Assembly (NCBI RefSeq): GCF_021800405.1
Contig: NZ_CP084550.1
Span: 1,922,001-1,986,000 of the forward strand
Length of the DNA: 64,000 nt
Direction of reading: 5' to 3'
Source: Arthrobacter sp. FW306-07-I
Lineage (GTDB): Bacteria > Actinomycetota > Actinomycetes > Actinomycetales > Micrococcaceae
Shown here: positions 1-64,000 of the stretch, one piece after another
How positions within the stretch are numbered: position 1 is the first letter of the stretch
How the letters are laid out: every line of letters starts with the position of its first letter
The notes under the pieces: generated by a model
Told to the model about the DNA's origin: nothing
Database searches by the model: none
Seen by the model: only the letters and a program-made list of their open reading frames with translations
Position numbers and translations under genes: made by a program

Positions 1-393
1 GGCAAGTTTTGACAGCCCGATCAACCGGCTGCCCGGGAGGTACCCGATATGGGCGACTCCCCGGAACGGCAACAAATGGTGCTCACACAGCGAATGAAAG
101 GGGATGTCTCTCAAGATCACCAGCTCCGTGTATCCGTCGCTGTTCGGAAACGTGGTCCACGAGGTTGGACGGGGTGTGAGCAACTCGTCAAACGCCTGGG
201 CAACCCGACGAGGAGTGTCCGCGAGATGCGGATCGGAAAGGTCTCTGCCCAGGGCGACCAGCAAATCCGCGACGGCCGCGCGGACCCCTTCCAGGTCGAC
301 TCCGGCAGGGGCGCGCTGGTCGAGGGCCAGCCGGTCAAGGTCACCAACTGCCGCGGAATACGAATCCTGCCGTGTGGAGTACTCAGATAACAT
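1..393 (-). CDS. folE: GTP cyclohydrolase I, N-terminal part (runs off left edge)
   Basis: Converts GTP to 7,8-dihydroneopterin triphosphate, the first step of folate/pterin synthesis, in the cytoplasm. Only the first 131 codons are in the window. Read on the minus strand from the ATG at 391-393, the protein shows the family signature [12 protein letters not shown], which holds the zinc-binding Cys and His, followed by [12 protein letters not shown]. The N-terminal region matches the usual helical extension. It is divergent from the winged-helix gene at 467, and the 73-bp gap holds an inverted repeat. The true gene continues left of base 1. A FolE assignment is safe; whether this is the only or an auxiliary copy cannot be seen. 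Confidence 0.9.
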
Positions 394-401
394 GGCACCC
401 T

Positions 402-438
402 CTCTAAAGTCGGCTACCTTGAATTTAGAGCGTATAAT
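402..438. promoter_or_regulatory. Inverted repeat and -10-like box between folE and regulator
   Basis: CTCTAAA at 402-408 is repeated inverted as TTTAGAG at 424-430, with 15 bases between. TATAAT at 433-438 follows and would be a good -10 for the plus-strand regulator; no clear -35 is seen at 17 bp. The position between divergent genes suggests an operator for the adjacent regulator. This is inference from position and symmetry only. Confidence 0.45.
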
Positions 439-466
439 TATTTCCGTCAAGCTCTTCCGGAGGTGA

Positions 467-1144
467 TTGAATTTCCGTATGAATACCTCGCAAATTAACA
501 TCCGGAATCCGGACGTGGGATCTCTGGCCGATCCCGTGCGGCGCAATCTGTACCAGGCATTGATACGCAGCCCGGTCCCGCTCACGCGCGACCAGCTCGT
601 AAAAATGTTGAATCTCGCGCCAAGTACCGCTTCCTTCCATCTGGAGAAGCTGGTCAAAGACGGTTTCCTCAAAACGGAAAGCAAGAAGCTCGGATCCAGA
701 ACCGGGCCCGGCTCCGGGCGACCCAGCAAGCTCTACAGCCCGGCACTGGACGAAGTTCAGCTGTCGGTCCCGGCACGTGAATACGAACTGGCCGGCCGCC
801 TGCTGGCCTCGGCAATCGAAACCTCCGTCGAAACCGGGGAGCCGGTGGAGAAGTCCGTTATTTCCGCCGCCTACGCTGAAGGCCTTCGGCGTGGCATGGC
901 TGCCGGAGATCTTGAAAAGGCTCTCAGCGACAACGGGTATGAACCAGAGAGCGACGGGGAAGGGCTGGTCTTGTGTAATTGCCCGTTCCGCCGTTTGGCC
1001 AGTGACCATACCCGGCTTGTCTGCGGGCTCAGCGCCGCCCTCCTCGAGGGTGCACTCGATGGCTCTGGCGACCAGAAGCACCGCGTCGCTCCCGCTCCCG
1101 ACGGCTCGGCATGCTGCGCCCGGCTCACAACCTCGACGGAATAA
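467..1144 (+). CDS. Winged-helix regulator with Cys-rich C-terminal domain
   Basis: Probable DNA-binding repressor or sensor of about 221-225 residues. An ArsR/DeoR-like winged helix covers roughly residues 18-75, followed by a basic Gly-rich linker and a C-terminal domain with CNCPF, VCG and CCARL. That Cys arrangement is typical of SufR-like and related actinobacterial regulators that bind an Fe-S cluster or metal; ligand identity is inference. The start is uncertain: GGAGG at 459-463 is 3 nt from the TTG at 467 and 15 nt from the in-frame ATG at 479. It is divergent from folE, so it may control folE or itself. Confidence 0.75.
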
Positions 1145-1301
1145 TTAACTCCGCACAGCTGGCGGGAAGTGACCATCCGCAGGCCCCGTGTATGACGAGG
1201 CCGGCTGCTCTTTGCCTGAGCATGGTCACCCGCGGAAGGCCGCCGTTGGATGATTGCCGCAAATTCTGGCCAAACGTGCGTTCGGAGTCAACAATGGCTC
1301 A

Positions 1302-1715
1302 ATGGGATATCCGGCCAAACCTGCCTCGTCCGTTCTCTACGTGTCCGAACTCGACCGGTCAGTGGCCTTTTACCGCGACCTGTTTGGATGCGAAGTAACC
1401 CTCCGCTCTGCGGAGGCCGCCCTTCTCCTGGCCGCTGAGGGGTTTCAGCTGTACATCATCGAACGCGGAAAACGTGCTCAGCGCCACCCCAGCGGCCTGG
1501 GATACCACCTGCTCATGTGGGCAACGGACAACCTCCAAGACCTGAAAGCGTTAACGCAATCACTGCAGGAGACCGGGGGATACGTCAACACCCACACTGC
1601 CGGCGATGTTACGTTTGTCGAAGGACGCGACCCGGACGGCCTGCGCGTCGTCATCGCCCACCCCGACCCCGCCCAACAACCACGCTCGGTCTTCGACAGC
1701 CATCTATTCGCGTAG
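1302..1715 (+). CDS. VOC-superfamily (glyoxalase/bleomycin-resistance fold) protein
   Basis: About 137 residues with one vicinal-oxygen-chelate module pair: SSVLYVSELDRSVAFYRDLF at the start and DPDGLRVVIAHP near the end, as in glyoxalase, fosfomycin- and bleomycin-resistance proteins and ring-cleavage dioxygenases. Substrate is not predictable. I chose the ATG at 1302 because the fold begins right after it; an upstream in-frame TTG at 1254 would add 16 residues without domain support. It is downstream of the Cys-rich regulator on the same strand but 157 bp away, so co-transcription is possible, not shown. Confidence 0.75.
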   Translation: MGYPAKPASSVLYVSELDRSVAFYRDLFGCEVTLRSAEAALLLAAEGFQLYIIERGKRAQRHPSGLGYHLLMWATDNLQDLKALTQSLQETGGYVNTHTAGDVTFVEGRDPDGLRVVIAHPDPAQQPRSVFDSHLFA

Positions 1716-1770
1716 AGCCTAAGGGCAACGCTGGACTGTAGGCCTTTGTCGATAAAAATGCCATGATGGG

Positions 1771-2004
1771 GTGATGGTAGCCGTGGACCCCGTTTCACAA
1801 GCCCAGGCCAATCTTAAAGAGGCTGAAAAACAGTTCAAGCATGCGCAGGAACAGTTCAAGCGCGGCGACATCCCGAAGGAGCGGCTCGATGAACTTGATC
1901 GGCTGCGCACTGTTGCTGCAGATGACCTGCGCCGCACAGTGAAAGTGTTCGGATTGCCAATACCGGATGAGGCACGATGGAGTGGGAATTTCAGGCCCGG
2001 CTAA
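1771..2004 (+). CDS. Small charged protein of unknown function
   Basis: 77 residues (75 or 76 from the ATG at 1774 or later starts). Residues 10-55 are a highly charged heptad-like helix rich in Glu, Lys and Arg, ending in VFGLPIPDEARW. I do not recognise a family. The third codon positions are GC-biased, which supports translation. The 313 bases after it (2005-2317) show no gene or element I can identify. Confidence 0.45.
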   Translation: MMVAVDPVSQAQANLKEAEKQFKHAQEQFKRGDIPKERLDELDRLRTVAADDLRRTVKVFGLPIPDEARWSGNFRPG

Positions 2005-2317
2005 ACACCGTCAGGGGATACGCAGAGTCCTAGCCCGCCTCACTCCTGTTCGCGGAACGCCATGCCCACCGCGTCGCGACAATCGCTTCCTATGTCGCGC
2101 AGTGAATCGGCAATACGGTGCGACATAGCTATATCGGACACGTGCAGGCCATACTCCATGCAGGAATCCGAAGACCCTTTAAGATCGACAGGCTGCCGGC
2201 CATCCGGATACACTGCGGCAGTTACGAGCCAACCCTAGTCCGACCCCTCCCCCCTTTACCGACGCGCACCCCTGTTAGCGTGTAAACCGCTCTCTCGCTT
2301 GAACCCTGCCCGGCAGC

Positions 2318-2674
2318 GTGACCAACGCGGGACTGGCATCCCGAATACTGATGAAGAGACCACCTCTTCGCGGTAGTCAGGAACGACGGCCGAGAGCGCT
2401 CAGCAAAGGAGAGGCACACCTGGACCGATGGTGCAACGCGGTGGCCCCATCAGATGAGCTGCGCAGGTGGTACGGCCATGACCCTCGGCGTTTTGAGGAG
2501 TTCAGCCAGCGGTACCTGGCCGAACTCCAAACATCCGAAGCTGCTGATGCCCTTAAACACCTCCAGGGATTGGCCGACCACGGCCCGCTAACCCTGCTGA
2601 CGGCGACAAAGGAACCCGGCATCAGCGAAGCCGCCGTGCTCTGCGCCCTCATCGCCGGAGACCTGCAGCCCTGA
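2318..2674 (+). pseudogene. DUF488 protein with degraded N-terminus
   Basis: The C-terminal two thirds fit the DUF488 family well: LDRW, APSDELRRWYGHDPRRFEEF, RYLAEL and LTATKEPGISEAAVL. The expected N-terminal block with the RVLVDRLWPRG motif is not intact; the DNA at about 2350-2400 reads GSQERRPRALSK, as if bases had been lost inside the motif. Intact relatives are about 115-125 residues, so length alone does not reveal the damage. It is either a divergent or a non-functional copy. Function of the family is unknown. Confidence 0.55.
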
Positions 2675-2729
2675 CCCTCAGCCTCGACAGGGACCGGGCC
2701 TACCCTGCCCCCTGTTTGGAGCGTATTCC

Positions 2730-2784
2730 TTGACTTCCCCCAGGAACGCTCCTATGGTCAAATTACTAACATTTGAAATGTTAG
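2730..2784 (+). promoter_or_regulatory. Promoter with palindromic operator before DUF3040 gene
   Basis: TTGACT at 2730-2735 and TATGGT at 2753-2758 are 17 bp apart, a good sigma70-type spacing. Starting 8 bp after the -10 is a perfect 19-bp palindrome, CTAACATTTGAAATGTTAG, at 2766-2784. It sits where transcription would begin, the usual place for a repressor site. The regulator is not evident in the window. Confidence 0.55.
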
Positions 2785-2872
2785 ATTTAGAATCCTCCGG
2801 CAGCGGAGAGCTACTCGGAGGCTCCAACTGCAAGCCCTGAAACGGCAGCAGCGGTATCACGGGAGGTTTCAG

Positions 2873-3181
2873 ATGCCGTTGTCAGATAAAGAGCAGAAAC
2901 TCCTGGACGAGCTGGAACTGGACCTGGTGACCAAGGACCCGCATCTGGCCAAGGAACTATCCACCGGTCTGATCGAAAGCCGGTTCGGGGCCACGTCATA
3001 CTTCGCTACAATGGCGTGCCTGATCGGCGTGGTCCTGCTCATCGCAGGCATCGCCTCCCAAACCACGGCGGTCGGTGTCATCGGCTTCCTATTAATGGGA
3101 GTTGGCTCCTATTTTCTTCTGGGAGACAGCTACGCCGGCCTCCTCATCCAACCCAAGCCAACAAAGCGGCCTTCCCCTTAA
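2873..3181 (+). CDS. DUF3040 family membrane protein
   Basis: 102 residues: a conserved cytoplasmic N-terminus (MPLSDKEQKLLDELELDL) followed by two transmembrane helices at about residues 42-63 and 66-84, the standard DUF3040 layout of actinobacteria. Role unknown. GGGAGG lies 7 nt before the ATG. It is monocistronic: its own promoter and palindrome lie upstream and a hairpin overlaps its stop codon. Confidence 0.85.
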   Translation: MPLSDKEQKLLDELELDLVTKDPHLAKELSTGLIESRFGATSYFATMACLIGVVLLIAGIASQTTAVGVIGFLLMGVGSYFLLGDSYAGLLIQPKPTKRPSP

Positions 3182-3209
3182 CCCTGCTGTCAGCAGGGTT
3201 AAGGGGAAG
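3171..3209. terminator. Perfect 39-bp palindromic hairpin over the stop codon
   Basis: 19-bp arms starting CTTCCCCTTAACC are exactly repeated inverted around a single central base. The TAA stop of the DUF3040 gene is inside the left arm. There is no T-tract, so it could be a weak intrinsic terminator, an RNA-stabilising hairpin, or both. Confidence 0.6.
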
Positions 3210-3373
3210 CAAGCGGAATGGCCGTAAAAGCGATGACTGAACGTACCAGCGATAACAGTCCTTATCGCCCCACCATCGAAGCTCAGGCCTGGGGCGCGAC
3301 ATTTTCCTCGGAAATGACCGGCACGTTTCCAGGCTCAAGTTTCTATCAATATCAGTGCTAGAAGGAGATCATC

Positions 3374-3847
3374 ATGGTTGCCCACTCAATTCCTACCCCC
3401 AGCGATAATTGGATCAACCGCGTTCTGCAGCGTTCCCGGGTTGAGCCGGCTTATGGAGCATTTGTGACGCTCTTGATCGGATTCGTCGTCCTGCCCATTG
3501 TCTTCGGTCTGGACAAGTTCACGAACGTCCTCGCTAACTGGGAGGGGTACCTGGCTCCCTGGCTTGTCAATTTGCTGCCATTCAGCGCGCACACGGCAAT
3601 GCTCATCGTAGGTATTGTCGAGATCGTTGCCGGAATCATGGTTGCCATCAAGCCACGATACGCAGCTTATGTGGTGGCACTCTGGCTCGCTGGCATCATC
3701 ATCAATCTGCTGACGTATTCTGGTTTTTACGACATTGCCCTCCGCGACTTTGGGCTCCTTGTCGCGGCGCTCGCGCTGGCGCAGCTGGCGCGCAGCTATG
3801 ATCCCAGGCGCAGCAACAAGGCTAATGCTGAGGACCGTCTGCGATAA
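3374..3847 (+). CDS. DoxX-like four-helix membrane protein
   Basis: 157 residues with four predicted transmembrane helices at about 28-48, 70-92, 98-117 and 120-140, and short polar ends. The general shape and the PW..(N/L)LLPF loop resemble DoxX/DUF417-type integral membrane proteins; function is not known. AAGGAG is correctly spaced before the ATG. It stands alone between the DUF3040 hairpin and the debranching-type gene. Confidence 0.55.
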   Translation: MVAHSIPTPSDNWINRVLQRSRVEPAYGAFVTLLIGFVVLPIVFGLDKFTNVLANWEGYLAPWLVNLLPFSAHTAMLIVGIVEIVAGIMVAIKPRYAAYVVALWLAGIIINLLTYSGFYDIALRDFGLLVAALALAQLARSYDPRRSNKANAEDRLR

Positions 3848-4017
3848 CAAAAGGTCCTCGAAGTTTCGTGGGGGCGCTTCCAGGCTTGGAGCTTTGGCGG
3901 ACAGTCGCACTGTCCGGGCGACTGGTCCGGGGAAAGATCCTTCACCCTGGAGAACAGAAGCTGAAATACCAATACCGACACGTGCGTTAAGAGACAGTTC
4001 CGGGAAAGAAGCCGACA

Positions 4018-6188
4018 GTGGTCGACGGGCAGGTCGAGAGTAGCTTCGGGACCATAGGTCCCGAAGCTCTTACCGTGATTCAGGGGACATCATTCTGCGT
4101 ATCATCCCCCAGTGGAGACGTCTCCAGGACACTGCCTCACGGAGTGTTCTTCGAGGACACACGTTTTATCAGTGACTGGATACTGAAAGTGGAGGGATCG
4201 CCGGTTGAAGCTTTGTCGTCCTCCACGCCTGAGCCCTTCCACGCCGTTTTTGTTGGACGTTCCAAAAGGAACGGACAACAATCTGACACCTCGCTGCTTA
4301 TTGATCGGGAACGAAAAATAGTTGGGACTGGACTTACCGAGGTCGTCACTGTACACAACTACTCCCAGAGGCCGTTTAGATGTCATCTGGAGTTACTCGT
4401 CGATACCGACTTTGCCAGTTTGTTCGAAGTGAAGGAAGGCAAGACAGTCCCGCGGGGCCATTGTTTGAGAAGGATGACGGAGGACGGCTTGGTGCTGGAG
4501 TCAGAGAGGGAACACCACGTCCAACGCGTCACCGTCGCCTTTCCCGGAGCTCGTGTCGAGGGGGAAGGACTCGTCCTGGAAACTCTCATCGCCCCCACGG
4601 GCAGTGGTCCGGCACAATCTCGGCAACGCCCTTCTTGACGGGTGGAACGGGGCAGGCAAGGACCGCATCGGGTGAACCCGCCGCGTATGCATTTCGTCGT
4701 GTTATGGAATGGCGCAAATCGATGCCCACAGCGAATCTGCGGAATGAGGCAGTAGAAAGGGTAATTAGACGAAGCCAGGAAGATCTAGGATCCCTCAGAA
4801 TTTTCAATCCCCATGACCCAGGTCGTGTTGTGGTGGCCGCAGGCGCTCCATGGTTTATGGCCTTGTTTGGAAGAGACAGTCTGCTCGCCTCGTTCATGTC
4901 CTTGCTCCTGGACCCTTCCCTGGCAAAGGGCACCCTCCTGACGCTGGCCGACCATCAGGGGAGGAAGGTGGATCCTGAGTCGGAAGAAGAGCCCGGCAGA
5001 ATCCTTCATGAAGTCCGTCTTGGAGCCGAGACTGGCCTCGCTTTGGGTGGGCGCGGTGTCTATTACGGCACGGTAGATGCTACTCCGCTCTTCGTCATCG
5101 TCCTGGCTGAACTGAGCCGATGGGGTCTCGACGATGAGGCAATGCGTCAACTACTTCCCGCCGCAGATAAGGCCCTGCAATGGGTCGAGCAATACGGGGA
5201 CCAGGACGGTGACGGCTTCGTCGAATACCAGCGAAAGACGGAAAAAGGCCTGCGTAACCAGGGTTGGAAAGACTCCGGTGACGGAATTAATTTCGCTGAT
5301 GGAACCCTGGCGGAACCTCCGATCGCCCTATGCGAAGTTCAAGGATACGTCTATGCTGCCTATATTGGCCGCGCAATCCTGGCAAGGGCCGCTGGCGATT
5401 CACAAACTGCCGATGCCTGCATAGCCAAGGCCCTTGCCCTAAAACAAGCGTTCAACAAACAGTTCTGGCTAGCGGACCGCGGCTACTTCGCGATTGCCCT
5501 CGACAAGGACAAAAAACCCGTCGACGCTTTGGCTTCCAACATGGCCCATTGCCTATGGACCGGCATTATCGATGATGACAAAACAGCCCAAGTGGCAGAA
5601 CACCTCATGTCCCCTGACATGTTTACCGGCTGGGGGATAAGGACGCTCGCGCGAACCATGGGCGCCTATAACCCTGCCAGCTACCACAACGGCTCAGTGT
5701 GGCCTCACGATAACGCGATCGCCGTCGCCGGCCTGATGCGGCACGGTTTCGTGAAAGAAGCCCAAAAACTTGCGTACTCATTACTTGAGGCCGCTGACCA
5801 CTTCAGTGGCCGGCTTCCGGAACTCTTTTGCGGCCTGGACCGCTCAAAGTACCCTGCCCCTGTCCCGTATCCAGCAGCCTGTTCCCCGCAGGCCTGGGCA
5901 TCAGCAGCACCTATTCAGCTGATCAGGACAATCCTCCGTTTCGACCCCGGGCTTCCGTGGGGCGAAGTATGGCTCTCACCTACCCTGCCTTCACCAGGCA
6001 CATATTTCCACATCGAGAACGTGCCATTCTCGGGAAGAGGACGGCTTTCGATCCACATCGACGGAGGATCCGTCGAAGTTCATGGGTTGCCGCAAGAGAT
6101 AAGGTTGCGCCGTGAACCGCGGCCTCCACTGAGTGAGCTGCTCAACCTTGGCAAGCCGGCGGTGAATGTGCAGGAAGCATCGATGTAG
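4018..6188 (+). pseudogene. Glycogen-debranching-type amylo-alpha-1,6-glucosidase, frameshifted
   Basis: The first frame (4018 to about 4591) encodes the N-terminal sandwich domain seen in bacterial glycogen-debranching proteins (GVFFEDTRFISDW, VGTGLTEVVTVHNYS). The rest continues in another frame: RRSQEDLGSLRIF, WFMALFGRDSLLASFMSLLL, GWKDSGDGI and YHNGSVWPHDNAI, an (alpha/alpha)6 GDE-C catalytic domain. One extra C in the run at 4592-4596 would join them as a protein of about 724 residues. It would trim alpha-1,6-branched glucans. A real mutation and a homopolymer consensus error are both possible. Start taken at the GTG at 4018. Confidence 0.8.
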
Positions 6189-6800
6189 ATGTGTTCTTAT
6201 TCATTTCGGCGGCCCCCAGAGGCCTTCCATAACCCGCAAACACCCTCACTGTGCTCGCCACTAAACTCAGCCGGTAACCACAGGAAATCCTCAGGTGGCA
6301 GAGCCCTCTGGAGCACGTGTCCAGATTGGCCTCATGTTCGGCGCAACTATTGGAGTGTCTTGCATGGACGACCGAAGTGCTCTCAAGTAGAGCGCTCGAA
6401 CGGGCCCGCTGCTCTAGGGGGTGTGCCGTTGCGTGGACAGGCATGTTCAAGAGCTCACCCGATGCATCAAACGCGACGCGTAGGACTGAGACTCACGGGG
6501 CGGCGGGGCGGGAGCTCTTCCGCGGCAAGACAGCTTGGCGGACTTCGCGAAAAAAGCAGCACCTCGTAATTCAAACCCTCGTTATCGAGCCAAATTTGGC
6601 GGTGCTGGCCATAGTCGCGCGAGAATGCGACAACCACGCAACTCGCGTAAAACTCTGAAAATAGCTGCGGCGCGTAAGCCCCTTCAGGCGTTGCCGTCGG
6701 CGGCCCCCGTCCCACGGAAGCAGATTTTCCCGCAGGCTGGCGAAAAAAATATAAATGGGTATGGTATGGAGTAACGCAATCAAAGGAAGGCGTGATTCCG
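6189..6800. other. 612-bp region without a recognised gene
   Basis: Several short open frames overlap here, but none shows a family signature or a ribosome-binding site. One plus-strand frame (6535-6774) is Arg/Lys-rich and could be chance. An AT-rich stretch at about 6745-6770 could supply the promoter for the 44-residue gene that follows. Confidence 0.4.
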
Positions 6801-6935
6801 ATGTCCGGAAAGTCTCCCAAGAGCAGTGCCGCTAAAAAAGCAGGCAAATCCATTCTGGAAAAACGGGCTGAAAAAAGAGCCAAACATGAAAACAGCGAAC
6901 TCAATTTTGTAAAACCGCGCAAAAACCAGCGCTGA
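6801..6935 (+). CDS. 44-residue Lys/Arg-rich protein
   Basis: The ATG at 6801, preceded by AAGGAAGG at 6783-6790, opens a frame of 44 codons ending at 6935. The protein starts MSGKSPKSSAAKKAGKS and is strongly basic throughout with no hydrophobic segment. It could be a nucleic-acid-binding or ribosome-associated peptide, but that is a guess from charge only. Good ribosome-binding site and coding-like third positions support it. Confidence 0.55.
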   Translation: MSGKSPKSSAAKKAGKSILEKRAEKRAKHENSELNFVKPRKNQR

Positions 6936-7021
6936 CACGCCAGCGGGCGGCCAGCTCCGGGACTTCTAGCCCGCGGCGGCCGCCCGCTCCACACCTGGGA
7001 CCAGATTTCAAGGACTTGACC

Positions 7022-7369
7022 ATGCATACCCCCTGCAACGCCCTCGTTGTCCCGGCCCGCCTCGCCCACCCGGTGCACGTCAAAGCTGTTGAGCTGGACG
7101 TGGCAGCACTTCAACGGGTGGCTAATGGGGACATCGGCATCATCGCGGGCGTGGATTGGCACGTCTACCTGGACAGTGAAGGGAACCGGGTCGCCGCCCC
7201 GAACCTGCGCGCCGAAGTACTCATCCGCGAAGCTGGCATCAAGGTGGAGGAAACCCTCCGCGGCGCAGCCCTGTTCCTAGGCCGCGGAAGTGACGGGGAA
7301 GAGGCCGACGCGCCCCGCCACCTGATCAGGCTTGCGGAGCAACTGTTCGACCTGCCACTCGCCGCCTAA
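7022..7369 (+). CDS. DUF3846-like protein
   Basis: 115 residues from the ATG at 7022 (an in-frame TTG at 7016 is also possible). It opens ALVVPARLAHPVHVKAVELD and continues with a DWHVYLDSEGN block, then an Ala/Leu-rich C-terminal helix, the pattern of DUF3846 domains common in actinobacterial accessory DNA. Function unknown. It stands alone. Confidence 0.55.
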   Translation: MHTPCNALVVPARLAHPVHVKAVELDVAALQRVANGDIGIIAGVDWHVYLDSEGNRVAAPNLRAEVLIREAGIKVEETLRGAALFLGRGSDGEEADAPRHLIRLAEQLFDLPLAA

Positions 7370-7924
7370 TGTAAGTCGCATACGGAGGTGCCATGGAGGA
7401 CCTGCCTAGGGCTACAGACGGCGGGGCGACTCCAGCCGTCGTGCCCTTGCTTATATAAGTCCTAACTAGGGCAAGGACCTGCTGGTCCTCCGCTGCGACC
7501 CTGCGCCTGAACATTAACACGTGTTCGGCTTGATTAAGGTGAAGGATTGCTGGCCTCGCGCGTAACGGCCCCCTCATCTTGTCGCAAGTGGCGAAACTGA
7601 CGAAACCCGGCCAATATCGGTTTGCCGGAGTCCGTCCTGCTCGGTGAACCTTGAACTCGATTGGGCGCGGGGCCAACGGAACATCGGTCTCTGCCGTCGC
7701 TTGAGGCTGAGCAGGGCCGCTCGGTTGCCTCCGCTTGTGCTGCTGAGACTTTGGGCGGGAAGCTTGCAAAGCCGACACCATCGATGCCGTCGGATTACGG
7801 TTTGGTCCTTCTCGGGCAAGGTGGACATCAAGGGCAAAGGCACGACGGAGTTGGCGAGGTCGGCGGTTTCGGGGGTGGCCGGGGTGTTTTCGGCCACGCA
7901 GGCCTGGGCATAGGCTTCCGGGTC

Positions 7925-8515
7925 CTGGCCCAGTTCGTTGGGCTTTTGGAAGAGTCCCCCGCCGAGGGCGGTGGCGGCGATGATGGCTTCCATTTCGGTG
8001 TAGCCGAAGAGCTTCACGAAGTGGTCCAGGTCGCGGGCGTAGGTGCCGCAGGGTGTCCAGGCGAAGCCGTAGTCTCCGCCGGGGAGCACGCGGATTCCGC
8101 GGCGGCGCATCTCTTGCATTGCTTTGACGGCGATGTCGAGTTCGCGGGCGTAGCCGGCCTGTTCGGCCGCCTCGTGGGAGTAGCCGAAGGCTTCGGCGTC
8201 GTTGAGGGTTGCGACCAGCCAGTTGATGGCGGGGGCGACGAAGACGCGGTCTTTGGCGGCCTCGAGGAGGTCCATGCCTTCCTCATCGATGTAGGAGGCG
8301 TGGTAGATCATGTCGACGCCGGTTTTCAGGGAGATGAGTACGGAGTCGCGGCTGCGGGCGTGGGTGCAGACGCGCACGTGCCGGCGGTGCGCTTCATCGA
8401 CGGCGACCTGGAGTTCATCTTCGGTGATGTAGGTGTCGGTGGCTGCCTTGGTGCCGGTTATTTCCTCGCCGGAGATGCTGAGTTTGATCTGGTCCACGCC
8501 CAGGCCGATGGTTGC
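7925..8515 (-). pseudogene. Amidohydrolase, middle segment in inverted orientation
   Basis: Read on the minus strand, 8515 to 7925 encodes the core of an imidazolonepropionase-like metal-dependent amidohydrolase: GLGVDQIKLSISGEEI, HRRHVRVCTHARS, GVDMIYHASYIDEEGMDLL, GGDYGFAWTPCGT and KPNELG. The continuation PGFYADMILVDGNPLEDI lies on the other strand directly to the right. The gene was therefore split by an inversion, and the true N-terminus is missing. Beyond 7925 the frame runs on to 7574 without family similarity. Confidence 0.75.
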
Positions 8516-8520
8516 CCGGA

Positions 8521-8703
8521 CCCCGGCAAGGTCCTCCCCGGCTTCTACGCCGACATGATCCTCGTCGACGGCAACCCACTCGAAGACATCACCATCCTGC
8601 AGGACATCAACAAGATCACCGCCGTGATGAAAAACGGCGAATTCCACCGCGAACCGGCCAACGGCCAGGAAATCGCCACCACCGCAGGGGACCTCGTACC
8701 CGG
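8521..8703 (+). pseudogene. Amidohydrolase, C-terminal remnant
   Basis: The plus strand encodes the last ~60 residues of the same amidohydrolase family (KVLPGFYADMILVDG, then NPLEDITILQDINK), ending around GEFHREPANG. It joins the inverted piece at about 8516-8520, where GGTCCTGGCC near 7921 and GGCAAGGTCC near 8524 form an imperfect inverted repeat that could have mediated the event. The frame continues without a stop into the permease remnant. Confidence 0.7.
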
Positions 8704-9538
8704 CTACGTAGCAAACCTTTCGATCGGTGGCCTGTTTGTTGCGGGCATTTTGCCAGCGGCTGTCATCGGCATAGCGCTGCTGGTTGTCGCTGTCATCACG
8801 GCACCGCGCCTGGGTCAACAAGCATCAAAAATCGGCGCCGCGGCGCTTGTACCGCGACGAAACGCTTCGCAGGTTTTGAAGTTGGTGGGCGGGGCATCAA
8901 CCGCCTTGGTGATGATTGTTATCATTTTTGGTGGCATCTTGGGGGGAATCGCCACCCCAACTGAGGTCGCAGCATTCGCGGTGGTTTACGCCTTCGTGGT
9001 CGGTGGCCTCATTTTTCGGGAAATGAAACTGGGGATGACAGCCTCGTTTCTTGTACGCTCGGCATCGTTGTCCGGCATGATCTTATTCATCGTCGCAGCT
9101 GCCCAGGCTGTCACCTACGTACTGACGGCCCAGCAGGTCCCACAGGCGATGGCGCAGTCCCTCGTCGGCCTGGCACATGCCCAAGGAACGTGGTTGTTCC
9201 TCTTAGTCTGCACGGTGATGTTGATCGTGATGGGCTCGGTTTCGGAGGGGGCCCCGGCCTTGATCATCTTTGGTCCCTTGCTGCTGCCGATTGCTGTACA
9301 GCTGGGCGTCAACGAGCTTCAATTTGGGATCCTGCTTATTCTGGCCATGGGTCTTGGACTATTCTCGCCGCCATTGGGCGTTGGCCTTTACACAGCATGT
9401 GCCATTGGTGGAGTGCCGATGGAAAAGGTCGCCCGCCCGATGCTGAAGTATCTCGCTGCAATTGTCGTCGTACTTATCGGGATCATTTTCATTCCCTGGC
9501 TCACTCAGGCACTGCCTCATGCTTTAGGGCTGGGATGA
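8704..9538 (+). pseudogene. TRAP transporter large permease (DctM-like), N-terminally truncated
   Basis: About 278 residues, all membrane helices, matching the second part of a DctM/SiaM large permease: GLFVAGILPAAVIG, GGIATPTEVAAFAVVYA, FSPPLGVGLYTACAIGG and a C-terminal IIFIPWL. Family members are about 430 residues, so roughly the first 140 are gone and the remnant is fused in frame to the amidohydrolase tail. It would have imported a carboxylate or sugar acid with a missing DctP/DctQ pair. Its stop codon overlaps the LacI start. Confidence 0.75.
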
Positions 9539-10602
9539 TGACCACTGTGAACGAAAAAAAGTCTGCTCCCACGATCCGGGCAGTGGCTGTGGAAGCTGGG
9601 GTGTCGGTTGCCACTGTCTCTGCCGTGATCAACCAGACCCGCTTTGTCAGTGCTGAGACTGCCCGCCGGGTAAACGAGGCGGTCCAACGCAGCGGTTACC
9701 GGCCGAACCGGCTTGCCCGCGGCCTGAGCAAACGCCAGACAAAAACCATCGGAATCGTCATGCCGACAGTCCTGAGCCCCATTGCGCCGCTGCTACTCAA
9801 GTCGGCTGCAGATGTTTTGCACGAGCACGGCTTCGCCGTCTTGTTCTCAAATACTGAAATGCAGGTGACCTGGGAGGAACAGGCCATCGAGTTGATGTTC
9901 GATTCCCAGGTTGACGGTCTTTTGGTGGTGCCTGCCGGTGAGACGTTGGACTCGCTCAAGCTCTTTGCCGATGCTGGGAAGCCGGTCGTCCTGCTTCTTC
10001 ATGGCCTTAAGGGGGCAAGTGGATGTGACGTCATACGGTCCGGGAACTTCAAAGGATGCTTGGATGCTGTAAATCATCTGGTGGCCCAGGGCGCTCAGCG
10101 CATCGCGGTTCTCGCCCTTCCCTTGGTTAGCGAATCGGAAAAGGACCGCATGGATGGATTCCGTACCGGGATACTTGCGGCGGGCCGGACGCTTGAGCCC
10201 GAACTAATCCGGGTAGGCGCTCCTAGTGAAAGCGGCGACAGCGAGCAGCACGGCTACCAGGAAACGCTGAAGCTCATGAATCTGCAGAATCCACCCGACG
10301 CCATCTTCGCGATGAACCAATACATGGCAATCGGCGCCCTCTCAGCCCTAAAGGAGCTCAACCGCCGAATACCCACGGACGTGGCGCTGGTCGGCTATGA
10401 CGATTTGATCTGGACAAAAAACCTTGAGCCGCCCATGTCCGTAGTCGCCCAGCAAGTTGAGCAGATAGGACATATGGGCGCGATGCGTCTTATAGGCCGG
10501 CTATCTAACACCGACAGTTGGGGAGCTGGCGAGACTGTCACCGTGGACACCCGGCTCATCGTCAGGGCCTCCAGTTGCCGCAGTCAGGGGGCCAACGACT
10601 GA
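9535..10602 (+). CDS. LacI-family transcriptional regulator
   Basis: 355 residues and apparently intact. The N-terminal helix-turn-helix (TIRAVAVEAGVSVATVS) with hinge PNRLARGLSKRQ is followed by a periplasmic-binding-protein-like effector domain (DGLLVVPAGE, GYDDLIWTKNLEPPMSVV). It probably represses the surrounding sugar-acid cluster in the absence of its ligand. ATGATGA at 9535-9540 overlaps the permease stop, so translation was coupled to the permease. The first ATG (9535) is used here; 9538 is equivalent. Confidence 0.9.
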   Translation: MMTTVNEKKSAPTIRAVAVEAGVSVATVSAVINQTRFVSAETARRVNEAVQRSGYRPNRLARGLSKRQTKTIGIVMPTVLSPIAPLLLKSAADVLHEHGFAVLFSNTEMQVTWEEQAIELMFDSQVDGLLVVPAGETLDSLKLFADAGKPVVLLLHGLKGASGCDVIRSGNFKGCLDAVNHLVAQGAQRIAVLALPLVSESEKDRMDGFRTGILAAGRTLEPELIRVGAPSESGDSEQHGYQETLKLMNLQNPPDAIFAMNQYMAIGALSALKELNRRIPTDVALVGYDDLIWTKNLEPPMSVVAQQVEQIGHMGAMRLIGRLSNTDSWGAGETVTVDTRLIVRASSCRSQGAND

Positions 10603-10661
10603 ACGACCCTTCTGCTTCACCTTTCCCTGATAGCGCAAGCGACTGATACGGAGAATATCCG

Positions 10662-11421
10662 ATGGCACATCTTCTTACTAACAAAAACGTCCTGATCACT
10701 GGCGGGGGAGTCGGTATCGGACGGGAGGTTTCCCTCGAGCTTGCCCGTGCCGGCGCCCGGGTGGCTATCACGTACCTCACTCACCGTCCGGATGAGGAGC
10801 TTGAGCAGGAGATCAAGGAGGCGTCCGGCCAGGAACTCACGGCCGTCCATCTCGACGTCACTTCCGAAGCCGATGTTCGGAAAGCCTTGAGCGACATCGC
10901 GAATTCGCTGGGTAGCATCGACGTGCGCGTCAACAATGCGGGCGGTCTCATTCAGAGGGCCTCCATCGAAGAGATGGACTTTTCACTGTGGAACAAAGTC
11001 ATGGCCGTCAATCTCGACAGCACGTTTCTCGTAACCCACTATGTCCTGCCTTACATGAAGACACGCTGGGGCAGGATCATCAACATCGCTTCCTTGGCCG
11101 GTCACAACGGGGGCCATCCCGGCGCGGTGGCTTACGGCACGTCAAAGGCTGCGATCTTCGGTTTCACCAGAGGCCTCTCCAAGGAAGTCGCCCCCCGGGG
11201 AATCACAGTCAATGCCGTGGCACCAGGCTTCATCGAGGCCACACTTCCATGACACCTTCACATCACCGGAATCCAAGTCGGCGACTATTGAGTCCATCCC
11301 CGTGGGTCGCGCCGGAAACCCCGCAGATGTTGCCGCCACCGTCGCCTGGCTCGCTTCTCCCCAAGCATCATTCGTTACCGGGACCACGATCAATGTCAAT
11401 GGAGGTCAGTATTTTGCGTAG
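10662..11421 (+). pseudogene. Short-chain dehydrogenase/reductase, frameshifted near its end
   Basis: The first frame gives a classical SDR: GGGVGIGR cofactor loop, VNNAGG, and the YGTSK active-site Tyr/Lys, up to VAPGFIEAT. The remaining FHDTFTSPES, PVGRAGNPADVAATVAWLAS and TTINVNGGQYF lie in the next frame, ending at 11421. A loss of two bases (or gain of one) at about 11240-11246 explains this. The repaired product would be about 252 residues, similar to glucose/fucose-type dehydrogenases. It follows lacI and precedes the mutarotase, suggesting sugar oxidation. Confidence 0.8.
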
Positions 11422-11460
11422 CGCCGGACAGCCCCGAGCGAGTGTAGAGATGACAAGGGG

Positions 11461-11886
11461 ATGATCACATCCACACTTACGCACCCGGACATGATTGCAG
11501 CTCTCGCCGCTGCTGGGCACGGTTCCACGGTGCTCCTGACTGACGGTCATTATCCTGCCAAGACAGCAGTAGGTGTCCATGCCCAGACTGTCCATTTGAA
11601 CCTTACATCTGGCACTCCTGCAGTTCCGGAGGTCCTCAAGGTTGTGCTTGACACGATTCCAGTGGAGCAGGCCACGCTGATAAGTCCCAGTGCGGATGCC
11701 TCACCCTCAGCGGTCCAAAGCGAAATCCTGCAGCTTCTACCCGAAAACATTCCCGTCACCCACGTGGGCAGACACGACTTTTACGCACTTGCCCGCAATC
11801 ACGACCTGGCCCTCTGTGTGGTGACCGGTGACAACCGCAGATTTGCAAACGTACTGCTCACTGTTGGCGTCCTCGGCCGGAGCTAA
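11461..11886 (+). CDS. RbsD/FucU-family sugar mutarotase
   Basis: 141 residues with the family features: AALAAAGHGSTVLLTDGHYPA near the start is split here as GHGSTVLLTDGHYPA, then HVGRHDFYALARN and VVTGDNRRFANVLLTVGV at the end. It interconverts anomers of a free sugar (L-fucose or D-ribose type) before the dehydrogenase step. It lies 40 bp after the SDR on the same strand with AAGGGG just before the ATG. Intact, unlike most of its cluster. Confidence 0.88.
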   Translation: MITSTLTHPDMIAALAAAGHGSTVLLTDGHYPAKTAVGVHAQTVHLNLTSGTPAVPEVLKVVLDTIPVEQATLISPSADASPSAVQSEILQLLPENIPVTHVGRHDFYALARNHDLALCVVTGDNRRFANVLLTVGVLGRS

Positions 11887-12116
11887 GCTGTATTACGAGA
11901 TGCCTTCGCGGCCGAGGCATTTTGGCTTGAGGGATTGTGCGATTTCGGTAGGTGCCTGCGCATTACTGCTGGACAGCGGCTTCGGGACTGCATACATTCG
12001 ATATGATGCTGATCACGTATGTGAAGGTGTCCTCCTCGGGCTCCATGCAGGTCTTGAGGAGACCGCTGTAGCCTGACGGCGGGCGAACGCATGCAGCGGA
12101 AGAGAGCTCCCCGTCA

Positions 12117-12542
12117 TGGATGCCTCACATTTCACAGCGTTTCTTGAAGAGGCCGCCGTTCCTAAATTTGATAGTTATTCCCACCTGTCCGCCAGCTGCC
12201 TTTACGGGCTGTAAGTCCACTGGTGCAGACTCACAGGCCTTCGGGCGAAGCCGGACTTTACGTCGCTGCTGTTGCCAGCACCTGAACGGAACCAGAGCAG
12301 CCCAACTGGTGTGCTTGTTTGGTCCCCACAACATCCACTGCGGCGAACCCGTCCAGAAGGCGGTTTCGAGCTCCACCGACTCGGCGGACCAACATGTAGT
12401 GATCGAGCAAGGAGGGTTTGGACACGTCTACCTGACCGCCCGTGTCCTACACTGCTTCCCGCGGTTTCCAAATGGAGCTGCCGGACTAGGCCTGCGGCCT
12501 GCAGTGACGCGATTTGCCAGCACACCTTTCCCTTGGGGGTGA
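12117..12542 (+). pseudogene. Degraded small conserved protein (low certainty)
   Basis: From the ATG at 12117, 32 codons read MDASHFTAFLEEAAVPKF and on to SCLYGL before a TAA; the frame then continues VHWCRLTGLRAKPDF. The LYGL-stop-VHWC context looks like a Tyr codon turned into TAA in a small helical protein. Further downstream the similarity is lost. The surrounding 11887-12645 shows no other convincing gene. Confidence 0.3.
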
Positions 12543-12645
12543 GTTGGCAGCATGAATAATAGCTCCAGCAGTGGCGGCGACAACCAGGAATACGACGATG
12601 GCCGCCCGGCTCCCGCTACGCGGCGGCAGTATCGAGGTTACCGTT

Positions 12646-12846
12646 ATGGACGATCCCCGCATGGCTGCACTGAAGATGCTGCAGCGAAACGAGACTACCG
12701 TTGACGAGCTTTGGTTGTGGTACTGGGCGAACGGCGGTACTGCCGAGCCTTTGGTTTTCGACGCTTACTTATATGGGCTGCAGGAGCCGGACGATTATGA
12801 CGACATTATCCGCGGCTGGGTGATCGAAGTACTCACTGCTCGTTAA
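12646..12846 (+). CDS. Small acidic protein, paralogue of the 47155 gene
   Basis: 66 residues from the ATG at 12646 (GAGG 8 nt upstream). The core TVDELWLWYWANGG followed by FDAYLYGL and a C-terminal WVIEVLT aligns with TGELWLRYIGLGG, DEWLRGL and MTIDEI in the 86-residue protein at 47155. Two diverged copies in one window argue that both are real. Function unknown; no membrane segment. Confidence 0.55.
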   Translation: MDDPRMAALKMLQRNETTVDELWLWYWANGGTAEPLVFDAYLYGLQEPDDYDDIIRGWVIEVLTAR

Positions 12847-13069
12847 GACATCTCTCCTGGTCCCGACCGCTGCATGCGTGGCTCGTGGGTAAGCATCTGG
12901 GATGACGAGGCGGCCTGCGAGCTGGCGAGGTCTGCATATCGGGTGTGCGTATGCAGACCGCCTTCTGAGGAGCGACCGGTTTTTGAGGCCGTCCTTGTTG
13001 CCCAGTGGAAGCAGGTTCCGCCCGGTGTGTCATTACAGGTAGGGGAATACGCAGGCTCTGGTGCTCGTG

Positions 13070-14560
13070 TTAGATCCCTGCGGCGTTGGCGTAGAACTGT
13101 TGGTCTTCCCGCCAGCCACCCATGCCCATTCCGATGTCCTTGACCTCGGTGACGAATTCGATGCCCTGGACCCATTTGATCATTTTGAAGCCGAGTTGGG
13201 TCTCAAGCCTGAGCCTCAGTGGGGCCCCGTGTTCGATGGGCAGTGGTGCGCCGTTCATTTCGAGGGCGAGGAGAGCTTGAGGTTGCCAGGCGAGGTAGAT
13301 GGGGATGGTTGTGTAGTAGAAACCGTACCGCCCTTCTCCTTCGGTCAGGCCTTTGTCGTCCATGCCGTAGAAAACCACGTACTTGGCTTCCGGGTGCGGT
13401 TTGACCAGTTGCATGACGTCGGAGAGGGGAATTCCTGCCCATTCGGCAATGGCGGTCCAGCCTTGGATGCAGTTGTGCTTGGTAATCTGCCGTTGCTCGC
13501 CGAGATCACGCAGTTCCGGCAGCGAGAACCTCATTGGTTCAGCAACCAGGCCGCCGACGGTCAGGCGGTAGTCACGGAAGCCGTTCGCTGCCATCTGCTC
13601 ATAGGCCTTCGTGGGCGGCGGATAACCGTTGACGCGGAAATAGGGAGAAATCTTGCTTCGGGAGAAATGCTGACGAGAAGTGCTGGCCCGGGATATGACC
13701 CGCTCAAATGGATTCACCAACCGGCCCAGTATCCGTTGGGTACGGCGACGGTAACGAAGGGAGAACCAGGTGATGACGACGTGGAGCATTACGATTGCCA
13801 GGAGCCCGGCGAGTCCGATGCCAGTGGCAAGTCGGCGGTCCCCGTTGGGGTTCCCGAGAACGATGGCAGCGAATTCTTGCGGAAGGCCGTGGATGACGAC
13901 CAAGAACACGTGTACGACGGTGAACGCCGCGAACGCGCACATGATCAGGAAGTGCAGGCTGCGTGCTCCTTGCTTGCCGCCGAACAGCTTTCCGTAGCGG
14001 GGGAAGCGGGCAAGCACTGAAGGTGACATAGCTGCACCGGTTAGAATCTGCAGTGGAGCCATTATGAAGATCACCACGAAGTAGGCCAGTTTTTGCGCCG
14101 GTTCGAAGGGTTCGCCTGGGATCTTGGCCGGCAACTCAAATTGCAGATAGGTGCCGACTGCCTTCAGCGAACCGGGGATGATCGACCAATGGGTGGGAAC
14201 GATGTATTGCCAATAGCCCGTGACGAACATGGTGACGACATACACGACGCCGGTGAGTATCCAGAACTGGACGGTCATGAAGTGCCAGTGGCGGCCCAGG
14301 CCGAGGTTTTTTCTGCCCGGTAGGGCAACCACCGGTGACCAGGACTCCTCCTCGTCCAGAGACGACCATGGTTTACGCGAGTCGGGCCCGAAATTCTTCT
14401 TCGACAACCGCAGCCATTGACGTCCTGGCGGGCAGTCATCATGCCAGTACAACTTGGGGAAGGCTGAGAGTACCTCTATGCCGGACCGGAAGAGCATCAG
14501 CATCAGGGCAAGGTTCAGGAAATGGGTTATCACCACCCACGCGGGAAAAAATTCAGGCAT
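13070..14560 (-). CDS. Molybdopterin oxidoreductase fused to b-type membrane domain
   Basis: 496 residues. The N-terminal ~290 form a cytochrome-b561-like integral membrane module with helices near 8-28, 95-115, 165-185, 205-228 and 250-270 and several His that could bind haem. The C-terminal ~200 are a sulfite-oxidase-fold molybdenum-cofactor domain with the ligand Cys in KHNCIQGW and MDDKGLTEGEGRYGF. Such fusions occur in actinobacteria; the substrate is unknown. It would couple extracytoplasmic oxidation or reduction to the quinone pool. No maturation genes are adjacent. Confidence 0.85.
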   Translation of the reverse strand: MPEFFPAWVVITHFLNLALMLMLFRSGIEVLSAFPKLYWHDDCPPGRQWLRLSKKNFGPDSRKPWSSLDEEESWSPVVALPGRKNLGLGRHWHFMTVQFWILTGVVYVVTMFVTGYWQYIVPTHWSIIPGSLKAVGTYLQFELPAKIPGEPFEPAQKLAYFVVIFIMAPLQILTGAAMSPSVLARFPRYGKLFGGKQGARSLHFLIMCAFAAFTVVHVFLVVIHGLPQEFAAIVLGNPNGDRRLATGIGLAGLLAIVMLHVVITWFSLRYRRRTQRILGRLVNPFERVISRASTSRQHFSRSKISPYFRVNGYPPPTKAYEQMAANGFRDYRLTVGGLVAEPMRFSLPELRDLGEQRQITKHNCIQGWTAIAEWAGIPLSDVMQLVKPHPEAKYVVFYGMDDKGLTEGEGRYGFYYTTIPIYLAWQPQALLALEMNGAPLPIEHGAPLRLRLETQLGFKMIKWVQGIEFVTEVKDIGMGMGGWREDQQFYANAAGI

Positions 14561-14684
14561 ACGTCCTCCTCAATACTTGGCGATGACGATTGGACGCCTC
14601 GCTGCTACGAACAAATGTGTGTGGAACGCCTGGCCGCCTCCGCTCTACTGGCGGGAAAGAACGGCTCGGCGCAGACTGTTGGGT

Positions 14685-15065
14685 ATGGCCAGTTACGGAA
14701 CCGACACCGTCCAACATGAACTCGCCCACTTGCGCGCCGCACTTCTGGGCGGCCGCGGCCCCGGCGCGCCCGACAGCGAAATCAGCCGCCACACTAGGGA
14801 CCGCAAGTGGCTCGGGAAACTCCCAACCCCGATAGCACTGGAATCTGTGGCGGACCAAGCACAACGTGCACGAGCCGGGACGTCGTTCCGTTCATCGAGC
14901 AGCCCGGCACGCTGGGGCGGAATTACCATCGTTATTGTTCTGGCCGGCGGTGTGGCTCTTCTGGCGACCTGGTTGCTTCGAAAAATACGCAGTGTCAGGT
15001 GGCCCGGGCCCGGGGAGGCGCCGGAGCAGTCCAGACTGAGTCTCTGGACAAAAAGCCGATGGTGA
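14685..15065 (+). CDS. Possible single-pass membrane protein
   Basis: 126 residues from the ATG at 14685. A polar N-terminal half precedes one clear transmembrane helix (GGITIVIVLAGGVALLATWL) and a basic tail. Codon third positions are GC-rich, as in real genes here, but there is no obvious ribosome-binding site and I recognise no family. It lies between two minus-strand genes. Confidence 0.4.
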   Translation: MASYGTDTVQHELAHLRAALLGGRGPGAPDSEISRHTRDRKWLGKLPTPIALESVADQAQRARAGTSFRSSSSPARWGGITIVIVLAGGVALLATWLLRKIRSVRWPGPGEAPEQSRLSLWTKSRW

Positions 15066-15080
15066 CGCGCCCATAAGATG

Positions 15081-15371
15081 TCACCCGTGGGTTTTTTCTT
15101 CTTTGGCCAGTTTGTCGATCTTGTCCAGCTTGAGGTAGCGGAACTGGCGGATGAGGCGCAGCGTTGGCTTAAGGGCGAAGCAGATGGACCCGACGAGGAA
15201 GCACCATAGCGCCGGGACCTTGGCTTCGGGAGAAAAGAACAGGACGCTTCCGATGATGAAAAGGCCGGCAGCGGTGAAATCGACCACTGTGTAGATGACT
15301 TCGATGCTGGCGTACACCTGTTCGTGAGCGGAGGATCTCTGGCTGCCCCGGGCATCGAACAAGCGGTGCAT
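15081..15371 (-). CDS. YrhK-like small membrane protein
   Basis: 96 residues from the ATG at 15371, which has GAGGA at proper distance. Two membrane helices, IEVIYTVVDFTAAGLFIIGS and a second around WCFLVGSICFAL, followed by RPTLRLIRQFRYL-like text (here KPTLRLIRQF), match the YrhK domain. Function unknown. It follows the sugar porter on the same strand, so it may be the distal gene of that unit. Confidence 0.6.
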   Translation of the reverse strand: MHRLFDARGSQRSSAHEQVYASIEVIYTVVDFTAAGLFIIGSVLFFSPEAKVPALWCFLVGSICFALKPTLRLIRQFRYLKLDKIDKLAKEEKTHG

Positions 15372-15483
15372 TCCGTCCTCTTTCTGCTGCGGTTTCTGCA
15401 TTGGCTGGTTGGGGAAATCAGGGGCGGGTCCGCCGCAAAAATCGACACACACGTTCCGGCGGACGTCACCGGGGGAGCGGGGG

Positions 15484-16872
15484 TTAGTCTCTGTTGGAGT
15501 CCTTCGTGATCAGGTCGGACTGGATGTTCTCGAGAGAACGGTCCTTTGTCTCCGGAACCTTTTTCAGGAAAAACAGGAACGCCAGGATGCCAAGACCGGC
15601 GTAGAGGTAGAACGTGCCTTGGCGGGTGATCATCTGACCGAGGCTCAGGAACGTGGCGGCAACCAGGAAGTTTGCGCCCCAGTTGACCAGGGTGGCCACG
15701 GACATGGCCTTGCTGCGGATCCCCGTCGGGTAAATTTCGGAGATCATCAACCAGAAGACCGGGCCCAGGCCGATCGCGAATGAAGCGATGTAAAGCAGCA
15801 GACCCACCAGGGCAAGGTAGCTTGCGTGCTGTTGGAGGGCGCCGGAGCTGAAGTAGACGGCGAGCAATACTAAGGACAGCGTAAGCCCCACTGTTCCGGT
15901 GAGCAGGAGTTTGCGCCTGCCCAGCCGGTCGATCAGAAGTACTGCGATGACAGTGAATACCAGATTGGTCAGCCCGACGAACAGGGTCTGTGTGATGGAG
16001 GTGCTCTTGGTCAGGCCAGTGTCGGAGAGGATTGTCGGGGCGTAGTAGATCACCGTGTTGATGCCCACGAATTGCTGGAAAACGGCCAAACCTAAACCGA
16101 TCCACAACAGCGGACGTATCTCGGGCCTAAGAAGATCCCGGACCTTCGCTGCGGATTCGGCGTCGTTGGCCTTTTTTATGTCCTGGATTTCCTGTCCCAC
16201 CCGCGCGCCGTTAACGCCTTCGCGCAGGCGCTCGAGCACCTTGTGCGCCTCCTCGCCGCGGCCCTGTTGCACTAGCCAGCGAGGGGTGTGTGGGACGGTC
16301 AGCATGCCGATGGCCAGCACCGCGCCGGGGATGACACCGAAGCCCAGCATCCAGCGCCAATTGTTAGTGAAGCCTTGGAACAGGAAGTTCACTATATAGG
16401 CCAGCAGGATGCCTGCGGTGACGGCGAGTTGGTTAAAGGAAACGAGCCCGCCCCGGACGCGTGGCGGACTTACTTCGGAAATGTATAACGGGGCTACAAA
16501 GGAGGCCGTGCCGACCGATACCCCCAGCAGGAACCTGAAGCCGATCAGCATGGGAACGCTAATCGAAAGGGCACAGCCCAGAGCGCCGACGACATAAATG
16601 GATCCTGAGATCACCTTGGTCCATTTCCGGCTGATCTTGTCCGCGAGGTACCCGGAGATCAGGGCACCAAGCATCGCTCCAAGCAACAGGGAGGACACGA
16701 TCCATTCCTGGGCGGCTGCACTCGCGTTCAGGTCACTCTTGATGAACAGCAGCGCGCCTGAAATTACGCCTGTGTCGTAGCCGAACAGCAAACCACCCAC
16801 CGCCGCGATAACCGAGGCACGCAGCAGCAGGCCGTTGCCGCTCCGGCGCATCTCGCCTACAAACCCAGCCAT
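15484..16872 (-). CDS. Sugar porter family MFS transporter
   Basis: 462 residues, 12 transmembrane helices, with all sugar-porter marks: FGYDTGVISGALL in helix 1, DRLGRRKLLL between helices 8 and 9, and PETKDRSLE after helix 12. It is a proton-coupled importer of a hexose, pentose or polyol. The YrhK-like gene follows. An operator-like palindrome at 17057-17070 lies 185 bp upstream of the start, suggesting shared control with the GH15 gene on the other strand. Confidence 0.9.
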   Translation of the reverse strand: MAGFVGEMRRSGNGLLLRASVIAAVGGLLFGYDTGVISGALLFIKSDLNASAAAQEWIVSSLLLGAMLGALISGYLADKISRKWTKVISGSIYVVGALGCALSISVPMLIGFRFLLGVSVGTASFVAPLYISEVSPPRVRGGLVSFNQLAVTAGILLAYIVNFLFQGFTNNWRWMLGFGVIPGAVLAIGMLTVPHTPRWLVQQGRGEEAHKVLERLREGVNGARVGQEIQDIKKANDAESAAKVRDLLRPEIRPLLWIGLGLAVFQQFVGINTVIYYAPTILSDTGLTKSTSITQTLFVGLTNLVFTVIAVLLIDRLGRRKLLLTGTVGLTLSLVLLAVYFSSGALQQHASYLALVGLLLYIASFAIGLGPVFWLMISEIYPTGIRSKAMSVATLVNWGANFLVAATFLSLGQMITRQGTFYLYAGLGILAFLFFLKKVPETKDRSLENIQSDLITKDSNRD

Positions 16873-17056
16873 CGCCAGTCCCTCCCTTTAATCTTGTCTT
16901 TTTCTCTTGACGCCTGATCAATGGAAAGTGGGCCTTGCTGGGGCGTTCCCGCCGGGTAGGTCGGCTGCCGTGCAGTGGATTCCCCGATTCTGGCTCTCCA
17001 GTTTCCTGTCAGGACGGTAACAGCAGACCCCCCATGTAGTTGCCTACAACATACCA

Positions 17057-17070
17057 TTGCGTTTGCGCAA
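17057..17070. promoter_or_regulatory. TTGC palindrome, site 1 (sugar porter / GH15)
   Basis: TTGCGTTTGCGCAA, with flanking A and T extending the dyad to 6-bp arms. It is identical to the site at 47559. It lies in the divergent gap between the sugar porter and the GH15 gene. Proposed MarR-family operator. Confidence 0.65.
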
Positions 17071-17215
17071 TAGAAAGACTTGTGTGGTCCAATCGCGGCC
17101 TTTCGGATGAGGGCACCCGGAGGATACTACTAAGAACTACGCGACGGGGCAGTGAAGCTGCTGTTCTACCGGGTCGACCCCCTAGGGATCGACCAAACGA
17201 ATTTTCCATTCTCCA

Positions 17216-17229
17216 TTGCGTTGGAGCAA
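17216..17229. promoter_or_regulatory. TTGC palindrome, site 2 (GH15)
   Basis: TTGCGTTGGAGCAA ends 23 bp before the GH15 start codon at 17253, so it would overlap the promoter. Second site in the same divergent gap. Confidence 0.6.
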
Positions 17230-17252
17230 CTATTGCCTTTAGACTCGTCTCT

Positions 17253-19022
17253 ATGGCTGAGGCGTCAACCGACTTCCCCCCGCATGTTTTACGCGAGTAT
17301 GCGATGGTTGCGGACGGTGCCCGGGCGGCGTTGATAGGTCCCCGGGGAGATGTGGTGTGGATGTGCGCCCCACGCTGGCATGATGATGCAGTCTTCTCGG
17401 TGCTGTTGGGCGGGCCTGGGACTTTCGCGGTAAGTCCGACTGATTCCCGGTATGTGTGGGGCGGACAGTACGAGGACGGCACGCTGATTTGGGTGAGCAG
17501 GTGGGTAACAGCGACAGGAATCATAGAGTGCCGGGAAGCGCTGGCATATCCGGGGGATCCTACCCGCGCCGTACTGCTGCGGCGGATTTCTGCTGCCCTG
17601 GGCCCCGCGTCCGTTCGGATGATAATGGACGCACGGGCCAACTTCGGCAAGCACAAAATGACCCGACTTTCCTGCCACGACGGTGTCTGGACTGCGCGTT
17701 CGGGGAACCTGAGGGTACGTCTGGTGGGTGCGCCGGGGGCGAAGTCCGGTGACGACGGTCTTGAAGCAGTCTTTGATCTGGCGGAAGGCGAATACCACGA
17801 CCTGGTGCTGGAAATCTCCGACCACCAACTGCCCGAAGAGCCAGCGGAGCCAGGGCCCACGTGGAGCGCCACGGAGAATGCCTGGCATTCGGTGGTCCCG
17901 CGGTTCGATAACACGATATCCGCCGATGACTGCCGGCAGTCATATGCTGTTCTCCGCGGAATGACAGGGGTGGGGGGAGCGATGGTGGCGGCCTCCACCA
18001 TGGGCTTGCCGGAGCGGGCGGAGCAGAAGAGGAATTACGACTACCGCTATGCGTGGATCCGGGACCAGTGTTACGTCGGCCAGGCAGTCGCGGCCTGCAA
18101 GATGTTTCCGCTGTTGGACGACGCGGTGGGTTTTGTTGCCTCCAGATTGCTCGCGGACGGCCCGGACATGCGGCCCGCTTACACCACGGAGGGCGGCCAG
18201 GTCCCGGATGAATGGGACGTCGGGTTGCCCGGATACCCGGGTGGCGCGGGCCGGGCCGGGAACTGGGTCAATGATCAGTTCCAGTTGGACGCTTTCGGGG
18301 AGTCACTGCTGTTGTTCGCCGCCGCTGCAGAGAATGACCGGCTGGACCTTGAGCAGTGGAAGGCGGCAGAAATTTGTGCCGATGCCATTATGGCGCGGTG
18401 GCAGGAACCCGATGCGGGCATGTGGGAACTGGACAACCGCAGGTGGGCCCACTCCCGCCTCATCTGTGCTGCCGGTCTGCGGGCCATTGGACGAAACGCT
18501 CCACCGCAACAGGGCGCGAAGTGGACCTCACAGGCTGACACACTGATTACGGACGTTGCCAGCGACTGCCTGCACCCCAGCGGGCGGTGGCAACGCGCAC
18601 CGGATGATGACCGCGTGGACGCGTCCCTGCTTCTTCCGGTGATCCGTGGTGCCCTTCCCCCGGATGACCCCCGCTCCGTAGCCACCCTTAAAGCAGTACA
18701 GGACAACCTGGCCAGGGACAGGTACCTGTACCGCTTCCGCCAGGACGGACGGGCCCTGGCCAAGTCCGAGGGGGCTTTCCTGCTCTGTGGTTTTGACATG
18801 GCCATGGCCCTGCATCAAAGCGGAGAGACCACCGAAGCGATTCGGTGGTTCGAAAGAAACCGGGCTGCCTGTGGCTCTCCCGGCCTCTTCACGGAGGAGT
18901 ACGACGTCGAGCAGCGCCAGCTTCGGGGCAATTTCCCGCAGGCCTTTGTGCACGCGGCCATGCTCGAAACCTCGCGTCGGCTGGCGGATCCTCCGCCCCC
19001 GTGGCGGGGCCTGGGTTCCTGA
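17253..19022 (+). CDS. Glycoside hydrolase family 15 protein (trehalase/glucoamylase type)
   Basis: 589 residues. An N-terminal beta-sandwich (ALIGPRGDVVWMCAPRW) is followed by an (alpha/alpha)6 barrel with NYDYRYAWIRDQ and, near the end, TEEYDVEQRQLRGNFPQAF, the usual C-terminal GH15 block. Actinobacterial relatives include trehalase and glucoamylase, so it probably frees glucose from trehalose or an alpha-glucan; no signal peptide, so cytoplasmic. The ATG at 17253 fits where the fold begins, but no Shine-Dalgarno sequence is visible, so the mRNA may be leaderless. It is the first of a closely spaced run of plus-strand genes. Confidence 0.88.
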   Translation: MAEASTDFPPHVLREYAMVADGARAALIGPRGDVVWMCAPRWHDDAVFSVLLGGPGTFAVSPTDSRYVWGGQYEDGTLIWVSRWVTATGIIECREALAYPGDPTRAVLLRRISAALGPASVRMIMDARANFGKHKMTRLSCHDGVWTARSGNLRVRLVGAPGAKSGDDGLEAVFDLAEGEYHDLVLEISDHQLPEEPAEPGPTWSATENAWHSVVPRFDNTISADDCRQSYAVLRGMTGVGGAMVAASTMGLPERAEQKRNYDYRYAWIRDQCYVGQAVAACKMFPLLDDAVGFVASRLLADGPDMRPAYTTEGGQVPDEWDVGLPGYPGGAGRAGNWVNDQFQLDAFGESLLLFAAAAENDRLDLEQWKAAEICADAIMARWQEPDAGMWELDNRRWAHSRLICAAGLRAIGRNAPPQQGAKWTSQADTLITDVASDCLHPSGRWQRAPDDDRVDASLLLPVIRGALPPDDPRSVATLKAVQDNLARDRYLYRFRQDGRALAKSEGAFLLCGFDMAMALHQSGETTEAIRWFERNRAACGSPGLFTEEYDVEQRQLRGNFPQAFVHAAMLETSRRLADPPPPWRGLGS

Positions 19023-19081
19023 CAGCCACTACCACCAACCACAAGTTTGGGGAAGCAACCGAGACACGACGAGGAGCACGC

Positions 19082-20104
19082 ATGAACACCTTTAAAGGCA
19101 AGACAGTGGTGGTTACGGGCGCCAGCGGCGGTATCGGTCGGGCTACGGCCATCGGCTTCGCTCGACAAGAAGCGTCAGTCGCTCTGCTGGCACGGGGAGA
19201 AGCAGGACTGGCTGGTGCAGCAAAAGAAGTGGAAGCGGCGGGGGGACGGGCACTGACGATCACGGTGGACACCTCCGATCACGATGCCCTCGACGCGGCA
19301 GCTGCCGAAGTTGAGCGGGAACTGGGTCCAATCGACATCTGGGTTAACGTGGCTTTCACTTCCGTCTTCGCCCCCTTCACGGAGATCAAACCCGAGGAGT
19401 ACAAGCGCGTCACCGAGGTCAGCTACCTCGGGTACGTCTACGGGACCATGATCGCACTGAACAGGATGAAGAAGCGGGGGCAGGGCACTATTGTCCAGGT
19501 GGGCTCGGCTCTTGCCTATCGCGGCATCCCGCTCCAGTCCGCTTACTGCGGGGCAAAACACGCCATTCAGGGCTTCAACGAATCCCTTCGGTGCGAACTG
19601 CTGCACGATCGAAGCCCGATCAAGACAACAATGGTGCAGATGCCGGCCGTCAACACACCACAGTTCAGTTGGGTGCTTTCCCGTCTGCCGAATAAGGCCC
19701 AGCCGGTGCCGCCGATCTACCAGCCCGAAGTCGCAGCCCGTGGCGTCCTTTACGCCGCCGCCCACCCGCAGCGCCGGGAGTACTGGGTTGGAGCTAGCAC
19801 CATGGGCACCCTCGTGGCCAATGCCGTCGCGCCAGGGCTGCTCGACAAGTACCTGGCACGGACGGGATTCAAATCTCAGCAGAGGTCGCAACCGCGCGAC
19901 CCCGACCAGCCTGTCAACCTTTGGAAACCGGCAGACGAGGATCAGGACTTCGGCACCCATGGAGCATTCGATGGGCGTTCAGCAGAACGGAGCGCACAAT
20001 TGTGGGCTTCCCATCACCACGGCGTCCTGGCAGCGGCCGGAGCCGCGGCAGCAGGTCTGTTGACATTGTTCCCTTTGCTGCTGGGAAAGAGGGGGCGGCC
20101 ATGA
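19082..20104 (+). CDS. SDR-family oxidoreductase with C-terminal membrane anchor
   Basis: 340 residues. Rossmann SDR with GASGGIGR, and active-site YCGAKHA; the usual NNAG is replaced by NVAFTS. Beyond the domain, a ~60-residue polar linker leads to a hydrophobic helix (GVLAAAGAAAAGLLTLFPLLL) and a basic end, so it is probably membrane-tethered. This longer SDR form is common beside GMC oxidoreductases in stress-type islands. Its TGA overlaps the ATG of the next gene (ATGA at 20101-20104), which points to translational coupling. Confidence 0.85.
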   Translation: MNTFKGKTVVVTGASGGIGRATAIGFARQEASVALLARGEAGLAGAAKEVEAAGGRALTITVDTSDHDALDAAAAEVERELGPIDIWVNVAFTSVFAPFTEIKPEEYKRVTEVSYLGYVYGTMIALNRMKKRGQGTIVQVGSALAYRGIPLQSAYCGAKHAIQGFNESLRCELLHDRSPIKTTMVQMPAVNTPQFSWVLSRLPNKAQPVPPIYQPEVAARGVLYAAAHPQRREYWVGASTMGTLVANAVAPGLLDKYLARTGFKSQQRSQPRDPDQPVNLWKPADEDQDFGTHGAFDGRSAERSAQLWASHHHGVLAAAGAAAAGLLTLFPLLLGKRGRP

Positions 20105-20475
20105 GGGCGCCGGAGGCCGTCCGGGCAGCCTACGGCCTATGCCAGCTGGTCTCGCCGGCGGTGATGTTCCGTCTGGCGATCGGACATCAACCAGAATCAG
20201 GTGCCAGCGTCGTGATGCGGATTCTGGGCGCCAGGCACCTCTTCCAGGCCGTGGTCATCGGTGCTGCCCCAACCTCGGCCGCTCTGCACTGCTGCGGCGG
20301 TGTTGTGGATTCACTGCACTCGGCCAGCATGGTTGCCCTGGCGGTTGCCGATCACCGGCACCGCAGGGCAGCCGCCTCGGATGCCATCGTCGCCGCGCTG
20401 TTCGCAGGCATGGAATTTGCCGTGGCACGCCGTTGCAGGCCGGTTCCGCCGGTGGCGTCCCCCAGGCGGTGGTGA
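20101..20475 (+). CDS. Small helical protein, paralogue of the 40812 gene
   Basis: 124 residues, unnamed family. It starts MRAPEAVRAAYGLCQLVSPA and has RILGARHLFQA, VDSLHSASMVALAV and a C-terminal Ala-rich helix; the minus-strand gene at 40465-40812 has the matching AAYGSAELFAPGA, RVLGARHLLQA and VDALHALTMLVLA. Several helices are hydrophobic enough for membrane insertion. Function unknown. Coupled by overlap to the SDR. Confidence 0.75.
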   Translation: MRAPEAVRAAYGLCQLVSPAVMFRLAIGHQPESGASVVMRILGARHLFQAVVIGAAPTSAALHCCGGVVDSLHSASMVALAVADHRHRRAAASDAIVAALFAGMEFAVARRCRPVPPVASPRRW

Positions 20476-20574
20476 CGCGGTGCTGGTTGGACAGGGCAGG
20501 GTCAGTTCGAAGTGTGTAGCGCAAGGACAAATTCACGCAGTGATACAACCACAGCGTGATGAGAGGGGAGCGGC

Positions 20575-21033
20575 ATGAAGACACCAGTTCCGACGAAGAC
20601 GACGATTCACGGGATAGACCGGTTGATTCGGAATGTGGAAACCGGGCGCTTTGAGCGGTCCCTTTCCGGGTTGACTGCAGCCGGCGCCCTGGTCACGGCT
20701 GTAGAGATTTATTTCGAACACGACAAGGCAAGCTTCGGTAACAAACTCATGTGGCTACCGGTCGCCCTCGGTCCGGTGGGAGCGGCTGCCGGGATCGCCG
20801 GAGTCTTCAGTAAGCGGATGGCCAAGACAGCGCTTCCCCTCGCGTCCGCGGCGATCGTGGCCAACGGCTTGCAGGGGACGTATCTGCACGCGCGGGGCAT
20901 CGCACAGAAGCCCGGCGGGTTCTCCAACCTCATGTACAACATGGAGATGGGTCCACCGTTACTGGCACCGCTTTTGGTGACGCTGGTTGGCGGGATGGGT
21001 TTACTCGCAGCGGTACTGAGGAGGGAAAGGTGA
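20575..21033 (+). CDS. Membrane protein of unknown function, parent of the 34651 remnant
   Basis: 152 residues. IHGIDRLIRNVETGRFERSL at the N-terminus is followed by about four membrane helices (residues 30-48, 62-80, 88-105, 128-148). A truncated copy of the same protein lies at 34352-34651. GAGAGGGGAG before the ATG is a strong ribosome-binding site. Its TGA overlaps the GTG of the next gene, placing it in one unit with the gluconate-dehydrogenase-type pair. Confidence 0.75.
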   Translation: MKTPVPTKTTIHGIDRLIRNVETGRFERSLSGLTAAGALVTAVEIYFEHDKASFGNKLMWLPVALGPVGAAAGIAGVFSKRMAKTALPLASAAIVANGLQGTYLHARGIAQKPGGFSNLMYNMEMGPPLLAPLLVTLVGGMGLLAAVLRRER

Positions 21034-21686
21034 CAGCACTCCCGCTTGACCCGAGGGACGGCGGCGGCCGGTTCCCCGGCTTTGACGCGCAAGGGCAGTC
21101 CGCCCACTGGGACCGGGTGACCCAGGGCGTCGTGCTTGCCCGCCTGGGCCGGCCGACAGACCTGCGGTTTTTTACCGTGGCTGAGGAGGCAGCAGCACGG
21201 GCGCTGTTTGATCAGTTGCTTGACCAGCGGCAAGAGCCGCGGGTTCCAGTGGTTAACATGGTCGATGCCCGCCTGGCTGAGGGCCAGACTGACGGCTGGC
21301 ATTACGAGGACATGGAACCGGACCCGGCTGCCTGGCGCAGCACCCTTGCGGAGCTGGACTCCGAGGCCCGTGAACGGCACGAGAAATCTTTCGCTGAGCT
21401 GTCCTGGGATGAACAAACGGCGCTCCTGACGGACATCCACGCAGCCGACCAGTGGCGGGGCCGGCAGGCGTCGCGGGTGTGGAGCTTGTGGACGCGGTAT
21501 GCGTGCACAGCGTTCTACTCACACCCCCTGGCCTGGGACGAGATAGGTTTCGCCGGGCCCGCGTATCCCCGGGGATACAAGAATCTCGGGCTCAACGCCC
21601 GGGAACCCTTCGAGGTGGCAGATGCGCGCCCGGGCCAGGACCCTGCAGCAGCCAAGGGCACGTCCGAAACAGGAAGGCAACGCTGA
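21030..21686 (+). CDS. Gluconate 2-dehydrogenase subunit 3-like protein
   Basis: 218 residues. It resembles the small (gamma) subunit family that accompanies membrane-type GMC sugar-acid dehydrogenases: an aromatic-rich C-terminal part with YACTAFYSHPLAWDEIGFAG and YPRGYKNLGLN. No Tat signal is visible, unlike many proteobacterial versions. GTG start at 21030 overlaps the preceding stop; its own TGA overlaps the GMC ATG (TGATG), so the pair is probably made together and in equal amounts. Confidence 0.75.
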   Translation: MTALPLDPRDGGGRFPGFDAQGQSAHWDRVTQGVVLARLGRPTDLRFFTVAEEAAARALFDQLLDQRQEPRVPVVNMVDARLAEGQTDGWHYEDMEPDPAAWRSTLAELDSEARERHEKSFAELSWDEQTALLTDIHAADQWRGRQASRVWSLWTRYACTAFYSHPLAWDEIGFAGPAYPRGYKNLGLNAREPFEVADARPGQDPAAAKGTSETGRQR

Positions 21687-23323
21687 TGGCTTCGGTAAAA
21701 GATCGCAATGCCTCTGCTTGGCTGCTGCCTCCCGTGCCGGGAACAAATCATGCCCTGCGCACCGACATGGCCAGGTTTTCCGACGAGGATGAAGTCGACA
21801 TTGTGATCGTTGGCTGCGGGGCGGGCGGCTCAACCCTGCTGCAGCGCTTGGCCCGCGCTGGCTGGAAGGCCGTGGCCTTGGACGCCGGTCCTTTTTGGGA
21901 CCCTGAACGCGACTGGGTGAGCGACGAAGCAGGCTCGCACCATCTGTACTGGACCGAACCCCGGGTGATTTCCGGGGATGATCCCGTGCCGCTGGGGTCG
22001 AATAACTCCGGCAGGGGAGTGGGCGGTTCCATGGTGCACTATGCCGGGTACACGCCCAGGTTCCACCCCAGTGACTTTCACACCTACCGCGCGGACGGCG
22101 TTGGCGCTGACTGGCCGCTGGAGTACGAGGAACTCAAAGCCTATTACGAGGACATTGAGGGAGAACTGCCGGTGGCCGGAGAGCATTGGCCGTGGGGCGA
22201 CCCACACTCATACCCACACAGTCCCCACCCCGTTTCCGGCAACGGTGAACTGTTCCTCCGCGGGGCGCTGGCATGCGGCGTCACGGCCAAGGTCGGCCCG
22301 GTTGCGATCGCCAACGGCCGCTTCGGCAACCGGCCGCACTGCATTTACCGCGGTTTCTGCCTCCAGGGCTGCAAGGTCAATGCAAAAGCCTCCCCGCTGA
22401 TCACCCATATCCCCGACGCCCTGCACCACGGCGCCGAAGTACGGGCCGACTCGATGGTCACCCGTATCGAAATAGACGACAGAACGGGCAAGGCCACCGG
22501 CGTGCATTACGTCAGGCACGGACGCGCCCGCTTCCAGCGCGCCCGGATCGTTGCTGTCGCGGGGTACTCCATCGAGACCCCCCGCCTGCTGCTCAACTCC
22601 GCCTGTCAGCGTTTCCCCGAGGGGCTATGCAATGACTTCGACCAGGTGGGTCGGTACCTGATGGTCCAAGGGGCACCCCAGACAGCGGGCAGGTTCGACT
22701 CAGAAGTACGCATGTGGAAAGCCCCACCACCGGAAGTCAGCTCGGAGGACTTCTACGAAACCGACCCGTCCAAAACGTACAAGCGCGGATTCTCCATCCA
22801 GACGGTGTCGCCGCTGCCCATCACCTGGGCAGAACACGTCGCTGCCCAAGGCCATTGGGGAGCGCAGCTGCGCGAATACATGAGCGACTACGTGCACTGG
22901 GCCTGCCTGGGAGCGTTGTGCGAGTTCCTGCCCCAGGCCGGTAACCGCGTAACGCTTGCTGCCGAAAAAGACCGGAATTCAATGCCCGTGGCACATTTCC
23001 ATTACTCCCAGTGTGAGAATGACCGCCAATTGATGCGCGCGGCACAGGGAGCCATGGAGAAGATCCTGCAAGGCGCAGGAGCTGACGAGGTCATTACGAT
23101 CAAGCGTTTTGCCCACCTCGTGGGCGGAGCCCGAATGGCTGCCGACGAACAGCACGGCGTTGTCGACTTGGATTGCCGCAGCTTCGCCGTATCCAACCTC
23201 TACATCACGGACGGAAGCGTATTGCCGACCCAGGGAAGTGCCAACCCGGCCCTAACCATCATGGCCATCGCGGCCCGTGCCGCGGACCGACTGATCGCCA
23301 GCGGTGCCACCCAAGCCACCTGA
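21686..23323 (+). CDS. GMC-family oxidoreductase (gluconate/sugar dehydrogenase type)
   Basis: 545 residues. FAD-binding DIVIVGCGAGGST at the N-terminus, SGRGVGGSMVHYAG, a Cys cluster HCIYRGFCLQGCK typical of gluconate-dehydrogenase-like GMC proteins, and a C-terminal DGSVLPTQGSANPALTIMA with the conserved Asn. It oxidises a sugar, sugar acid or alcohol and passes electrons on; the subunit-3-like partner is directly upstream. No signal peptide. The exact substrate cannot be read from the sequence, but nearby GH15, epimerase and glucose dehydrogenase genes suggest glucose or gluconate. Confidence 0.88.
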   Translation: MASVKDRNASAWLLPPVPGTNHALRTDMARFSDEDEVDIVIVGCGAGGSTLLQRLARAGWKAVALDAGPFWDPERDWVSDEAGSHHLYWTEPRVISGDDPVPLGSNNSGRGVGGSMVHYAGYTPRFHPSDFHTYRADGVGADWPLEYEELKAYYEDIEGELPVAGEHWPWGDPHSYPHSPHPVSGNGELFLRGALACGVTAKVGPVAIANGRFGNRPHCIYRGFCLQGCKVNAKASPLITHIPDALHHGAEVRADSMVTRIEIDDRTGKATGVHYVRHGRARFQRARIVAVAGYSIETPRLLLNSACQRFPEGLCNDFDQVGRYLMVQGAPQTAGRFDSEVRMWKAPPPEVSSEDFYETDPSKTYKRGFSIQTVSPLPITWAEHVAAQGHWGAQLREYMSDYVHWACLGALCEFLPQAGNRVTLAAEKDRNSMPVAHFHYSQCENDRQLMRAAQGAMEKILQGAGADEVITIKRFAHLVGGARMAADEQHGVVDLDCRSFAVSNLYITDGSVLPTQGSANPALTIMAIAARAADRLIASGATQAT

Positions 23324-23354
23324 ACCACACAGCGTTAAACAAGAAAGGCCGGCC

Positions 23355-24476
23355 ATGCGCCCCAGACGAACTACATCGGATCCGACTCTCATCGGCCTGG
23401 ACGTCAGCACTTACACAATTCCCACCGACAGCCCGGAAGCAGACGGCACTTTCGCCTGGGATTCCACCACGATTGTGGTGGTCCGTGCCCGGGCTGGCGA
23501 CTGCGAGGGGATCGGCTGGACGTATGCACCGCCCTCCTGCGCGATGCTGATCACAGAACTGCTCGAACCGGCCATCTCCGGATGCTGCGTCTGGGACACC
23601 GCAGGCGCCGCCGTGGCGATGCTGAGGGCCGTTCGCAATACTGGTCGGAGCGGGCTGGCCGGCTACGCCATCTCCGCAGTGGACTGTGCCTTATGGGATC
23701 TGAAGGCACGCTTGCTTGACCTTCCCCTGTACCGCCTCTTGGGAGCGGCGCGCGATAAGGTCAACATTTATGGCAGCGGCGGGTTCACCACCTACTCCCG
23801 GCAACAACTGGAGGACCAGCTTGCCGGTTGGGTCCACGGCCAGCACATCCCTCGGGTGAAAATAAAGATCGGCCAGGACAGTGGAAATGACGTCGCACGG
23901 GACTTGCAGCGCATTTTCGAGGCGCGGACCATCATCGGGGACGGCGCGGAACTGTTCGTCGACGCCAACGGCGCCTATACGGCAAAACAAGCCGTAAGGG
24001 TTTTCGAAGCGGCTCAGGAATCCCGGCTCGCGTGGTTTGAAGAGCCCGTGTCCTCCGACCATCTGCTCGGACTGCGGAGCGTCAAAGAGGCAATAACTGC
24101 CGACGTTGCCGCGGGGGAATACGGTACCGACCTGTTCTACTTCCAGCGGTTATGCCAAGCCCAGGCCGTGGACTGCGTCCAGCTGGACGTCTCACGCTGC
24201 GGCGGCATCACGCAGTGGCTGCGCATAGCTGCTGCCGTGGCGGCCTATGGGCTTCAGGTCTCCGGCCACTGCGCACCACATCTGAGCGCTCATGTCGCGG
24301 CCGCGACGGAAAACTTTCGGCACTTGGAGTGGTTCCATGACCACGTCCGGATCGAACAGATGTTCTTCGAGGGGACCCTGGACCCCGGTGGCGGCACGAT
24401 CTCACCTGCTGCAGACTCCCCAGGCAACGGGCTGACCTTACGCGGCGCCGCCGTCGAAAAGTACCGGGTGAGTTAG
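23355..24476 (+). CDS. Enolase-superfamily (mandelate racemase-like) sugar-acid dehydratase
   Basis: 373 residues. All catalytic marks are present: KxK in RVKIKIG, metal ligands in FVDANGAY, WFEEPVSS and AAGEYG, and an Asp (QLDVSRCGG) plus His (SGHCAPHL) pair expected of the mandelate racemase subgroup. Such enzymes dehydrate aldonic or uronic acids to 2-keto-3-deoxy products. It lies 31 bp behind the GMC gene, so the product of that oxidation is a plausible substrate. AAGAAAGG precedes the ATG at 23355. Confidence 0.85.
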   Translation: MRPRRTTSDPTLIGLDVSTYTIPTDSPEADGTFAWDSTTIVVVRARAGDCEGIGWTYAPPSCAMLITELLEPAISGCCVWDTAGAAVAMLRAVRNTGRSGLAGYAISAVDCALWDLKARLLDLPLYRLLGAARDKVNIYGSGGFTTYSRQQLEDQLAGWVHGQHIPRVKIKIGQDSGNDVARDLQRIFEARTIIGDGAELFVDANGAYTAKQAVRVFEAAQESRLAWFEEPVSSDHLLGLRSVKEAITADVAAGEYGTDLFYFQRLCQAQAVDCVQLDVSRCGGITQWLRIAAAVAAYGLQVSGHCAPHLSAHVAAATENFRHLEWFHDHVRIEQMFFEGTLDPGGGTISPAADSPGNGLTLRGAAVEKYRVS

Positions 24477-24903
24477 ACAAGCGTGCCAGTAACTCGCCAC
24501 CCCGGCGTGCTGACTCAACGCGGCGCCTATGTTGACTGTGTTGGTGCCGGTAACTCCACGTCTAACGTAAAGGACGTGCTCGGTTCCTGGTACCCAACGG
24601 GTGGCAACGTTCCGTGCAGGCTCCCCTCGGTTCGGAGGCGGGCCTTCCAGTGGCCCCGGCTTTGTGGTTGGTCAGGTTAGCCTGTTCGGCATTGCCGAAG
24701 TAACGACGGCTCCATCTTTCCCATTGGTCGGATTGTTCGAACCGGGGTTCTTCTTGTTTACGTCGGAGAACCGCCAAGCAACCAGAAGAATGGTGCAGGT
24801 TGCACTCCGTCCAGCCGAGGCCTTTAGGGACTAAGGATCGCATCCATCGTTCGTTTCCCACTGTCTGCTGCGCCCTCCTCATGAGCGTGTGGCCAGCCTG
24901 AAC

Positions 24904-24949
24904 TGCACCCAGATCACCGGCCACCCCTGCGGCCGGTGATCTGGGTGCA
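24904..24949. terminator. Strong bidirectional hairpin
   Basis: Perfect 19-bp stem (arms 24904-24922 and 24931-24949) around an 8-base loop, between the convergent enolase-type gene and the MFS permease. No long T-tract. The rest of 24477-25004 shows no gene. Confidence 0.75.
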
Positions 24950-25004
24950 TGTGGAGGTCGAAGAACGTGTCACCTCGTCTGAGTCCTGCGCGAGGGGTTT
25001 ATTC

Positions 25005-26354
25005 TCAGGGAGTTTTCTTCACTGGCTTGTGCGCGTCCGTGCTGCGGAAATGATCCTTTGGAAGCCGCGCATGTGCCAGCGGCCGGTCGCCGCCGCGCCG
25101 CAGTGTCAGCATTACCAAGCCGGCGGCCAGCAGGCATGCCGCCAGGAATATGGAGGTGGCAAGGAAGCTGCCGTGCGTCACGTCCTGCAGGTATCCACCC
25201 ACGTAGGGTCCGACGAATCCGCCGAGGTTGCCCACCGCGTTGATCAGCCCCATGGCAGTGCCAGCGACGGCGACGGGCATGGCACGGGACGCCGAAGCCC
25301 AGAAGGGACCGTCATAGGCCAGGGCGCCGGCGACCGCGATGCTGATCAAGGTGATGGCGAGGAACGGAAGGTTATCGCCGGTCGCCACAGAGATCACCAG
25401 GGCGACAGCACCAATCGCCATTGATAGCAGCACGTGGGTGGAGTAGCGGCCGGAACGGTCGGCTGCCTTGGCGTTGTACCAGAGACCGAACATTGCCAAC
25501 ACGTACGGGATGGCCGTGATCAGCCCGACCTCTATCGAGGAACCCGATGTAATGGTCTTGATCACGTGCGGCAGCCAGATGTTGATGCCGTAGAAGCCGA
25601 TCTGGATGAGGAAATACACCAGGGTCAGTCGCCACACCACGCTGTTAGACATAACGTGGCGCAGTCCGAGCTTCTCCTGCTGGGGATGTGCCGCTGCGTC
25701 AGCAGCGAGTCCCTCCTCGATGTATTCGCGCTCCTGGACAGAGCACCACTTCGCTTCCCGCGGGTGGTCGGCGATCAGGGCCCACCACAGCGGAGCCGCA
25801 ATGATGAACGGGAAAATGCCCTCGATGATGAACAGCCACCGCCAGTCCGAGAAAGAGAGGATCCACCCGGACAGCGGCGCTGTGATGATGGAGGCGATCG
25901 CGATGTTCATCATCCACAGCGCATAAGCGCGCGCCCGCTCAGCGGCGGGGAACCAGTGGCTGATCAGTACAAGGATCGCCGGCCAGATCCCGGCCTCGGC
26001 CACGCCAAGGAAGAAGCGCACCACGAGCAGTTGGGTGAAGTCCTGGATGAAACCGGACAGGACAGCCAGCACGCCCCAGATGAGCACCATGATGCCCACG
26101 AACTTCTTCGCACTCCAGTGCTCGGCGAGATGTCCGCCTGGTATCTGCAGGACGAGGTAGCCGATGAAGAAGATGCCTGCCGCCAGGCCCTGTTGGGCGG
26201 CGTCGATGCCCAGGTCCTGATGCAGCCCGTTCAGGGCGAAGCCGATGTTTGTCCGGTCCATAAACGAGATGATGTAGACAATGATTGCGACGGGAATCAG
26301 CCGCTTCCACCGGGCATTACCCACGGCAGGTGCGGACGTCACATTCCGTGCCAT
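25005..26354 (-). CDS. MFS transporter, anion:cation symporter (ACS) type
   Basis: 449 residues with 12 helices. The N-terminal YIISFMDRTNIGFAL and the helix-4/5 region VAEAGIWPAILVLISHWFP are characteristic of the phthalate/D-galactonate/tartrate group, so a carboxylate or sugar acid is the likely cargo. It faces the enolase-superfamily gene, consistent with uptake of an aldonate for that enzyme. GAAGGAGC before the ATG. A palindromic operator-like site lies 214 bp upstream. Confidence 0.88.
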   Translation of the reverse strand: MARNVTSAPAVGNARWKRLIPVAIIVYIISFMDRTNIGFALNGLHQDLGIDAAQQGLAAGIFFIGYLVLQIPGGHLAEHWSAKKFVGIMVLIWGVLAVLSGFIQDFTQLLVVRFFLGVAEAGIWPAILVLISHWFPAAERARAYALWMMNIAIASIITAPLSGWILSFSDWRWLFIIEGIFPFIIAAPLWWALIADHPREAKWCSVQEREYIEEGLAADAAAHPQQEKLGLRHVMSNSVVWRLTLVYFLIQIGFYGINIWLPHVIKTITSGSSIEVGLITAIPYVLAMFGLWYNAKAADRSGRYSTHVLLSMAIGAVALVISVATGDNLPFLAITLISIAVAGALAYDGPFWASASRAMPVAVAGTAMGLINAVGNLGGFVGPYVGGYLQDVTHGSFLATSIFLAACLLAAGLVMLTLRRGGDRPLAHARLPKDHFRSTDAHKPVKKTP

Positions 26355-26567
26355 CAGAATTGCTCCTTCGCATTATGGCTTATAAAACTGCGCCCCCAGT
26401 GCGCCGTTGCTCTCCCGCGACCCGGAGGGGGCCACGCCTTCCGCTTGCTGGGCGGAACGAGCAGGACTCTTACATGTGGAGCCCGCCAAGACGGTGCTCC
26501 AAGCCACCCCACAGTCAACGGAGGGGTGGCTTCACCGGCGGACCCTGCTCTTATTCTCATGCAATTG

Positions 26568-26581
26568 TTGCTTCAGCGCAA
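26568..26581. promoter_or_regulatory. TTGC palindrome, site 3 (ACS permease)
   Basis: TTGCTTCAGCGCAA, upstream of the ACS permease, in a 540-bp gap (26355-26894) that otherwise holds no gene I can support. Same 14-bp pattern as the other proposed MarR sites. Confidence 0.5.
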
Positions 26582-26894
26582 GAAGTAGTTCCTGCCGCTT
26601 TGAGTGTCCTCCGTATTCCTTCGCCAGGTAGGATTTGGGGGCATTTCGCGTCCGGGCAACAAAGCCGGCGCGCTGCCATCGAGGGCGCCATCCGCGCCCA
26701 CCGGTCATGACGCGACCCCTGGCGAGCAGTTGAACAGAGTCAACGGCTTTAGCCTGCTCCAGCCAGATAGAGGTAGTAGTGGTCCAGATGGCATTCCCCG
26801 GGTGGCGAAATCGACGGCTCCGGGGTCATTGGCCCTTTTGCAGGGTCATCATGAGGGGGCGGGGTTATGGCGGTCCTGCGAGTCGGCGCTCTCG

Positions 26895-28730
26895 TCAGTG
26901 TTCTTTCTCGTCGTGGGCCTCGCCGATGTGAAGTTTTCCTTTTACGCGTTCAATTCCTTCGGTGAGGAGGGCCTTGGCCGAGTCGCGCATCACGTCGACT
27001 CCGTCGGGGTCTTTCTTTAGCAGAGCTTCTGCTGTGTGCTTTGCGAACTCGAACGTGATGTGAGGGGGAAGGGGCGGTACGTTTTTGCTCGTGTAGGCAT
27101 CGATGAGAGTGACCCCGCGATGGGCGAATGCGGTGTCCCAGGCGCCGGGGACCTCATCGTCTGTTTTGACGCGGATTCCGGTGAAGCCGAGCATCTCCGC
27201 CCACCCGGCGTAGTCGACGGACTGAACGTTCTGCGAGGTGGACCAGACAGGGTTCGCGTCCTCGGTGCGCATTTCCCAGGAAACTTGTGTGAGGTCATTA
27301 TTGTGCAGAATCAGGATGATCAGCTGCGGGTTTTCCCATTCCTGCAGGTATTTTTTGATCGTGATCAGTTCGTTCATGCCGAGCATCTGGAAGGCGCCAT
27401 CGCCGATGGTGCAAATAACGGGTCGGTCGGAATAGGCGAATTTTGCGGCTGTGGCGTACGGCATGGCGGCGAGCATGCTGGCGAGTCTTCCGGAAAGGTC
27501 ACCGAGCATGCCCCGGCGGAGTCTGATGTGGTGGCCGTACCAGTCTGCCGTGGAACCGGCGTCGGCCGTGACGATGGCGTCCGGTGGCAGGCGCTTGTTC
27601 AGTTCGTGATAGACGCGTCGGGGATTGACGCCGTCTTTGTAGGTCAGCATCGCCTGTGCTTCCATCTCACTTTCCCACTCCAGCATTTCCTTGGCGACGG
27701 TGTTCTGCCACGAGAGCTCGGTTTTTTGGTCCAAGTGCGGGATTAGCGCCCTGAGGGTTGCCTTCACGTCACCCCACAGGTTGAGTTCGGTGGGGTAGCG
27801 CAGCCCCATTTGCTCGGGCTTGAGATCGATTTGGATGGCTCGTGCTTGTCCGCTCTTAGGTAGGAACTGGCTGTAGGGGTAGTTGGTCCCAAGGAATACC
27901 AAAGTGTCGCATCCGCTCATTTGGTGGGCGCTGGGCAGCGAACCCAGGAGACCGAGTTGCTGTGAATGATGAGGCACGTCGGAGGGGATTACCTGTTTCC
28001 CCCGCAAGGCGGTTATCAGCCCGGCACCACAAATGTCGGCGGCCTGCAGGACCTCCTCGGTGGCCCCGTTCGCCCCGTGTCCGACGATGAATGTGACTTT
28101 ACTGCCCGCGTTGATGATGCGGGCGGCCTTCTCGATTTCGTTTTGCGCGGGGATGATTGAGATGGATGGGGCGACAGCACTGGAGCGTGATACCCAGTTT
28201 TGGGGAGTGAGTTCGGGCATTGTCATTGCCTGCACATCGTGGGGAATGACGATCACGGCGGGTCCGAGCCTCACCTTGGCAGTACGGAAGGCGGTGTCGA
28301 CGACGGCCTGCGCTTGCTCCGGTGAGACGATCGTCTGGACATAGACCGCGACATCGGCCATGGTGCGTTCGAGGTTGCTTTCCTGCTGGGTAAAGGTACC
28401 GAACGCGTTCAGTCCCTGCTGGCCCACGATGGCGACGACCGGCTGGTTGTCCATCTGAGCATCGTAGAGGCCGTTGAGCATGTGGAAGGCCCCGGGGCTG
28501 GAGGTTGCCACGCAGACACCGACTTCGCCCGTGAACTTGGCGTGGGCGGTCGCCATTAGAGAACAGATCTCCTCATGCGTGGGACGCACATACTTCAGAC
28601 CTGCTTCATCGCGCTGGGCCTTTTCCAAGGCGCCATCGAACTCGCCAATCCCGTCACCAGGAAAAGCGAAGATGCGGCTGACACCCCATTCCCTGATGCG
28701 TTGGATCACAAAATCGCTGACAGTTGCCAT
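26895..28730 (-). CDS. Thiamine-pyrophosphate enzyme (pyruvate oxidase/acetolactate synthase type)
   Basis: 611 residues. N-terminal pyrimidine-binding domain with the catalytic Glu in PTHEEICSLMA, a central domain, and a C-terminal TPP site IGDGAFQMLGMNEL with HNND. It acts on pyruvate or a related 2-oxo acid, giving acetate/acetyl phosphate, acetolactate or similar; the family member cannot be fixed from motifs. A GGAGGAAG site precedes the ATG at 28730. A small membrane protein gene lies upstream on the same strand, and a palindrome precedes both. Confidence 0.88.
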   Translation of the reverse strand: MATVSDFVIQRIREWGVSRIFAFPGDGIGEFDGALEKAQRDEAGLKYVRPTHEEICSLMATAHAKFTGEVGVCVATSSPGAFHMLNGLYDAQMDNQPVVAIVGQQGLNAFGTFTQQESNLERTMADVAVYVQTIVSPEQAQAVVDTAFRTAKVRLGPAVIVIPHDVQAMTMPELTPQNWVSRSSAVAPSISIIPAQNEIEKAARIINAGSKVTFIVGHGANGATEEVLQAADICGAGLITALRGKQVIPSDVPHHSQQLGLLGSLPSAHQMSGCDTLVFLGTNYPYSQFLPKSGQARAIQIDLKPEQMGLRYPTELNLWGDVKATLRALIPHLDQKTELSWQNTVAKEMLEWESEMEAQAMLTYKDGVNPRRVYHELNKRLPPDAIVTADAGSTADWYGHHIRLRRGMLGDLSGRLASMLAAMPYATAAKFAYSDRPVICTIGDGAFQMLGMNELITIKKYLQEWENPQLIILILHNNDLTQVSWEMRTEDANPVWSTSQNVQSVDYAGWAEMLGFTGIRVKTDDEVPGAWDTAFAHRGVTLIDAYTSKNVPPLPPHITFEFAKHTAEALLKKDPDGVDVMRDSAKALLTEGIERVKGKLHIGEAHDEKEH

Positions 28731-28821
28731 GGTTCTTCCTCCTGCTTTTGTGTTGGCACGATTCAGGCATCGTGGACCAGATGGGCGCTTGAGGTCGGCT
28801 TCGCGCACCCCGTGGTGTCAT

Positions 28822-29037
28822 TCAGCTGCCGCCCGGGGCCGGGCCAGAGGCGAGAATAAAACCGGCGAAAACAGGGGCGCCCCCTATACAAGAGCCGACG
28901 ATCATTCCGGGGTTCTGCCGTATGGCAAGCGGTCCCCCCGCGGACGCCGCCCTACCGGCCGGGACCAGCGCGGGCAGCGCACCGGCGACCGTTGCCGCGC
29001 ACAGCCCTTGGATGATGGCTGTTGAACCTCGGTCCAT
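28822..29037 (-). CDS. Small hydrophobic protein before the TPP enzyme
   Basis: 71 residues from the ATG at 29037, preceded by AAGGGAAG with good spacing. Two hydrophobic stretches (STAIIQGLCAATVAGALPAL and MIVGSCIGGAPVFAGFILA) suggest a membrane peptide. No family recognised. It is 91 bp upstream of the TPP-enzyme start on the same strand, and the operator-like site at 29100 lies 62 bp before its start. Confidence 0.5.
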   Translation of the reverse strand: MDRGSTAIIQGLCAATVAGALPALVPAGRAASAGGPLAIRQNPGMIVGSCIGGAPVFAGFILASGPAPGGS

Positions 29038-29099
29038 GATCTTCCCTTTCAAAAAGGGTGCGGGCGAGTTGCAGAAACGTCCTTACCACTACGCTACCA

Positions 29100-29113
29100 T
29101 TGCGCCTACGCAA
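29100..29113. promoter_or_regulatory. TTGC palindrome, site 4 (TPP-enzyme unit)
   Basis: TTGCGCCTACGCAA, a perfect TTGCG-N4-CGCAA. It lies upstream of the small hydrophobic protein and TPP enzyme. The following 29114-29553 holds no recognisable gene. Confidence 0.65.
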
Positions 29114-29553
29114 AGAAAATATTTTCCTGGCAGCCCCTTACCCTGTATCTCCGCATCTCGATTATTTTCCTTCCAGGTCCCCGGAGAAGAAGGACACCGC
29201 CAGTCGCGGCATCCGCGCGGGATTCTGGACCCTGGTTCTTTAGGAATTCCGGCATCCATGGGGTGTTTTATGACGTTACGTTGCCGGCTACCGTTTGATT
29301 CCTGATTCATCGCCAGTACCGGTGAACGGCCCAATGACTGATGCATGGGACCTCCGGTGTTGGGCGCTCGTTTTCGAGGGGCTCCGGAGGTCATCTGAGC
29401 CTTTGTCTTCCGCCAGTGGAGTTGCAGGGCATCAGCTCCATGATTTGTGCGGTGAGTGGATGGGGGAGGCTTTGGCAGGAGTCGGCGGGCAATCACGAGA
29501 ACGCGCCGCTGATGAGCTGCGGCCGCTGGTGCCCGGTCCAGCTCCTTCGCGCG

Positions 29554-31050
29554 CTACCTTCCCCAGTCACCAGGCGCGTGGTTCCCCGCCGGTAACGTCC
29601 GGTAGCTGAGTTCTGGTGAGGGCAGTCCAAATTCTCCTTTAAGCGCGGATTGGGCGGCGTACCAGCCGCACAGGCCATGCACTGAGGGCCCCGGTGGGGT
29701 GGAGGATGAACATAGATAGATACCTTCTGCTGGTGTCCGCCAAGGGTTGGATGAGATGACCGGTCGTTTGAGCAGTTGGCGGGCTGAGAGTGCCCCTGCG
29801 GAGAAGTCGCCTCCGACGTAGTTCGGGTTGTATTGGCTGTATTGGTGGGCTGTGATGGAGTGTGTTGCCAGGATGACGTCCCGGAAGCCCGGCGCGAATT
29901 GTTCGACTCGACGGGTGATCGTTTCTGTCGTGTCCAGGGTGGAGCCTGCAGGGACGTGGGTGTAGGTCCACAGAATGTGGTCTCCTGAGGGGGCTCGGGT
30001 GCTGTCCAGGGTCGATGGTTGGCAGGCAAGGACAAATGGCTGCCTGGGATGTCCTCCAGAGGCGACTTCGGCCTCGGCCCGGGACATCTCCGCCCTTGTT
30101 CCGCCCAGGTGCACGGTGGGTGCGGCGGCAAGGGCGGGGTTGGCCCAGGGTATGGGCCCTGAGAGGGCGAAGTCGACTTTGCTGACCGCGTTCCCGTACC
30201 GGAACGATCCAAGTTTGCGCAGGTAGTTCGTGGGGAGTTCGGCGCCGGCGACTTGGGCAAGGCCCGCTGCGGAGAGGTCCAAGAGGATGGCCTTCGGTCG
30301 GCAGCCGTTACGGACTTCGGCCAGGCCGGTGATGGGGGAGTCAAGGACGATCTCGCCGCCATGGTTCAGCAGGTCCTCGGCCATGGCGTCGGCGATTGAT
30401 TGGGATCCACCGACGGGGAGCGGCCAACCGCGGGCATGGGCGTGCGCGCCCAACAGCATTGCTGTGCCGCTGGTGGCCAGGCCGGGCAGCGACCCAATGC
30501 AGTGGGCGCTGACACCGGTGACCATGGCTGGGGCGATGTCTCCTTTGAAGCGTGTGTTCCACCAGGGCCCGCCCTGTTCCAAGGTCCTGGCCGCGTAGAG
30601 GAGCGCTCCGAGGCGGTCACGGGGGATACGCAGCAGTTGGTGCATGGTGAGGTCAGTGATCCCGTCGACCCGTTCAACGAGGGGTTGGAACAGCCGACGG
30701 TACCGGTCCCCGTCCGGGCCCAGGCCTTCAGCGGTCCGGGTGAGGCTGCGGAATGCGATCCCGGCGGTGGCTGCGTCCACGGTGTGGGCGTAGGAGATTT
30801 CTGGCACGCGCAGTTCGATGCGCTTTTCAAGTTCAAATGCTTGGAAGAAGGGGCTGGCAAGGGCCATGGGGTGGACAGCTGAACACACGTCATGGCGGAA
30901 CCCCGGTAACGTCAGCTCCGCCGTCCGGGTTCCACCCCCGATTTTGGCCGCCCCCTCGATCAACTGGACTTTCAACCCGGCCCGCGCCAAGGTTACGGCA
31001 GCGGCCAGACCGTTGGGTCCCGCCCCCACAACAACGGCGTCCGGCTTCAC
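29554..31050 (-). CDS. FAD-dependent phytoene-desaturase-like oxidoreductase
   Basis: 498 residues. N-terminal dinucleotide fold [19 protein letters not shown] with the GGGTRTAEL second FAD motif, and a C-terminal [19 protein letters not shown] typical of the CrtI/RetSat-like amine-oxidase superfamily. Substrate unknown; no other carotenoid gene is nearby. It starts with GTG at 31050, overlapping the TGA of the upstream GH15 gene, so it is the last gene of a five-gene minus-strand operon that begins next to marR. Confidence 0.85.
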
Positions 31051-32900
31051 GTGGCACTTCCACTGACAGAATCCTCGCGCCCGCCGGACCGGCTGTGGTC
31101 GCCGTTCTTGGGACTGGGCAGGGGCGTGTCACTGTGCCTGGCACGGCCTTGGTGGAGTTGCAGGGCGCAGTGGATGAGGGGGAAGTGGCTGAAGGCTTGT
31201 GGGGTATTGCCCAGTTGCCGCTGGTTCTTGGGGTCCCATTCTTCGCTGAGCAGGCCCACGTCGTTGCGGAGGCTGAGGAGTCGTTCGAAGAGTTCCTCGG
31301 CCTCGCTTCGCCGGTTGATCCCCAGCAGGGCGTCGACCAGCCAGAAGGAGCAGGCGAGGAAGACCCCTTCGGTCCCAGGCAGGCCGTCGTTGCTGGCCTG
31401 GGGGTGGTAGCGGAGGACAAAGCCGTCCTGCGTGAGGTGCTGCTGGATGGCCTCGACAGTGCCGATCACGCGGGGATGGTCGTGGGGCAGGAACCCTACA
31501 CGGGGGATCAAAAGGAGGCTCGCGTCCAGCTCGTTGTTTCCGTAGGACTGGACAAAGGTATTGCGCTCGGTGTTGAAGCCGTGCGTCATGACGTCTTCAT
31601 GGATGCTGTCGCGAAGTGCGGCCCAGCGGTCCTCAGGACCTGGGAGGCCGGAATGCTGGATTCCTTTCACCATGCGGTCTGCGGCTACCCAGCACATAAC
31701 TTTTGAGTGCGTGTTCTGGCGGCGTGGGCCGCGCATTTCCCAGAGTCCGTTGTCGGGTTTGTCCCAGTTGCCTTCGAGGTATTCCATAAGTGCTGTTTGG
31801 ATGTCCCAGGAGTCATCGACAGTGTCCGGAAAGGCGGCGCGGGTCAGGGAGAGCCCGTCCAGGACTTCCCCCCATACGTCCAGTTGCAGTTGGGGTGCGG
31901 CGGCGTTTCCAGTCCGGACCGGTTTGGAGTTTTCGAACCCGGAGAGCCAGGGCAGTTCCATTTCGGGGAGGCGGCGGGTGCCGTCGATGCCGTACATGAT
32001 CTGCAGGTCCGCTGGGTCACCGGCGACGGCGCGCAGCAGCCATTCCCGCCATGCCGCCGCTTCTTCGGTGTAGCCTCCGGCGAGCAGTGACTGCAGCGTC
32101 AGGGTCGCGTCGCGGAGCCAGCAGAACCGGTAATCCCAGTTCCTGGACCCGCCCGGGTCCTCGGGCAGGGACGTCGTTGGGGCGGCCACGATGCCACCAG
32201 TCGGGGAGTAGATAAGCCCCTTGAGCGTGATCAAGGAACGTTCAACGGCGTCCTTGTACTTTCCTTCCATCTTGCTCCGGCCGATCCAGTCCTGCCAGAA
32301 GTCCTCCGTCACTCTGAGGGCCCTGTCAGGGTCTGTTTGGCGCGGGGCAGGTTTGCTGCTGGGAACCCAGGTCAGCACAAAGGGAACCTTCGCCCCGGCC
32401 CGGACAGTGAAGTCACTGACCGTGCGCATGTTCCGGCCTTCGAGCGGGGCCCGCGTTGTGAGATAAGCGGCATCCGGGCCCGCGACAGCGCTCAGTCCGT
32501 GGTCACTGCGCCGCACCCAGGGCACGATATGACCGTAGTCGAAGCGCAAGCAAAGCTCCCCGTACATCTGCACGCTTCCGCTGAGGCCCTCCACAATCCG
32601 CACTAGATCAGCAGCGTCATCGCGGATTGGCATGAAATCGGTGACCCTGACGCTCCCGTCGGCCGTTTCCCATTCGGTCTCAAGGATCAGGCTGCCCGGG
32701 CGGTAGCGGCGGCGTGTGCACTTCTGCGCACCTGCCGGCGCCAGGAGCCATCGCCCCGCTGCCGGTGTGTCCAGCAACGCGGCGAAGCATGCAGGGGAGT
32801 CAAACTTCGGCAGGCACATCCAGTCGATTGAGCCGCTGGTACTGATCAGCGCGGCTGTGTGCAGGTCCCCGACGAGCGCGTAATCACTGATATCAGACAT
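31047..32900 (-). CDS. Glycoside hydrolase family 15 protein, second copy
   Basis: 617 residues. [20 protein letters not shown] at the start, barrel motif [12 protein letters not shown], and [18 protein letters not shown] at the end. It is closer to the mycobacterial trehalase-like GH15 type than the 17253 gene, with which it shares overall architecture but limited identity. It would release glucose from trehalose or short alpha-glucans. The start at 32900 overlaps the upstream DUF gene by 8 nt and its stop overlaps the FAD gene start. Confidence 0.88.
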
Positions 32901-33525
32901 GGCTGCCTCTCCTGGCCGTACCGTTGAGTGCTGGAACCTGCAGTTCGGGGCGGCGGCCGGGCCCCCGCACTGCACGGATGGCCAAGAGCACCGACATTGC
33001 CGCCCCTATGCCGGCCAGGACCATACCGGTCCCGCTTGGTCTCTGGAGGACAGTGTCGGGGTGGACATGGCCGGATCTGCCGGGGTAAGTGACCTCACCA
33101 GGCGATACATCCCATGCGTCGGGGGCGGGGAAAGTTCCAGCCGGTAGTTTTTCCTGCCGCAGCCGGCGTCGATTGGCAAGCCTGCGACGCACATCTGCAC
33201 TTGGAGCGGACAGGGCGTTGTCGGCCGCAACAGCCGCGGGGAAGTCAATAATGTAAGGCTCTCCGTAGAATGCCGAGGAAGCCACGGACTCGAGCCAAGT
33301 GCCCGGCGGGATTTGGACGCCGTTTTCCGCGAAGGCGGACCGCAGCCTTTTCAGGATCTCGTCGAGGCTTTTGCCCTGGGCGTCCCTGGTGACGTCGAAG
33401 ATAGCCAGCTGGAGCTGCAGTTTGGCGTCCGCTTCCGGGTCTGTGGCGCTGGGGTCCTGCCCCGTCGGGTCCGGGTTCACCGGCTTAGGGTCGGGGCGGC
33501 CGGCTTGATCTGGATTAAAGCTCAT
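32893..33525 (-). CDS. Hypothetical protein with C-terminal membrane helix
   Basis: 210 residues: a Pro/Asp-rich N-terminus, a charged helical middle (SLDEILKRLRSAFAENGVQI), and a single C-terminal helix GTGMVLAGIGAAMSVLLAIRA followed by basic residues. No named domain recognised. Stop overlaps the GH15 start; 21 bp separate it from the ZIP gene upstream. Genes on both sides are in the same operon, so it likely works with the envelope or metal/sugar functions there. Confidence 0.7.
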   Translation of the reverse strand: MSFNPDQAGRPDPKPVNPDPTGQDPSATDPEADAKLQLQLAIFDVTRDAQGKSLDEILKRLRSAFAENGVQIPPGTWLESVASSAFYGEPYIIDFPAAVAADNALSAPSADVRRRLANRRRLRQEKLPAGTFPAPDAWDVSPGEVTYPGRSGHVHPDTVLQRPSGTGMVLAGIGAAMSVLLAIRAVRGPGRRPELQVPALNGTARRGSHV

Positions 33526-33546
33526 GGGAATCCTTTCAGTCGTGTT

Positions 33547-34302
33547 TCAGCCGCCTACCTGGTCAACCGTGAAGGCGGCCAGGAATCCGACGGCCGCGAT
33601 GAGGCCGGTGAGCAGGTGATGTTCTTCGAAGGCTTCGGGGATCATCGTGTCGGCGAGCATGGCCAGGATCGCTCCAGCGGCCACCGCGGTGATGAACGCG
33701 ACAACTTCCGCGGGTGCGTCCTGCAGGACAAGGAATCCGATCAAGGCTGCCAGGCCCGAGACCACAGCAATTCCCACCCACACCCCAAATACATATTTGG
33801 CACTCCGACCCGCCTTTTTCATGCCGGCGGTGCTGGAGAGGCCTTCGGGAACGTTGGAGATGAAGACGGCGGCCAGCATGGCAGGACTGACTGCACCGGC
33901 GGTCACCAGGCCGACGCCAAGAACCACGGACTCCGGGATACCGTCCAGGAGAGCCCCGATGGCGATGGCGGTCCCGCTGCCTGGCTTTTGCTGCTCCGAG
34001 GGCTGTTTCCCGCCGGACCGTTTACGGTGTTTCGCCCCTTTTCGGGCCAACAATGCGTTCGCGGCCACATAAACGACGGCGCCGGTGGCGAAGCCGCCGA
34101 TGGTGGGCCACAGGCCCCCGCCGTTCACTGCTTCTTCCACGAGTTCAAAAGCCAGGGCAGAGATCAAAACCCCGGCACCAAAAGACATCACGGAAGAGAC
34201 CACCTTGGACGGAATCTTCCACTTCCACGCCAGGCCGCACCCCACAACCAGGGCACCGCCGGCGATGGTGCCCCACATCCAGGCCAGCAACCAGGCCGGC
34301 AT
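33547..34302 (-). CDS. ZIP-family divalent metal transporter
   Basis: 251 residues with about eight helices. The ZIP signature helices GALLDGIPESVVLGVGL and FISNVPEGLSS carry the metal-binding polar residues, with a basic/His-poor loop (KHRKRSGGKQPSEQQK) between. It would move zinc, iron or manganese across the membrane; direction is not shown. The start at 34302 is chosen because hydrophobic sequence begins there and AGGGG lies 8 nt upstream. Confidence 0.85.
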   Translation of the reverse strand: MPAWLLAWMWGTIAGGALVVGCGLAWKWKIPSKVVSSVMSFGAGVLISALAFELVEEAVNGGGLWPTIGGFATGAVVYVAANALLARKGAKHRKRSGGKQPSEQQKPGSGTAIAIGALLDGIPESVVLGVGLVTAGAVSPAMLAAVFISNVPEGLSSTAGMKKAGRSAKYVFGVWVGIAVVSGLAALIGFLVLQDAPAEVVAFITAVAAGAILAMLADTMIPEAFEEHHLLTGLIAAVGFLAAFTVDQVGG

Positions 34303-34351
34303 CACGCAACCCCTGCCAATAGGCGAGTTGTCGACTCTGTTATCAGGATTT

Positions 34352-34651
34352 TCATAGGATGAGTCCTTTCGATTGTTGTCCGCGTTTAGCGGGGGCGACA
34401 TGTATCCACCTGCGCCGGAAGCGCGATCTTGGAGCCGTGCGGCGGCCCGCTTCCACGACCCCGGCCACTACGCCGACAGGGCCGAAGGCGACCGGCGCCC
34501 GCGCGCTGGTGCCTCGTCGGTCAACGAAGATCTTCACGGCGGTCAGCGCCGAAAGGGACAGTTCAGGCCGACCGGTCTGCACATTCCTGATGAGCCGGTC
34601 GATCCCCTTGATGGATCCGGCCCCGGCGCCTTCTGCCTGTCGTGTTCTCAC
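34352..34651 (-). pseudogene. Truncated copy of the 20575 membrane protein
   Basis: GTG at 34651 behind AGCAGGAG opens IKGIDRLIRNVQTGRPELSL, which closely matches IHGIDRLIRNVETGRFERSL of the 20575 gene. Next comes VKIFVDRR, then APVAFGPVGVVAGV against LPVALGPVGAAAGI. The copy lacks about ten residues in the first helix and everything after the second, ending in unrelated basic sequence. It heads the minus-strand operon divergent from marR, so transcription may persist although the protein is probably non-functional. Confidence 0.7.
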
Positions 34652-34703
34652 AATTTCTCCTGCTCCGGATGGTCCCGTCCTCGCGCTGCGGGAGCTTCAA
34701 ACT

Positions 34704-34717
34704 TTGCGGGAAAGCAA
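34704..34717. promoter_or_regulatory. TTGC palindrome, site 5 (marR autoregulation)
   Basis: TTGCGGGAAAGCAA lies 22 bp before the marR start codon and 52 bp before the divergent operon start, so one bound dimer could control both. This is the main reason for assigning the nine-site family to this MarR protein. Confidence 0.65.
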
Positions 34718-34739
34718 CTATCGGAGGAAACTGGTACTT

Positions 34740-35240
34740 ATGGATACTGCTGGTGGATCTGAATCAGTCCCGGAACCTTCGAGCCGGGAAGTTGAAGCGG
34801 TAATGCGCGCCGCCGACACCCTCTTGCGCGTGGTCTCCCGTTCGGTTGCCGAGGTCGAGGACGTGGTAAACACCCCGCAACTGCGGGTCCTGGTCCTCAT
34901 CCACACCCGCGGACCACAGAACCTGGGTGGGGTCGCTACAGAGCTGGGAGTGCACGCCTCCAACGCCACGCGCATCTGTGACCGGCTGGTCGCTGCTGAG
35001 CTGCTGGAGCGGCGGGAGGATTCTGCAGACCGGCGATATATCCGGCTCGAACTGACGGCAAAAGGAAAAGCCCTGGTGAATTCCGTGCTCGAGCACCGGC
35101 GGCAGGCCATTGCGGAAGTCATTTCGCGGATGCCGTCTGGCCGCCGGCCGGCACTGGCTGCGGCGCTGGAGGCTTTCGCGGCCGCCGCGGGCGTCCAGGG
35201 CACCACTGACGGCCGCTTTACCTTGGGAGCCAACACGTGA
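34740..35240 (+). CDS. MarR-family transcriptional regulator
   Basis: 166 residues. Helical dimerisation ends flank a winged helix: TPQLRVLVLIHTRGPQNLGG, HASNATRICDRLVAAELLER, and the wing REDSADRRYIRLELTAKGKAL, the hallmark DxRxxxxxLT motif of MarR. It has an extended N-terminal helix. GGAGGAAA precedes the ATG at 34740. MarR proteins are usually ligand- or redox-released repressors of palindromes such as the TTGC-N6-GCAA site just upstream. The only Cys is in the recognition region, so thiol sensing is possible but unproven. Confidence 0.9.
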   Translation: MDTAGGSESVPEPSSREVEAVMRAADTLLRVVSRSVAEVEDVVNTPQLRVLVLIHTRGPQNLGGVATELGVHASNATRICDRLVAAELLERREDSADRRYIRLELTAKGKALVNSVLEHRRQAIAEVISRMPSGRRPALAAALEAFAAAAGVQGTTDGRFTLGANT

Positions 35241-35290
35241 AGTGACGGGGTCGTGATGCCGCAAGCCATGTCTTCATTGAACCCCAATAG

Positions 35291-35304
35291 TTGCGCGTTC
35301 GCAA
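35291..35304. promoter_or_regulatory. TTGC palindrome, site 6 (convergent gap)
   Basis: TTGCGCGTTCGCAA, a perfect TTGCG-N4-CGCAA, lies between the end of marR and the end of the epimerase gene, where no promoter is expected. Possibly a displaced promoter remnant, a roadblock or an unannotated transcript start. Confidence 0.55.
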
Positions 35305-35359
35305 TAGTTGGCGTGCAAGTTGTGTCGATTCACCTTGCGGGCTGATTCGCGTCAGTCCG

Positions 35360-36325
35360 TCAGATCGGTGTGATGCCCCACTCGCCGGTATGGGATTGCC
35401 CGGGTTCAAGAGTGATGAGCCCCTCACCGGAGTTGAAGGCGTCAGGGGCGCAGGTCATCGGTTCCACTCCAAGCCCGGTCCGCCGCCGGTCAGGCTGGGG
35501 GAGGGTATCGCCGGTGAAGATTTCCAGGTACGGATAGGACCCGTCCACCCACAGTTCCACGCCCCCGGAGTTATCCGGACGCACCAGTTTCACCCGGGCG
35601 CGCCCGTCGGCGTCACGGATAAGGTCGGTGTAGGCAACGTCGATGTGCCGGCCGCCCAGCTGCTGCAGTTCCCGCAGATCATACTCGGTGCCCTCCACCC
35701 GCTCGTGCCCGGTGGGGATGCCACGCTCATCCACGGGCAGGAAAGTCCTCCCCGGCACCTGAACCAGCGCGGCATCGATGGCCCCGGGAGTGGCGACACC
35801 TGGGTTGAGGTACGGGTGTGCCCCGGTCCCGTAAGGGCACCGCGATGCACTTCGGTTCATTGCCGTGGTCCGTACGGTCAAACCTCCCGGCCCGAGGTGG
35901 TAGTCCAGGCGGCAGTCAAGGATCCAGGGCCAGCCTTGGCAGGCGTGCAGGGTATAGGTGAAGGAAATGGAATCTTCGGTGTACTCCACCGCGGGCGCGT
36001 CCCAGTTCCGCCAGCGGGTGAGCCCGTGGATCGCGCCGCCTTTGTCCGGCTCGCTCAAGTCAAGCTGCAGCTGCTGGCCTTCCCACTCGTAGCTGCCGCC
36101 CTGGATGCGGTTGGGCCAGGGAATCAACGATTGGCCCCGCGCGCCAGTGCACATCTCGTCCGGACCGTATCCGTCCAGCAGGGGCCGGCCGTCCAGCAGG
36201 TAATCCCGCAGGGCTCCCCCGACTTCGGTCACCAGGACCGTTTGCCGGTCGTAAGAGATTTCATATTGACGTCCCGAGGGCAGACAATGGCCGGTCCCGG
36301 TGTCCCACTGGGCCTCCTCACGCAT
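35360..36325 (-). CDS. Aldose 1-epimerase family protein
   Basis: 321 residues, galactose-mutarotase fold: SLIPWPNRIQGG, GLTRWRNW, CPYGTGAHPYLNPG with the catalytic His, and a C-terminal GVEPMTCAPDAFNSG with the general base region. It equilibrates glucose anomers, which suits its position directly behind glucose dehydrogenase: ATGCGTGA at 36325 overlaps the dehydrogenase stop. GGAGG upstream supports this start over the ATG at 36340. Confidence 0.88.
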   Translation of the reverse strand: MREEAQWDTGTGHCLPSGRQYEISYDRQTVLVTEVGGALRDYLLDGRPLLDGYGPDEMCTGARGQSLIPWPNRIQGGSYEWEGQQLQLDLSEPDKGGAIHGLTRWRNWDAPAVEYTEDSISFTYTLHACQGWPWILDCRLDYHLGPGGLTVRTTAMNRSASRCPYGTGAHPYLNPGVATPGAIDAALVQVPGRTFLPVDERGIPTGHERVEGTEYDLRELQQLGGRHIDVAYTDLIRDADGRARVKLVRPDNSGGVELWVDGSYPYLEIFTGDTLPQPDRRRTGLGVEPMTCAPDAFNSGEGLITLEPGQSHTGEWGITPI

Positions 36326-37391
36326 GGCTTCTGCCTCCATCGGTCCCGCGGGACAGGTCGAGGACGACTTTGACGTCGTCAGTCCGGCGCTCGAAGGCCT
36401 CAGCGAAGTTCTCCAGCGGCACCCGGCGACTGATGAGGCGGCGGAGCCATGCCCCGTCGGCTTTAGCGAGTGCCTGGGCTCCGGCGTCGTAGTGGCGGCG
36501 GTTCGCGTTGACGCTGCCGAACACCACGCCGTTCATCAGTACCTCCTCGCGGTTGATTGCGCCCACGTCCACAGGTGTTTGTTTCCCTGTTCCGGAAACG
36601 CCGGTCAGGCAGGTGATGGCATCCTGGGCCCGGCACTTGAATGCATCCAGGACCACCGGGGTGACCCCGGTGCATTCAACCAGGATGTTGGGCTTGATGC
36701 CCGACTCCGGCAGGGGTTCGCTGTGGTACGTGGCGCCGAGGTCACGGACAAGCTCCGGTTTGGGTCCGTCCGTGACGATGTCGAAGACATGCACGTCCAG
36801 TCCCTGCTGGACGCCCAGCAGCGCCGCCAGCAGGCCAACCGGGCCCGCGCCGGTGACGACGGCGGTATGGGGGTCGAAAAATGCCCGCTGCCCGATCCGG
36901 TTGATCTGTTCCCAGGCCTTGGCCACGATGGTGGTGGGCTCCAGCAGGACACCCACATCCTCCAGCCCCGGGTCCAGCTTCACCGTCGCCTGGGCATCCG
37001 CCCGCCAGCGTTCCCGGGCGAAACCGTGCAGGCCCTTGATCCCGTGCTCGGTGTACTTGCCGTTGAGGCACATGTCCCATTCCCCGGCGGCGCAGGCCTT
37101 GCACGGCTCGGGGTCCGGCCGGCGGACAATACCCACTACCAGGTCGCCCGCGGCCAGGCCCGATCCGGAGGGGGCGTCGAGCACCCGGCCAAGGTTCTCG
37201 TGCCCCAGCACCAGGTAGTCCTGGCCCGGCGGCGCTTCCCCGTACTCCGCGGCGATGATTTCGCTGTCAGTTCCACACAGGCCCACAGCCAGCGCCTCCA
37301 CCAGCACCTGGCCCTCGCCGGCGGAGGGCTCGGGGATGTCCCGCAAGCGAAGCGTGTTCTTCTCACCGGGAGTTACCGTCAATGCGCGCAT
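36318..37391 (-). CDS. Zinc-dependent glucose 1-dehydrogenase
   Basis: 357 residues, medium-chain dehydrogenase of the glucose-dehydrogenase type: catalytic zinc residues in LCGTDSE and GHENLGRV, structural-zinc loop PCKACAAGEWDMC, a long KYTEHGIKGLHGF insertion seen in archaeal-type glucose dehydrogenases, and coenzyme fold VTGAGPVGLLAALLG. It oxidises glucose to gluconolactone with NAD(P). The first gene of a two-gene unit with the epimerase; the TTGC palindrome is 53 bp upstream, shared with yihY. Confidence 0.9.
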   Translation of the reverse strand: MRALTVTPGEKNTLRLRDIPEPSAGEGQVLVEALAVGLCGTDSEIIAAEYGEAPPGQDYLVLGHENLGRVLDAPSGSGLAAGDLVVGIVRRPDPEPCKACAAGEWDMCLNGKYTEHGIKGLHGFARERWRADAQATVKLDPGLEDVGVLLEPTTIVAKAWEQINRIGQRAFFDPHTAVVTGAGPVGLLAALLGVQQGLDVHVFDIVTDGPKPELVRDLGATYHSEPLPESGIKPNILVECTGVTPVVLDAFKCRAQDAITCLTGVSGTGKQTPVDVGAINREEVLMNGVVFGSVNANRRHYDAGAQALAKADGAWLRRLISRRVPLENFAEAFERRTDDVKVVLDLSRGTDGGRSHA

Positions 37392-37443
37392 TATTTCTTC
37401 TCCTCAGATCAAAAACCCGTCACTGCCTAGCTTCCCGCACTAG

Positions 37444-37457
37444 TTGCGTTTGTGCAA
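37444..37457. promoter_or_regulatory. TTGC palindrome, site 7 (gdh / yihY)
   Basis: TTGCGTTTGTGCAA, with flanking G and C extending the arms, in the 129-bp divergent gap between glucose dehydrogenase and the YihY-type gene. One dimer could control both directions. Confidence 0.65.
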
Positions 37458-37520
37458 CAGTATGTAGGAAGGCGAAAAGGTCCGAAGGGGGCCGGCTAAG
37501 CTCAGCAAGGAGGTCCGGGC

Positions 37521-38612
37521 ATGGCATTAGATGACACTTCCCAATCCCGCGCCACCACGGCGCGGCGTGCTCCGGCACCGGACGACGGCCGCAAACCGGA
37601 CAGCCCGACGGATGTCACCAAGCCGTTCTGGAAATACATCGCGAAGAGGACTTTGCGGGAGTTCAGCCAGGATCAATGCCCCGACCTCGCCGCCGGACTG
37701 ACCTACTATGCCGTGCTGTCTCTTTTCCCTGCGCTGCTTGCCATGGTTTCCCTGCTGGGGATCTTCGGTCAGGCCGGTAAAACCGCGGCGGCGCTTTTGG
37801 ATATTCTGCGCAGCATCGCCCCCGCCTCCACATTGGACGTGATCCGCGGCCCCCTTCAGGAACTAACGACCTCACAGACCGCAGGCTTCACCCTCGCTAT
37901 TGGCATCGTAGGCGCCTTCTGGACCGCCTCGGGCTACGTGAGCGCTTTCGCCCGCGCGATGAACCGGATCTACGACATCGACGAAGGCCGGGGCTTGATC
38001 AGGTTCCGGGCAACAATGCTGGCCGTGACAATTCTTGCCGTGGTCGTCGTGGCGATGCTCGCAGCCCTGCTCGTGCTCAGTGGCCCTGTTGCCGCGGCCG
38101 CTGGACGCCTCCTCGGACTTGGCGGATTGTTCGTCACGGTGTGGGACTTCGCTAAATGGCCGGTGATCATCGTGCTGGTTATTGTCATCGTTGCGGTGCT
38201 TTACTACGTCACCCCCAACGTCCGCCAGCCCCGGTTCCGATGGTTGAGTCCTGGCTCTTTCATCGCGCTGGTGGCCTTCGTGCTGGCATCTCTGGGCTTC
38301 ACTGCCTATGTCGCCAACTTCGGCCATTACAACAAAACCTATGGTGCCATCGGGGGCGTGGTCATCATGCTGCTGTGGCTGTGGATTTTGAATGTTTCAC
38401 TGCTTTTTGGAGCGGAGTTCGATGCCGAGACAGAGCGGGGCAGGGAACTGCAGGGCGGCTTCAAAGCGGAGGTGAGTATTCAATTGCCGCCCAGGGACAC
38501 GAAGAAGAGCGACAAACTGCACGAGCAGGAGGAAGAGGAAATCCGGCGCGGACGCGAACTCCGGGAAAACCACAACTCCCCTCATGGGCCTGCAGCAGAT
38601 GAAAGGTCCTAG
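37521..38612 (+). CDS. YihY/BrkB family inner-membrane protein
   Basis: 363 residues with six helices. The family block AAGLTYYAVLSLFPALLAM follows a cytoplasmic N-terminus, and ARAMNRIYDIDEGRG, YYVTPNVRQPRFRW and GAIGGVVIMLLWLWIL match the conserved core. The C-terminal 60 residues are highly charged. Formerly misnamed RNase BN; suggested transport or envelope role, not established. GGAGG lies before the ATG at 37521. Confidence 0.9.
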   Translation: MALDDTSQSRATTARRAPAPDDGRKPDSPTDVTKPFWKYIAKRTLREFSQDQCPDLAAGLTYYAVLSLFPALLAMVSLLGIFGQAGKTAAALLDILRSIAPASTLDVIRGPLQELTTSQTAGFTLAIGIVGAFWTASGYVSAFARAMNRIYDIDEGRGLIRFRATMLAVTILAVVVVAMLAALLVLSGPVAAAAGRLLGLGGLFVTVWDFAKWPVIIVLVIVIVAVLYYVTPNVRQPRFRWLSPGSFIALVAFVLASLGFTAYVANFGHYNKTYGAIGGVVIMLLWLWILNVSLLFGAEFDAETERGRELQGGFKAEVSIQLPPRDTKKSDKLHEQEEEEIRRGRELRENHNSPHGPAADERS

Positions 38613-38748
38613 GCGGGATCGGATTCGCCACCACAGTCACCTGGGGTCCGGGAAACCCCCGGAAGGCCGCAAGGCGGTCCCCCCTGTCCGGCAAGTACCC
38701 ACCCCGGGCTCTGACTACGCCAGCGGCCCCGGGTCATCTGAAGGCGTT

Positions 38749-39639
38749 TCAATGCCCGGAAAGCGGGGGGATAGCCGGCGGAACTTGCCGCCCATGTTCA
38801 TGGCGCCGCGGCGCACCGCGGCTGAGGTCCAGAAGGATCACGACTGCGAGAAGAACGATCGAGAGCGACGCGGAGGCCACCGTGTCGGTAAACCAGTGGT
38901 AGCCGAGGTAGACACGGGATGCTGCTTCCACGCACAGGCCAACGGCAGCGGCACAGAAAGCCGTGATCAGGGAGATTTTTCGGGAGGAGCGTGAAAAGGC
39001 CAGGTAAGCGCCGATGAGCAGGAAGTTCGAGGCGCCAACGACGTGACCGGAGGGAAAAGAGGATGTCGCGTCGGCGCCAAGCATCATGATGTCGGCCGGA
39101 GGCCGGGAACGCCCGACCGCGTGGGCGATGACCTCCGTAAGCACTACGCCGGTGAGCATCGCCCCGGCCAGCAGTACCGGGCGCCACAACCGGCGGGTCA
39201 CCAGGGCCCACGCAACTACGGCCACCAGAGTGATCACGGGAAGCGCCAGGGGCCCGAAAACGAAGGCGAATCCGGCAAGAACCACCGTGGCTGCACCGGT
39301 CCGGTGGTCGACGAACCAGTCAGTCATGGGTCCGTCAATGGTTGCGAGCCCGCTGCCCTTCAGCACGTCCCCGAGGGTCAGCACAAACGATGACATGCCT
39401 GCCAGGACCAGGCATAGGGACACGGCATAAAGAACCAGGAACCGCCCAGTGGAGACCCTGCAGCCCCCGCCTAAGCGGAAATGTTTCTGCAAGTTCTGCC
39501 CGGTAATAGGTCGCCGGTCGCTGCTCATCGGCTGCTTCATGTGACGGACCGGGCAGTCCGGGCTGGCCGGCGAGGGCCGCTGCAGGACTGTTGGTTCGGA
39601 TCCTGTGCTGACTGGGCCTTCACGGCTTATCCCTCGCAT
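38749..39639 (-). CDS. PAP2-family phosphatase
   Basis: 296 residues at most, six helices. The three catalytic motifs are visible: VGRSRPPAD, SSFPSGHVVGAS and SRVYLGYHWFTDT. It hydrolyses a lipid phosphate such as undecaprenyl pyrophosphate or phosphatidic acid at the outer membrane face. The start is uncertain: the ATG at 39639 overlaps the DUF4193 stop, but the ATG at 39540 fits the fold better; neither has a strong ribosome-binding site. Last gene of the 41159-38749 minus-strand run. Confidence 0.87.
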   Translation of the reverse strand: MRGISREGPVSTGSEPTVLQRPSPASPDCPVRHMKQPMSSDRRPITGQNLQKHFRLGGGCRVSTGRFLVLYAVSLCLVLAGMSSFVLTLGDVLKGSGLATIDGPMTDWFVDHRTGAATVVLAGFAFVFGPLALPVITLVAVVAWALVTRRLWRPVLLAGAMLTGVVLTEVIAHAVGRSRPPADIMMLGADATSSFPSGHVVGASNFLLIGAYLAFSRSSRKISLITAFCAAAVGLCVEAASRVYLGYHWFTDTVASASLSIVLLAVVILLDLSRGAPRRHEHGRQVPPAIPPLSGH

Positions 39640-39926
39640 TCGAGGCAGTAGGCATGTCCGCCTTTCTCCTTGGCCAGTTGGGACCGGTGGTGGACCAGGA
39701 AGCAGGACGAGCAGACGAACTCATCCTTCTTTGGGGGGACGACTTCGACGATCAGCTCTTCGGCGATGTAATCCCCTGGCAGGTCGACGCCGTCGACGGT
39801 GTCGGCCTCGTCGAGTTCTTTCACGACGCTGCGTGCGTCGGGGGTGTTTTCTGTCCGCAGTGCTTCCAGGGAACTTTCCTGGGACTCTTTTACATCAGGG
39901 CGGACTTCGTCGTAATCGCTGGCCAT
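39627..39926 (-). CDS. DUF4193 protein
   Basis: 99 residues, the exact family length. Acidic throughout (MASDYDEVRPDVKESQESSL; LDEADTVDGVDLPGDYIAEE) and ending with a zinc ribbon, FVCSSCFLVHHRSQLA and YCLECEG. Universal in actinobacteria; function unknown, possibly RNA-polymerase or nucleic-acid associated. AGAGG precedes the ATG at 39926. Confidence 0.92.
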   Translation of the reverse strand: MASDYDEVRPDVKESQESSLEALRTENTPDARSVVKELDEADTVDGVDLPGDYIAEELIVEVVPPKKDEFVCSSCFLVHHRSQLAKEKGGHAYCLECEG

Positions 39927-39958
39927 GGTGCCTCTCATTTCTTCTCGAACTTGATCTC

Positions 39959-40369
39959 CTAATTCACGTGCTGCTCTTCTTTGGCGGGCTGTTCTTCTGA
40001 CTGCGCTTCGATATGTTTGCGCTGCCGCTCGAGTTCGTCCTCGCCCTCGTCTTCAGCTTCGTAAAGCTTGGAACTGGTGACCTCAAGCTCTTGCATGATG
40101 GCGTCGAGTTTGAGGTGCAACGCTGCGGAGTCCCGGTTCTGGGTGTTCTGGATGATGAAGACCATCAGGAACGTCACGATCGTCGTGCCCGTGTTGATTA
40201 CCAGCTGCCAGGTGTTGGAAAAACCCAGCAGCGGCCCGGTGCAGGCCCACACGACCAGTACGGCGACGGCTGCGCCGAAGACCCAGGCATGGCCCAGGAC
40301 CTTTGCCGTCCTGGAGGTGAACCTGGTGAAGAAACCGGGCCTGTCGGCGGTGCTTTTATCGGTAGTCAT
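39959..40369 (-). CDS. Low-affinity iron permease family protein
   Basis: 136 residues. Two helices near 24-44 and 52-74 with GTTIVTFLMVFIIQNTQNRD, the diagnostic block of this family, then LHLKLDAIMQ and a long charged tail. Despite the name, a true iron transport role in bacteria is not established. It sits 32 bp before DUF4193 in the same orientation. Confidence 0.87.
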   Translation of the reverse strand: MTTDKSTADRPGFFTRFTSRTAKVLGHAWVFGAAVAVLVVWACTGPLLGFSNTWQLVINTGTTIVTFLMVFIIQNTQNRDSAALHLKLDAIMQELEVTSSKLYEAEDEGEDELERQRKHIEAQSEEQPAKEEQHVN

Positions 40370-40464
40370 GGTCCCGTCCTTGAATGACTCATTTTCTCTG
40401 ACCAGTACGTCTGCTGAGGTGGCGCCCCCGACTGTCGGATATGGCTGCCCGGGGCTTTGCCTGG

Positions 40465-40812
40465 CTACGGCCGGCCACGGCGGATCACTGGCCGGAGTTC
40501 ACCTGCGGCGAAGGCCAGGGCGATGGCCGCATTGGCTACGGCGGGGTGCCTCCGCCGCCGGTCCACTGCTGCCAGGACCAGCATCGTAAGGGCATGGAGG
40601 GCATCGACCCCGGCGCTGGTGCGGCGCAGGGCAGCCCCGCCACCGAAGGTGCTGGTTGCTGCGGCCTGCAGCAGGTGCCGTGCCCCCAGGACACGGATGA
40701 ATGTGCGGGCGTGAGTATCAGGGATGCGTCCGACCAGGAAGCATGCCACCGCACCAGGGGCGAAGAGCTCCGCACTACCGTACGCTGCCCTCAGCACGTC
40801 TAAAGGTTTCAC
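40465..40812 (-). CDS. Small helical protein, paralogue of the 20101 gene
   Basis: 115 residues. VLRAAYGSAELFAPGA, FIRVLGARHLLQA and VDALHALTMLVLAAVDRRRR align with the 20101 protein, including the invariant LGARHL. GTG start at 40812 overlaps the stop of the upstream gene. Function unknown; the pair of paralogues in one island suggests a specific role in it. Confidence 0.75.
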   Translation of the reverse strand: MKPLDVLRAAYGSAELFAPGAVACFLVGRIPDTHARTFIRVLGARHLLQAAATSTFGGGAALRRTSAGVDALHALTMLVLAAVDRRRRHPAVANAAIALAFAAGELRPVIRRGRP

Positions 40813-41159
40813 CGCGCATCCTTTCGGCTCAGGACTGCCACAACGCCGGCAATCGTGGTGAGGTTTGCTCCGAGCCCAACCCCGGTGAAGCGGTGATGCT
40901 GCGAGGCAACCAGTTTGGGGCCAAGCTCCTGCTCGACGAGCTCAGCGGCAGCGCCAAGTTCGTGCCGGTCTGCCGCATGGATCTGGTTTAGCAGCCCTTC
41001 CCGCCGCAGCTGCAACTTTTGCCGCGGCCCCGGAAGGTCCTGCACCAACCTTGGCGAAGAGGGGGACATCATCACGCTGCGGGCCAAAGGCGACCGCGGA
41101 GGCCCGGCCGGTCCCCCGGCCGCTCCTGTTACGGCGACAAGCCTGCATGCTGTTTGCAT
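40809..41159 (-). CDS. Hypothetical protein
   Basis: 116 residues from the ATG at 41159 (AGGGGTG upstream). A Pro/Arg-rich first half, a helical middle (LLNQIHAADRHELGAAAELV) and a weakly hydrophobic C-terminal helix (VGLGANLTTIAGVVAVL). No family recognised. Its TGA overlaps the GTG of the LGARHL-type gene, so the two are translationally coupled. TTGCG half-sites lie just upstream (about 41190-41220), but no full palindrome. Confidence 0.5.
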   Translation of the reverse strand: MQTACRLVAVTGAAGGPAGPPRSPLARSVMMSPSSPRLVQDLPGPRQKLQLRREGLLNQIHAADRHELGAAAELVEQELGPKLVASQHHRFTGVGLGANLTTIAGVVAVLSRKDAR

Positions 41160-41420
41160 CTGGATCACCCCTATGGCTTTCAGCCGGAAGTCACATGAAC
41201 AGTATCGCAACAGTTATCGGCGCGCAAGTGCTTTCGCCGCCCCGATTCGGCTGCCACGGGATAGTTCTGCTCGTGGGCTTTCCTGGGTGACCCGCACCCT
41301 CCGCCCGCTACGGCTGCCGGCCAGGAGGTTTCACTGGTCAGGGATTGCATTTAGGCGGCCAAAGCCCCCTTAATCATGCTAGTACTTGCGCCAGCACAAA
41401 TATCCCGGTTCCATGAAGTC

Positions 41421-42140
41421 ATGAAAACGGATAGCAGCAGATCAAGTCGGGAAACAATGGCCGCTGGCGGTTTGGCAGGCCTGCTCGCTACAGGAGCGAT
41501 GAGCGGACTGCTCGTTGCCGCCGATGTCATGGGCGTGATGAACTACGAGCCGCCCCGGAAGATTATCGACAAGTTCTTCCCCCGGCTTCCGCTGCCGCTG
41601 CGGGACGCCGCGGCAGTCCTGGCCCACTTCGGGTACGGGGTGGCCGGCGGCTGTCTGTACGTTCTGACCCGCAGGAAGCAGTCAACCCCGGGAGCGGGGC
41701 TCGCTTACGGTGCACTGGTGTGGGCGGCGGGATACGAGGGCTGGCTGCCTGCCATGGGAATCCTGCCCCCTGCCCACCGGGACCAGACCGGCAGGGCACT
41801 GACGATGCTGGCCGCCCATCTGCTCTACGGCGCCGTCCTGGGCAACGTTCTTCAAGGACCAAAGCCGGCACGGGCCGATCCCGCCCCTGCTGCACCTGGC
41901 GGCTCGTCCAGGCCTTTAGGTGATGAAGACACCACTGATCTTCCAGCGCAGTTGCCGGAATCATACGCCAGGTACCTGGCAGGGAAGGATCCCGCCTTCA
42001 CTGCGACAGTGCTGCCGGTCCTGGAACAATCCGCAGCTGTCCGGGAGCACGGGGTACATGTACGTTTCATCCCCGGCGGGGTCCAGGCACTCGTGGATCC
42101 CGCGGTTCCCTATCCTCAGGTCACCGAAGGCGTTGACTAG
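41421..42140 (+). CDS. Four-helix membrane protein (DUF6789/YagU-like)
   Basis: 239 residues. AAGGLAGLLATGAMSGLLVA in the first helix, a Pro/Arg loop, then HFGYGVAGGCLYVL, GLAYGALVWAAGYEGWLPA and LAAHLLYGAVLGNVL resemble the DUF6789/YagU group. The C-terminal ~75 residues are soluble and Pro-rich. Function unknown. I chose the ATG at 41421; the frame extends to 41376 without domain support. Confidence 0.6.
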   Translation: MKTDSSRSSRETMAAGGLAGLLATGAMSGLLVAADVMGVMNYEPPRKIIDKFFPRLPLPLRDAAAVLAHFGYGVAGGCLYVLTRRKQSTPGAGLAYGALVWAAGYEGWLPAMGILPPAHRDQTGRALTMLAAHLLYGAVLGNVLQGPKPARADPAPAAPGGSSRPLGDEDTTDLPAQLPESYARYLAGKDPAFTATVLPVLEQSAAVREHGVHVRFIPGGVQALVDPAVPYPQVTEGVD

Positions 42141-42277
42141 GGTCTGTCGGCCGAATTCCTGGTGTCCAAACCGTTACCGGCTGTCCGAGTGGTGACCCTA
42201 TCCAAGGCCACTTTTAGGTCGGCCCTGGGCAGCGTGTGCGTGACGTTATGCAGGGCCCCGTTCACCGGTCGTGACCT

Positions 42278-44386
42278 TCAGCGCAGCATGAACGGCGGCG
42301 GGGAGGGAAACCGGTGGCCGGGGTATTGCTCGGCGGCGGCGTTCATGAGGTGGGCCCATTGGGTGCCGGCGATGTTGGCTCCGTCCAGCACTGTGTAGTA
42401 CTTCCCGTTGATGGTGATGTTCTCGTTAGCCCATTCCGGTCCGAATCCTTTGTAGCTGCCGAACCAGGAGGCGGTGGCGATGCCCGTGGTGGCGCCTACG
42501 GTCCATGTTTGGGTGTGTCCGTCGGTGGTGCCGGTTTTGGCGAAGATGTCCTGTTCCTTCTTTACGGGGATGTTGTAGCCCGAGCCTTTGGTCAGCACGG
42601 GTTTGAGGGCGTAGGTGACGCCGGCGGCGACGTCCGGGTCGATGGTCTGCCGGCAGTCGGCAGCCGGCACCGCGTAGGTGTGGCCGCCCGGACCGGTGAC
42701 GGATTCCAGTGCGATCGGGGTGCAGCGGACCCCGTGTGCGGCGAAGGTGGCGTAGGCGGTGGCCATGTCCAGTGGTGCAACGTCATGGGTGCCGATCAGG
42801 CTTGCGATGCTGGAAAGGTCGTAGGGCTTGTTGGTGTGGCCGTTCTTAATTCCTGCGGCCGTGGCCATTTTCTGGATGTTGCAGAAGTCCAGCCGGGTCG
42901 CCGACTGAAACGTGATGGTGTTGATGGAGTGGTAGAGGCCTTGCAGGACGGTCATGGGGTAGTAGTGGTTGGGGTCATCGTTGGGCAGGGGAGTCTGGCC
43001 GAGGGCCGGATCGTAGGACCCGGTTGTTGTGCCGCAGCTGTTTTTCCAGGGGTATCCGGCTTTGTAGATCCGGACCGACCCATCCAAGACTGTGTTCATG
43101 GACCGGCCGGAGTTCAGCCATTGGGCGAAAACGAACGGTTTCATCGTGGAGCCGATCTGGAAGCCGCCCGCTCCGTGAAGCGAATTGCCGTTACTGTCCT
43201 TCTCGGGAAGGGTGAGGTTCCCGGTGTAATGCCCGAGCCCGGGAGTCGGGTCGTAAATGGTGTTCTGTGCCATCGTCAGGATTTTGCCGGTGCCGGGCTG
43301 GATGCTGACAAGGGCGGCCCCGCGTTGCAGGGGGTCTGTTGCGGGCAGGGAGGCCTTGACCTGTTCCCGGGCGGTTTGTTGCAGGTCCGGGTCCAGGGTG
43401 GTGTGGATGGTCAGTCCGCCTTGGTAGAGGAGCTTCCGGCGGGATGCTTCGTCGGCTCCGAAGGTAGGGTCGTTGAGGATCAGCCGCTGAATGTAGTTGC
43501 AGAAATAGGGGGCGGTGGCTTCGGCGCAGCCCTGCGGGGTGTGCTGGACGTCCAGGGCCAGGGGGGACGCTGCGGCTTTGGCATGCTGGGCGGGGGAGAT
43601 GTATCCCTGCTGGAGCATTTTGTCCAGGACTTCATTCCGGCGGTCGACGACATGCCCTGGTTCGGTGAGTGGATCGTAATAGGCGGGCCTGTTGACCACG
43701 CCTGCCAGTGCAGCGGCCTGCGGTAGGGTCAGGGCGCCGGCGGGGACGCCGAAGTATGTTTTCGCTGCCGCCTGGATACCGTAGGCCCCATTGCCGAAAT
43801 AGACCAGGTTCAGGTACCCCTGCAGGATTTGGTCTTTGGAGTATTTTTCCTCAAGCGTGATGGCGAGTTTCATTTCGCGAAGTTTGACGCCGATGGTCCG
43901 GGAAGCGGTGGTCTTGGTGTTCTCTGCGCTCTTTGCCCCGACCGCCGGTGAGAGGAGGAGCACGTTCTTGACATACTGCTGGGTAATTGTGGAGGCGCCC
44001 TGCCGGCCGCCTTGGGCGTTCACATAGAGAGCACGGAGGATGCCGGTCGGGTCGATGCCGCCATGGTCGTAAAATCGGGCGTCCTCGATGGCAACAATCC
44101 CGTCGCGGATGAAGGCGGACATCTGCTCCAGCTCCACGGGTGTCCGGTTCTGGGAGTAAAAAGTGGCGATGAGGGAGCCGTCTTGCGCCAGCACCTGCGA
44201 TCGCCTGGCCGGCGGCTGCAGGTCCAGGTCCGAGGGGAGCTGATCGAAGAAGTCGATGGAGGCGCCGGTCAGGGTCGATCCCAGCGCCGCTGCCGGGGCC
44301 AGGAGCCCGGCGACCAGGAAGCCGCCGATAATGCCGGCCGCGATGAAGGCCACCGCTTTTTTCCACAGAGTGTCTTTGATCAGCAT
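42278..44386 (-). CDS. Class A penicillin-binding protein
   Basis: 702 residues. N-terminal cytoplasmic stub and signal-anchor helix, a glycosyltransferase-51 domain with IEDARFYDHGGIDPTGI and GASTITQQYVKNVLL, and a transpeptidase domain with the active-site GSTMKPF, HSINTI and KTGTTDGHTQTW. It polymerises and cross-links peptidoglycan outside the membrane. The start at 44386 has AAAGGAAG; the frame extends upstream to 44596, but that region carries the operator-like palindrome. Putative regulation: site at 44583. Confidence 0.93.
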   Translation of the reverse strand: MLIKDTLWKKAVAFIAAGIIGGFLVAGLLAPAAALGSTLTGASIDFFDQLPSDLDLQPPARRSQVLAQDGSLIATFYSQNRTPVELEQMSAFIRDGIVAIEDARFYDHGGIDPTGILRALYVNAQGGRQGASTITQQYVKNVLLLSPAVGAKSAENTKTTASRTIGVKLREMKLAITLEEKYSKDQILQGYLNLVYFGNGAYGIQAAAKTYFGVPAGALTLPQAAALAGVVNRPAYYDPLTEPGHVVDRRNEVLDKMLQQGYISPAQHAKAAASPLALDVQHTPQGCAEATAPYFCNYIQRLILNDPTFGADEASRRKLLYQGGLTIHTTLDPDLQQTAREQVKASLPATDPLQRGAALVSIQPGTGKILTMAQNTIYDPTPGLGHYTGNLTLPEKDSNGNSLHGAGGFQIGSTMKPFVFAQWLNSGRSMNTVLDGSVRIYKAGYPWKNSCGTTTGSYDPALGQTPLPNDDPNHYYPMTVLQGLYHSINTITFQSATRLDFCNIQKMATAAGIKNGHTNKPYDLSSIASLIGTHDVAPLDMATAYATFAAHGVRCTPIALESVTGPGGHTYAVPAADCRQTIDPDVAAGVTYALKPVLTKGSGYNIPVKKEQDIFAKTGTTDGHTQTWTVGATTGIATASWFGSYKGFGPEWANENITINGKYYTVLDGANIAGTQWAHLMNAAAEQYPGHRFPSPPPFMLR

Positions 44387-44582
44387 GTAGAACTTCCTTT
44401 GTCCGTGCCGCCCGCAATGGGGCCACACGAAACAAGGATCGAGACAAGGCCCAGCAGACAACGCCTTCGGGATAGTTGAAAATATGCAAATAATCCTAAA
44501 GGCACACCTTTCCGTCAGGCGGGGCTGTGGGTTACAGGACCACAACGATCCTGTCAGTTCGTATCGGAAAGCCCACTGTTTA

Positions 44583-44596
44583 TTGCTTATGCGCAA
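44583..44596. promoter_or_regulatory. TTGC palindrome, site 8 (PBP / DUF1622)
   Basis: TTGCTTATGCGCAA in the 330-bp divergent gap between the penicillin-binding protein and the DUF1622 gene. No other feature is seen in the gap. Confidence 0.6.
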
Positions 44597-44716
44597 CTGA
44601 TGCGTGAAACTTGTGTCAAGGCCTCCAGGCCTGGGGACGGAAGGTTCAGGACCAATCAGTAAAGCTGCTGCCCGTGGTTTTAGCGATGGGCAGTACGGAT
44701 TTGCAGGGAGACGGAC

Positions 44717-45100
44717 GTGGATCTTCGACTCATCATTGAAACGGCAGGCCGCTACCTGGACTTCGCGGGCGTGGCCGTCATGGTCATCGGGGCCCTGGTC
44801 TCGGTGCCGCTGGCCTTGCGGCGCCGAAACCTCCCGGCAGGCGGCGGGCGACCGGGCCGGTCCCTGTACAAGGAGTACCGGCAGTTGCTGGGACGCTCCA
44901 TCCTTCTTGGTCTTGAACTCCTCGTCGCGGCGGACATCATTCGCACCGTGGCCGTGACGCCCACCTTCACCAGTGTCGGCGTCCTGGCCGTGATCGTGGT
45001 CATCCGGACGTTCCTTAGCTTCTCCCTGGAGCTGGAGATCACCGGCCGGTGGCCCTGGCAGAAAGACACGGAACCGGCCTCAACGACCGGCTCGGCCTGA
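44717..45100 (+). CDS. DUF1622 family membrane protein
   Basis: 127 residues with three helices. GVAVMVIGALVSVPLAL, LLGRSILLGLELLVAADIIR and VIVVIRTFLSFSLELEITGRWPW match DUF1622, which occurs widely without a known role. GTG start with AGGGAG. Divergent from the penicillin-binding protein across the palindrome at 44583. Confidence 0.85.
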   Translation: MDLRLIIETAGRYLDFAGVAVMVIGALVSVPLALRRRNLPAGGGRPGRSLYKEYRQLLGRSILLGLELLVAADIIRTVAVTPTFTSVGVLAVIVVIRTFLSFSLELEITGRWPWQKDTEPASTTGSA

Positions 45101-45255
45101 GATGAGACGACGCCGATGTTCGAAACCAGCTGCTTCCTGGCCGGGACCATCAACGCCGCTGGCGTCAGCGGGCCCGGTTCGACCCCGCGGCCTGGCACAG
45201 GGCAGGAACTGCGTGCGGGCTCTGCGTCCGCACCCGTACTTTTAGGGGTAGGAGC

Positions 45256-45993
45256 ATGAACGCCGAAGATCACGTGGACGACTTTCAGCGGCTGTACGGG
45301 CTGGTCACTGAATCGGCAGACATCAAAGATTTTCTGGATGCCATGACCGGCGTCGGCGCCTCGGTGATGACCCGGCTGACCGGGGAACGAATCGAATGCG
45401 CGGTGACGCTTCGACGGCGTAAGCGCAGCACGACGATCGCCGGGAGCAGTGATGATGCCGTCCTGCTGGATCGGGTGGAACAACGCCTCGGGAAGGGGCC
45501 CTGCGCTTTGGCGCTGGAAACCGGCTTGCCCGTGCTGCTCGACGATGTCTTCAGTGATGAGCGTTGGCCCCGGTTCAGCGAGAGTCTCGCCGCCATGGGG
45601 TGCCGCAGCGTACTCGGAGTGCCGATGCCGTCCGGTTTTGATGCCGAAGCGGTCCTGGATTTCTTCGCCCCCTCAGCCGGGACCTTCACCGGCGAAGTGA
45701 TCCAGGATGCAGGTGTCTTTGCGGACATGGCAGGGCGGGCACTGTCTTCGGTCCTGAGGATTGCCATAGCCGAGGAGGCGGCCCGGAACCTCCGGGCAGC
45801 CCTTGAAACCAGGACCGCCATCGACATTGCCTGCGGCATGCTCATGGAGCAGAACGGGTGCGGGCAGGAAGAAGCGATCGGAATCCTTCGCCGGGTGTCC
45901 AGTATGCGCAACCAGAAATTGCATGACCTGGCCGAGGAAATCATCACCCAAGTGTCCGGCCGACACGGGGTAACAACTCATTTCGAGGACTAA
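45256..45993 (+). CDS. GAF and ANTAR domain protein
   Basis: 245 residues. A GAF-type sensor domain (about 15-165; GPCALALETGLPVLLDDV) is followed by an ANTAR domain (about 170-235; LETRTAIDIACGMLMEQNGC) that binds paired RNA hairpins to prevent transcription termination. Typical of actinobacterial stress or nutrient antiterminators; targets are unknown and no partner kinase is nearby. TAGGAG before the ATG. Confidence 0.88.
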   Translation: MNAEDHVDDFQRLYGLVTESADIKDFLDAMTGVGASVMTRLTGERIECAVTLRRRKRSTTIAGSSDDAVLLDRVEQRLGKGPCALALETGLPVLLDDVFSDERWPRFSESLAAMGCRSVLGVPMPSGFDAEAVLDFFAPSAGTFTGEVIQDAGVFADMAGRALSSVLRIAIAEEAARNLRAALETRTAIDIACGMLMEQNGCGQEEAIGILRRVSSMRNQKLHDLAEEIITQVSGRHGVTTHFED

Positions 45994-46202
45994 AACCCCC
46001 GTCACAGTCCCTGCTGCGCAGGTCTCGTTGAGGCAGACACCATGGTCAGTGGACAAAAACGCCCTCGGGTTTACAGGGACCGGCCAGTCAAAGGAACGAC
46101 GTCGACGATCAGGCTCAAACCACTGTATCCAACACCAAGAGAGAGCACCATGAATACAAAACTCACCACCTGCGCCCGGATCAAACCAAGCCGTGACGGG
46201 TC

Positions 46203-46433
46203 GTGAAACGACACCGGCGGCCGGCGCTCACCTCGCCGGCAACCGATTCACAGCTCTTGCGGATGCTCACCACACACACCCACTGCGGTGAGCCCATGAC
46301 GGCCTCCCGCCAGGGACCCGTTGTCGAGAGCCGCACCAGCGCTGTGCACGACGTCGTCACCTACAGCTGCGCCTGCGGCTTCAGGTTTGATCAGCCAACC
46401 AGTTCAGAGCACCACGATAAGGAAGTCCCATGA
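46203..46433 (+). CDS. Small zinc-ribbon-like protein
   Basis: 76 residues, GTG start overlapping the stop of an 18-codon leader frame that begins at 46150. HCGEPM and YSCACGFRF provide four Cys/His positions of a ribbon; the rest is polar. A degraded relative with HCGKPL and RCDCGFRME is present at 56090-56400. The true start may be an internal ATG (46263). Its TGA overlaps the ATG of the lipoprotein gene. Confidence 0.5.
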   Translation: MKRHRRPALTSPATDSQLLRMLTTHTHCGEPMTASRQGPVVESRTSAVHDVVTYSCACGFRFDQPTSSEHHDKEVP

Positions 46434-46900
46434 AACCCGCGAACAGCACCACGAAGATCTTCCGGCTGATCCCAGCCCTGGCAATAGCAGCTGGTCTGCT
46501 GACCGGCTGCTACAACCCCTCGGACGGAGACCGTGACCCCATTGCCCTCGGCGCGGACCTAAACTTCTCCGGACTGCAATTGCGGAGCGTCCTGATCGTG
46601 ACGTCTGGCCAAAACGAACCCGGGCGCGTCCTGGGAACAATCTTCAACACCACCCCCACGGACATACAAATGGTCCTGGCAGACTCAGACGAACAACACC
46701 CAGTCAAGATCCCCGCCCTCGGACACGTCGAGTTCGATCAATCAGCCCTGATCTTCAACAGCACACACGAGCCTCCCGGCGCCCGCACCGATCTACAGGT
46801 AACAGCGAAAGGGCAGCAGGCCACAATCAACGTTCCCATCCAGAACGGAACCTTTGACCAGTACCGACCCTACATTCCATCTCCGAGCCCATCCAGCTAA
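46430..46900 (+). CDS. Putative lipoprotein
   Basis: 156 residues. Signal sequence with lipobox LAIAAGLLTGC (Cys about 27), so it should be lipid-anchored outside the membrane. The mature part is a beta-rich domain of ~120 residues with GRVLGTIFNTTPTDIQMVLA, similar in style to small actinobacterial secreted proteins, without a named domain. AAGGAAG before the ATG, which overlaps the upstream stop. Confidence 0.7.
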   Translation: MKPANSTTKIFRLIPALAIAAGLLTGCYNPSDGDRDPIALGADLNFSGLQLRSVLIVTSGQNEPGRVLGTIFNTTPTDIQMVLADSDEQHPVKIPALGHVEFDQSALIFNSTHEPPGARTDLQVTAKGQQATINVPIQNGTFDQYRPYIPSPSPSS

Positions 46901-47154
46901 TTCCAAAGACCAGTACCTGACGACGCATCCAGGACCTATCGGAGGTGGGCACGGATCGCGCAGCATGCCGAACCCCGTCCACCAACGCGTGGGCCTCAAT
47001 AAGCAGACCTTTCGCCGCCTGGCGAGTGACGGGGTTTTTCAGCCTGACGTCAGCGCATTCCTGCCTGCTGCGTCGGGCCAACCCGGAAGCCGCCCGGCCC
47101 AAGCCTCGGGCCCTCGCTGGCCTCCCCTCCGGTTGTCTGACCTGAGGTGGAGAG

Positions 47155-47415
47155 ATGAGTACACACGAAGAAGAACTCCGGGTCATCCATTACCTGAACA
47201 TCACCATGAGCTTCTACGCGATCTCCACGGGTGAGCTCTGGCTGCGGTACATCGGTCTCGGCGGGGAAAGCCGTTCCTACGAAGTTGATGAATGGCTCCG
47301 CGGGTTACGGTCCCTCCCGGACTTCCAATGCTTACTGCTTCGAATGACGATTGATGAAATCAGAGATAGCCAGCCCCCGGCCCCCAGACTTGGCTTCGGG
47401 TCGGAAAGTAAATAG
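47155..47415 (+). CDS. Small protein, paralogue of the 12646 gene
   Basis: 86 residues. TGELWLRYIGLGG, VDEWLRGL and MTIDEIRDS align with the 66-residue protein at 12646. Strong ribosome-binding site (GGTGGAGAG). Soluble and acidic, unknown function. Confidence 0.65.
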   Translation: MSTHEEELRVIHYLNITMSFYAISTGELWLRYIGLGGESRSYEVDEWLRGLRSLPDFQCLLLRMTIDEIRDSQPPAPRLGFGSESK

Positions 47416-47558
47416 CCCTGCGGGGTCTAAGTCGCGCCCGTTGTGGCAGCGACACCGGAAGCACTTTCACCCCGAAAACCTCATACATGGCAGAAACTGT
47501 AACGAGCAGGCAGGACAGCGGGAAACTTCATTCCCACGCATCAGGAAGCGACTCTCCG

Positions 47559-47572
47559 TTGCGTTTGCGCAA
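47559..47572. promoter_or_regulatory. TTGC palindrome, site 9 (HtrA-like lipoprotein)
   Basis: TTGCGTTTGCGCAA, identical to site 1, lies 171 bp upstream of the protease start, in a 328-bp gap (47416-47743) with no other feature. Confidence 0.65.
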
Positions 47573-47743
47573 TTACTGCGGTTGAATAAAGCCAGGGTGT
47601 GATAGTTATCTCCGGCTGTCAGGTCAGAGTCAAGCCGGGCGATAGGCCGGTTGACAAGTTTCTCACAACAGCACAGCGCGAGGCGGAACAGTTCCAAAGG
47701 CGCAACGGGCCGCAACCTTGGGGCTTTCAAGAAGGAGTAAACC

Positions 47744-48811
47744 ATGAAATACATCAGGATTTACCCGGCAGCTGCAGTCACGGCAGCAGCACTGGCCCTG
47801 GCCGGCTGCACCGGGAGTCCAGCGCCAACATCCAACTCCTCGGCGGCATCGCCCACGATTTCCGCTCCAGCGGCAACCCAGGCCGCAGGTGGGGGACTGC
47901 CCGCGGTGCCTGGCGTAGTCAAGGAAGTTGAACCGTCCGTCGTCACAATCCGGACAGATATTGGCCTCGGCAGCGGTGTCATCTACCACAGCGACGGATC
48001 AATCGTCACGGACGCACACGTCGTTGAGAACGAGCAAAAACAGCCCTTCAAAAATGTTCAGGTCCAGTTCGCGGACGGGTCGCAGTCCCAGGGGACAGTC
48101 CTGGGAGTGGACGATGTCACGGACGTTGGGATCATCAAAGTCGACCGGACGGGACTGCCAGCGGCAAAATTCGCTTCATCGGATCCGGAGGTGGGTTCGA
48201 TGACCGTCGTGATTGGAAGCCCTCTGGGGTTGGAGGAAACAGTCACTGCAGGAATTGTTTCCAGTCTGCACCGGAACATGCCGCCGTCCAAGGAGTCACC
48301 TCACGGCGCCATCGACCTGCTGCAGACCGACGCCCCCATTTCTCCCGGTAACTCCGGCGGCGCAGTAGCAGACTCCACCGGACAGGTCATCGGACTTTCA
48401 GAGGCGTACCTGCCACCAAGCTCCGGCGCAGTCGCGATCGGGTTTGTCACGCCGTCATCGACGGTTACCAACGTTGCCGACCAACTCCTGGCCAGCGGAT
48501 CTGTCAAACACGCAGCCCTCGGCGTGGTTCCCACCGACATCACACCCCAACTCGCCCAACGGTTCTCCCTGCCCGCAACAGCTGGAGCGCTGATCGTCAA
48601 CGTTTCCCCAGGCAGCCCCGCGGACCAGGCCGGCATGAAAACAGGTGACATCATCACCAAATTCGCCGAAACCCAGATTGGAAACGTTACAGACCTACTC
48701 GTGGCCCTAAGGAAGCAGGATCCCGGACAGCAGGTCGACGTCGTGGTGCAGCGCGGCTCAGCATCCCAGACCCTGCATGTCACCCTCGGGAACCTTGCCA
48801 CTGCACCATGA
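47744..48811 (+). CDS. S1C (HtrA/DegP-like) serine protease lipoprotein with PDZ domain
   Basis: 355 residues. Lipobox LALAGC at about 19-24, a Ser/Pro/Ala linker, a trypsin-like domain with the triad in TDAHVVEN, VTDVGIIKV and ISPGNSGGAV, and a C-terminal PDZ domain (NVSPGSPADQAGMKTGDII). It degrades or refolds damaged proteins outside the membrane. GAAGGAG before the ATG. The upstream palindrome ties it to the proposed MarR regulon. Confidence 0.92.
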   Translation: MKYIRIYPAAAVTAAALALAGCTGSPAPTSNSSAASPTISAPAATQAAGGGLPAVPGVVKEVEPSVVTIRTDIGLGSGVIYHSDGSIVTDAHVVENEQKQPFKNVQVQFADGSQSQGTVLGVDDVTDVGIIKVDRTGLPAAKFASSDPEVGSMTVVIGSPLGLEETVTAGIVSSLHRNMPPSKESPHGAIDLLQTDAPISPGNSGGAVADSTGQVIGLSEAYLPPSSGAVAIGFVTPSSTVTNVADQLLASGSVKHAALGVVPTDITPQLAQRFSLPATAGALIVNVSPGSPADQAGMKTGDIITKFAETQIGNVTDLLVALRKQDPGQQVDVVVQRGSASQTLHVTLGNLATAP

Positions 48812-49196
48812 GCAACCGCCCCCGCAGGAGGCAGCGGTTTATCGGGCAGCACCATTGCCAGCAGAGAAAACGCCCACCGGCGGGTGGACTAAAAAGAATT
48901 GAGGCGCCGCTAAAATGCAGATAATCGAGCTTGCGTTGACCTTCGGGCCCGAAAGGCTCCCTAGCGTTGGGGGCTCGCAGGCTGTACGAATCCCCTGTCA
49001 GAGAAATTGTAGACTTTCGAGAGCACGGGCAGTCTGTAGTAGCTGATCTACCGAAAACGCGTGGCTCCATTCGATGAGGATCAGGAGAGTGGATTATGCG
49101 CAAGGTCCTAGACGAGGCGATCATGGGCACCTGCCTTACTGCGAGCTCGGGACCACCCTTCTTACCAGCCGTCGCCCTTCGCGGCGGGGTCCAGCG
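48812..49196. other. 385-bp region without a recognised gene
   Basis: It holds the GC-rich palindrome TTCGGGCCCGAA near 48943-48954 and a lone TTGCG half-site near 48931. No gene or terminator can be supported. Confidence 0.4.
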
Positions 49197-49208
49197 GTGA
49201 AAGAAACG

Positions 49209-50649
49209 ATGACCGACCAAAACCCCATCGAGTCAACGCCAACAGGAAGATTTGCTCAGCTTATCGGTTTTTTACTGGATACACGCCGACGGTCATCCGC
49301 GCCTTCTCGGTGGCTGTTGATGGTTCTGTGCCTGGACGCATTGTGGTTCGGTTTCGTCCGGCTGCCGTCGCTGCTGGGACGCGACCCAAGGCTCGACGTT
49401 GCAGGGCAGCGACACTGGGTTCCTGTACTCATCGCGATGTTGTTCGTGCCAGTAGAGGTCTATCTCGCGTGGCTGATCCTGGCCCACCAGTACAAAGAGA
49501 AGCTGGCAGTGGTACGAACCAGTGCCCTGTTGAACAAGGTCCTCAGTGAAAGCATACCCTGGCAGTGGGCGACAGATGCCGCAGGAAGATTCACGTACTG
49601 CGGGCCCGAGAGCCTGAACCTGGTTGGTTATGAACCGTCGGAGCTCGTGGGTCATCACTTCAGCCGGATCATCGACCCAGAAGACCTCGCAGACGTGCTC
49701 CAGGATAGAAGCAGAAAAACAGATGCAACCGGGGACTGGACGGGAGTCAGGACTATATACCGGCACCGTCTCGGAGGCCCGGTAATGGTTGATATCTCAG
49801 CCAAGGCCCGCACAGGGGCAGCAGGGGAGTACCTGGGACTGGAAGGACGCACCAGGTCCCTTCGGCCAGGAATCACTACCGGCGCTGTTGCCGATCAGAA
49901 CCGACGGCAGGTGCAAACCCCTAATTGAGGAAGGGAATTTATCGACGGCATTCCAGCCGGTTTGGTCGCTTTCATCGCGCATACCCATCGGAGTCGAAGC
50001 ACTGACGCGTTTTCCCGGTTCGGGGAAGTCGCCGGACACGCATTTCGCTGACGCTGACTCCGTCGGGCTCGGTATCGAGCTGGAGCTCGTCGCCCTTAGA
50101 ACAGCGCTCGATGCAGGCCGAGAGCTTGCCGGGCATCTGTATATTGCAGTGAACCTCTCACCTGACGTGTGTCTCGATGCCAAGCTGCCCGAGCTCCTTT
50201 GTCACTCTCAAATACCGCCCGGGCGAATCGTTGTCGAAGTCACGGAACGGCATGCTGTCGCCGAGTACGCGTCGCTTAGCCGGGCACTGGAACCATTGCG
50301 TAGCTTCGGGGTTCGCATTGCCGTGGATGACGCCGGCGCCGGTTTCGCCTCAATGCGCCACATCCTCGAACTCGCCCCGGACATGATCAAACTTGACCGG
50401 GATGTCATTGCAGGAATTGACACAGATCCAGCCCGGCAGGCTCTGGGCACTGCCATGGTGGGCTTCGCAGCAGGCATAGGGGCCCAACTGGTAGCAGAGG
50501 GAATTGAAACCGCAGAGGAACTCGCCACTGTCACTGAAATGGGAATGCACGCAGGCCAAGGCTATCTACTCGGCCGCCCCTCGCTGAATTCTCACGACTG
50601 GTCCCGCTGGAACACGGGCAAACCTGCAGCCCGTCCTGAAGACTGCTGA
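49209..50649 (+). pseudogene. Membrane PAS-EAL protein (c-di-GMP phosphodiesterase type), frameshifted
   Basis: Frame 1 (from 49209, or GTG 49197) gives two helices (LLMVLCLDALWFGFV; VLIAMLFVPVEVYLAWLIL) and a PAS domain (QWATDAAGRFTYCGPESL). It stops after QVQT. The next frame continues LIEEGNLSTAFQPVWSL, an EAL domain with GVEALTRF, VEVTERHA, DDAGAGFA, KLDRDV, VAEGIETAEE and GQGYLLGRP, ending 50649. Removing one C from the run at 49918-49921 restores about 479 codons. EAL domains cleave c-di-GMP; whether this one is active is unknown. Confidence 0.82.
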
Positions 50650-50769
50650 CAGTCTTCCTGCCGGCCGTTGCCGCCAAGCGCATGGCCGCCTCCCTCATCC
50701 AGCCTCGAGTAGGCCCCGACCTTCCTCTAATCTTCATCATCGGTGTCATCCTGTTTGATTGTGTCAACG

Positions 50770-50808
50770 TGATCGGAGCCCACTAGGACGGCCCGAACGG
50801 TACCCACC
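50770..50808 (+). repeat. Left terminal inverted repeat of the IS21-type element
   Basis: 39 bp, identical to the reverse complement of 55587-55625. It ends the gap behind the PAS-EAL gene. Between it and merR (50809-50948) no gene is seen. Confidence 0.85.
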
Positions 50809-50948
50809 CGTCGGACGTCCGGGGATGATGTTGTGAGGGTGTCTAGGGGTTCTTGGCGTGGTTTCTGGGTCTGTGAAAACACTGCCGCGGGTTGGGACGA
50901 TACCCGGGGTCCCGGTTGTTGGAAGCTGGCGTCTGGCGGAGTAGTGCG

Positions 50949-51338
50949 TCAGAGGTAGCTGCAGATTTGTTCGGGATCGCAGCTTGCGTCGGTCCCGGAC
51001 GCGGCAGTGGCGTGAAGGCCGGCGACGATGGATCGCAGCGCCATTAGTTCAGAAATCTGGTGGTCCAGTTCGGCCAGCTGGTTGGAGAGAAGGTCTTGGA
51101 CGTGGGCGCAGGGGGCTTCTCCGGCGTCACGGAGGCTAAGAATTTCGCGTATTTGGGTCAGGGCGAGGCCTGCGGCCCGTCCGCGGCGGATGAATTCGAG
51201 CCTGGCCACGGAGTCGTCATGGTAGTCCCGGTAGCCGTTAGAGGATCTTTTCGCTGCCGGGAGAAGCCCGCTGTCCTCGTAGAAACGCAGCGTCTTGGTT
51301 GTCATCCCTGCCGCTGCCGCGGCCTCACCGATACGCAT
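50949..51338 (-). CDS. merR: MerR-family mercury-type regulator
   Basis: 129 residues. N-terminal MerR helix-turn-helix (RIGEAAAAAGMTTKTLRFYE, then GLLPAAKRSSNGYRDY), a long coiled helix, and metal-site Cys in APCAHV, SCDPEQ and ICSYL, the three-Cys pattern of mercury sensors. It twists an over-spaced promoter on Hg(II) binding. Start at 51338 or the ATG one codon upstream (51341). Divergent from merA. Confidence 0.85.
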   Translation of the reverse strand: MRIGEAAAAAGMTTKTLRFYEDSGLLPAAKRSSNGYRDYHDDSVARLEFIRRGRAAGLALTQIREILSLRDAGEAPCAHVQDLLSNQLAELDHQISELMALRSIVAGLHATAASGTDASCDPEQICSYL

Positions 51339-51379
51339 CATGAACTCATTTCTTAGCAGGCGGCCAGGACGGCGATTCC

Positions 51380-51411
51380 TTGACATTCGAGTGTAGGGGA
51401 AGGTTGAGAAT
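51380..51411 (+). promoter_or_regulatory. MerR-type promoter/operator of merA
   Basis: TTGACA at 51380-51385 and GAGAAT at 51406-51411 are 20 bp apart, the long spacing that MerR proteins act on. The spacer contains TTCGAGTGTAGGGGAAGG. It lies in the merR-merA gap. Confidence 0.6.
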
Positions 51412-51510
51412 GGGATGCAGAGCTGGTCTTCGGTTGAAGGCTGCACATGGCGGTCGGTTGAGCAACAGGTGTGCTGGCGGCTGCTTCCCTTCCATCTTCA
51501 GGAGTCCCTC

Positions 51511-52953
51511 GTGTCGGCAGCATCTTTCGATTATGACCTGGCCATTATCGGTTCCGGCGGGGCTGCTTTCGCTGCGGCCATCCGGGCAACCAGCCGTGGC
51601 AAGCGGGTGTTGATGGTGGAGCGCAGCACTGTGGGAGGCACGTGCGTGAACACGGGCTGCATCCCGTCCAAGGCCCTGCTGGCCGCCGCGGAAGCCCGCC
51701 ATGTCGCCCTCGATGCTTCCGGACGGTTCCCCGGTATCAGCACCTCCGCAGAGCCGGTGGATATGCCCGAACTGGTCGCCGGGAAGCGCTCACTGGTCGA
51801 ATCCATGCGGTCAGAGAAGTATGTGGATCTCGCCGCGGGCTATGGATGGAACCTGCAGCGGGGGACGGCGGTGTTCGCCGGAACCGCAGCCGCACCGGTT
51901 TTGAACATCACCGCCCCGGGCGGAACCACCGAGACAGTCAGCGCGGAACACTACCTGGTCGCGACCGGCTCCACCCCCTGGATCCCTGAAGTGCCGGGAA
52001 TGGACGAGGTGGATTATCTGACGTCCACGAGTGCGATGGAGCTGCAGGACGTTCCCGCTTCGATGCTGGTGGTGGGCGGCGGGTATGTGGCGCTGGAGCA
52101 GGCGCAGCTTTTCGCCCGGCTCGGCACGGAGGTGACCATCCTGGTCCGGTCCAAGCTCGCCTCGGCCGAAGAGCCTGAAGCCGGGCATGCCCTCGCCGGT
52201 GTCTTCGCCGATGAGGGCATCCGGGTCGTCCGTCGAGCGACAGCGTCCTCGGTCCGGACCGATGAGGTGTCGGGGGACGTGGTCGTGGATGCTTCCGTCT
52301 CAGGAGGAAACGAGGAATTCAGGGCCGCGCGCCTGCTCATGGCAACAGGCCGGCGCCCGGTCACGGAGGATTTGAACCTTTGCATGGTCGGCGTTGAAAC
52401 CGGGGACCGCGGGGAAGTCCTGGTCGACGGGAGCCTTCGCAGTACTAATCCGAGGATCTGGGCCGCGGGTGATGTGACGGGTCACCCGGAGTTCGTTTAT
52501 GTCGCCGCCGCGCACGGGGCCCTGATGGTGGAGAACGCCTTTGAGGGTGCCGGGCGTGAGGTCGATTACCGGCACCTGCCCCGGGTCACGTTTACCAGCC
52601 CTGCCCTGGCCGCTGTCGGGATGACGGACAAGGAAGCGAACCAGGCAGGGATCCGGTGCATGTGCCGGGTTCTGCCGCTCAAATTTATCCCTCGCGCGCT
52701 GGTGAACCGTGATACCCGCGGCTTCATCAAGATCGTTGCCGACGCGGACACGGGTCGGATTGTAGGGATCACTGTCGTGGGTAAGGACGCCGGGGACATC
52801 GCCGCCGCAGGGATTTACATTCTGGAGGCCGGGATGACCGTTGATCAGGTCGCGAATCTCTGGAGCCCCTATCTGACCATGGCCGAAGGCATCAAGATAG
52901 CAGCCCAGTCCTTCACTACTGACGTCTCCAAACTGTCCTGTTGCGCGGCATGA
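51511..52953 (+). CDS. merA: Mercuric reductase without N-terminal HMA domain
   Basis: 480 residues from the GTG at 51511 (GGAG upstream). FAD fold DLAIIGSGGAAFAAAIRA, redox-active GGTCVNTGCIPSK, NAD fold MLVVGGGYVALEQAQLF, dimerisation domain, and the C-terminal vicinal pair in KLSCCAA that captures Hg(II). It reduces Hg(II) to volatile Hg(0) with NADPH. No merP, merT or merB is present, so uptake would depend on other proteins. Confidence 0.9.
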   Translation: MSAASFDYDLAIIGSGGAAFAAAIRATSRGKRVLMVERSTVGGTCVNTGCIPSKALLAAAEARHVALDASGRFPGISTSAEPVDMPELVAGKRSLVESMRSEKYVDLAAGYGWNLQRGTAVFAGTAAAPVLNITAPGGTTETVSAEHYLVATGSTPWIPEVPGMDEVDYLTSTSAMELQDVPASMLVVGGGYVALEQAQLFARLGTEVTILVRSKLASAEEPEAGHALAGVFADEGIRVVRRATASSVRTDEVSGDVVVDASVSGGNEEFRAARLLMATGRRPVTEDLNLCMVGVETGDRGEVLVDGSLRSTNPRIWAAGDVTGHPEFVYVAAAHGALMVENAFEGAGREVDYRHLPRVTFTSPALAAVGMTDKEANQAGIRCMCRVLPLKFIPRALVNRDTRGFIKIVADADTGRIVGITVVGKDAGDIAAAGIYILEAGMTVDQVANLWSPYLTMAEGIKIAAQSFTTDVSKLSCCAA

Positions 52954-53005
52954 AGTGGTCAACGACAACCTATGTGTTCGTGGGGCGGGCGGCCGCGGCT
53001 ACCTT

Positions 53006-53821
53006 TTAGTGCGCGTTCCTTGTCAGGCTGTGGGCGAGGCGATAGGAATCGGTGCCGGTTTCGATGATGGTGCCGTTGAACGTCAGCCGGTCAACGATCG
53101 CGGCGCAGAGGCGCGGGTCGGTGAATGTCTTGGTCCAGCCGGAGAACGACTCGTTGGAAGCGATGGCGATGGAGTTCTTCTCTTCGCGTTCGGTGAGGAC
53201 CTGGAAGAGGAGTTCGGCGCCGCGCCGGTCCAGTTCCATATAGCCGAGCTCGTCAATGCAGAGCAGGTCCACTCGGCCGTATCTGGCGATGGTCTTGGCG
53301 AGGACTTTGTCGTCGGCGGCTTCGACGAGTTCGTTCACGAGCCGGGTGGCCAAAGTGTATTTGACCCGGTATCCCTTCTCCGCCGCGGCGGTGCCCAGCC
53401 CGATAAGCAGGTGGGATTTGCCGGTTCCGGAGTCCCCGATCAGGCATAGCGGTGCACCTTTTCGAATCCATTCGCCGGTAGCGAGGGTATGGATGGTAGC
53501 GGGGTTGATGTTCGTGTTCGCGTCGAAATCGAAATCACCGAGCCATTTATCCCGGGGAAAGTTCGCGGCTTTGACGCGTCGGATTGAGGAGCGACGGTCC
53601 CGGTCATCGCATTCGGCCAGCAGCAGCTCGGCCAGGAAGCCTTGGTAAGAGAGTTGTTCCTTCCCCGCGACGGTCAGAGCTTCGTCCAGAACCGCCCGGA
53701 TGGTGGGCAGGCGCAATCGGCGGCATGCTTGGTCCACGGCCGCGACCGCGGCCTGCTCAGTCAGACCGCGGCGCCGTCGCAGGGTTGGGGTGATGGTGGT
53801 GGCCGGTGCGGTGGGGCTCAT
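53006..53821 (-). CDS. istB: IstB-like ATPase of IS21 family
   Basis: 271 residues. Walker A GDSGTGKSHLL, Walker B LLCIDELGYM, sensor ASNESFSGW. It is the helper that activates the IstA transposase. Start overlaps the istA stop (ATGA at 53818-53821). Full length. Confidence 0.95.
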   Translation of the reverse strand: MSPTAPATTITPTLRRRRGLTEQAAVAAVDQACRRLRLPTIRAVLDEALTVAGKEQLSYQGFLAELLLAECDDRDRRSSIRRVKAANFPRDKWLGDFDFDANTNINPATIHTLATGEWIRKGAPLCLIGDSGTGKSHLLIGLGTAAAEKGYRVKYTLATRLVNELVEAADDKVLAKTIARYGRVDLLCIDELGYMELDRRGAELLFQVLTEREEKNSIAIASNESFSGWTKTFTDPRLCAAIVDRLTFNGTIIETGTDSYRLAHSLTRNAH

Positions 53822-55494
53822 GAGATGTTTTCCTTCGACGCGGTTCCTGCGGAGTGTTCGGTGCGTTTGGCCAGCAGCTCGTCATAGGCGCTGATCGCCG
53901 GGAGCGGCCGCTTGTCTGGAGGGAGCCCGGCGATGACCGCCGCCGGGTCCATCAGCCGGCGCTGGGTCAGGCTGACAACTCGTTGCACTTTCGCTTCAGC
54001 ATGAGCACCGCGATGACGGTCAGGACGGGACCCACCAGCAGGGATGCTGGAGGCATGTCGGCGGCCTTCAACCGCCACGACGTCGGCACTGACGGCACCT
54101 ACTCCAAGGGCTGCGGTGATCCCTGCCTCGATGTCTTCGGCTTCCATCGATCGGTGCAGCAGCAGGACGTCAATCAGTTCACGGGTCCCCGCGGCATCAC
54201 CGTTGACCCTGCGCGAGGCAGACCAGAAGGCGTCATGGGCGCTGGTGAAAGCACCCGACTCCCGCGCCCTGGCCAAAGCAGTGGAACCAGGCAAAGCGCC
54301 GGGCTTGGTCTTGAGGACCTCCAGATAATGGTCCAACTGGACCGACTGCCCGCCCTTGGCAATAATCCGCTGGTGCCGGGCCGCCACCGCGCGGCCGTCG
54401 AACACCACAACTTCGGATGCCCGCAATGAAACCCGGACCCGCCGACCGATGAACCGTGCTGGCACCGAGTACTTCACCATCCGCACGGTGATCATTGAGG
54501 ACCGGTCCACTCTCGGGTTCAACACCAGACCGGGATCGAACTCGTCGGCCGGCAACGGTGCCAGGAACGGGCGCTCGGCGGCGAAGTCCTGGCCGATAGT
54601 GCGGATCCTGCCATCAATCCGCCGCTGATCGTCTTGAACCTCCCGGCTCCGGATCCAGTCGTTGAGCTCATCAAGGGACCTCGCCACGGGCATCGGGGTC
54701 AGCCGGTTGCGGCGGAACCAGCCCACCTCGCCCTCGACCCCGCCTTTCTCGTGAGCGCCGGCAAGACCTGGCTGGCAATAAAAGGCATCAAATCCATAGA
54801 ACGAGCGAAACAACACCCACCGGTCATTCTCCAGGCGGTTCCGCCCCTGACCGAACACCACGGCCCTGACGGCACTGGTGAGGTTGTCATAGCGGATATG
54901 TTTGACCGGCACGCCGCCGATCTCGTTGAACGCCTCGACGTGGCCTTCCAGAAACGCTTCCTGGGCCTGGGTGGGGTAAATCCGGTGGATGGCTTTGCCG
55001 GAGTGAGAAAGCCGGAAGATGAACATGTGGCATTTCGTCTTTACCCCGTCCAGCACGATCCAGACTTCACCGAAGTCCACTTCCGCTTCCGCGCCCGGGG
55101 CGTGCTCCTGAGGAACAAATACCTCAACCCGGCGGCCGGCCTCCACATCGATCTGCGCCCGGCGGACCCGAACGTAGTCACGCACCGTCGAATACGACAA
55201 CTCGTCCGCTCCATGCTCCTCGATGAGCCGGGCAAGAATCCTCCGGGCAGTGTGACGCTGCTTCCTCGGCGCCGTCGTGTCCTCGACGAGCATGGCGTCG
55301 ATCGTCGGTTTATAAGGATCAAGCCGCGGCGAGGACCGTACAGGAGTTTTACGCTCTGGCGGGACCGGGGAACTTAACGCCTTACGCACGGTTTTCCGCG
55401 CCACCTGGTGCCTGCGGGCAAGCTCCCGGATTGACGCGCCCTCCACCCGGGCATCCCTCCGAATCTGCGCGAACAACTCCACTCTTGACCCCAT
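53818..55494 (-). CDS. istA: IstA-like transposase of IS21 family
   Basis: 558 residues. N-terminal helix-turn-helix (IRELARRHQVARKTVRKA), a DDE core with EVDFGEVW, and a C-terminal beta-domain. Apparently intact, so the element may still move. Confidence 0.95.
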   Translation of the reverse strand: MGSRVELFAQIRRDARVEGASIRELARRHQVARKTVRKALSSPVPPERKTPVRSSPRLDPYKPTIDAMLVEDTTAPRKQRHTARRILARLIEEHGADELSYSTVRDYVRVRRAQIDVEAGRRVEVFVPQEHAPGAEAEVDFGEVWIVLDGVKTKCHMFIFRLSHSGKAIHRIYPTQAQEAFLEGHVEAFNEIGGVPVKHIRYDNLTSAVRAVVFGQGRNRLENDRWVLFRSFYGFDAFYCQPGLAGAHEKGGVEGEVGWFRRNRLTPMPVARSLDELNDWIRSREVQDDQRRIDGRIRTIGQDFAAERPFLAPLPADEFDPGLVLNPRVDRSSMITVRMVKYSVPARFIGRRVRVSLRASEVVVFDGRAVAARHQRIIAKGGQSVQLDHYLEVLKTKPGALPGSTALARARESGAFTSAHDAFWSASRRVNGDAAGTRELIDVLLLHRSMEAEDIEAGITAALGVGAVSADVVAVEGRRHASSIPAGGSRPDRHRGAHAEAKVQRVVSLTQRRLMDPAAVIAGLPPDKRPLPAISAYDELLAKRTEHSAGTASKENIS

Positions 55495-55586
55495 CCCGGC
55501 CCTCCCGTCGTCGATCCAACACTGGATGGATCAACGTTCACAGGTGGGTACCATTCAAGCCGTCATTAGGTTCGGCATGTCCGGCT

Positions 55587-55625
55587 GGTGGGTACCGTTC
55601 GGGCCGTCCTAGTGGGCTCCGATCA
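55587..55625 (-). repeat. Right terminal inverted repeat of the IS21-type element
   Basis: 39 bp, inverted copy of 50770-50808. A related direct repeat at 55543-55570 shares GGTGGGTACC and GCCGTC. Confidence 0.85.
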
Positions 55626-56065
55626 GACTGTCATACTCACCTGTTCGGTCGTCTTTCGCGGACCTTCAATGTTCACCATCCAAGAGATGCCAAATTTATC
55701 CATGCACATACCAAAGGCATCACCCCACGGGGCCCTCTCCAAGGGCATCGTCACGGTTCCACCCCCGCAAATATGTGCCCAGTGCTTCCCGAGGTTTACT
55801 TCATCATCGCCTTCAAGCGAGAGGCTAACGGTGTTGCCCGGCGGGTAGTCGGCTCGATCCGCTGAGTCTGACGCCAACAGGTCATCCCTGAAGGCGCCAC
55901 AAGTTGAGCATGCATGACGAGGTTGTCCTCGTCTGGATTCTCGTCGGCTTGGAACTCAGCGAAGGTGGTGATTGTGAGCTCGCCGCCGAATACCTCTTTG
56001 TAAAATTCCATCGCCTGACGGGCGTAGCCGTTGAAACTTAGGTAGGGATTGAGCCGGATAGTCAT
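55623..56065 (-). pseudogene. PhnB/YjdN-like VOC protein, frameshifted
   Basis: From the ATG at 56065 (AAGGAG upstream) one frame gives MTIRLNPYLSFNGYARQAME, FGGELTITTF and MHAQLVAPSGMT. The next frame continues LLASDSADRADYP, SLSLEGDDE and FGISWMVNIEGP. One extra G at 55880-55881 joins them. Its last codons and TGA use the first bases of the IS21 end, so the element inserted into or right behind this gene. Confidence 0.75.
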
Positions 56066-56089
56066 TGGGTTCTCCTTTGTCCAAGTGCT

Positions 56090-56400
56090 TAAGCAAAGGT
56101 GTCGTTGCCTTGGTCGGGTATTTCCATCCGGAAGCCGCAGTCGCAGCGCAGCACTCTTGTGTCGAGGTAGATTCCGAGTGCTTCTGGCATGTTCCCGTCA
56201 CCCATGTGTGCCGCACGGTACGCATTTCTGTGCTGCCCGTGCTCAGGGGCTTGCCGCAGTGCACGAAATGCCCGTCGAATGTCAGGACGTCAGGTGTTCC
56301 GCCGGGGCGGTGCAGAACGCAGGCCACCTCAACAAGGTCGGCAAGTGGGGTGAAGGGCAGCGCACTCGCCGTGCAGGTGTAGGTGACTTCAACCACGGAC
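56090..56400 (-). pseudogene. Degraded zinc-ribbon protein, relative of the 46203 gene
   Basis: One frame reads VVEVTYTCTASALPF, DGHFVHCGKPLSTGS and then diverges; another frame supplies the ending LDTRVLRCDCGFRMEIPD with a stop at 56090. HCGKPL and RCDCGFR match HCGEPM and SCACGFR of the 46203 protein. A frameshift at about 56170-56200 would join them. Confidence 0.35.
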
Positions 56401-56990
56401 GTCGGGAGGGTCCGTACGGCGTCGACGGAGGATACTTGCAGCGCCTCCTGATGCCCACTTTGCCGGCACCGGAGCGGCTGCGGTTGAAACGCCGAGCCCG
56501 ATTGTTGGCTTTCACTGTAGCCAGTCATTGTTGGCCTCGAAGGCTTGAGGAGCTTCGGCCCCAGGCGGAAGAATCCAGGAAGGTCACGCTGCCCAGTCCA
56601 ACGCCTTGGCGGTCCGGCGGCAATCGAGGCGAATCAGGTTGGCTGGACCCGCGTGACCAATCAGATCCTGCACTTGCGAAGACGCCATGGTGGCCCTTTC
56701 GCTTCTGCGTGGGCGCCGCCGTGGGACTACAGCAGCTGTTCCTCGGGCCACGTAACAAGCCCAGGAAGACGGGCCAAGGTCGCCCATCACACTGCTGAAT
56801 GTACCCGTTGAGTGCGCGAGGTGTACAGGTTAGGCTCCATGTCCCGGTCCGGCACACCATGCTACGGCCCTATGCTCCGCGCGCTTGGCAACTGATCCCC
56901 GCCCCGCATTGCAGTCGACTCAGGGTCAGGGCCGCACCACTTCTGCCCGCCCCATCAAGAGCCGATAATAAAGATTTTGGGGTTAGCCTC
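56401..56990. other. 590-bp region without a recognised gene
   Basis: Short overlapping frames only. A minus-strand frame ending at 56584 (ASSQVQDLIGHAGPANLIRL) has some low-complexity protein-like character but no family signature. Confidence 0.35.
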
Positions 56991-57045
56991 TGTTGGTGGA
57001 CACCTGAAGTAGCGGGATCCTGGGATTCTGCGGGAAGGTGTTCTT

Positions 57046-57357
57046 GTGAGCACGACACGACGTAAATTCACTCCTGAGTATCGGCGGGAGGCTGCGCGTC
57101 TGGTGATTGATACGGGCAGGCCGGTCGCGCCGGTGGCCCGCGAACTGGGTCTGGGTGAGCAGTTGCTTGGCCGGTGGGTGGCTCAGGAGAGGGCGCGTTT
57201 GGCGGCTCCGGAGGAGTTCGCGGCGGCCGAAACGGAGAAGTCGGAGCTGGAGCGTTTGCGCCGGGAAAATGCGCAGTTGCGGATGGATAACGAGTTCTTG
57301 GGAAAAGCCGCAGCCTTCTTCGCCTCCAAGCAGCAGAATCGGAATGCTTCGAACTGA
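57046..57357 (+). CDS. IS3-family transposase OrfA
   Basis: 103 residues. Helix-turn-helix (RRKFTPEYRREAARLVIDTG) and a leucine-zipper helix (ELERLRRENAQLRMDNEFL) typical of IS3 OrfA. Its TGA overlaps the OrfB ATG by one base, so OrfB may be made by re-initiation or by frameshifting. Confidence 0.93.
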   Translation: MSTTRRKFTPEYRREAARLVIDTGRPVAPVARELGLGEQLLGRWVAQERARLAAPEEFAAAETEKSELERLRRENAQLRMDNEFLGKAAAFFASKQQNRNASN

Positions 57358-58244
57358 TGGAGGCCGAGAAGGCCAACTATCCCGTCCAGCGGATGGCCCG
57401 GCTCTTAGGGGTGTCCCGGTCCGGGTTCTATGCCTGGCGCCAACGAGTCTATTCAGAAGCCACGGTTCGCGCCGCGGAGCGGGCGGATCTGGATGTGAAG
57501 GTCCGAAAGGCGCATGTGAAGTCATGCGGGACGTATGGGGCGCCCCGGATCTGCGCGGAGTTGGCCCGGAATGGGACCGCTGTTGACCGGAAGACCGTTG
57601 CGGCGTCCATGCGCTGGCAAGGCTTGGAAGGTATCTCGCCGCGCCGTTTCCGTCCGGTGCCTCCGGTCGGGGAGGTCCGGGTGCACTCCATTCCGGATCT
57701 GGTGGCCAGGAAGTGGGATACCGGGACCTTGGACGCGGTCTGGATCTCGGACATCACTTACCTTCGCACCGGCGAGGGCTGGGTGTATTTGTGTGCTGTC
57801 AGGGACGCCTGCTCCCGGCGGGTGATCGGCTGGGCGATGGACTCGGTCCAGACGGCCAGCCTGGTGGAACGCGCGCTGCGCATGGCTTACGTCCTGCGCG
57901 GCGGCGGCCCGGCCGGTGTCGTGTTCCATGCCGACCGCGGCACCCAGTACACCTGCGCCCAACTAAACGACGTCTGCGACAAGCTGGGCATTCTCCAATC
58001 CGTTGGCAGAACCGGTGTGTGCTGGGATAACGCGATGCAAGAATCGTTCTGGTCCACGCTCAAGACCGAGTTTTACGACCGCCGCCGCTGGGCAACCAGG
58101 CACGACGCGATCATGGCCACGGGGCGCTGGATCGAGGAGTTCTACAACCGCGTCCGATTGCACTCAGCTCTGGGCTTCAACACTCCTGTGGAGCACGAGC
58201 TACTGCTCTCCACAGCACAACCTCAGCCGGCACAAGCCGCCTGA
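57357..58244 (+). CDS. IS3-family transposase OrfB
   Basis: 295 residues, DDE integrase core: ISDITYLRTGEGW, VFHADRGTQY and NAMQESFWSTLKTE carry the three acidic residues. HTH_21 domain at the N-terminus (YPVQRMARLLGVSRSGFYAW). Intact. Confidence 0.95.
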   Translation: MEAEKANYPVQRMARLLGVSRSGFYAWRQRVYSEATVRAAERADLDVKVRKAHVKSCGTYGAPRICAELARNGTAVDRKTVAASMRWQGLEGISPRRFRPVPPVGEVRVHSIPDLVARKWDTGTLDAVWISDITYLRTGEGWVYLCAVRDACSRRVIGWAMDSVQTASLVERALRMAYVLRGGGPAGVVFHADRGTQYTCAQLNDVCDKLGILQSVGRTGVCWDNAMQESFWSTLKTEFYDRRRWATRHDAIMATGRWIEEFYNRVRLHSALGFNTPVEHELLLSTAQPQPAQAA

Positions 58245-58261
58245 TCAACTGTCCACGATTT

Positions 58262-58723
58262 GCGGGCAACCCCAGCCGCGCCGGCGTCAGCCCCTGGCTC
58301 GTCCGCCAACCACCCCTCATGGAACACGTCAGAAAAGCGCAAACCAGCCGCACCCCTGCTGAACCGACAGCAGAACGAACACCAAACCCAACCACGAACT
58401 CACTCCAGGTCGAACGCGAACTTCTGCGCTGGGAGAACCAACGGCTCCGCCACGAACTAGAGCGGCAACAACGCTGCATCTCCGAACTACTCGGAGACCG
58501 CATCGAAGGCACCGACGCCTACTCCCAGGCCATCCGAGTTCAAGAACTGACAGACCAAAACGACATCCTCTCCCGGCAAGCCAGCGAGACCATTCAACAA
58601 CTGCATCAACTACGCCACAGCGTGGAAACACTCTCAGCCGACCTCGAGGCAGCCCACAAAGTCAACCGATCCCTGATGGCTCAAATAAACCGCCCTACAC
58701 AAAGCGGGTCTAGTTCCCGATGA
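58262..58723 (+). pseudogene. DUF6262/TnpC-like HTH coiled-coil protein, cut by IS3
   Basis: In frame from the IS end: NPSRAGVSPWLVRQPPLMEH, which looks like the GVS.SWLYRQP helix-turn-helix of DUF6262-type proteins, followed by a long coiled coil (ERELLRWENQRLRHELERQ; VETLSADLEAAHKVNRSL). Such proteins accompany pairs of tyrosine recombinases in actinobacterial transposons. The N-terminus is missing and no recombinase is nearby, so this is a remnant; a shorter product from the ATG at 58319 remains possible. Confidence 0.5.
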
Positions 58724-58743
58724 AACTCACCTCTAAGATGTGC

Positions 58744-58899
58744 TCAATTTGGGTTTCTTTGGCGCTTCCTGAGCGTCAAACCAAAAGCGAGGGCGCTACC
58801 GACTGCTATGACTGACCAGCCAACATGCCCAAGTGTGGAAGCAGAAATCAAGGCAAGAAAGGCTGCCATTACAGTAAATACAGCATATATATAGAGCAT
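58744..58899 (-). CDS. 51-residue two-helix membrane protein (candidate Rhs immunity)
   Basis: ATG at 58899 overlaps the TAA of the Rhs fragment (TAATG). Two hydrophobic helices, IYAVFTVMAAFLALIS and WSVIAVGSALAFGLTL, end in the basic RKRQRNPN. Small genes directly behind an Rhs tip usually encode the matching immunity protein; here the tip is also hydrophobic, so a membrane immunity protein would fit. Local base composition is more AT-rich than the neighbours, suggesting transfer. Confidence 0.6.
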   Translation of the reverse strand: MLYIYAVFTVMAAFLALISASTLGHVGWSVIAVGSALAFGLTLRKRQRNPN

Positions 58900-59210
58900 T
58901 AGGGTACCCACCTCGATTCATCACAGGCCGCAAACATAAGCGGGACTGAAACTGTCATAACGAAACTCCCCCAAAGAATATCGCCCAGTCCCGCAGTGGT
59001 CAGGAAGAGGCCCGCGAGCACCACTACGCTTCCCGCTGCCATAGTCCAGGACCCCATACACTCCAGCTCATTGATGGTGTCAAGCCCTAACGGGTCACGG
59101 TTATTGGTTGGGCAGGCTAGTGCATACAGATAACGATTGCTTTCATGTGTACTGGGGTCGGGTTGAGTGAAGCGACCGATTGTTGGGTTGTAGTAGCGGG
59201 CGCCGAATTT
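58899..59210 (-). pseudogene. Rhs repeat-associated core, C-terminal fragment with variable tip
   Basis: 103 codons remain, from the IS border to the stop. KFGARYYNPTIGRFTQPDP, NRYLYALACPTNNRDPLGLD is the conserved Rhs core end. After PLGLD comes a unique 60-residue tip with hydrophobic MAAGSVVVLAGLFLTTAGL and GSFVMTVSVPLMFAA. The rest of the gene upstream is missing; it was cut or replaced by the IS3-type element at 59211. Confidence 0.8.
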
Positions 59211-59267
59211 GGGACTGCCCCCGGTTTTGTTGACTCCTTGACCTAGCGAGCTTGTGCTCGTGGAAGG

Positions 59268-59558
59268 ATGTTGAGCATGCCCACGGCTTATGGGGCGGAG
59301 TTCCGCCAGGATGTTATTGATGTGGCCCGGAAGGGCGAGGCGCCGCTGGCGCAGATTGCGAAGGACTTCGGGCTTTCAGTCACGACGCTCAAGCGCTGGA
59401 TTGCCATCGCGGACCGTAAGGAATCCGGTGCCGGCCCGGCGGCGGCGGAGTCGGCCGAGATGCGGGAACTGAAGAAGCGGAACCGCCTGTTGGAGCAGGA
59501 GAACGAGATTCTGCGCCGGGCGGCTGCCTATCTGGCCAGGGACATCAACCCAAAATGA
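59268..59558 (+). CDS. IS3-family transposase OrfA (host element)
   Basis: 96 residues (93 from the ATG at 59277). Helix-turn-helix (PLAQIAKDFGLSVTTLKRW) and zipper helix (ELKKRNRLLEQENEILRR), ending in LARDINPK. The native orfB start at 59555 overlaps the stop, but IS110 DNA follows it. Confidence 0.92.
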   Translation: MLSMPTAYGAEFRQDVIDVARKGEAPLAQIAKDFGLSVTTLKRWIAIADRKESGAGPAAAESAEMRELKKRNRLLEQENEILRRAAAYLARDINPK

Positions 59559-59575
59559 CTCTTCTATGGGGTCTG

Positions 59576-60625
59576 TCAAGCCATGATGGTTTGGAGTTGG
59601 CGGAAGATGGAGCGGCAGACATAGCGTTTGAGGTTCCGGCGGATCTCCCGATTTGATTTCCCTGTTGCCCGGCTGCGTGTCACGTAGTCCTTGGTTGCGG
59701 TGTCGAAGCTCATGCGGGTGCGGACGATGACGTCGAAGGCGCGGTTGAGCTGGCGATCTCCGGATCGGTTGAGTCGGTGCCGGGTGGTGTTGCCGGAGGA
59801 GGCCGGGCGTGGCGCGACGCCTCCGAGTGCGGCGAAGGCTGCCTCTGAGCGGATGCGTCCGTGGTGGGAGTAGGCGCAGGTGATGATGGCTGCTGTCACG
59901 GGTCCGACGCCGGGGATGGATTGGAGACCTGGCGCCAGTTCGTCGGTGAGCTGCGCCAGTGTTTTGTGGTTTTCGGCGAGCCGGCCGGTGAGGTCTTTGA
60001 CGGCCAGGGCCAGTCGTTTGGCTTCGGCGCGGGCGATCCGGATCACGGGGTCGGTGCTGTTTGAGGTGCGCCAGGCTGCGATGGTGGTGATCTGTGCGTC
60101 CCGCAGGGATGACCGGGCGTCAACTCCGAGGTCGGTGCCGCGGAGCAGGGCTGTGAGGGCGTTGCGGTTTGCGGTGCGTTGGTGATCCAGCAGGGACCGT
60201 GAGGCGAGCAGAATCCTGATCGCGGCCCTAGTTCCGGCGGCGCGTGGCTCCATCACCTGGTCCCGCGGGCGCCCTAGGACGGATCGGGCCGCGGCTTCGG
60301 CGTCGATGGGATCCGATTTGCCGGTAAGGGCACGCGAGGCACGGGCGGGCGGCCTGACCTCGCCAACCTCAATCTCAGCGGCAAGCAAGACCTGGGTGAG
60401 CCGGGCACCGTAGGAAGACGTGCCCTCGACGGCCGCGAAAACCCTCTCCCCGCCTGTGCGCCGCCGGATCCAAGTGATCGCACGGTCCATCCCCGCGGAG
60501 GTAGCCGGGAACGCCGCGGTGTCGACCACTGCACCGGTCGAGGCATGAACAGCTGTGAAAGTGTGGGTGCGGGCATGGGTGTCGACTCCGACGACGAACT
60601 CAAATTCCTCGGCAATGATCGCCAT
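59576..60625 (-). CDS. IS110-family transposase (DEDD recombinase)
   Basis: 349 residues. N-terminal RuvC-like DEDD domain with VVGVDTHARTH and AVEGTSSYG, SDPIDAEAAA; C-terminal transposase_20 domain with QSIPGVGPVTAAIIT and GVAPRPASSGNTTRHR, which holds the likely catalytic Ser. Full length. It inserted between orfA and orfB of the IS3 element. Confidence 0.93.
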   Translation of the reverse strand: MAIIAEEFEFVVGVDTHARTHTFTAVHASTGAVVDTAAFPATSAGMDRAITWIRRRTGGERVFAAVEGTSSYGARLTQVLLAAEIEVGEVRPPARASRALTGKSDPIDAEAAARSVLGRPRDQVMEPRAAGTRAAIRILLASRSLLDHQRTANRNALTALLRGTDLGVDARSSLRDAQITTIAAWRTSNSTDPVIRIARAEAKRLALAVKDLTGRLAENHKTLAQLTDELAPGLQSIPGVGPVTAAIITCAYSHHGRIRSEAAFAALGGVAPRPASSGNTTRHRLNRSGDRQLNRAFDVIVRTRMSFDTATKDYVTRSRATGKSNREIRRNLKRYVCRSIFRQLQTIMA

Positions 60626-60890
60626 AATGCGTTCTCCCTCTTCTAGTGAACCGGACAGGTGGCAGGAGCCTGCCTGGGATCGCTTCGGAGACGCATCTGT
60701 AACGGGTCACACCCAAAGGTGGACAGTCTTCTGATCAGGTCATCCGCGGCGGGCAGACCGGTGCCCGGAGAACGGCGCGGACGAGTCATTTTCAAGACAC
60801 CACACCAGTGCGGGTCGCATATACCCTGAGTCACACACCGATCTCCGGGACCAGCCTGCCAGCCAGCCTCCGGCCGGCACATGACCATTA
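60626..60890 (-). ncRNA. Probable bridge (seek) RNA region of the IS110 element
   Basis: About 265 bp upstream of the IS110 transposase, up to the element end, are non-coding. IS110-family elements encode a structured guide RNA in this part that pairs with donor and target DNA. I did not derive a fold; the call rests on family knowledge and position. Confidence 0.45.
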
Positions 60891-61472
60891 CAGATGTTCC
60901 CGCTGGTCACGGATCTTGCCGCCGATGGTGTTCCCGTGGCGGTGACCTGCAGGGTGTTGGGATTCAGCAAGCAAGGCTACTACCGGTGGAGGGCCAGTCC
61001 GGTGACGGAACGCGATTGGGTCGATGCGCACCTGGTCAACGCCGCCCTGGACATCCACGCCGACGACCCTGCATTCGGGTACCGGTTCATCGCCGACGAG
61101 CTCCCGGAGAAGGGCATCGTGGCGGGTGAGAACAGGGTCCAGCGGCTGTGCAGGGACCACGGCATCTGGTCGGTGTTCTCGAAGAAGCGGGGCCTGAACC
61201 GCAGACCCGGGCCACCGGTCCACGACGACCTGGTCGATCGGGATTTCACCGCCGCAGCGCCGAACGAACTGTGGCTGACGGACATCACCGAACACCCCAC
61301 CGCAGAGGGCAAGCTCTACCTCTGCGCGGTGAAGGACGTTTATTCCGGCAGGATCGTCGGCTACTCGATGGACTCGCGAATGAAGTCCTCGCTGGCCGTC
61401 GCCGCACTGGAGAACGCGGTGCGCTCACGCCGCCCGGCAGGGACAGTGGTCCACTCGGACCGCGGGTCCCAG

Positions 61473-62923
61473 GGCGTATTCAACCGGTCGAAGCAACAGT
61501 TGCTATTGGGACTGAGCTTAGCTGGTCCGCGAAGGCTTCCGCTGGAGTGCGCCATCCTAAGACGCCGCGCGGCCGGTTGTTGATGATGTCGGCGACAGCT
61601 TGGATCTCTGGAGTGCTCCAGCGAGAGATGTCGGTGCCTTTCGGGAAGTACTGCCGAAGTAGCCCGTTGAGATGTTCATTGCTCCCGCGCTGCCACGGGC
61701 TCTTCGCATCGGCAAAATAGACCGGCAACCCGATTTCCTGCGTCAGAAGGGCGTGCGCGGACATCTCCTTCCCACGGTCCCACGTCAGGGAGCGGCGCAG
61801 ATCCGCCGGCAGCACCTCGAAGGTCCGGACGAGTGCGTTCTTCATCGTGACCGCCCCGTAGCCAGCCAATGCAGGCCCATTCTTTGTCGGCTTGACCAGG
61901 CCGTAACCCTTCTGCCGAGGCAGATGAACGAGCATGGCGAAACGCGTCGTGCGGTCGATCAGAGTCGCGATCGCTGACCGGTTGAGACCGATGATGAGAT
62001 CTCCTTCCCAGTGGCCTGCGACTTTCCGCTCGTCGGCTTCGGCGGGTCTCTTCTTCAAGGTTGTGGCGTCGGTGACATGCGCCCAGGCTTGCTGACGTGT
62101 TCGCGCTCTTGGTGTGCGTTTCGTGCGCCCCCGGCGCAGGTGCCACGCCTGCTGCCTGGTCAGTCCGCCCCGGCCCGGAACGTAAAGGGCTTGGTAGATC
62201 GCTTCGTGCGAGATCCGCATCGTTGGATCATCCGGGAACTCGACCGGCAGACGTTTCGCGATCTGCTGAGGGCTCCACCCCCTCACCCATTCGCGGTCCT
62301 CCCTATGCGGTTTGTTCTTCCCGTCCCAGACCGGGCCGACCGGCCCCAAACGTTCTCCTCCGCCGGCTCTGACGTGTCCGCTGAGCTTGTCGTTGACGTA
62401 ATCGCGGAGGCCCTCGTTCGTGATCAGCTTCGCGGTCTTTGGACGGCGGGCTCGTCGTTCGGCATGCCACTGCGCCGTCGAGGCCTTGTAGTCCAAGCGG
62501 TACGTTCTCGTCGACGCGTTCCGACGCAGCTCCCGCGAGATCGTAGAGGGGCTTCGCCCCAGCCGGCGAGCGATCTCCCGCACCCCGCAGTCTTGCGCAC
62601 GCCACAGTGCGATGTCCTCACGGTCGTTCGAGGACAGATACCGCCCGGACAGTGTCGGGGCCAGCTGAGGATTCACACCGCCAGCGTGCAGGAACCAGCG
62701 ATGCGCCACCGGTTCTGACACGCCTGCCGCAACGCCGGCGTCCCGGGTCTTCGCACCAGAGGCGATCGCGACCCAGAACCGCACCCTGTCCTCGCGCCAA
62801 GCCACCGACGGCCGACCCGGCGAAGGGATCTGCCCCCTATACGCCCGTACCTGCTTCTGACGATTGCGAACCGACATCCAACACCTCCGTGACCAGGTGT
62901 TGCTTCGACCGGTTGAATACGCC
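61473..62923 (-). mobile_element. IS30-family insertion sequence
   Basis: 26-bp inverted repeats at 61473-61498 and 62898-62923 (GGCGTATTCAACCGGTCGAA at the left end), flanked by a 3-bp target duplication CAG at 61470-61472 and 62924-62926. One transposase gene fills it. Confidence 0.9.
61480..62877 (-). CDS. IS30-family transposase
   Basis: 465 residues from the ATG at 62877. Helix-turn-helix REIARRLGRSPSTISREL, DDE core with HWEGDLIIG, TWDRGKEMS and NEHLNGLLRQYFPKGTD. The last codons run into the left inverted repeat, a common layout. Intact. Confidence 0.94.
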   Translation of the reverse strand: MSVRNRQKQVRAYRGQIPSPGRPSVAWREDRVRFWVAIASGAKTRDAGVAAGVSEPVAHRWFLHAGGVNPQLAPTLSGRYLSSNDREDIALWRAQDCGVREIARRLGRSPSTISRELRRNASTRTYRLDYKASTAQWHAERRARRPKTAKLITNEGLRDYVNDKLSGHVRAGGGERLGPVGPVWDGKNKPHREDREWVRGWSPQQIAKRLPVEFPDDPTMRISHEAIYQALYVPGRGGLTRQQAWHLRRGRTKRTPRARTRQQAWAHVTDATTLKKRPAEADERKVAGHWEGDLIIGLNRSAIATLIDRTTRFAMLVHLPRQKGYGLVKPTKNGPALAGYGAVTMKNALVRTFEVLPADLRRSLTWDRGKEMSAHALLTQEIGLPVYFADAKSPWQRGSNEHLNGLLRQYFPKGTDISRWSTPEIQAVADIINNRPRGVLGWRTPAEAFADQLSSVPIATVASTG

Positions 62924-63243
62924 CAGTTCCGGTCACGCCGGTTCGTCGAATCACTCCGGCACCACGGGCTCACCGGATCGATGGGCAGGGTCGGTGCGTG
63001 CGCGGACAACGCTGCGATGGAATCGTTCTTCTCGCTGCTGCAGAAGAACGTCCTGGACCGTCAGCGGTGGCTCACCAGGCAGGAACTCCGGCTCGCCATC
63101 ACGACCTGGATCGAGCGAACCTACCACCGCCGGCGAAGGCAAAGACGGCTGGGCAAACTCACGCCCATCGAATATGAAACAATCAACCGGACCGCGCTCA
63201 CAGCGGCCTAAGACCCCAAGTCAACAAAAGCCGGGGCAGTCCC

Positions 63244-64000
63244 GACCCTATGTTTTGTGGGCTCAACGGAACTGGCTGGTGGTTACGTGCCCAGCCATGG
63301 CCCGGCCGGCACTCGGTCGCGCCGGACGAACTGCCAGTCCACCTTGTCGGACTCACCGTTGATGTCGCTGAGCCCCAGGCGGCCGATAAGTGCCGGTGAG
63401 AGGTCCATACCAGCACGCCGAAATCTTTTTTAGCGGGGCGGACGTTGTCGGAGCCAAACACGTATTTCTTGTCGTGGTACTGTCCGGGCCCCGGCATCTT
63501 CTATCTGGCCGTAGCATTCCTGTTTCCCTTTACGAATCGTGCGGCCTGGAGTGCACACCGAGCGACCGGCTTACAGGCGCGGGTCGGATCGCTGCTGACA
63601 GGGGACGCATATGCTGCACCTATGCGTGAAGTGATTCGAGTGCGAAGCTCGTCGACCGCGTTGTTATGGAACTTGAGGCTCTCCAGAACCTTTTCTTTAG
63701 TGAGTCCTAAATGATTTCGGCCCGTGGAACCCTGACGCGCCGTACGGCTATTCACCTGCAGATACTCAGGAATTGGCGTTCCGCGGAAATGTTTTGGGAG
63801 CTCATGTGGGCCTTCAACGTCGCCAGATCGGAGTAGGCGGGAGATAGCGTCTTGGTGGCTGCAAGGGAGGTGTCTTGGTCGATGGACGCTCGCGCGGTTC
63901 AGGTCTCGGTAGGCGTGTGATACGAAACGTCCAAAAGGCGGCGCCGGTGAAAGCGGCGTGGACTTTGGCTTTCTCGCGTGCCGATGGGAGGTTGTGCCCT
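63244..64000. other. Right-edge region with unidentified gene debris
   Basis: A minus-strand frame (63497 to about 63400) reads KYVFGSDNVRPAKK, and another frame continues GMDLSPALIGRLGLSDING and VDWQFVRRDRVPAGPWLGT with a stop near 63284. The A-run at 63427-63432 lies between, so this may be one frameshifted gene end. Further right (63501-63755 minus) KVLESLKFHNNAVDELRTRI is protein-like. I cannot name either; neither continues the Rhs gene. Confidence 0.3.

Follow-up and report, generated by a model that had tools for sequence, protein, structure and literature searches.

A putative MarR regulon at a sugar-oxidation locus of Arthrobacter, with clustered TTGC-N6-GCAA palindromes and a possible antisense promoter behind the repressor gene

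The window, a 64,000-nucleotide stretch of the Arthrobacter sp. FW306-07-I contig NZ_CP084550.1 (positions 1,922,001 to 1,986,000), carries a marR gene and nine exact copies of the palindrome TTGC-N6-GCAA. The MarR winged-helix domain of the encoded 166-residue protein was confirmed by Pfam (50.4 bits against a cut-off of 24.6), and 23 PDB sequences, mostly named MarR, matched it; homology queries used the protein started at codon 2 (34743). The initial annotation had called this gene the only marR in the window, and Pfam found no second one among the 30 of 55 predicted genes that were checked. The palindromes around marR are referred to below as O1, O2 and O3. The features are as follows.

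17057..17070, no strand assigned: putative operator between the divergent genes for a sugar transporter (minus) and GH15 (plus); also in locus L055
17216..17229, plus: putative operator at the GH15 promoter, with -10-like TAGACT at 17240-17245; L028 and L055 are arranged alike
17253..19022, plus: GH15 glucoamylase/trehalase-like protein (Pfam 2.1e-43)
25005..26354, minus: MFS transporter; the best NCBIfam model, D-galactonate transporter, scored 279 bits against a cut-off of 395
26568..26581, minus: putative operator at the MFS transporter promoter, with -10-like GAGAAT at 26558-26553
26895..28730, minus: pyruvate-oxidase-like TPP enzyme (PRK08273; NCBIfam 747 bits, cut-off 724)
29100..29113, minus: putative operator some 370 bp ahead of the TPP enzyme gene, kept in L021 and L022
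34704..34717, plus: O1, putative operator at the marR promoter, with TTGCGG as -35 and -10-like GAAACT at 34727-34732
34740..35240, plus: marR, MarR-family winged-helix regulator (Pfam MarR 2.1e-13 on the shorter reading 34803-35240)
35291..35304, minus: O2, putative operator located 50 bp after the marR stop codon, with a minus-strand -10-like TTCAAT at 35281-35276
35360..36325, minus: aldose 1-epimerase (mutarotase; Pfam 2.4e-45)
36318..37391, minus: glucose-dehydrogenase-like protein (ADH_N, Glu_dehyd_C; Pfam 2.5e-64)
37444..37457, minus: O3, putative operator at the glucose dehydrogenase promoter, with -10-like GAAGCT at 37434-37429
44583..44596, plus: putative operator facing the DUF1622 gene, with -10-like GAAACT at 44606-44611 and a composite operator-promoter match on the plus strand
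44717..45100, plus: DUF1622 membrane protein (Pfam 1.6e-24)
47559..47572, plus: putative operator upstream of htrA, with -10-like TTGAAT at 47582-47587
47744..48811, plus: HtrA-like protease with a PDZ domain (Pfam Trypsin_2 1.1e-28)

The initial annotation had read the nine palindromes, all described as intergenic, as the mark of a MarR regulon. All nine were recovered and the window holds no other exact match, compared with a mean of 1.31 (sd 1.12, largest 5) in 100 dinucleotide shuffles. Sites with one mismatch numbered 36 against a shuffle mean of 28.3, and 10 of the 100 shuffles reached 36; this count being ordinary, the signal is carried by the exact sites only, and the one-mismatch sites were dropped because their excess over the shuffles was not clear. 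Across 15 loci, 49 TTGC-N6-GCAA sites were counted, compared with three of the reversed pattern and four of CGTT-N6-AACG. All nine window sites lie between predicted genes; however, those at 17057, 17216, 34704 and 44583 also fall within longer, coding-scoring mechanical ORFs, and their intergenic status follows only from the homologues, which align from the downstream ATG.

A whole-genome scan, proposed earlier as a check, found 37 exact sites; the reversed pattern occurred 51 times, and genome-wide enrichment was therefore not borne out. The palindrome is not common in this genome but clustered. Thirteen of the 37 sites fall in two clusters, the nine of the window and four of like kind in a paralogous cluster, which lies at a distance of 86 kb and has its own marR (90-92% identical), and six of the seven genomic copies of the stricter TTGCG-N4-CGCAA lie inside these clusters. 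For the whole 164 kb stretch the clustering gave a binomial value of 2.6e-10, the region having been picked after the sites were seen. Outside the clusters, 16 of 24 sites were inside ORFs that scored clearly as coding (above 30, the threshold of this analysis). A 20-bp extended palindrome, searched with up to three mismatches, occurred at seven places versus 42 for its reversed control; five of the seven were in the clusters (four known sites plus window position 41383), and it was set aside as a target finder, as it added no convincing target.

At these sites the palindrome covers the -35 element and the spacer of a putative promoter, and the dyad is conserved, an arrangement that fits a repressor operator. 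When -10 scores were computed with each class held out, the gene direction was favored at O1 (15/15), O3 (17/17), the HtrA sites (6/6), the MFS sites (9/9) and GH15 (2/3), and O2 favored the antisense direction in 17 of 17 copies (mean 5.82 vs 0.40). Its hexamer, TTCAAT/TTGAAT, recurred at a fixed position in seven of eight further loci. The -10 position, that of O2 among them, had first been spotted by eye, and independence from that choice is limited to the held-out weights and the further loci. Scoring left aside the HtrA-side site L059:4292, the second transporter-side site L052:770, the O1 copies of L031-L033, and the TPP, sugar-transporter and penicillin-binding protein sites; the TPP-enzyme and sugar-transporter sites lack the common -10 spacing. 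The hexamers resemble TATAAT weakly, and a scan with the sigma-70 consensus found no promoter. The 17216 site was matched by the composite operator-promoter pattern on the opposite strand only. With TAGACT 7 nt before the ATG at 17253, the GH15 transcript is predicted to be leaderless, as is that of marR, where the same distance separates the -10 from the ATG.

This geometry upheld part of the target list of the initial annotation and reassigned three sites (44583, 37444 and 35291). The hexamer at 44583 faces the DUF1622 gene rather than the penicillin-binding protein gene, which is probably not a regulon target; L021 has an operator with CAGACT at the equivalent position. The hexamer at 37444 faces glucose dehydrogenase instead of BrkB. 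The 35291 site (O2) sits between two convergent gene ends, not ahead of a gene; it is without a conventional target and, judged by its hexamer, looks like an antisense promoter.

The arrangement was conserved among 18 marR copies, counted without L053 and L055, which duplicate L029 and L022. Exact O1 was found in 15 of the 18, O2 just after marR in 17, and O3 before glucose dehydrogenase in 17. Among eight further loci, O2 was present in seven and exact O1 in two (five of six and two of six when L130 and L131 are removed for the overlap with L030 described below); L132, with an 82% identical marR, had no exact site within its 3.5 kb. Because exact O1 is absent from three copies and six further loci, self-control of marR appears less conserved than O2 and O3. 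In 16 of the 17 O2 copies, marR lies in reverse orientation between the epimerase/glucose dehydrogenase pair and further same-strand genes; in the remaining one, L023, the genes beyond marR are outside the view.

Across 206 genomes of the genus, the operator-plus-promoter composite motif averaged 4.7 in 20 marR-positive genomes, and it was scarce in the 180 that lack this marR (mean 0.53; Mann-Whitney 1.4e-15, uncorrected for relatedness and partly in-sample, the genomes being related and their counts thus not independent). In the genome studied here, all nine composite motifs lie inside the two clusters. Six marR-positive genomes that had not contributed to the motif (G463, G478, G482, G540, G599 and G605) each had at least two, G478 being nearly identical to L030 at O2; G477 is by its sites the genome of L030 and had hence been used in motif building. 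Six genomes with a 60%-identical marR averaged 0.5 composite motifs, and in five of them a bare palindrome lies 48-82 bp upstream of the marR match. None of six HtrA orthologues (62-66%) from genomes lacking this marR had a site. A glucose dehydrogenase orthologue occurred in exactly the eight of 59 genomes with a close marR; L121, a 71% identical copy elsewhere in one of those eight, had no site.

With the second marR cluster, the conservation over 18 copies, the co-occurrence over 206 genomes, the HtrA result and a recognition-helix association described below, the putative MarR regulon is well supported, and we consider it likely that the palindromes are operators of the MarR encoded at 34740-35240, acting as a local repressor. 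A MarR dimer would bind TTGCG-N4-CGCAA over the -35 element and spacer and thereby exclude RNA polymerase. MarR may thus repress its own promoter via O1, glucose dehydrogenase and aldose epimerase via O3, and the genes for the GH15 hydrolase, the sugar-acid-type transporter, DUF1622 and HtrA; the TPP enzyme and the sugar transporter, which the 17057 operator perhaps serves, would probably be included. The inducer is likely a metabolite of direct sugar oxidation. As these operators also accompany the second marR, cross-regulation between the two copies is probable.

It is conceivable, at a low probability, that the palindromes are bound by another, co-inherited regulator and that MarR plays no part: the whole cluster is passed on together, and co-occurrence alone cannot name the binder. 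Against this, loci of differing gene content (L028, L031, L032 and L033) have marR with a site located 39-168 bp upstream of the match, and in remoter homologues the site tracks the recognition-helix sequence, being found in nine of 12 MarRs with the helix NA[TS]R vs one of 12 others (Fisher p 0.0014; L047 left out). A word test of all 4-N6-4 palindromes in distant loci carried no information on this point, with TTGC in five of 19 loci and GC-rich words in up to seven. Still more improbable is an incidental palindrome in which TTGCG serves an alternative sigma factor as its -35; the left arm does lie at -35, with -10-like hexamers at a fixed spacing beyond it, but the right arm GCAA, mostly CGCAA, is also conserved while the central bases vary, as expected for a dimer operator, an argument weakened by the sites having been gathered by requiring both arms.

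O2 lies just behind marR, and its conserved -10-like hexamer is on the strand opposite marR, pointing toward the minus-strand genes beyond. O2 would accordingly be read as a MarR-repressed opposite-strand promoter that, upon induction, transcribes antisense through marR toward the minus-strand catabolic genes. We lean slightly toward O2 being an active promoter, and O2 with the downstream minus-strand genes would then form a possible MarR-controlled noncontiguous operon. More tentatively, and with somewhat less than even confidence, the operon repressed by MarR may contain marR itself, reversed, within its leader, with MarR shutting the convergent O1 (sense) and O2 (antisense) promoters and O2 yielding both catabolic mRNA and a marR antisense RNA, so that induction would be self-reinforcing and possibly switch-like. 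An active antisense promoter at O2 would nest the repressor gene antisense in its own operon and would predict switch-like induction of sugar oxidation in this soil bacterium.

Alternatively, O2 may give only a short antisense RNA or transcriptional interference that tunes marR, which we regard as rather unlikely. Its hexamer faces marR in all scored copies and in the seven further loci given above, and is kept regardless of the minus-strand gene found past marR, be it Zip (window, L021) or the operon of the DUF gene g18 (L019 and many others), as that explanation would have it. Yet the minus strand from O2 to the next genes has no terminator-like site, in scans that fell below the shuffle yield and are blind to Rho-dependent ends, and no -10-like hexamer at O1 points toward the g18 operon (mean score -0.80), which makes O2 the sole operator-linked candidate promoter aimed at it. 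It appears quite improbable that O2 serves DNA looping, as an auxiliary operator paired with O1 or O3 and devoid of promoter activity. The O1-O2 spacing is constant, about 587 bp, in most copies having both, and O2 is placed between convergent gene ends, but the constant distance follows from the constant length of marR; a conserved one-strand -10 hexamer at promoter spacing is not predicted by looping, and O2 is retained in loci that have lost exact O1.

In 15 of 17 copies the O2 -10 is followed, after 6 nt, by an ATG from which an ORF of 182-197 residues runs across marR. L023 lacks this ATG; in L029 it is one base off, and L034 has it in a different reading frame. On the antisense strand the third codon positions fall opposite those of marR, which in GC-rich DNA is expected to leave a long frame open; given this and the inconsistent ATG, we rejected the antisense ORF as a gene and treated it as an artefact.

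Among the matches listed in the open-access literature, as far as it was covered, no such sugar-oxidation regulator was described, and those for MarR with an antisense promoter and autoregulation were unrelated (PMC12435677 included). The layout of operators and promoters and the target list would thus belong to an Arthrobacter/Pseudarthrobacter regulator of direct (non-phosphorylative) sugar oxidation that apparently has not been described. The solved MarR nearest in sequence is Mycobacterium tuberculosis Rv1404 (PDB 2nyx), which matches over residues 17-151 with E 4.4e-24 and is reportedly a regulator of acid stress. Their recognition helices differ (QPSATGRMVDRL in Rv1404, HASNATRICDRL in the Arthrobacter MarR), and none of six MarR loci with an Rv1404-type helix had TTGC-N6-GCAA within 3.4 kb each; membership in the Rv1404 subfamily was rejected on these two grounds. 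In the excerpts consulted, CrtR of Corynebacterium glutamicum (PMC7432914) and Ms6508 of Mycobacterium smegmatis (PMC4143341) are MarR repressors of their own gene or operon, Ms6508 binding a promoter palindrome. The Arthrobacter protein, a putative autorepressor of the MarR family with a predicted local regulon, would resemble both. Ms6508 is described there with a single target and a different palindrome, ATACCTCTGTNACAGAGGTAT, whereas the Arthrobacter system has several putative operators in each cluster, one of them facing antisense, and a gene set for sugar oxidation. GntR1 and GntR2, which reportedly control gluconate catabolism in C. glutamicum (PMC2230225), are alike in regulating gluconate and glucose use in an actinobacterium but belong to a regulator family other than MarR. 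The nearest likeness in gene order is the noncontiguous operon, or excludon, menE-menC-MW1733-ytkD-MW1731 of Staphylococcus aureus, in which, by the portion of the review consulted (PMC7154746), a gene of opposite orientation likewise lies inside a co-oriented set, so that transcripts would overlap. Unlike in the S. aureus case, the embedded gene here would be the repressor itself, and both overlapping putative promoters would carry its operator.

All nine TTGC-N6-GCAA palindromes reported in the initial annotation were confirmed at window positions 17057 to 47572. They were the sole exact matches within the window, compared with a mean of 1.31 and a maximum of 5 in 100 shuffles; one-mismatch palindromes showed no clear excess in the window over the shuffles. 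The whole 4.56-Mb genome contained 37 exact sites versus 51 for the reversed control, and because the motif is rarer than its control genome-wide, the signal lies in the clustering. The clustered sites fall into two groups, the window's nine and a further four at contig 1 2,031,601-2,045,043; 16 of the 24 off-cluster sites were located inside clearly coding-like ORFs. The regulator gene and the predicted operators around it are as follows.

34704: O1, operator at the marR promoter
34740-35240, plus strand: marR (166 aa)
35291: O2, operator just past marR
37444: O3, glucose dehydrogenase operator

The gene set of the window has a paralogous copy, which carries the four remaining clustered sites at matching positions: ahead of the MFS transporter, upstream of marR (O1), immediately past marR (O2), and ahead of glucose dehydrogenase (O3). 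The two marR genes share 90-92% identity and lie 86 kb from each other; the other paralogue identities are 88% (glucose dehydrogenase), 79% (epimerase), 89% (GH15 enzyme), 97% (Zip), 91-96% (MFS transporter), and 82% (GMC oxidoreductase). The sugar-oxidation cluster with its own marR is present twice in rearranged form, at contig 1 1,939,057-1,969,572 (window 17057-47572) and 2,031,601-2,045,043. Pseudarthrobacter sp. fls2-241-R2A-127 has two marR loci (L021, L025), and Arthrobacter sp. ISL-85 has three (L023, L024, L028).

When operators were aligned in the direction of the gene, the left arm TTGCG was located at -35, with a -10-like hexamer 9-10 bp past the operator.

Table. -10-like hexamers by gene
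marR: GAAACT
Glucose dehydrogenase: GACACT/GAGACT
Transporter: GAAAAT/TTCAAT
GH15: TAGACT

The -10 position was first spotted by eye and then scored using weights trained with each class held out; the gene direction won at O1 (15/15), O3 (17/17), HtrA (6/6), transporter (9/9), and GH15 (2/3) sites. This spacing does not hold at the TPP-enzyme and sugar-transporter sites. No promoter was detected in a scan for the standard sigma-70 consensus, so the promoter elements described here are non-consensus. As the operator covers the -35 region, MarR bound at these predicted operators should exclude RNA polymerase, that is, repress. For marR and GH15, the -10 sits 7 nt ahead of the ATG, and their mRNAs therefore look leaderless.

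A MarR scan of named genomes returned 15 loci, 12 from Arthrobacter or Pseudarthrobacter, one from a Lacisediminihabitans MAG, one from Actinopolymorpha, plus one in a Lentisphaeria MAG that matched only weakly and in part; together they held 49 sites versus 3 of the reversed pattern and 4 of CGTT-N6-AACG. Among 18 marR copies at ≥76% identity (named-genome loci, the genome's own two copies, and same-genus genomes, with two duplicates dropped), exact O1 was present in 15, O2 in 17, and O3 in 17. The copy lacking O2 and O3 (L028) has no glucose dehydrogenase-epimerase pair adjoining marR, and its sites precede a GH15 gene instead. In eight further marR loci, with flanks too short to see O3, O2 was found in seven but exact O1 in only two, making O2 the better conserved; one of the eight (L132) had no exact site in its 3.5 kb. 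The PAP2 phosphatase, DUF4193, low-affinity iron permease, and DUF6789 genes (window 38749-42140), a stretch with no exact operators in the window, are likewise neighbors of the regulon in L021 and L022; L021 has one extra palindrome at 16467.

Sites also co-occurred with the regulator. Of 59 genomes, the eight with the close marR, and no others, had the glucose dehydrogenase orthologue. Close HtrA loci with marR had a site in 4/4 cases, HtrA orthologues (62-66%) in six marR-less genomes had one within 1.5 kb in 0/6, and remoter HtrA paralogues in 1/15, inside coding sequence. The composite of operator and hexamer (TTGC-N6-GCAA-N9-KWNAMT), scanned in 206 genus genomes, averaged 4.7 matches in 20 marR genomes (minimum 2) versus 0.53 in 180 without (maximum 3; at least two matches in 12), with a Mann-Whitney p of 1.4e-15 when related genomes are counted as independent. 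The pattern was derived from 14 of the 20; the six unused genomes have 2-9 matches, and six genomes with a 60% marR averaged 0.5. In the own genome, 9/9 matches were within the two clusters; the GH15 gene and the match at 17216 are on opposite strands. Among the matches listed, many background hits were one recurrent sequence, TTGCCGGCCAGCAAGCCGG. Also among them, the 29-base TTGCCGGCCAGCAAGCCGGGGCTGTCACT, possibly inside a conserved gene, occurs usually once per genome in many genus members. Identical copies of TTGCGTCTGCGCAA (at least five in G019, four in G029, and two in G036, all marR-less genus members) may belong to a mobile element or be bound by a different regulator.

The recognition helix here, HASNATRICDRL, is of the NA[TS]R type. 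In remoter MarRs, with L047 omitted, a site near marR was found in 9/12 loci with this type versus 1/12 with other helices (Fisher 0.0014; six of the 12 from one genus); site presence thus tracks the helix. A further comparison, with six loci of the Rv1404 helix type, gave 0/6. In eight of the nine positives the site precedes the marR match by no more than ~120 bp; in L076 it lies downstream. Clusters, relatives, co-occurrence, and helix support the proposed MarR regulon well: the palindromes are probably operators of MarR acting as a local repressor, with confidence slightly reduced because exact O1 is absent from six of the eight further loci.

O2 lies 50 bp beyond the marR stop, between the converging marR and epimerase genes. 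Its held-out -10 score favored the antisense direction in 17/17 copies (5.82 vs 0.40), with TTCAAT or TTGAAT at promoter spacing or within a base; the fixed-position hexamer agreed in 7/8 further loci (5/6 minus two repeating L030). On the O2 strand beyond marR, the second cluster carries catabolic genes, namely DUF(g18), a gluconate-dehydrogenase subunit, GMC oxidoreductase, TPP enzyme, MR_MLE dehydratase-like, Zip, and GH15, and many relatives have a closely similar set; the window has Zip, g26, and GH15. Low-power scans found no minus-strand terminator-like site, and O1 had, by the same score, no -10-like hexamer facing these genes. We favor O2 as a MarR-controlled promoter running antisense through marR into this operon, a predicted layout of the noncontiguous-operon type described in PMC7154746, in which the embedded gene would here be the repressor. 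Less favored is that the g18 operon has its own promoter without a linked operator. An antisense ORF of 183 aa (window 34718-35269, minus strand) covers the whole marR gene and opens with a well-conserved ATG located 6 nt past the O2 -10; this open frame is probably artefactual, a product of GC-rich codon usage.

In titles and abstract openings of the open-access literature, we found no MarR regulon governing glucose or gluconate oxidation in Arthrobacter, and no MarR antisense-promoter case in that literature. The composition is apparently undescribed, as initially proposed, with the novelty residing mainly in the antisense-facing O2; the regulon is of moderate interest, and of more if O2 proves active. 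The gene set (GH15 trehalase/glucoamylase-like enzyme, mutarotase, glucose dehydrogenase, GMC oxidoreductase with gluconate-2-dehydrogenase subunit 3, sugar-acid-dehydratase-like enolase member, and galactonate-type transporter) is consistent with glucose derived from di- or oligosaccharides being oxidized directly. Only the TPP enzyme was above the NCBIfam cut-off, so we infer the substrates. DUF1622 and HtrA may form an envelope component. At window 50949-55494, a regulator that looks MerR-like by eye adjoins a pyridine nucleotide-disulphide reductase of mercuric-reductase-like appearance, followed by genes that by eye resemble an IS21-type insertion element.
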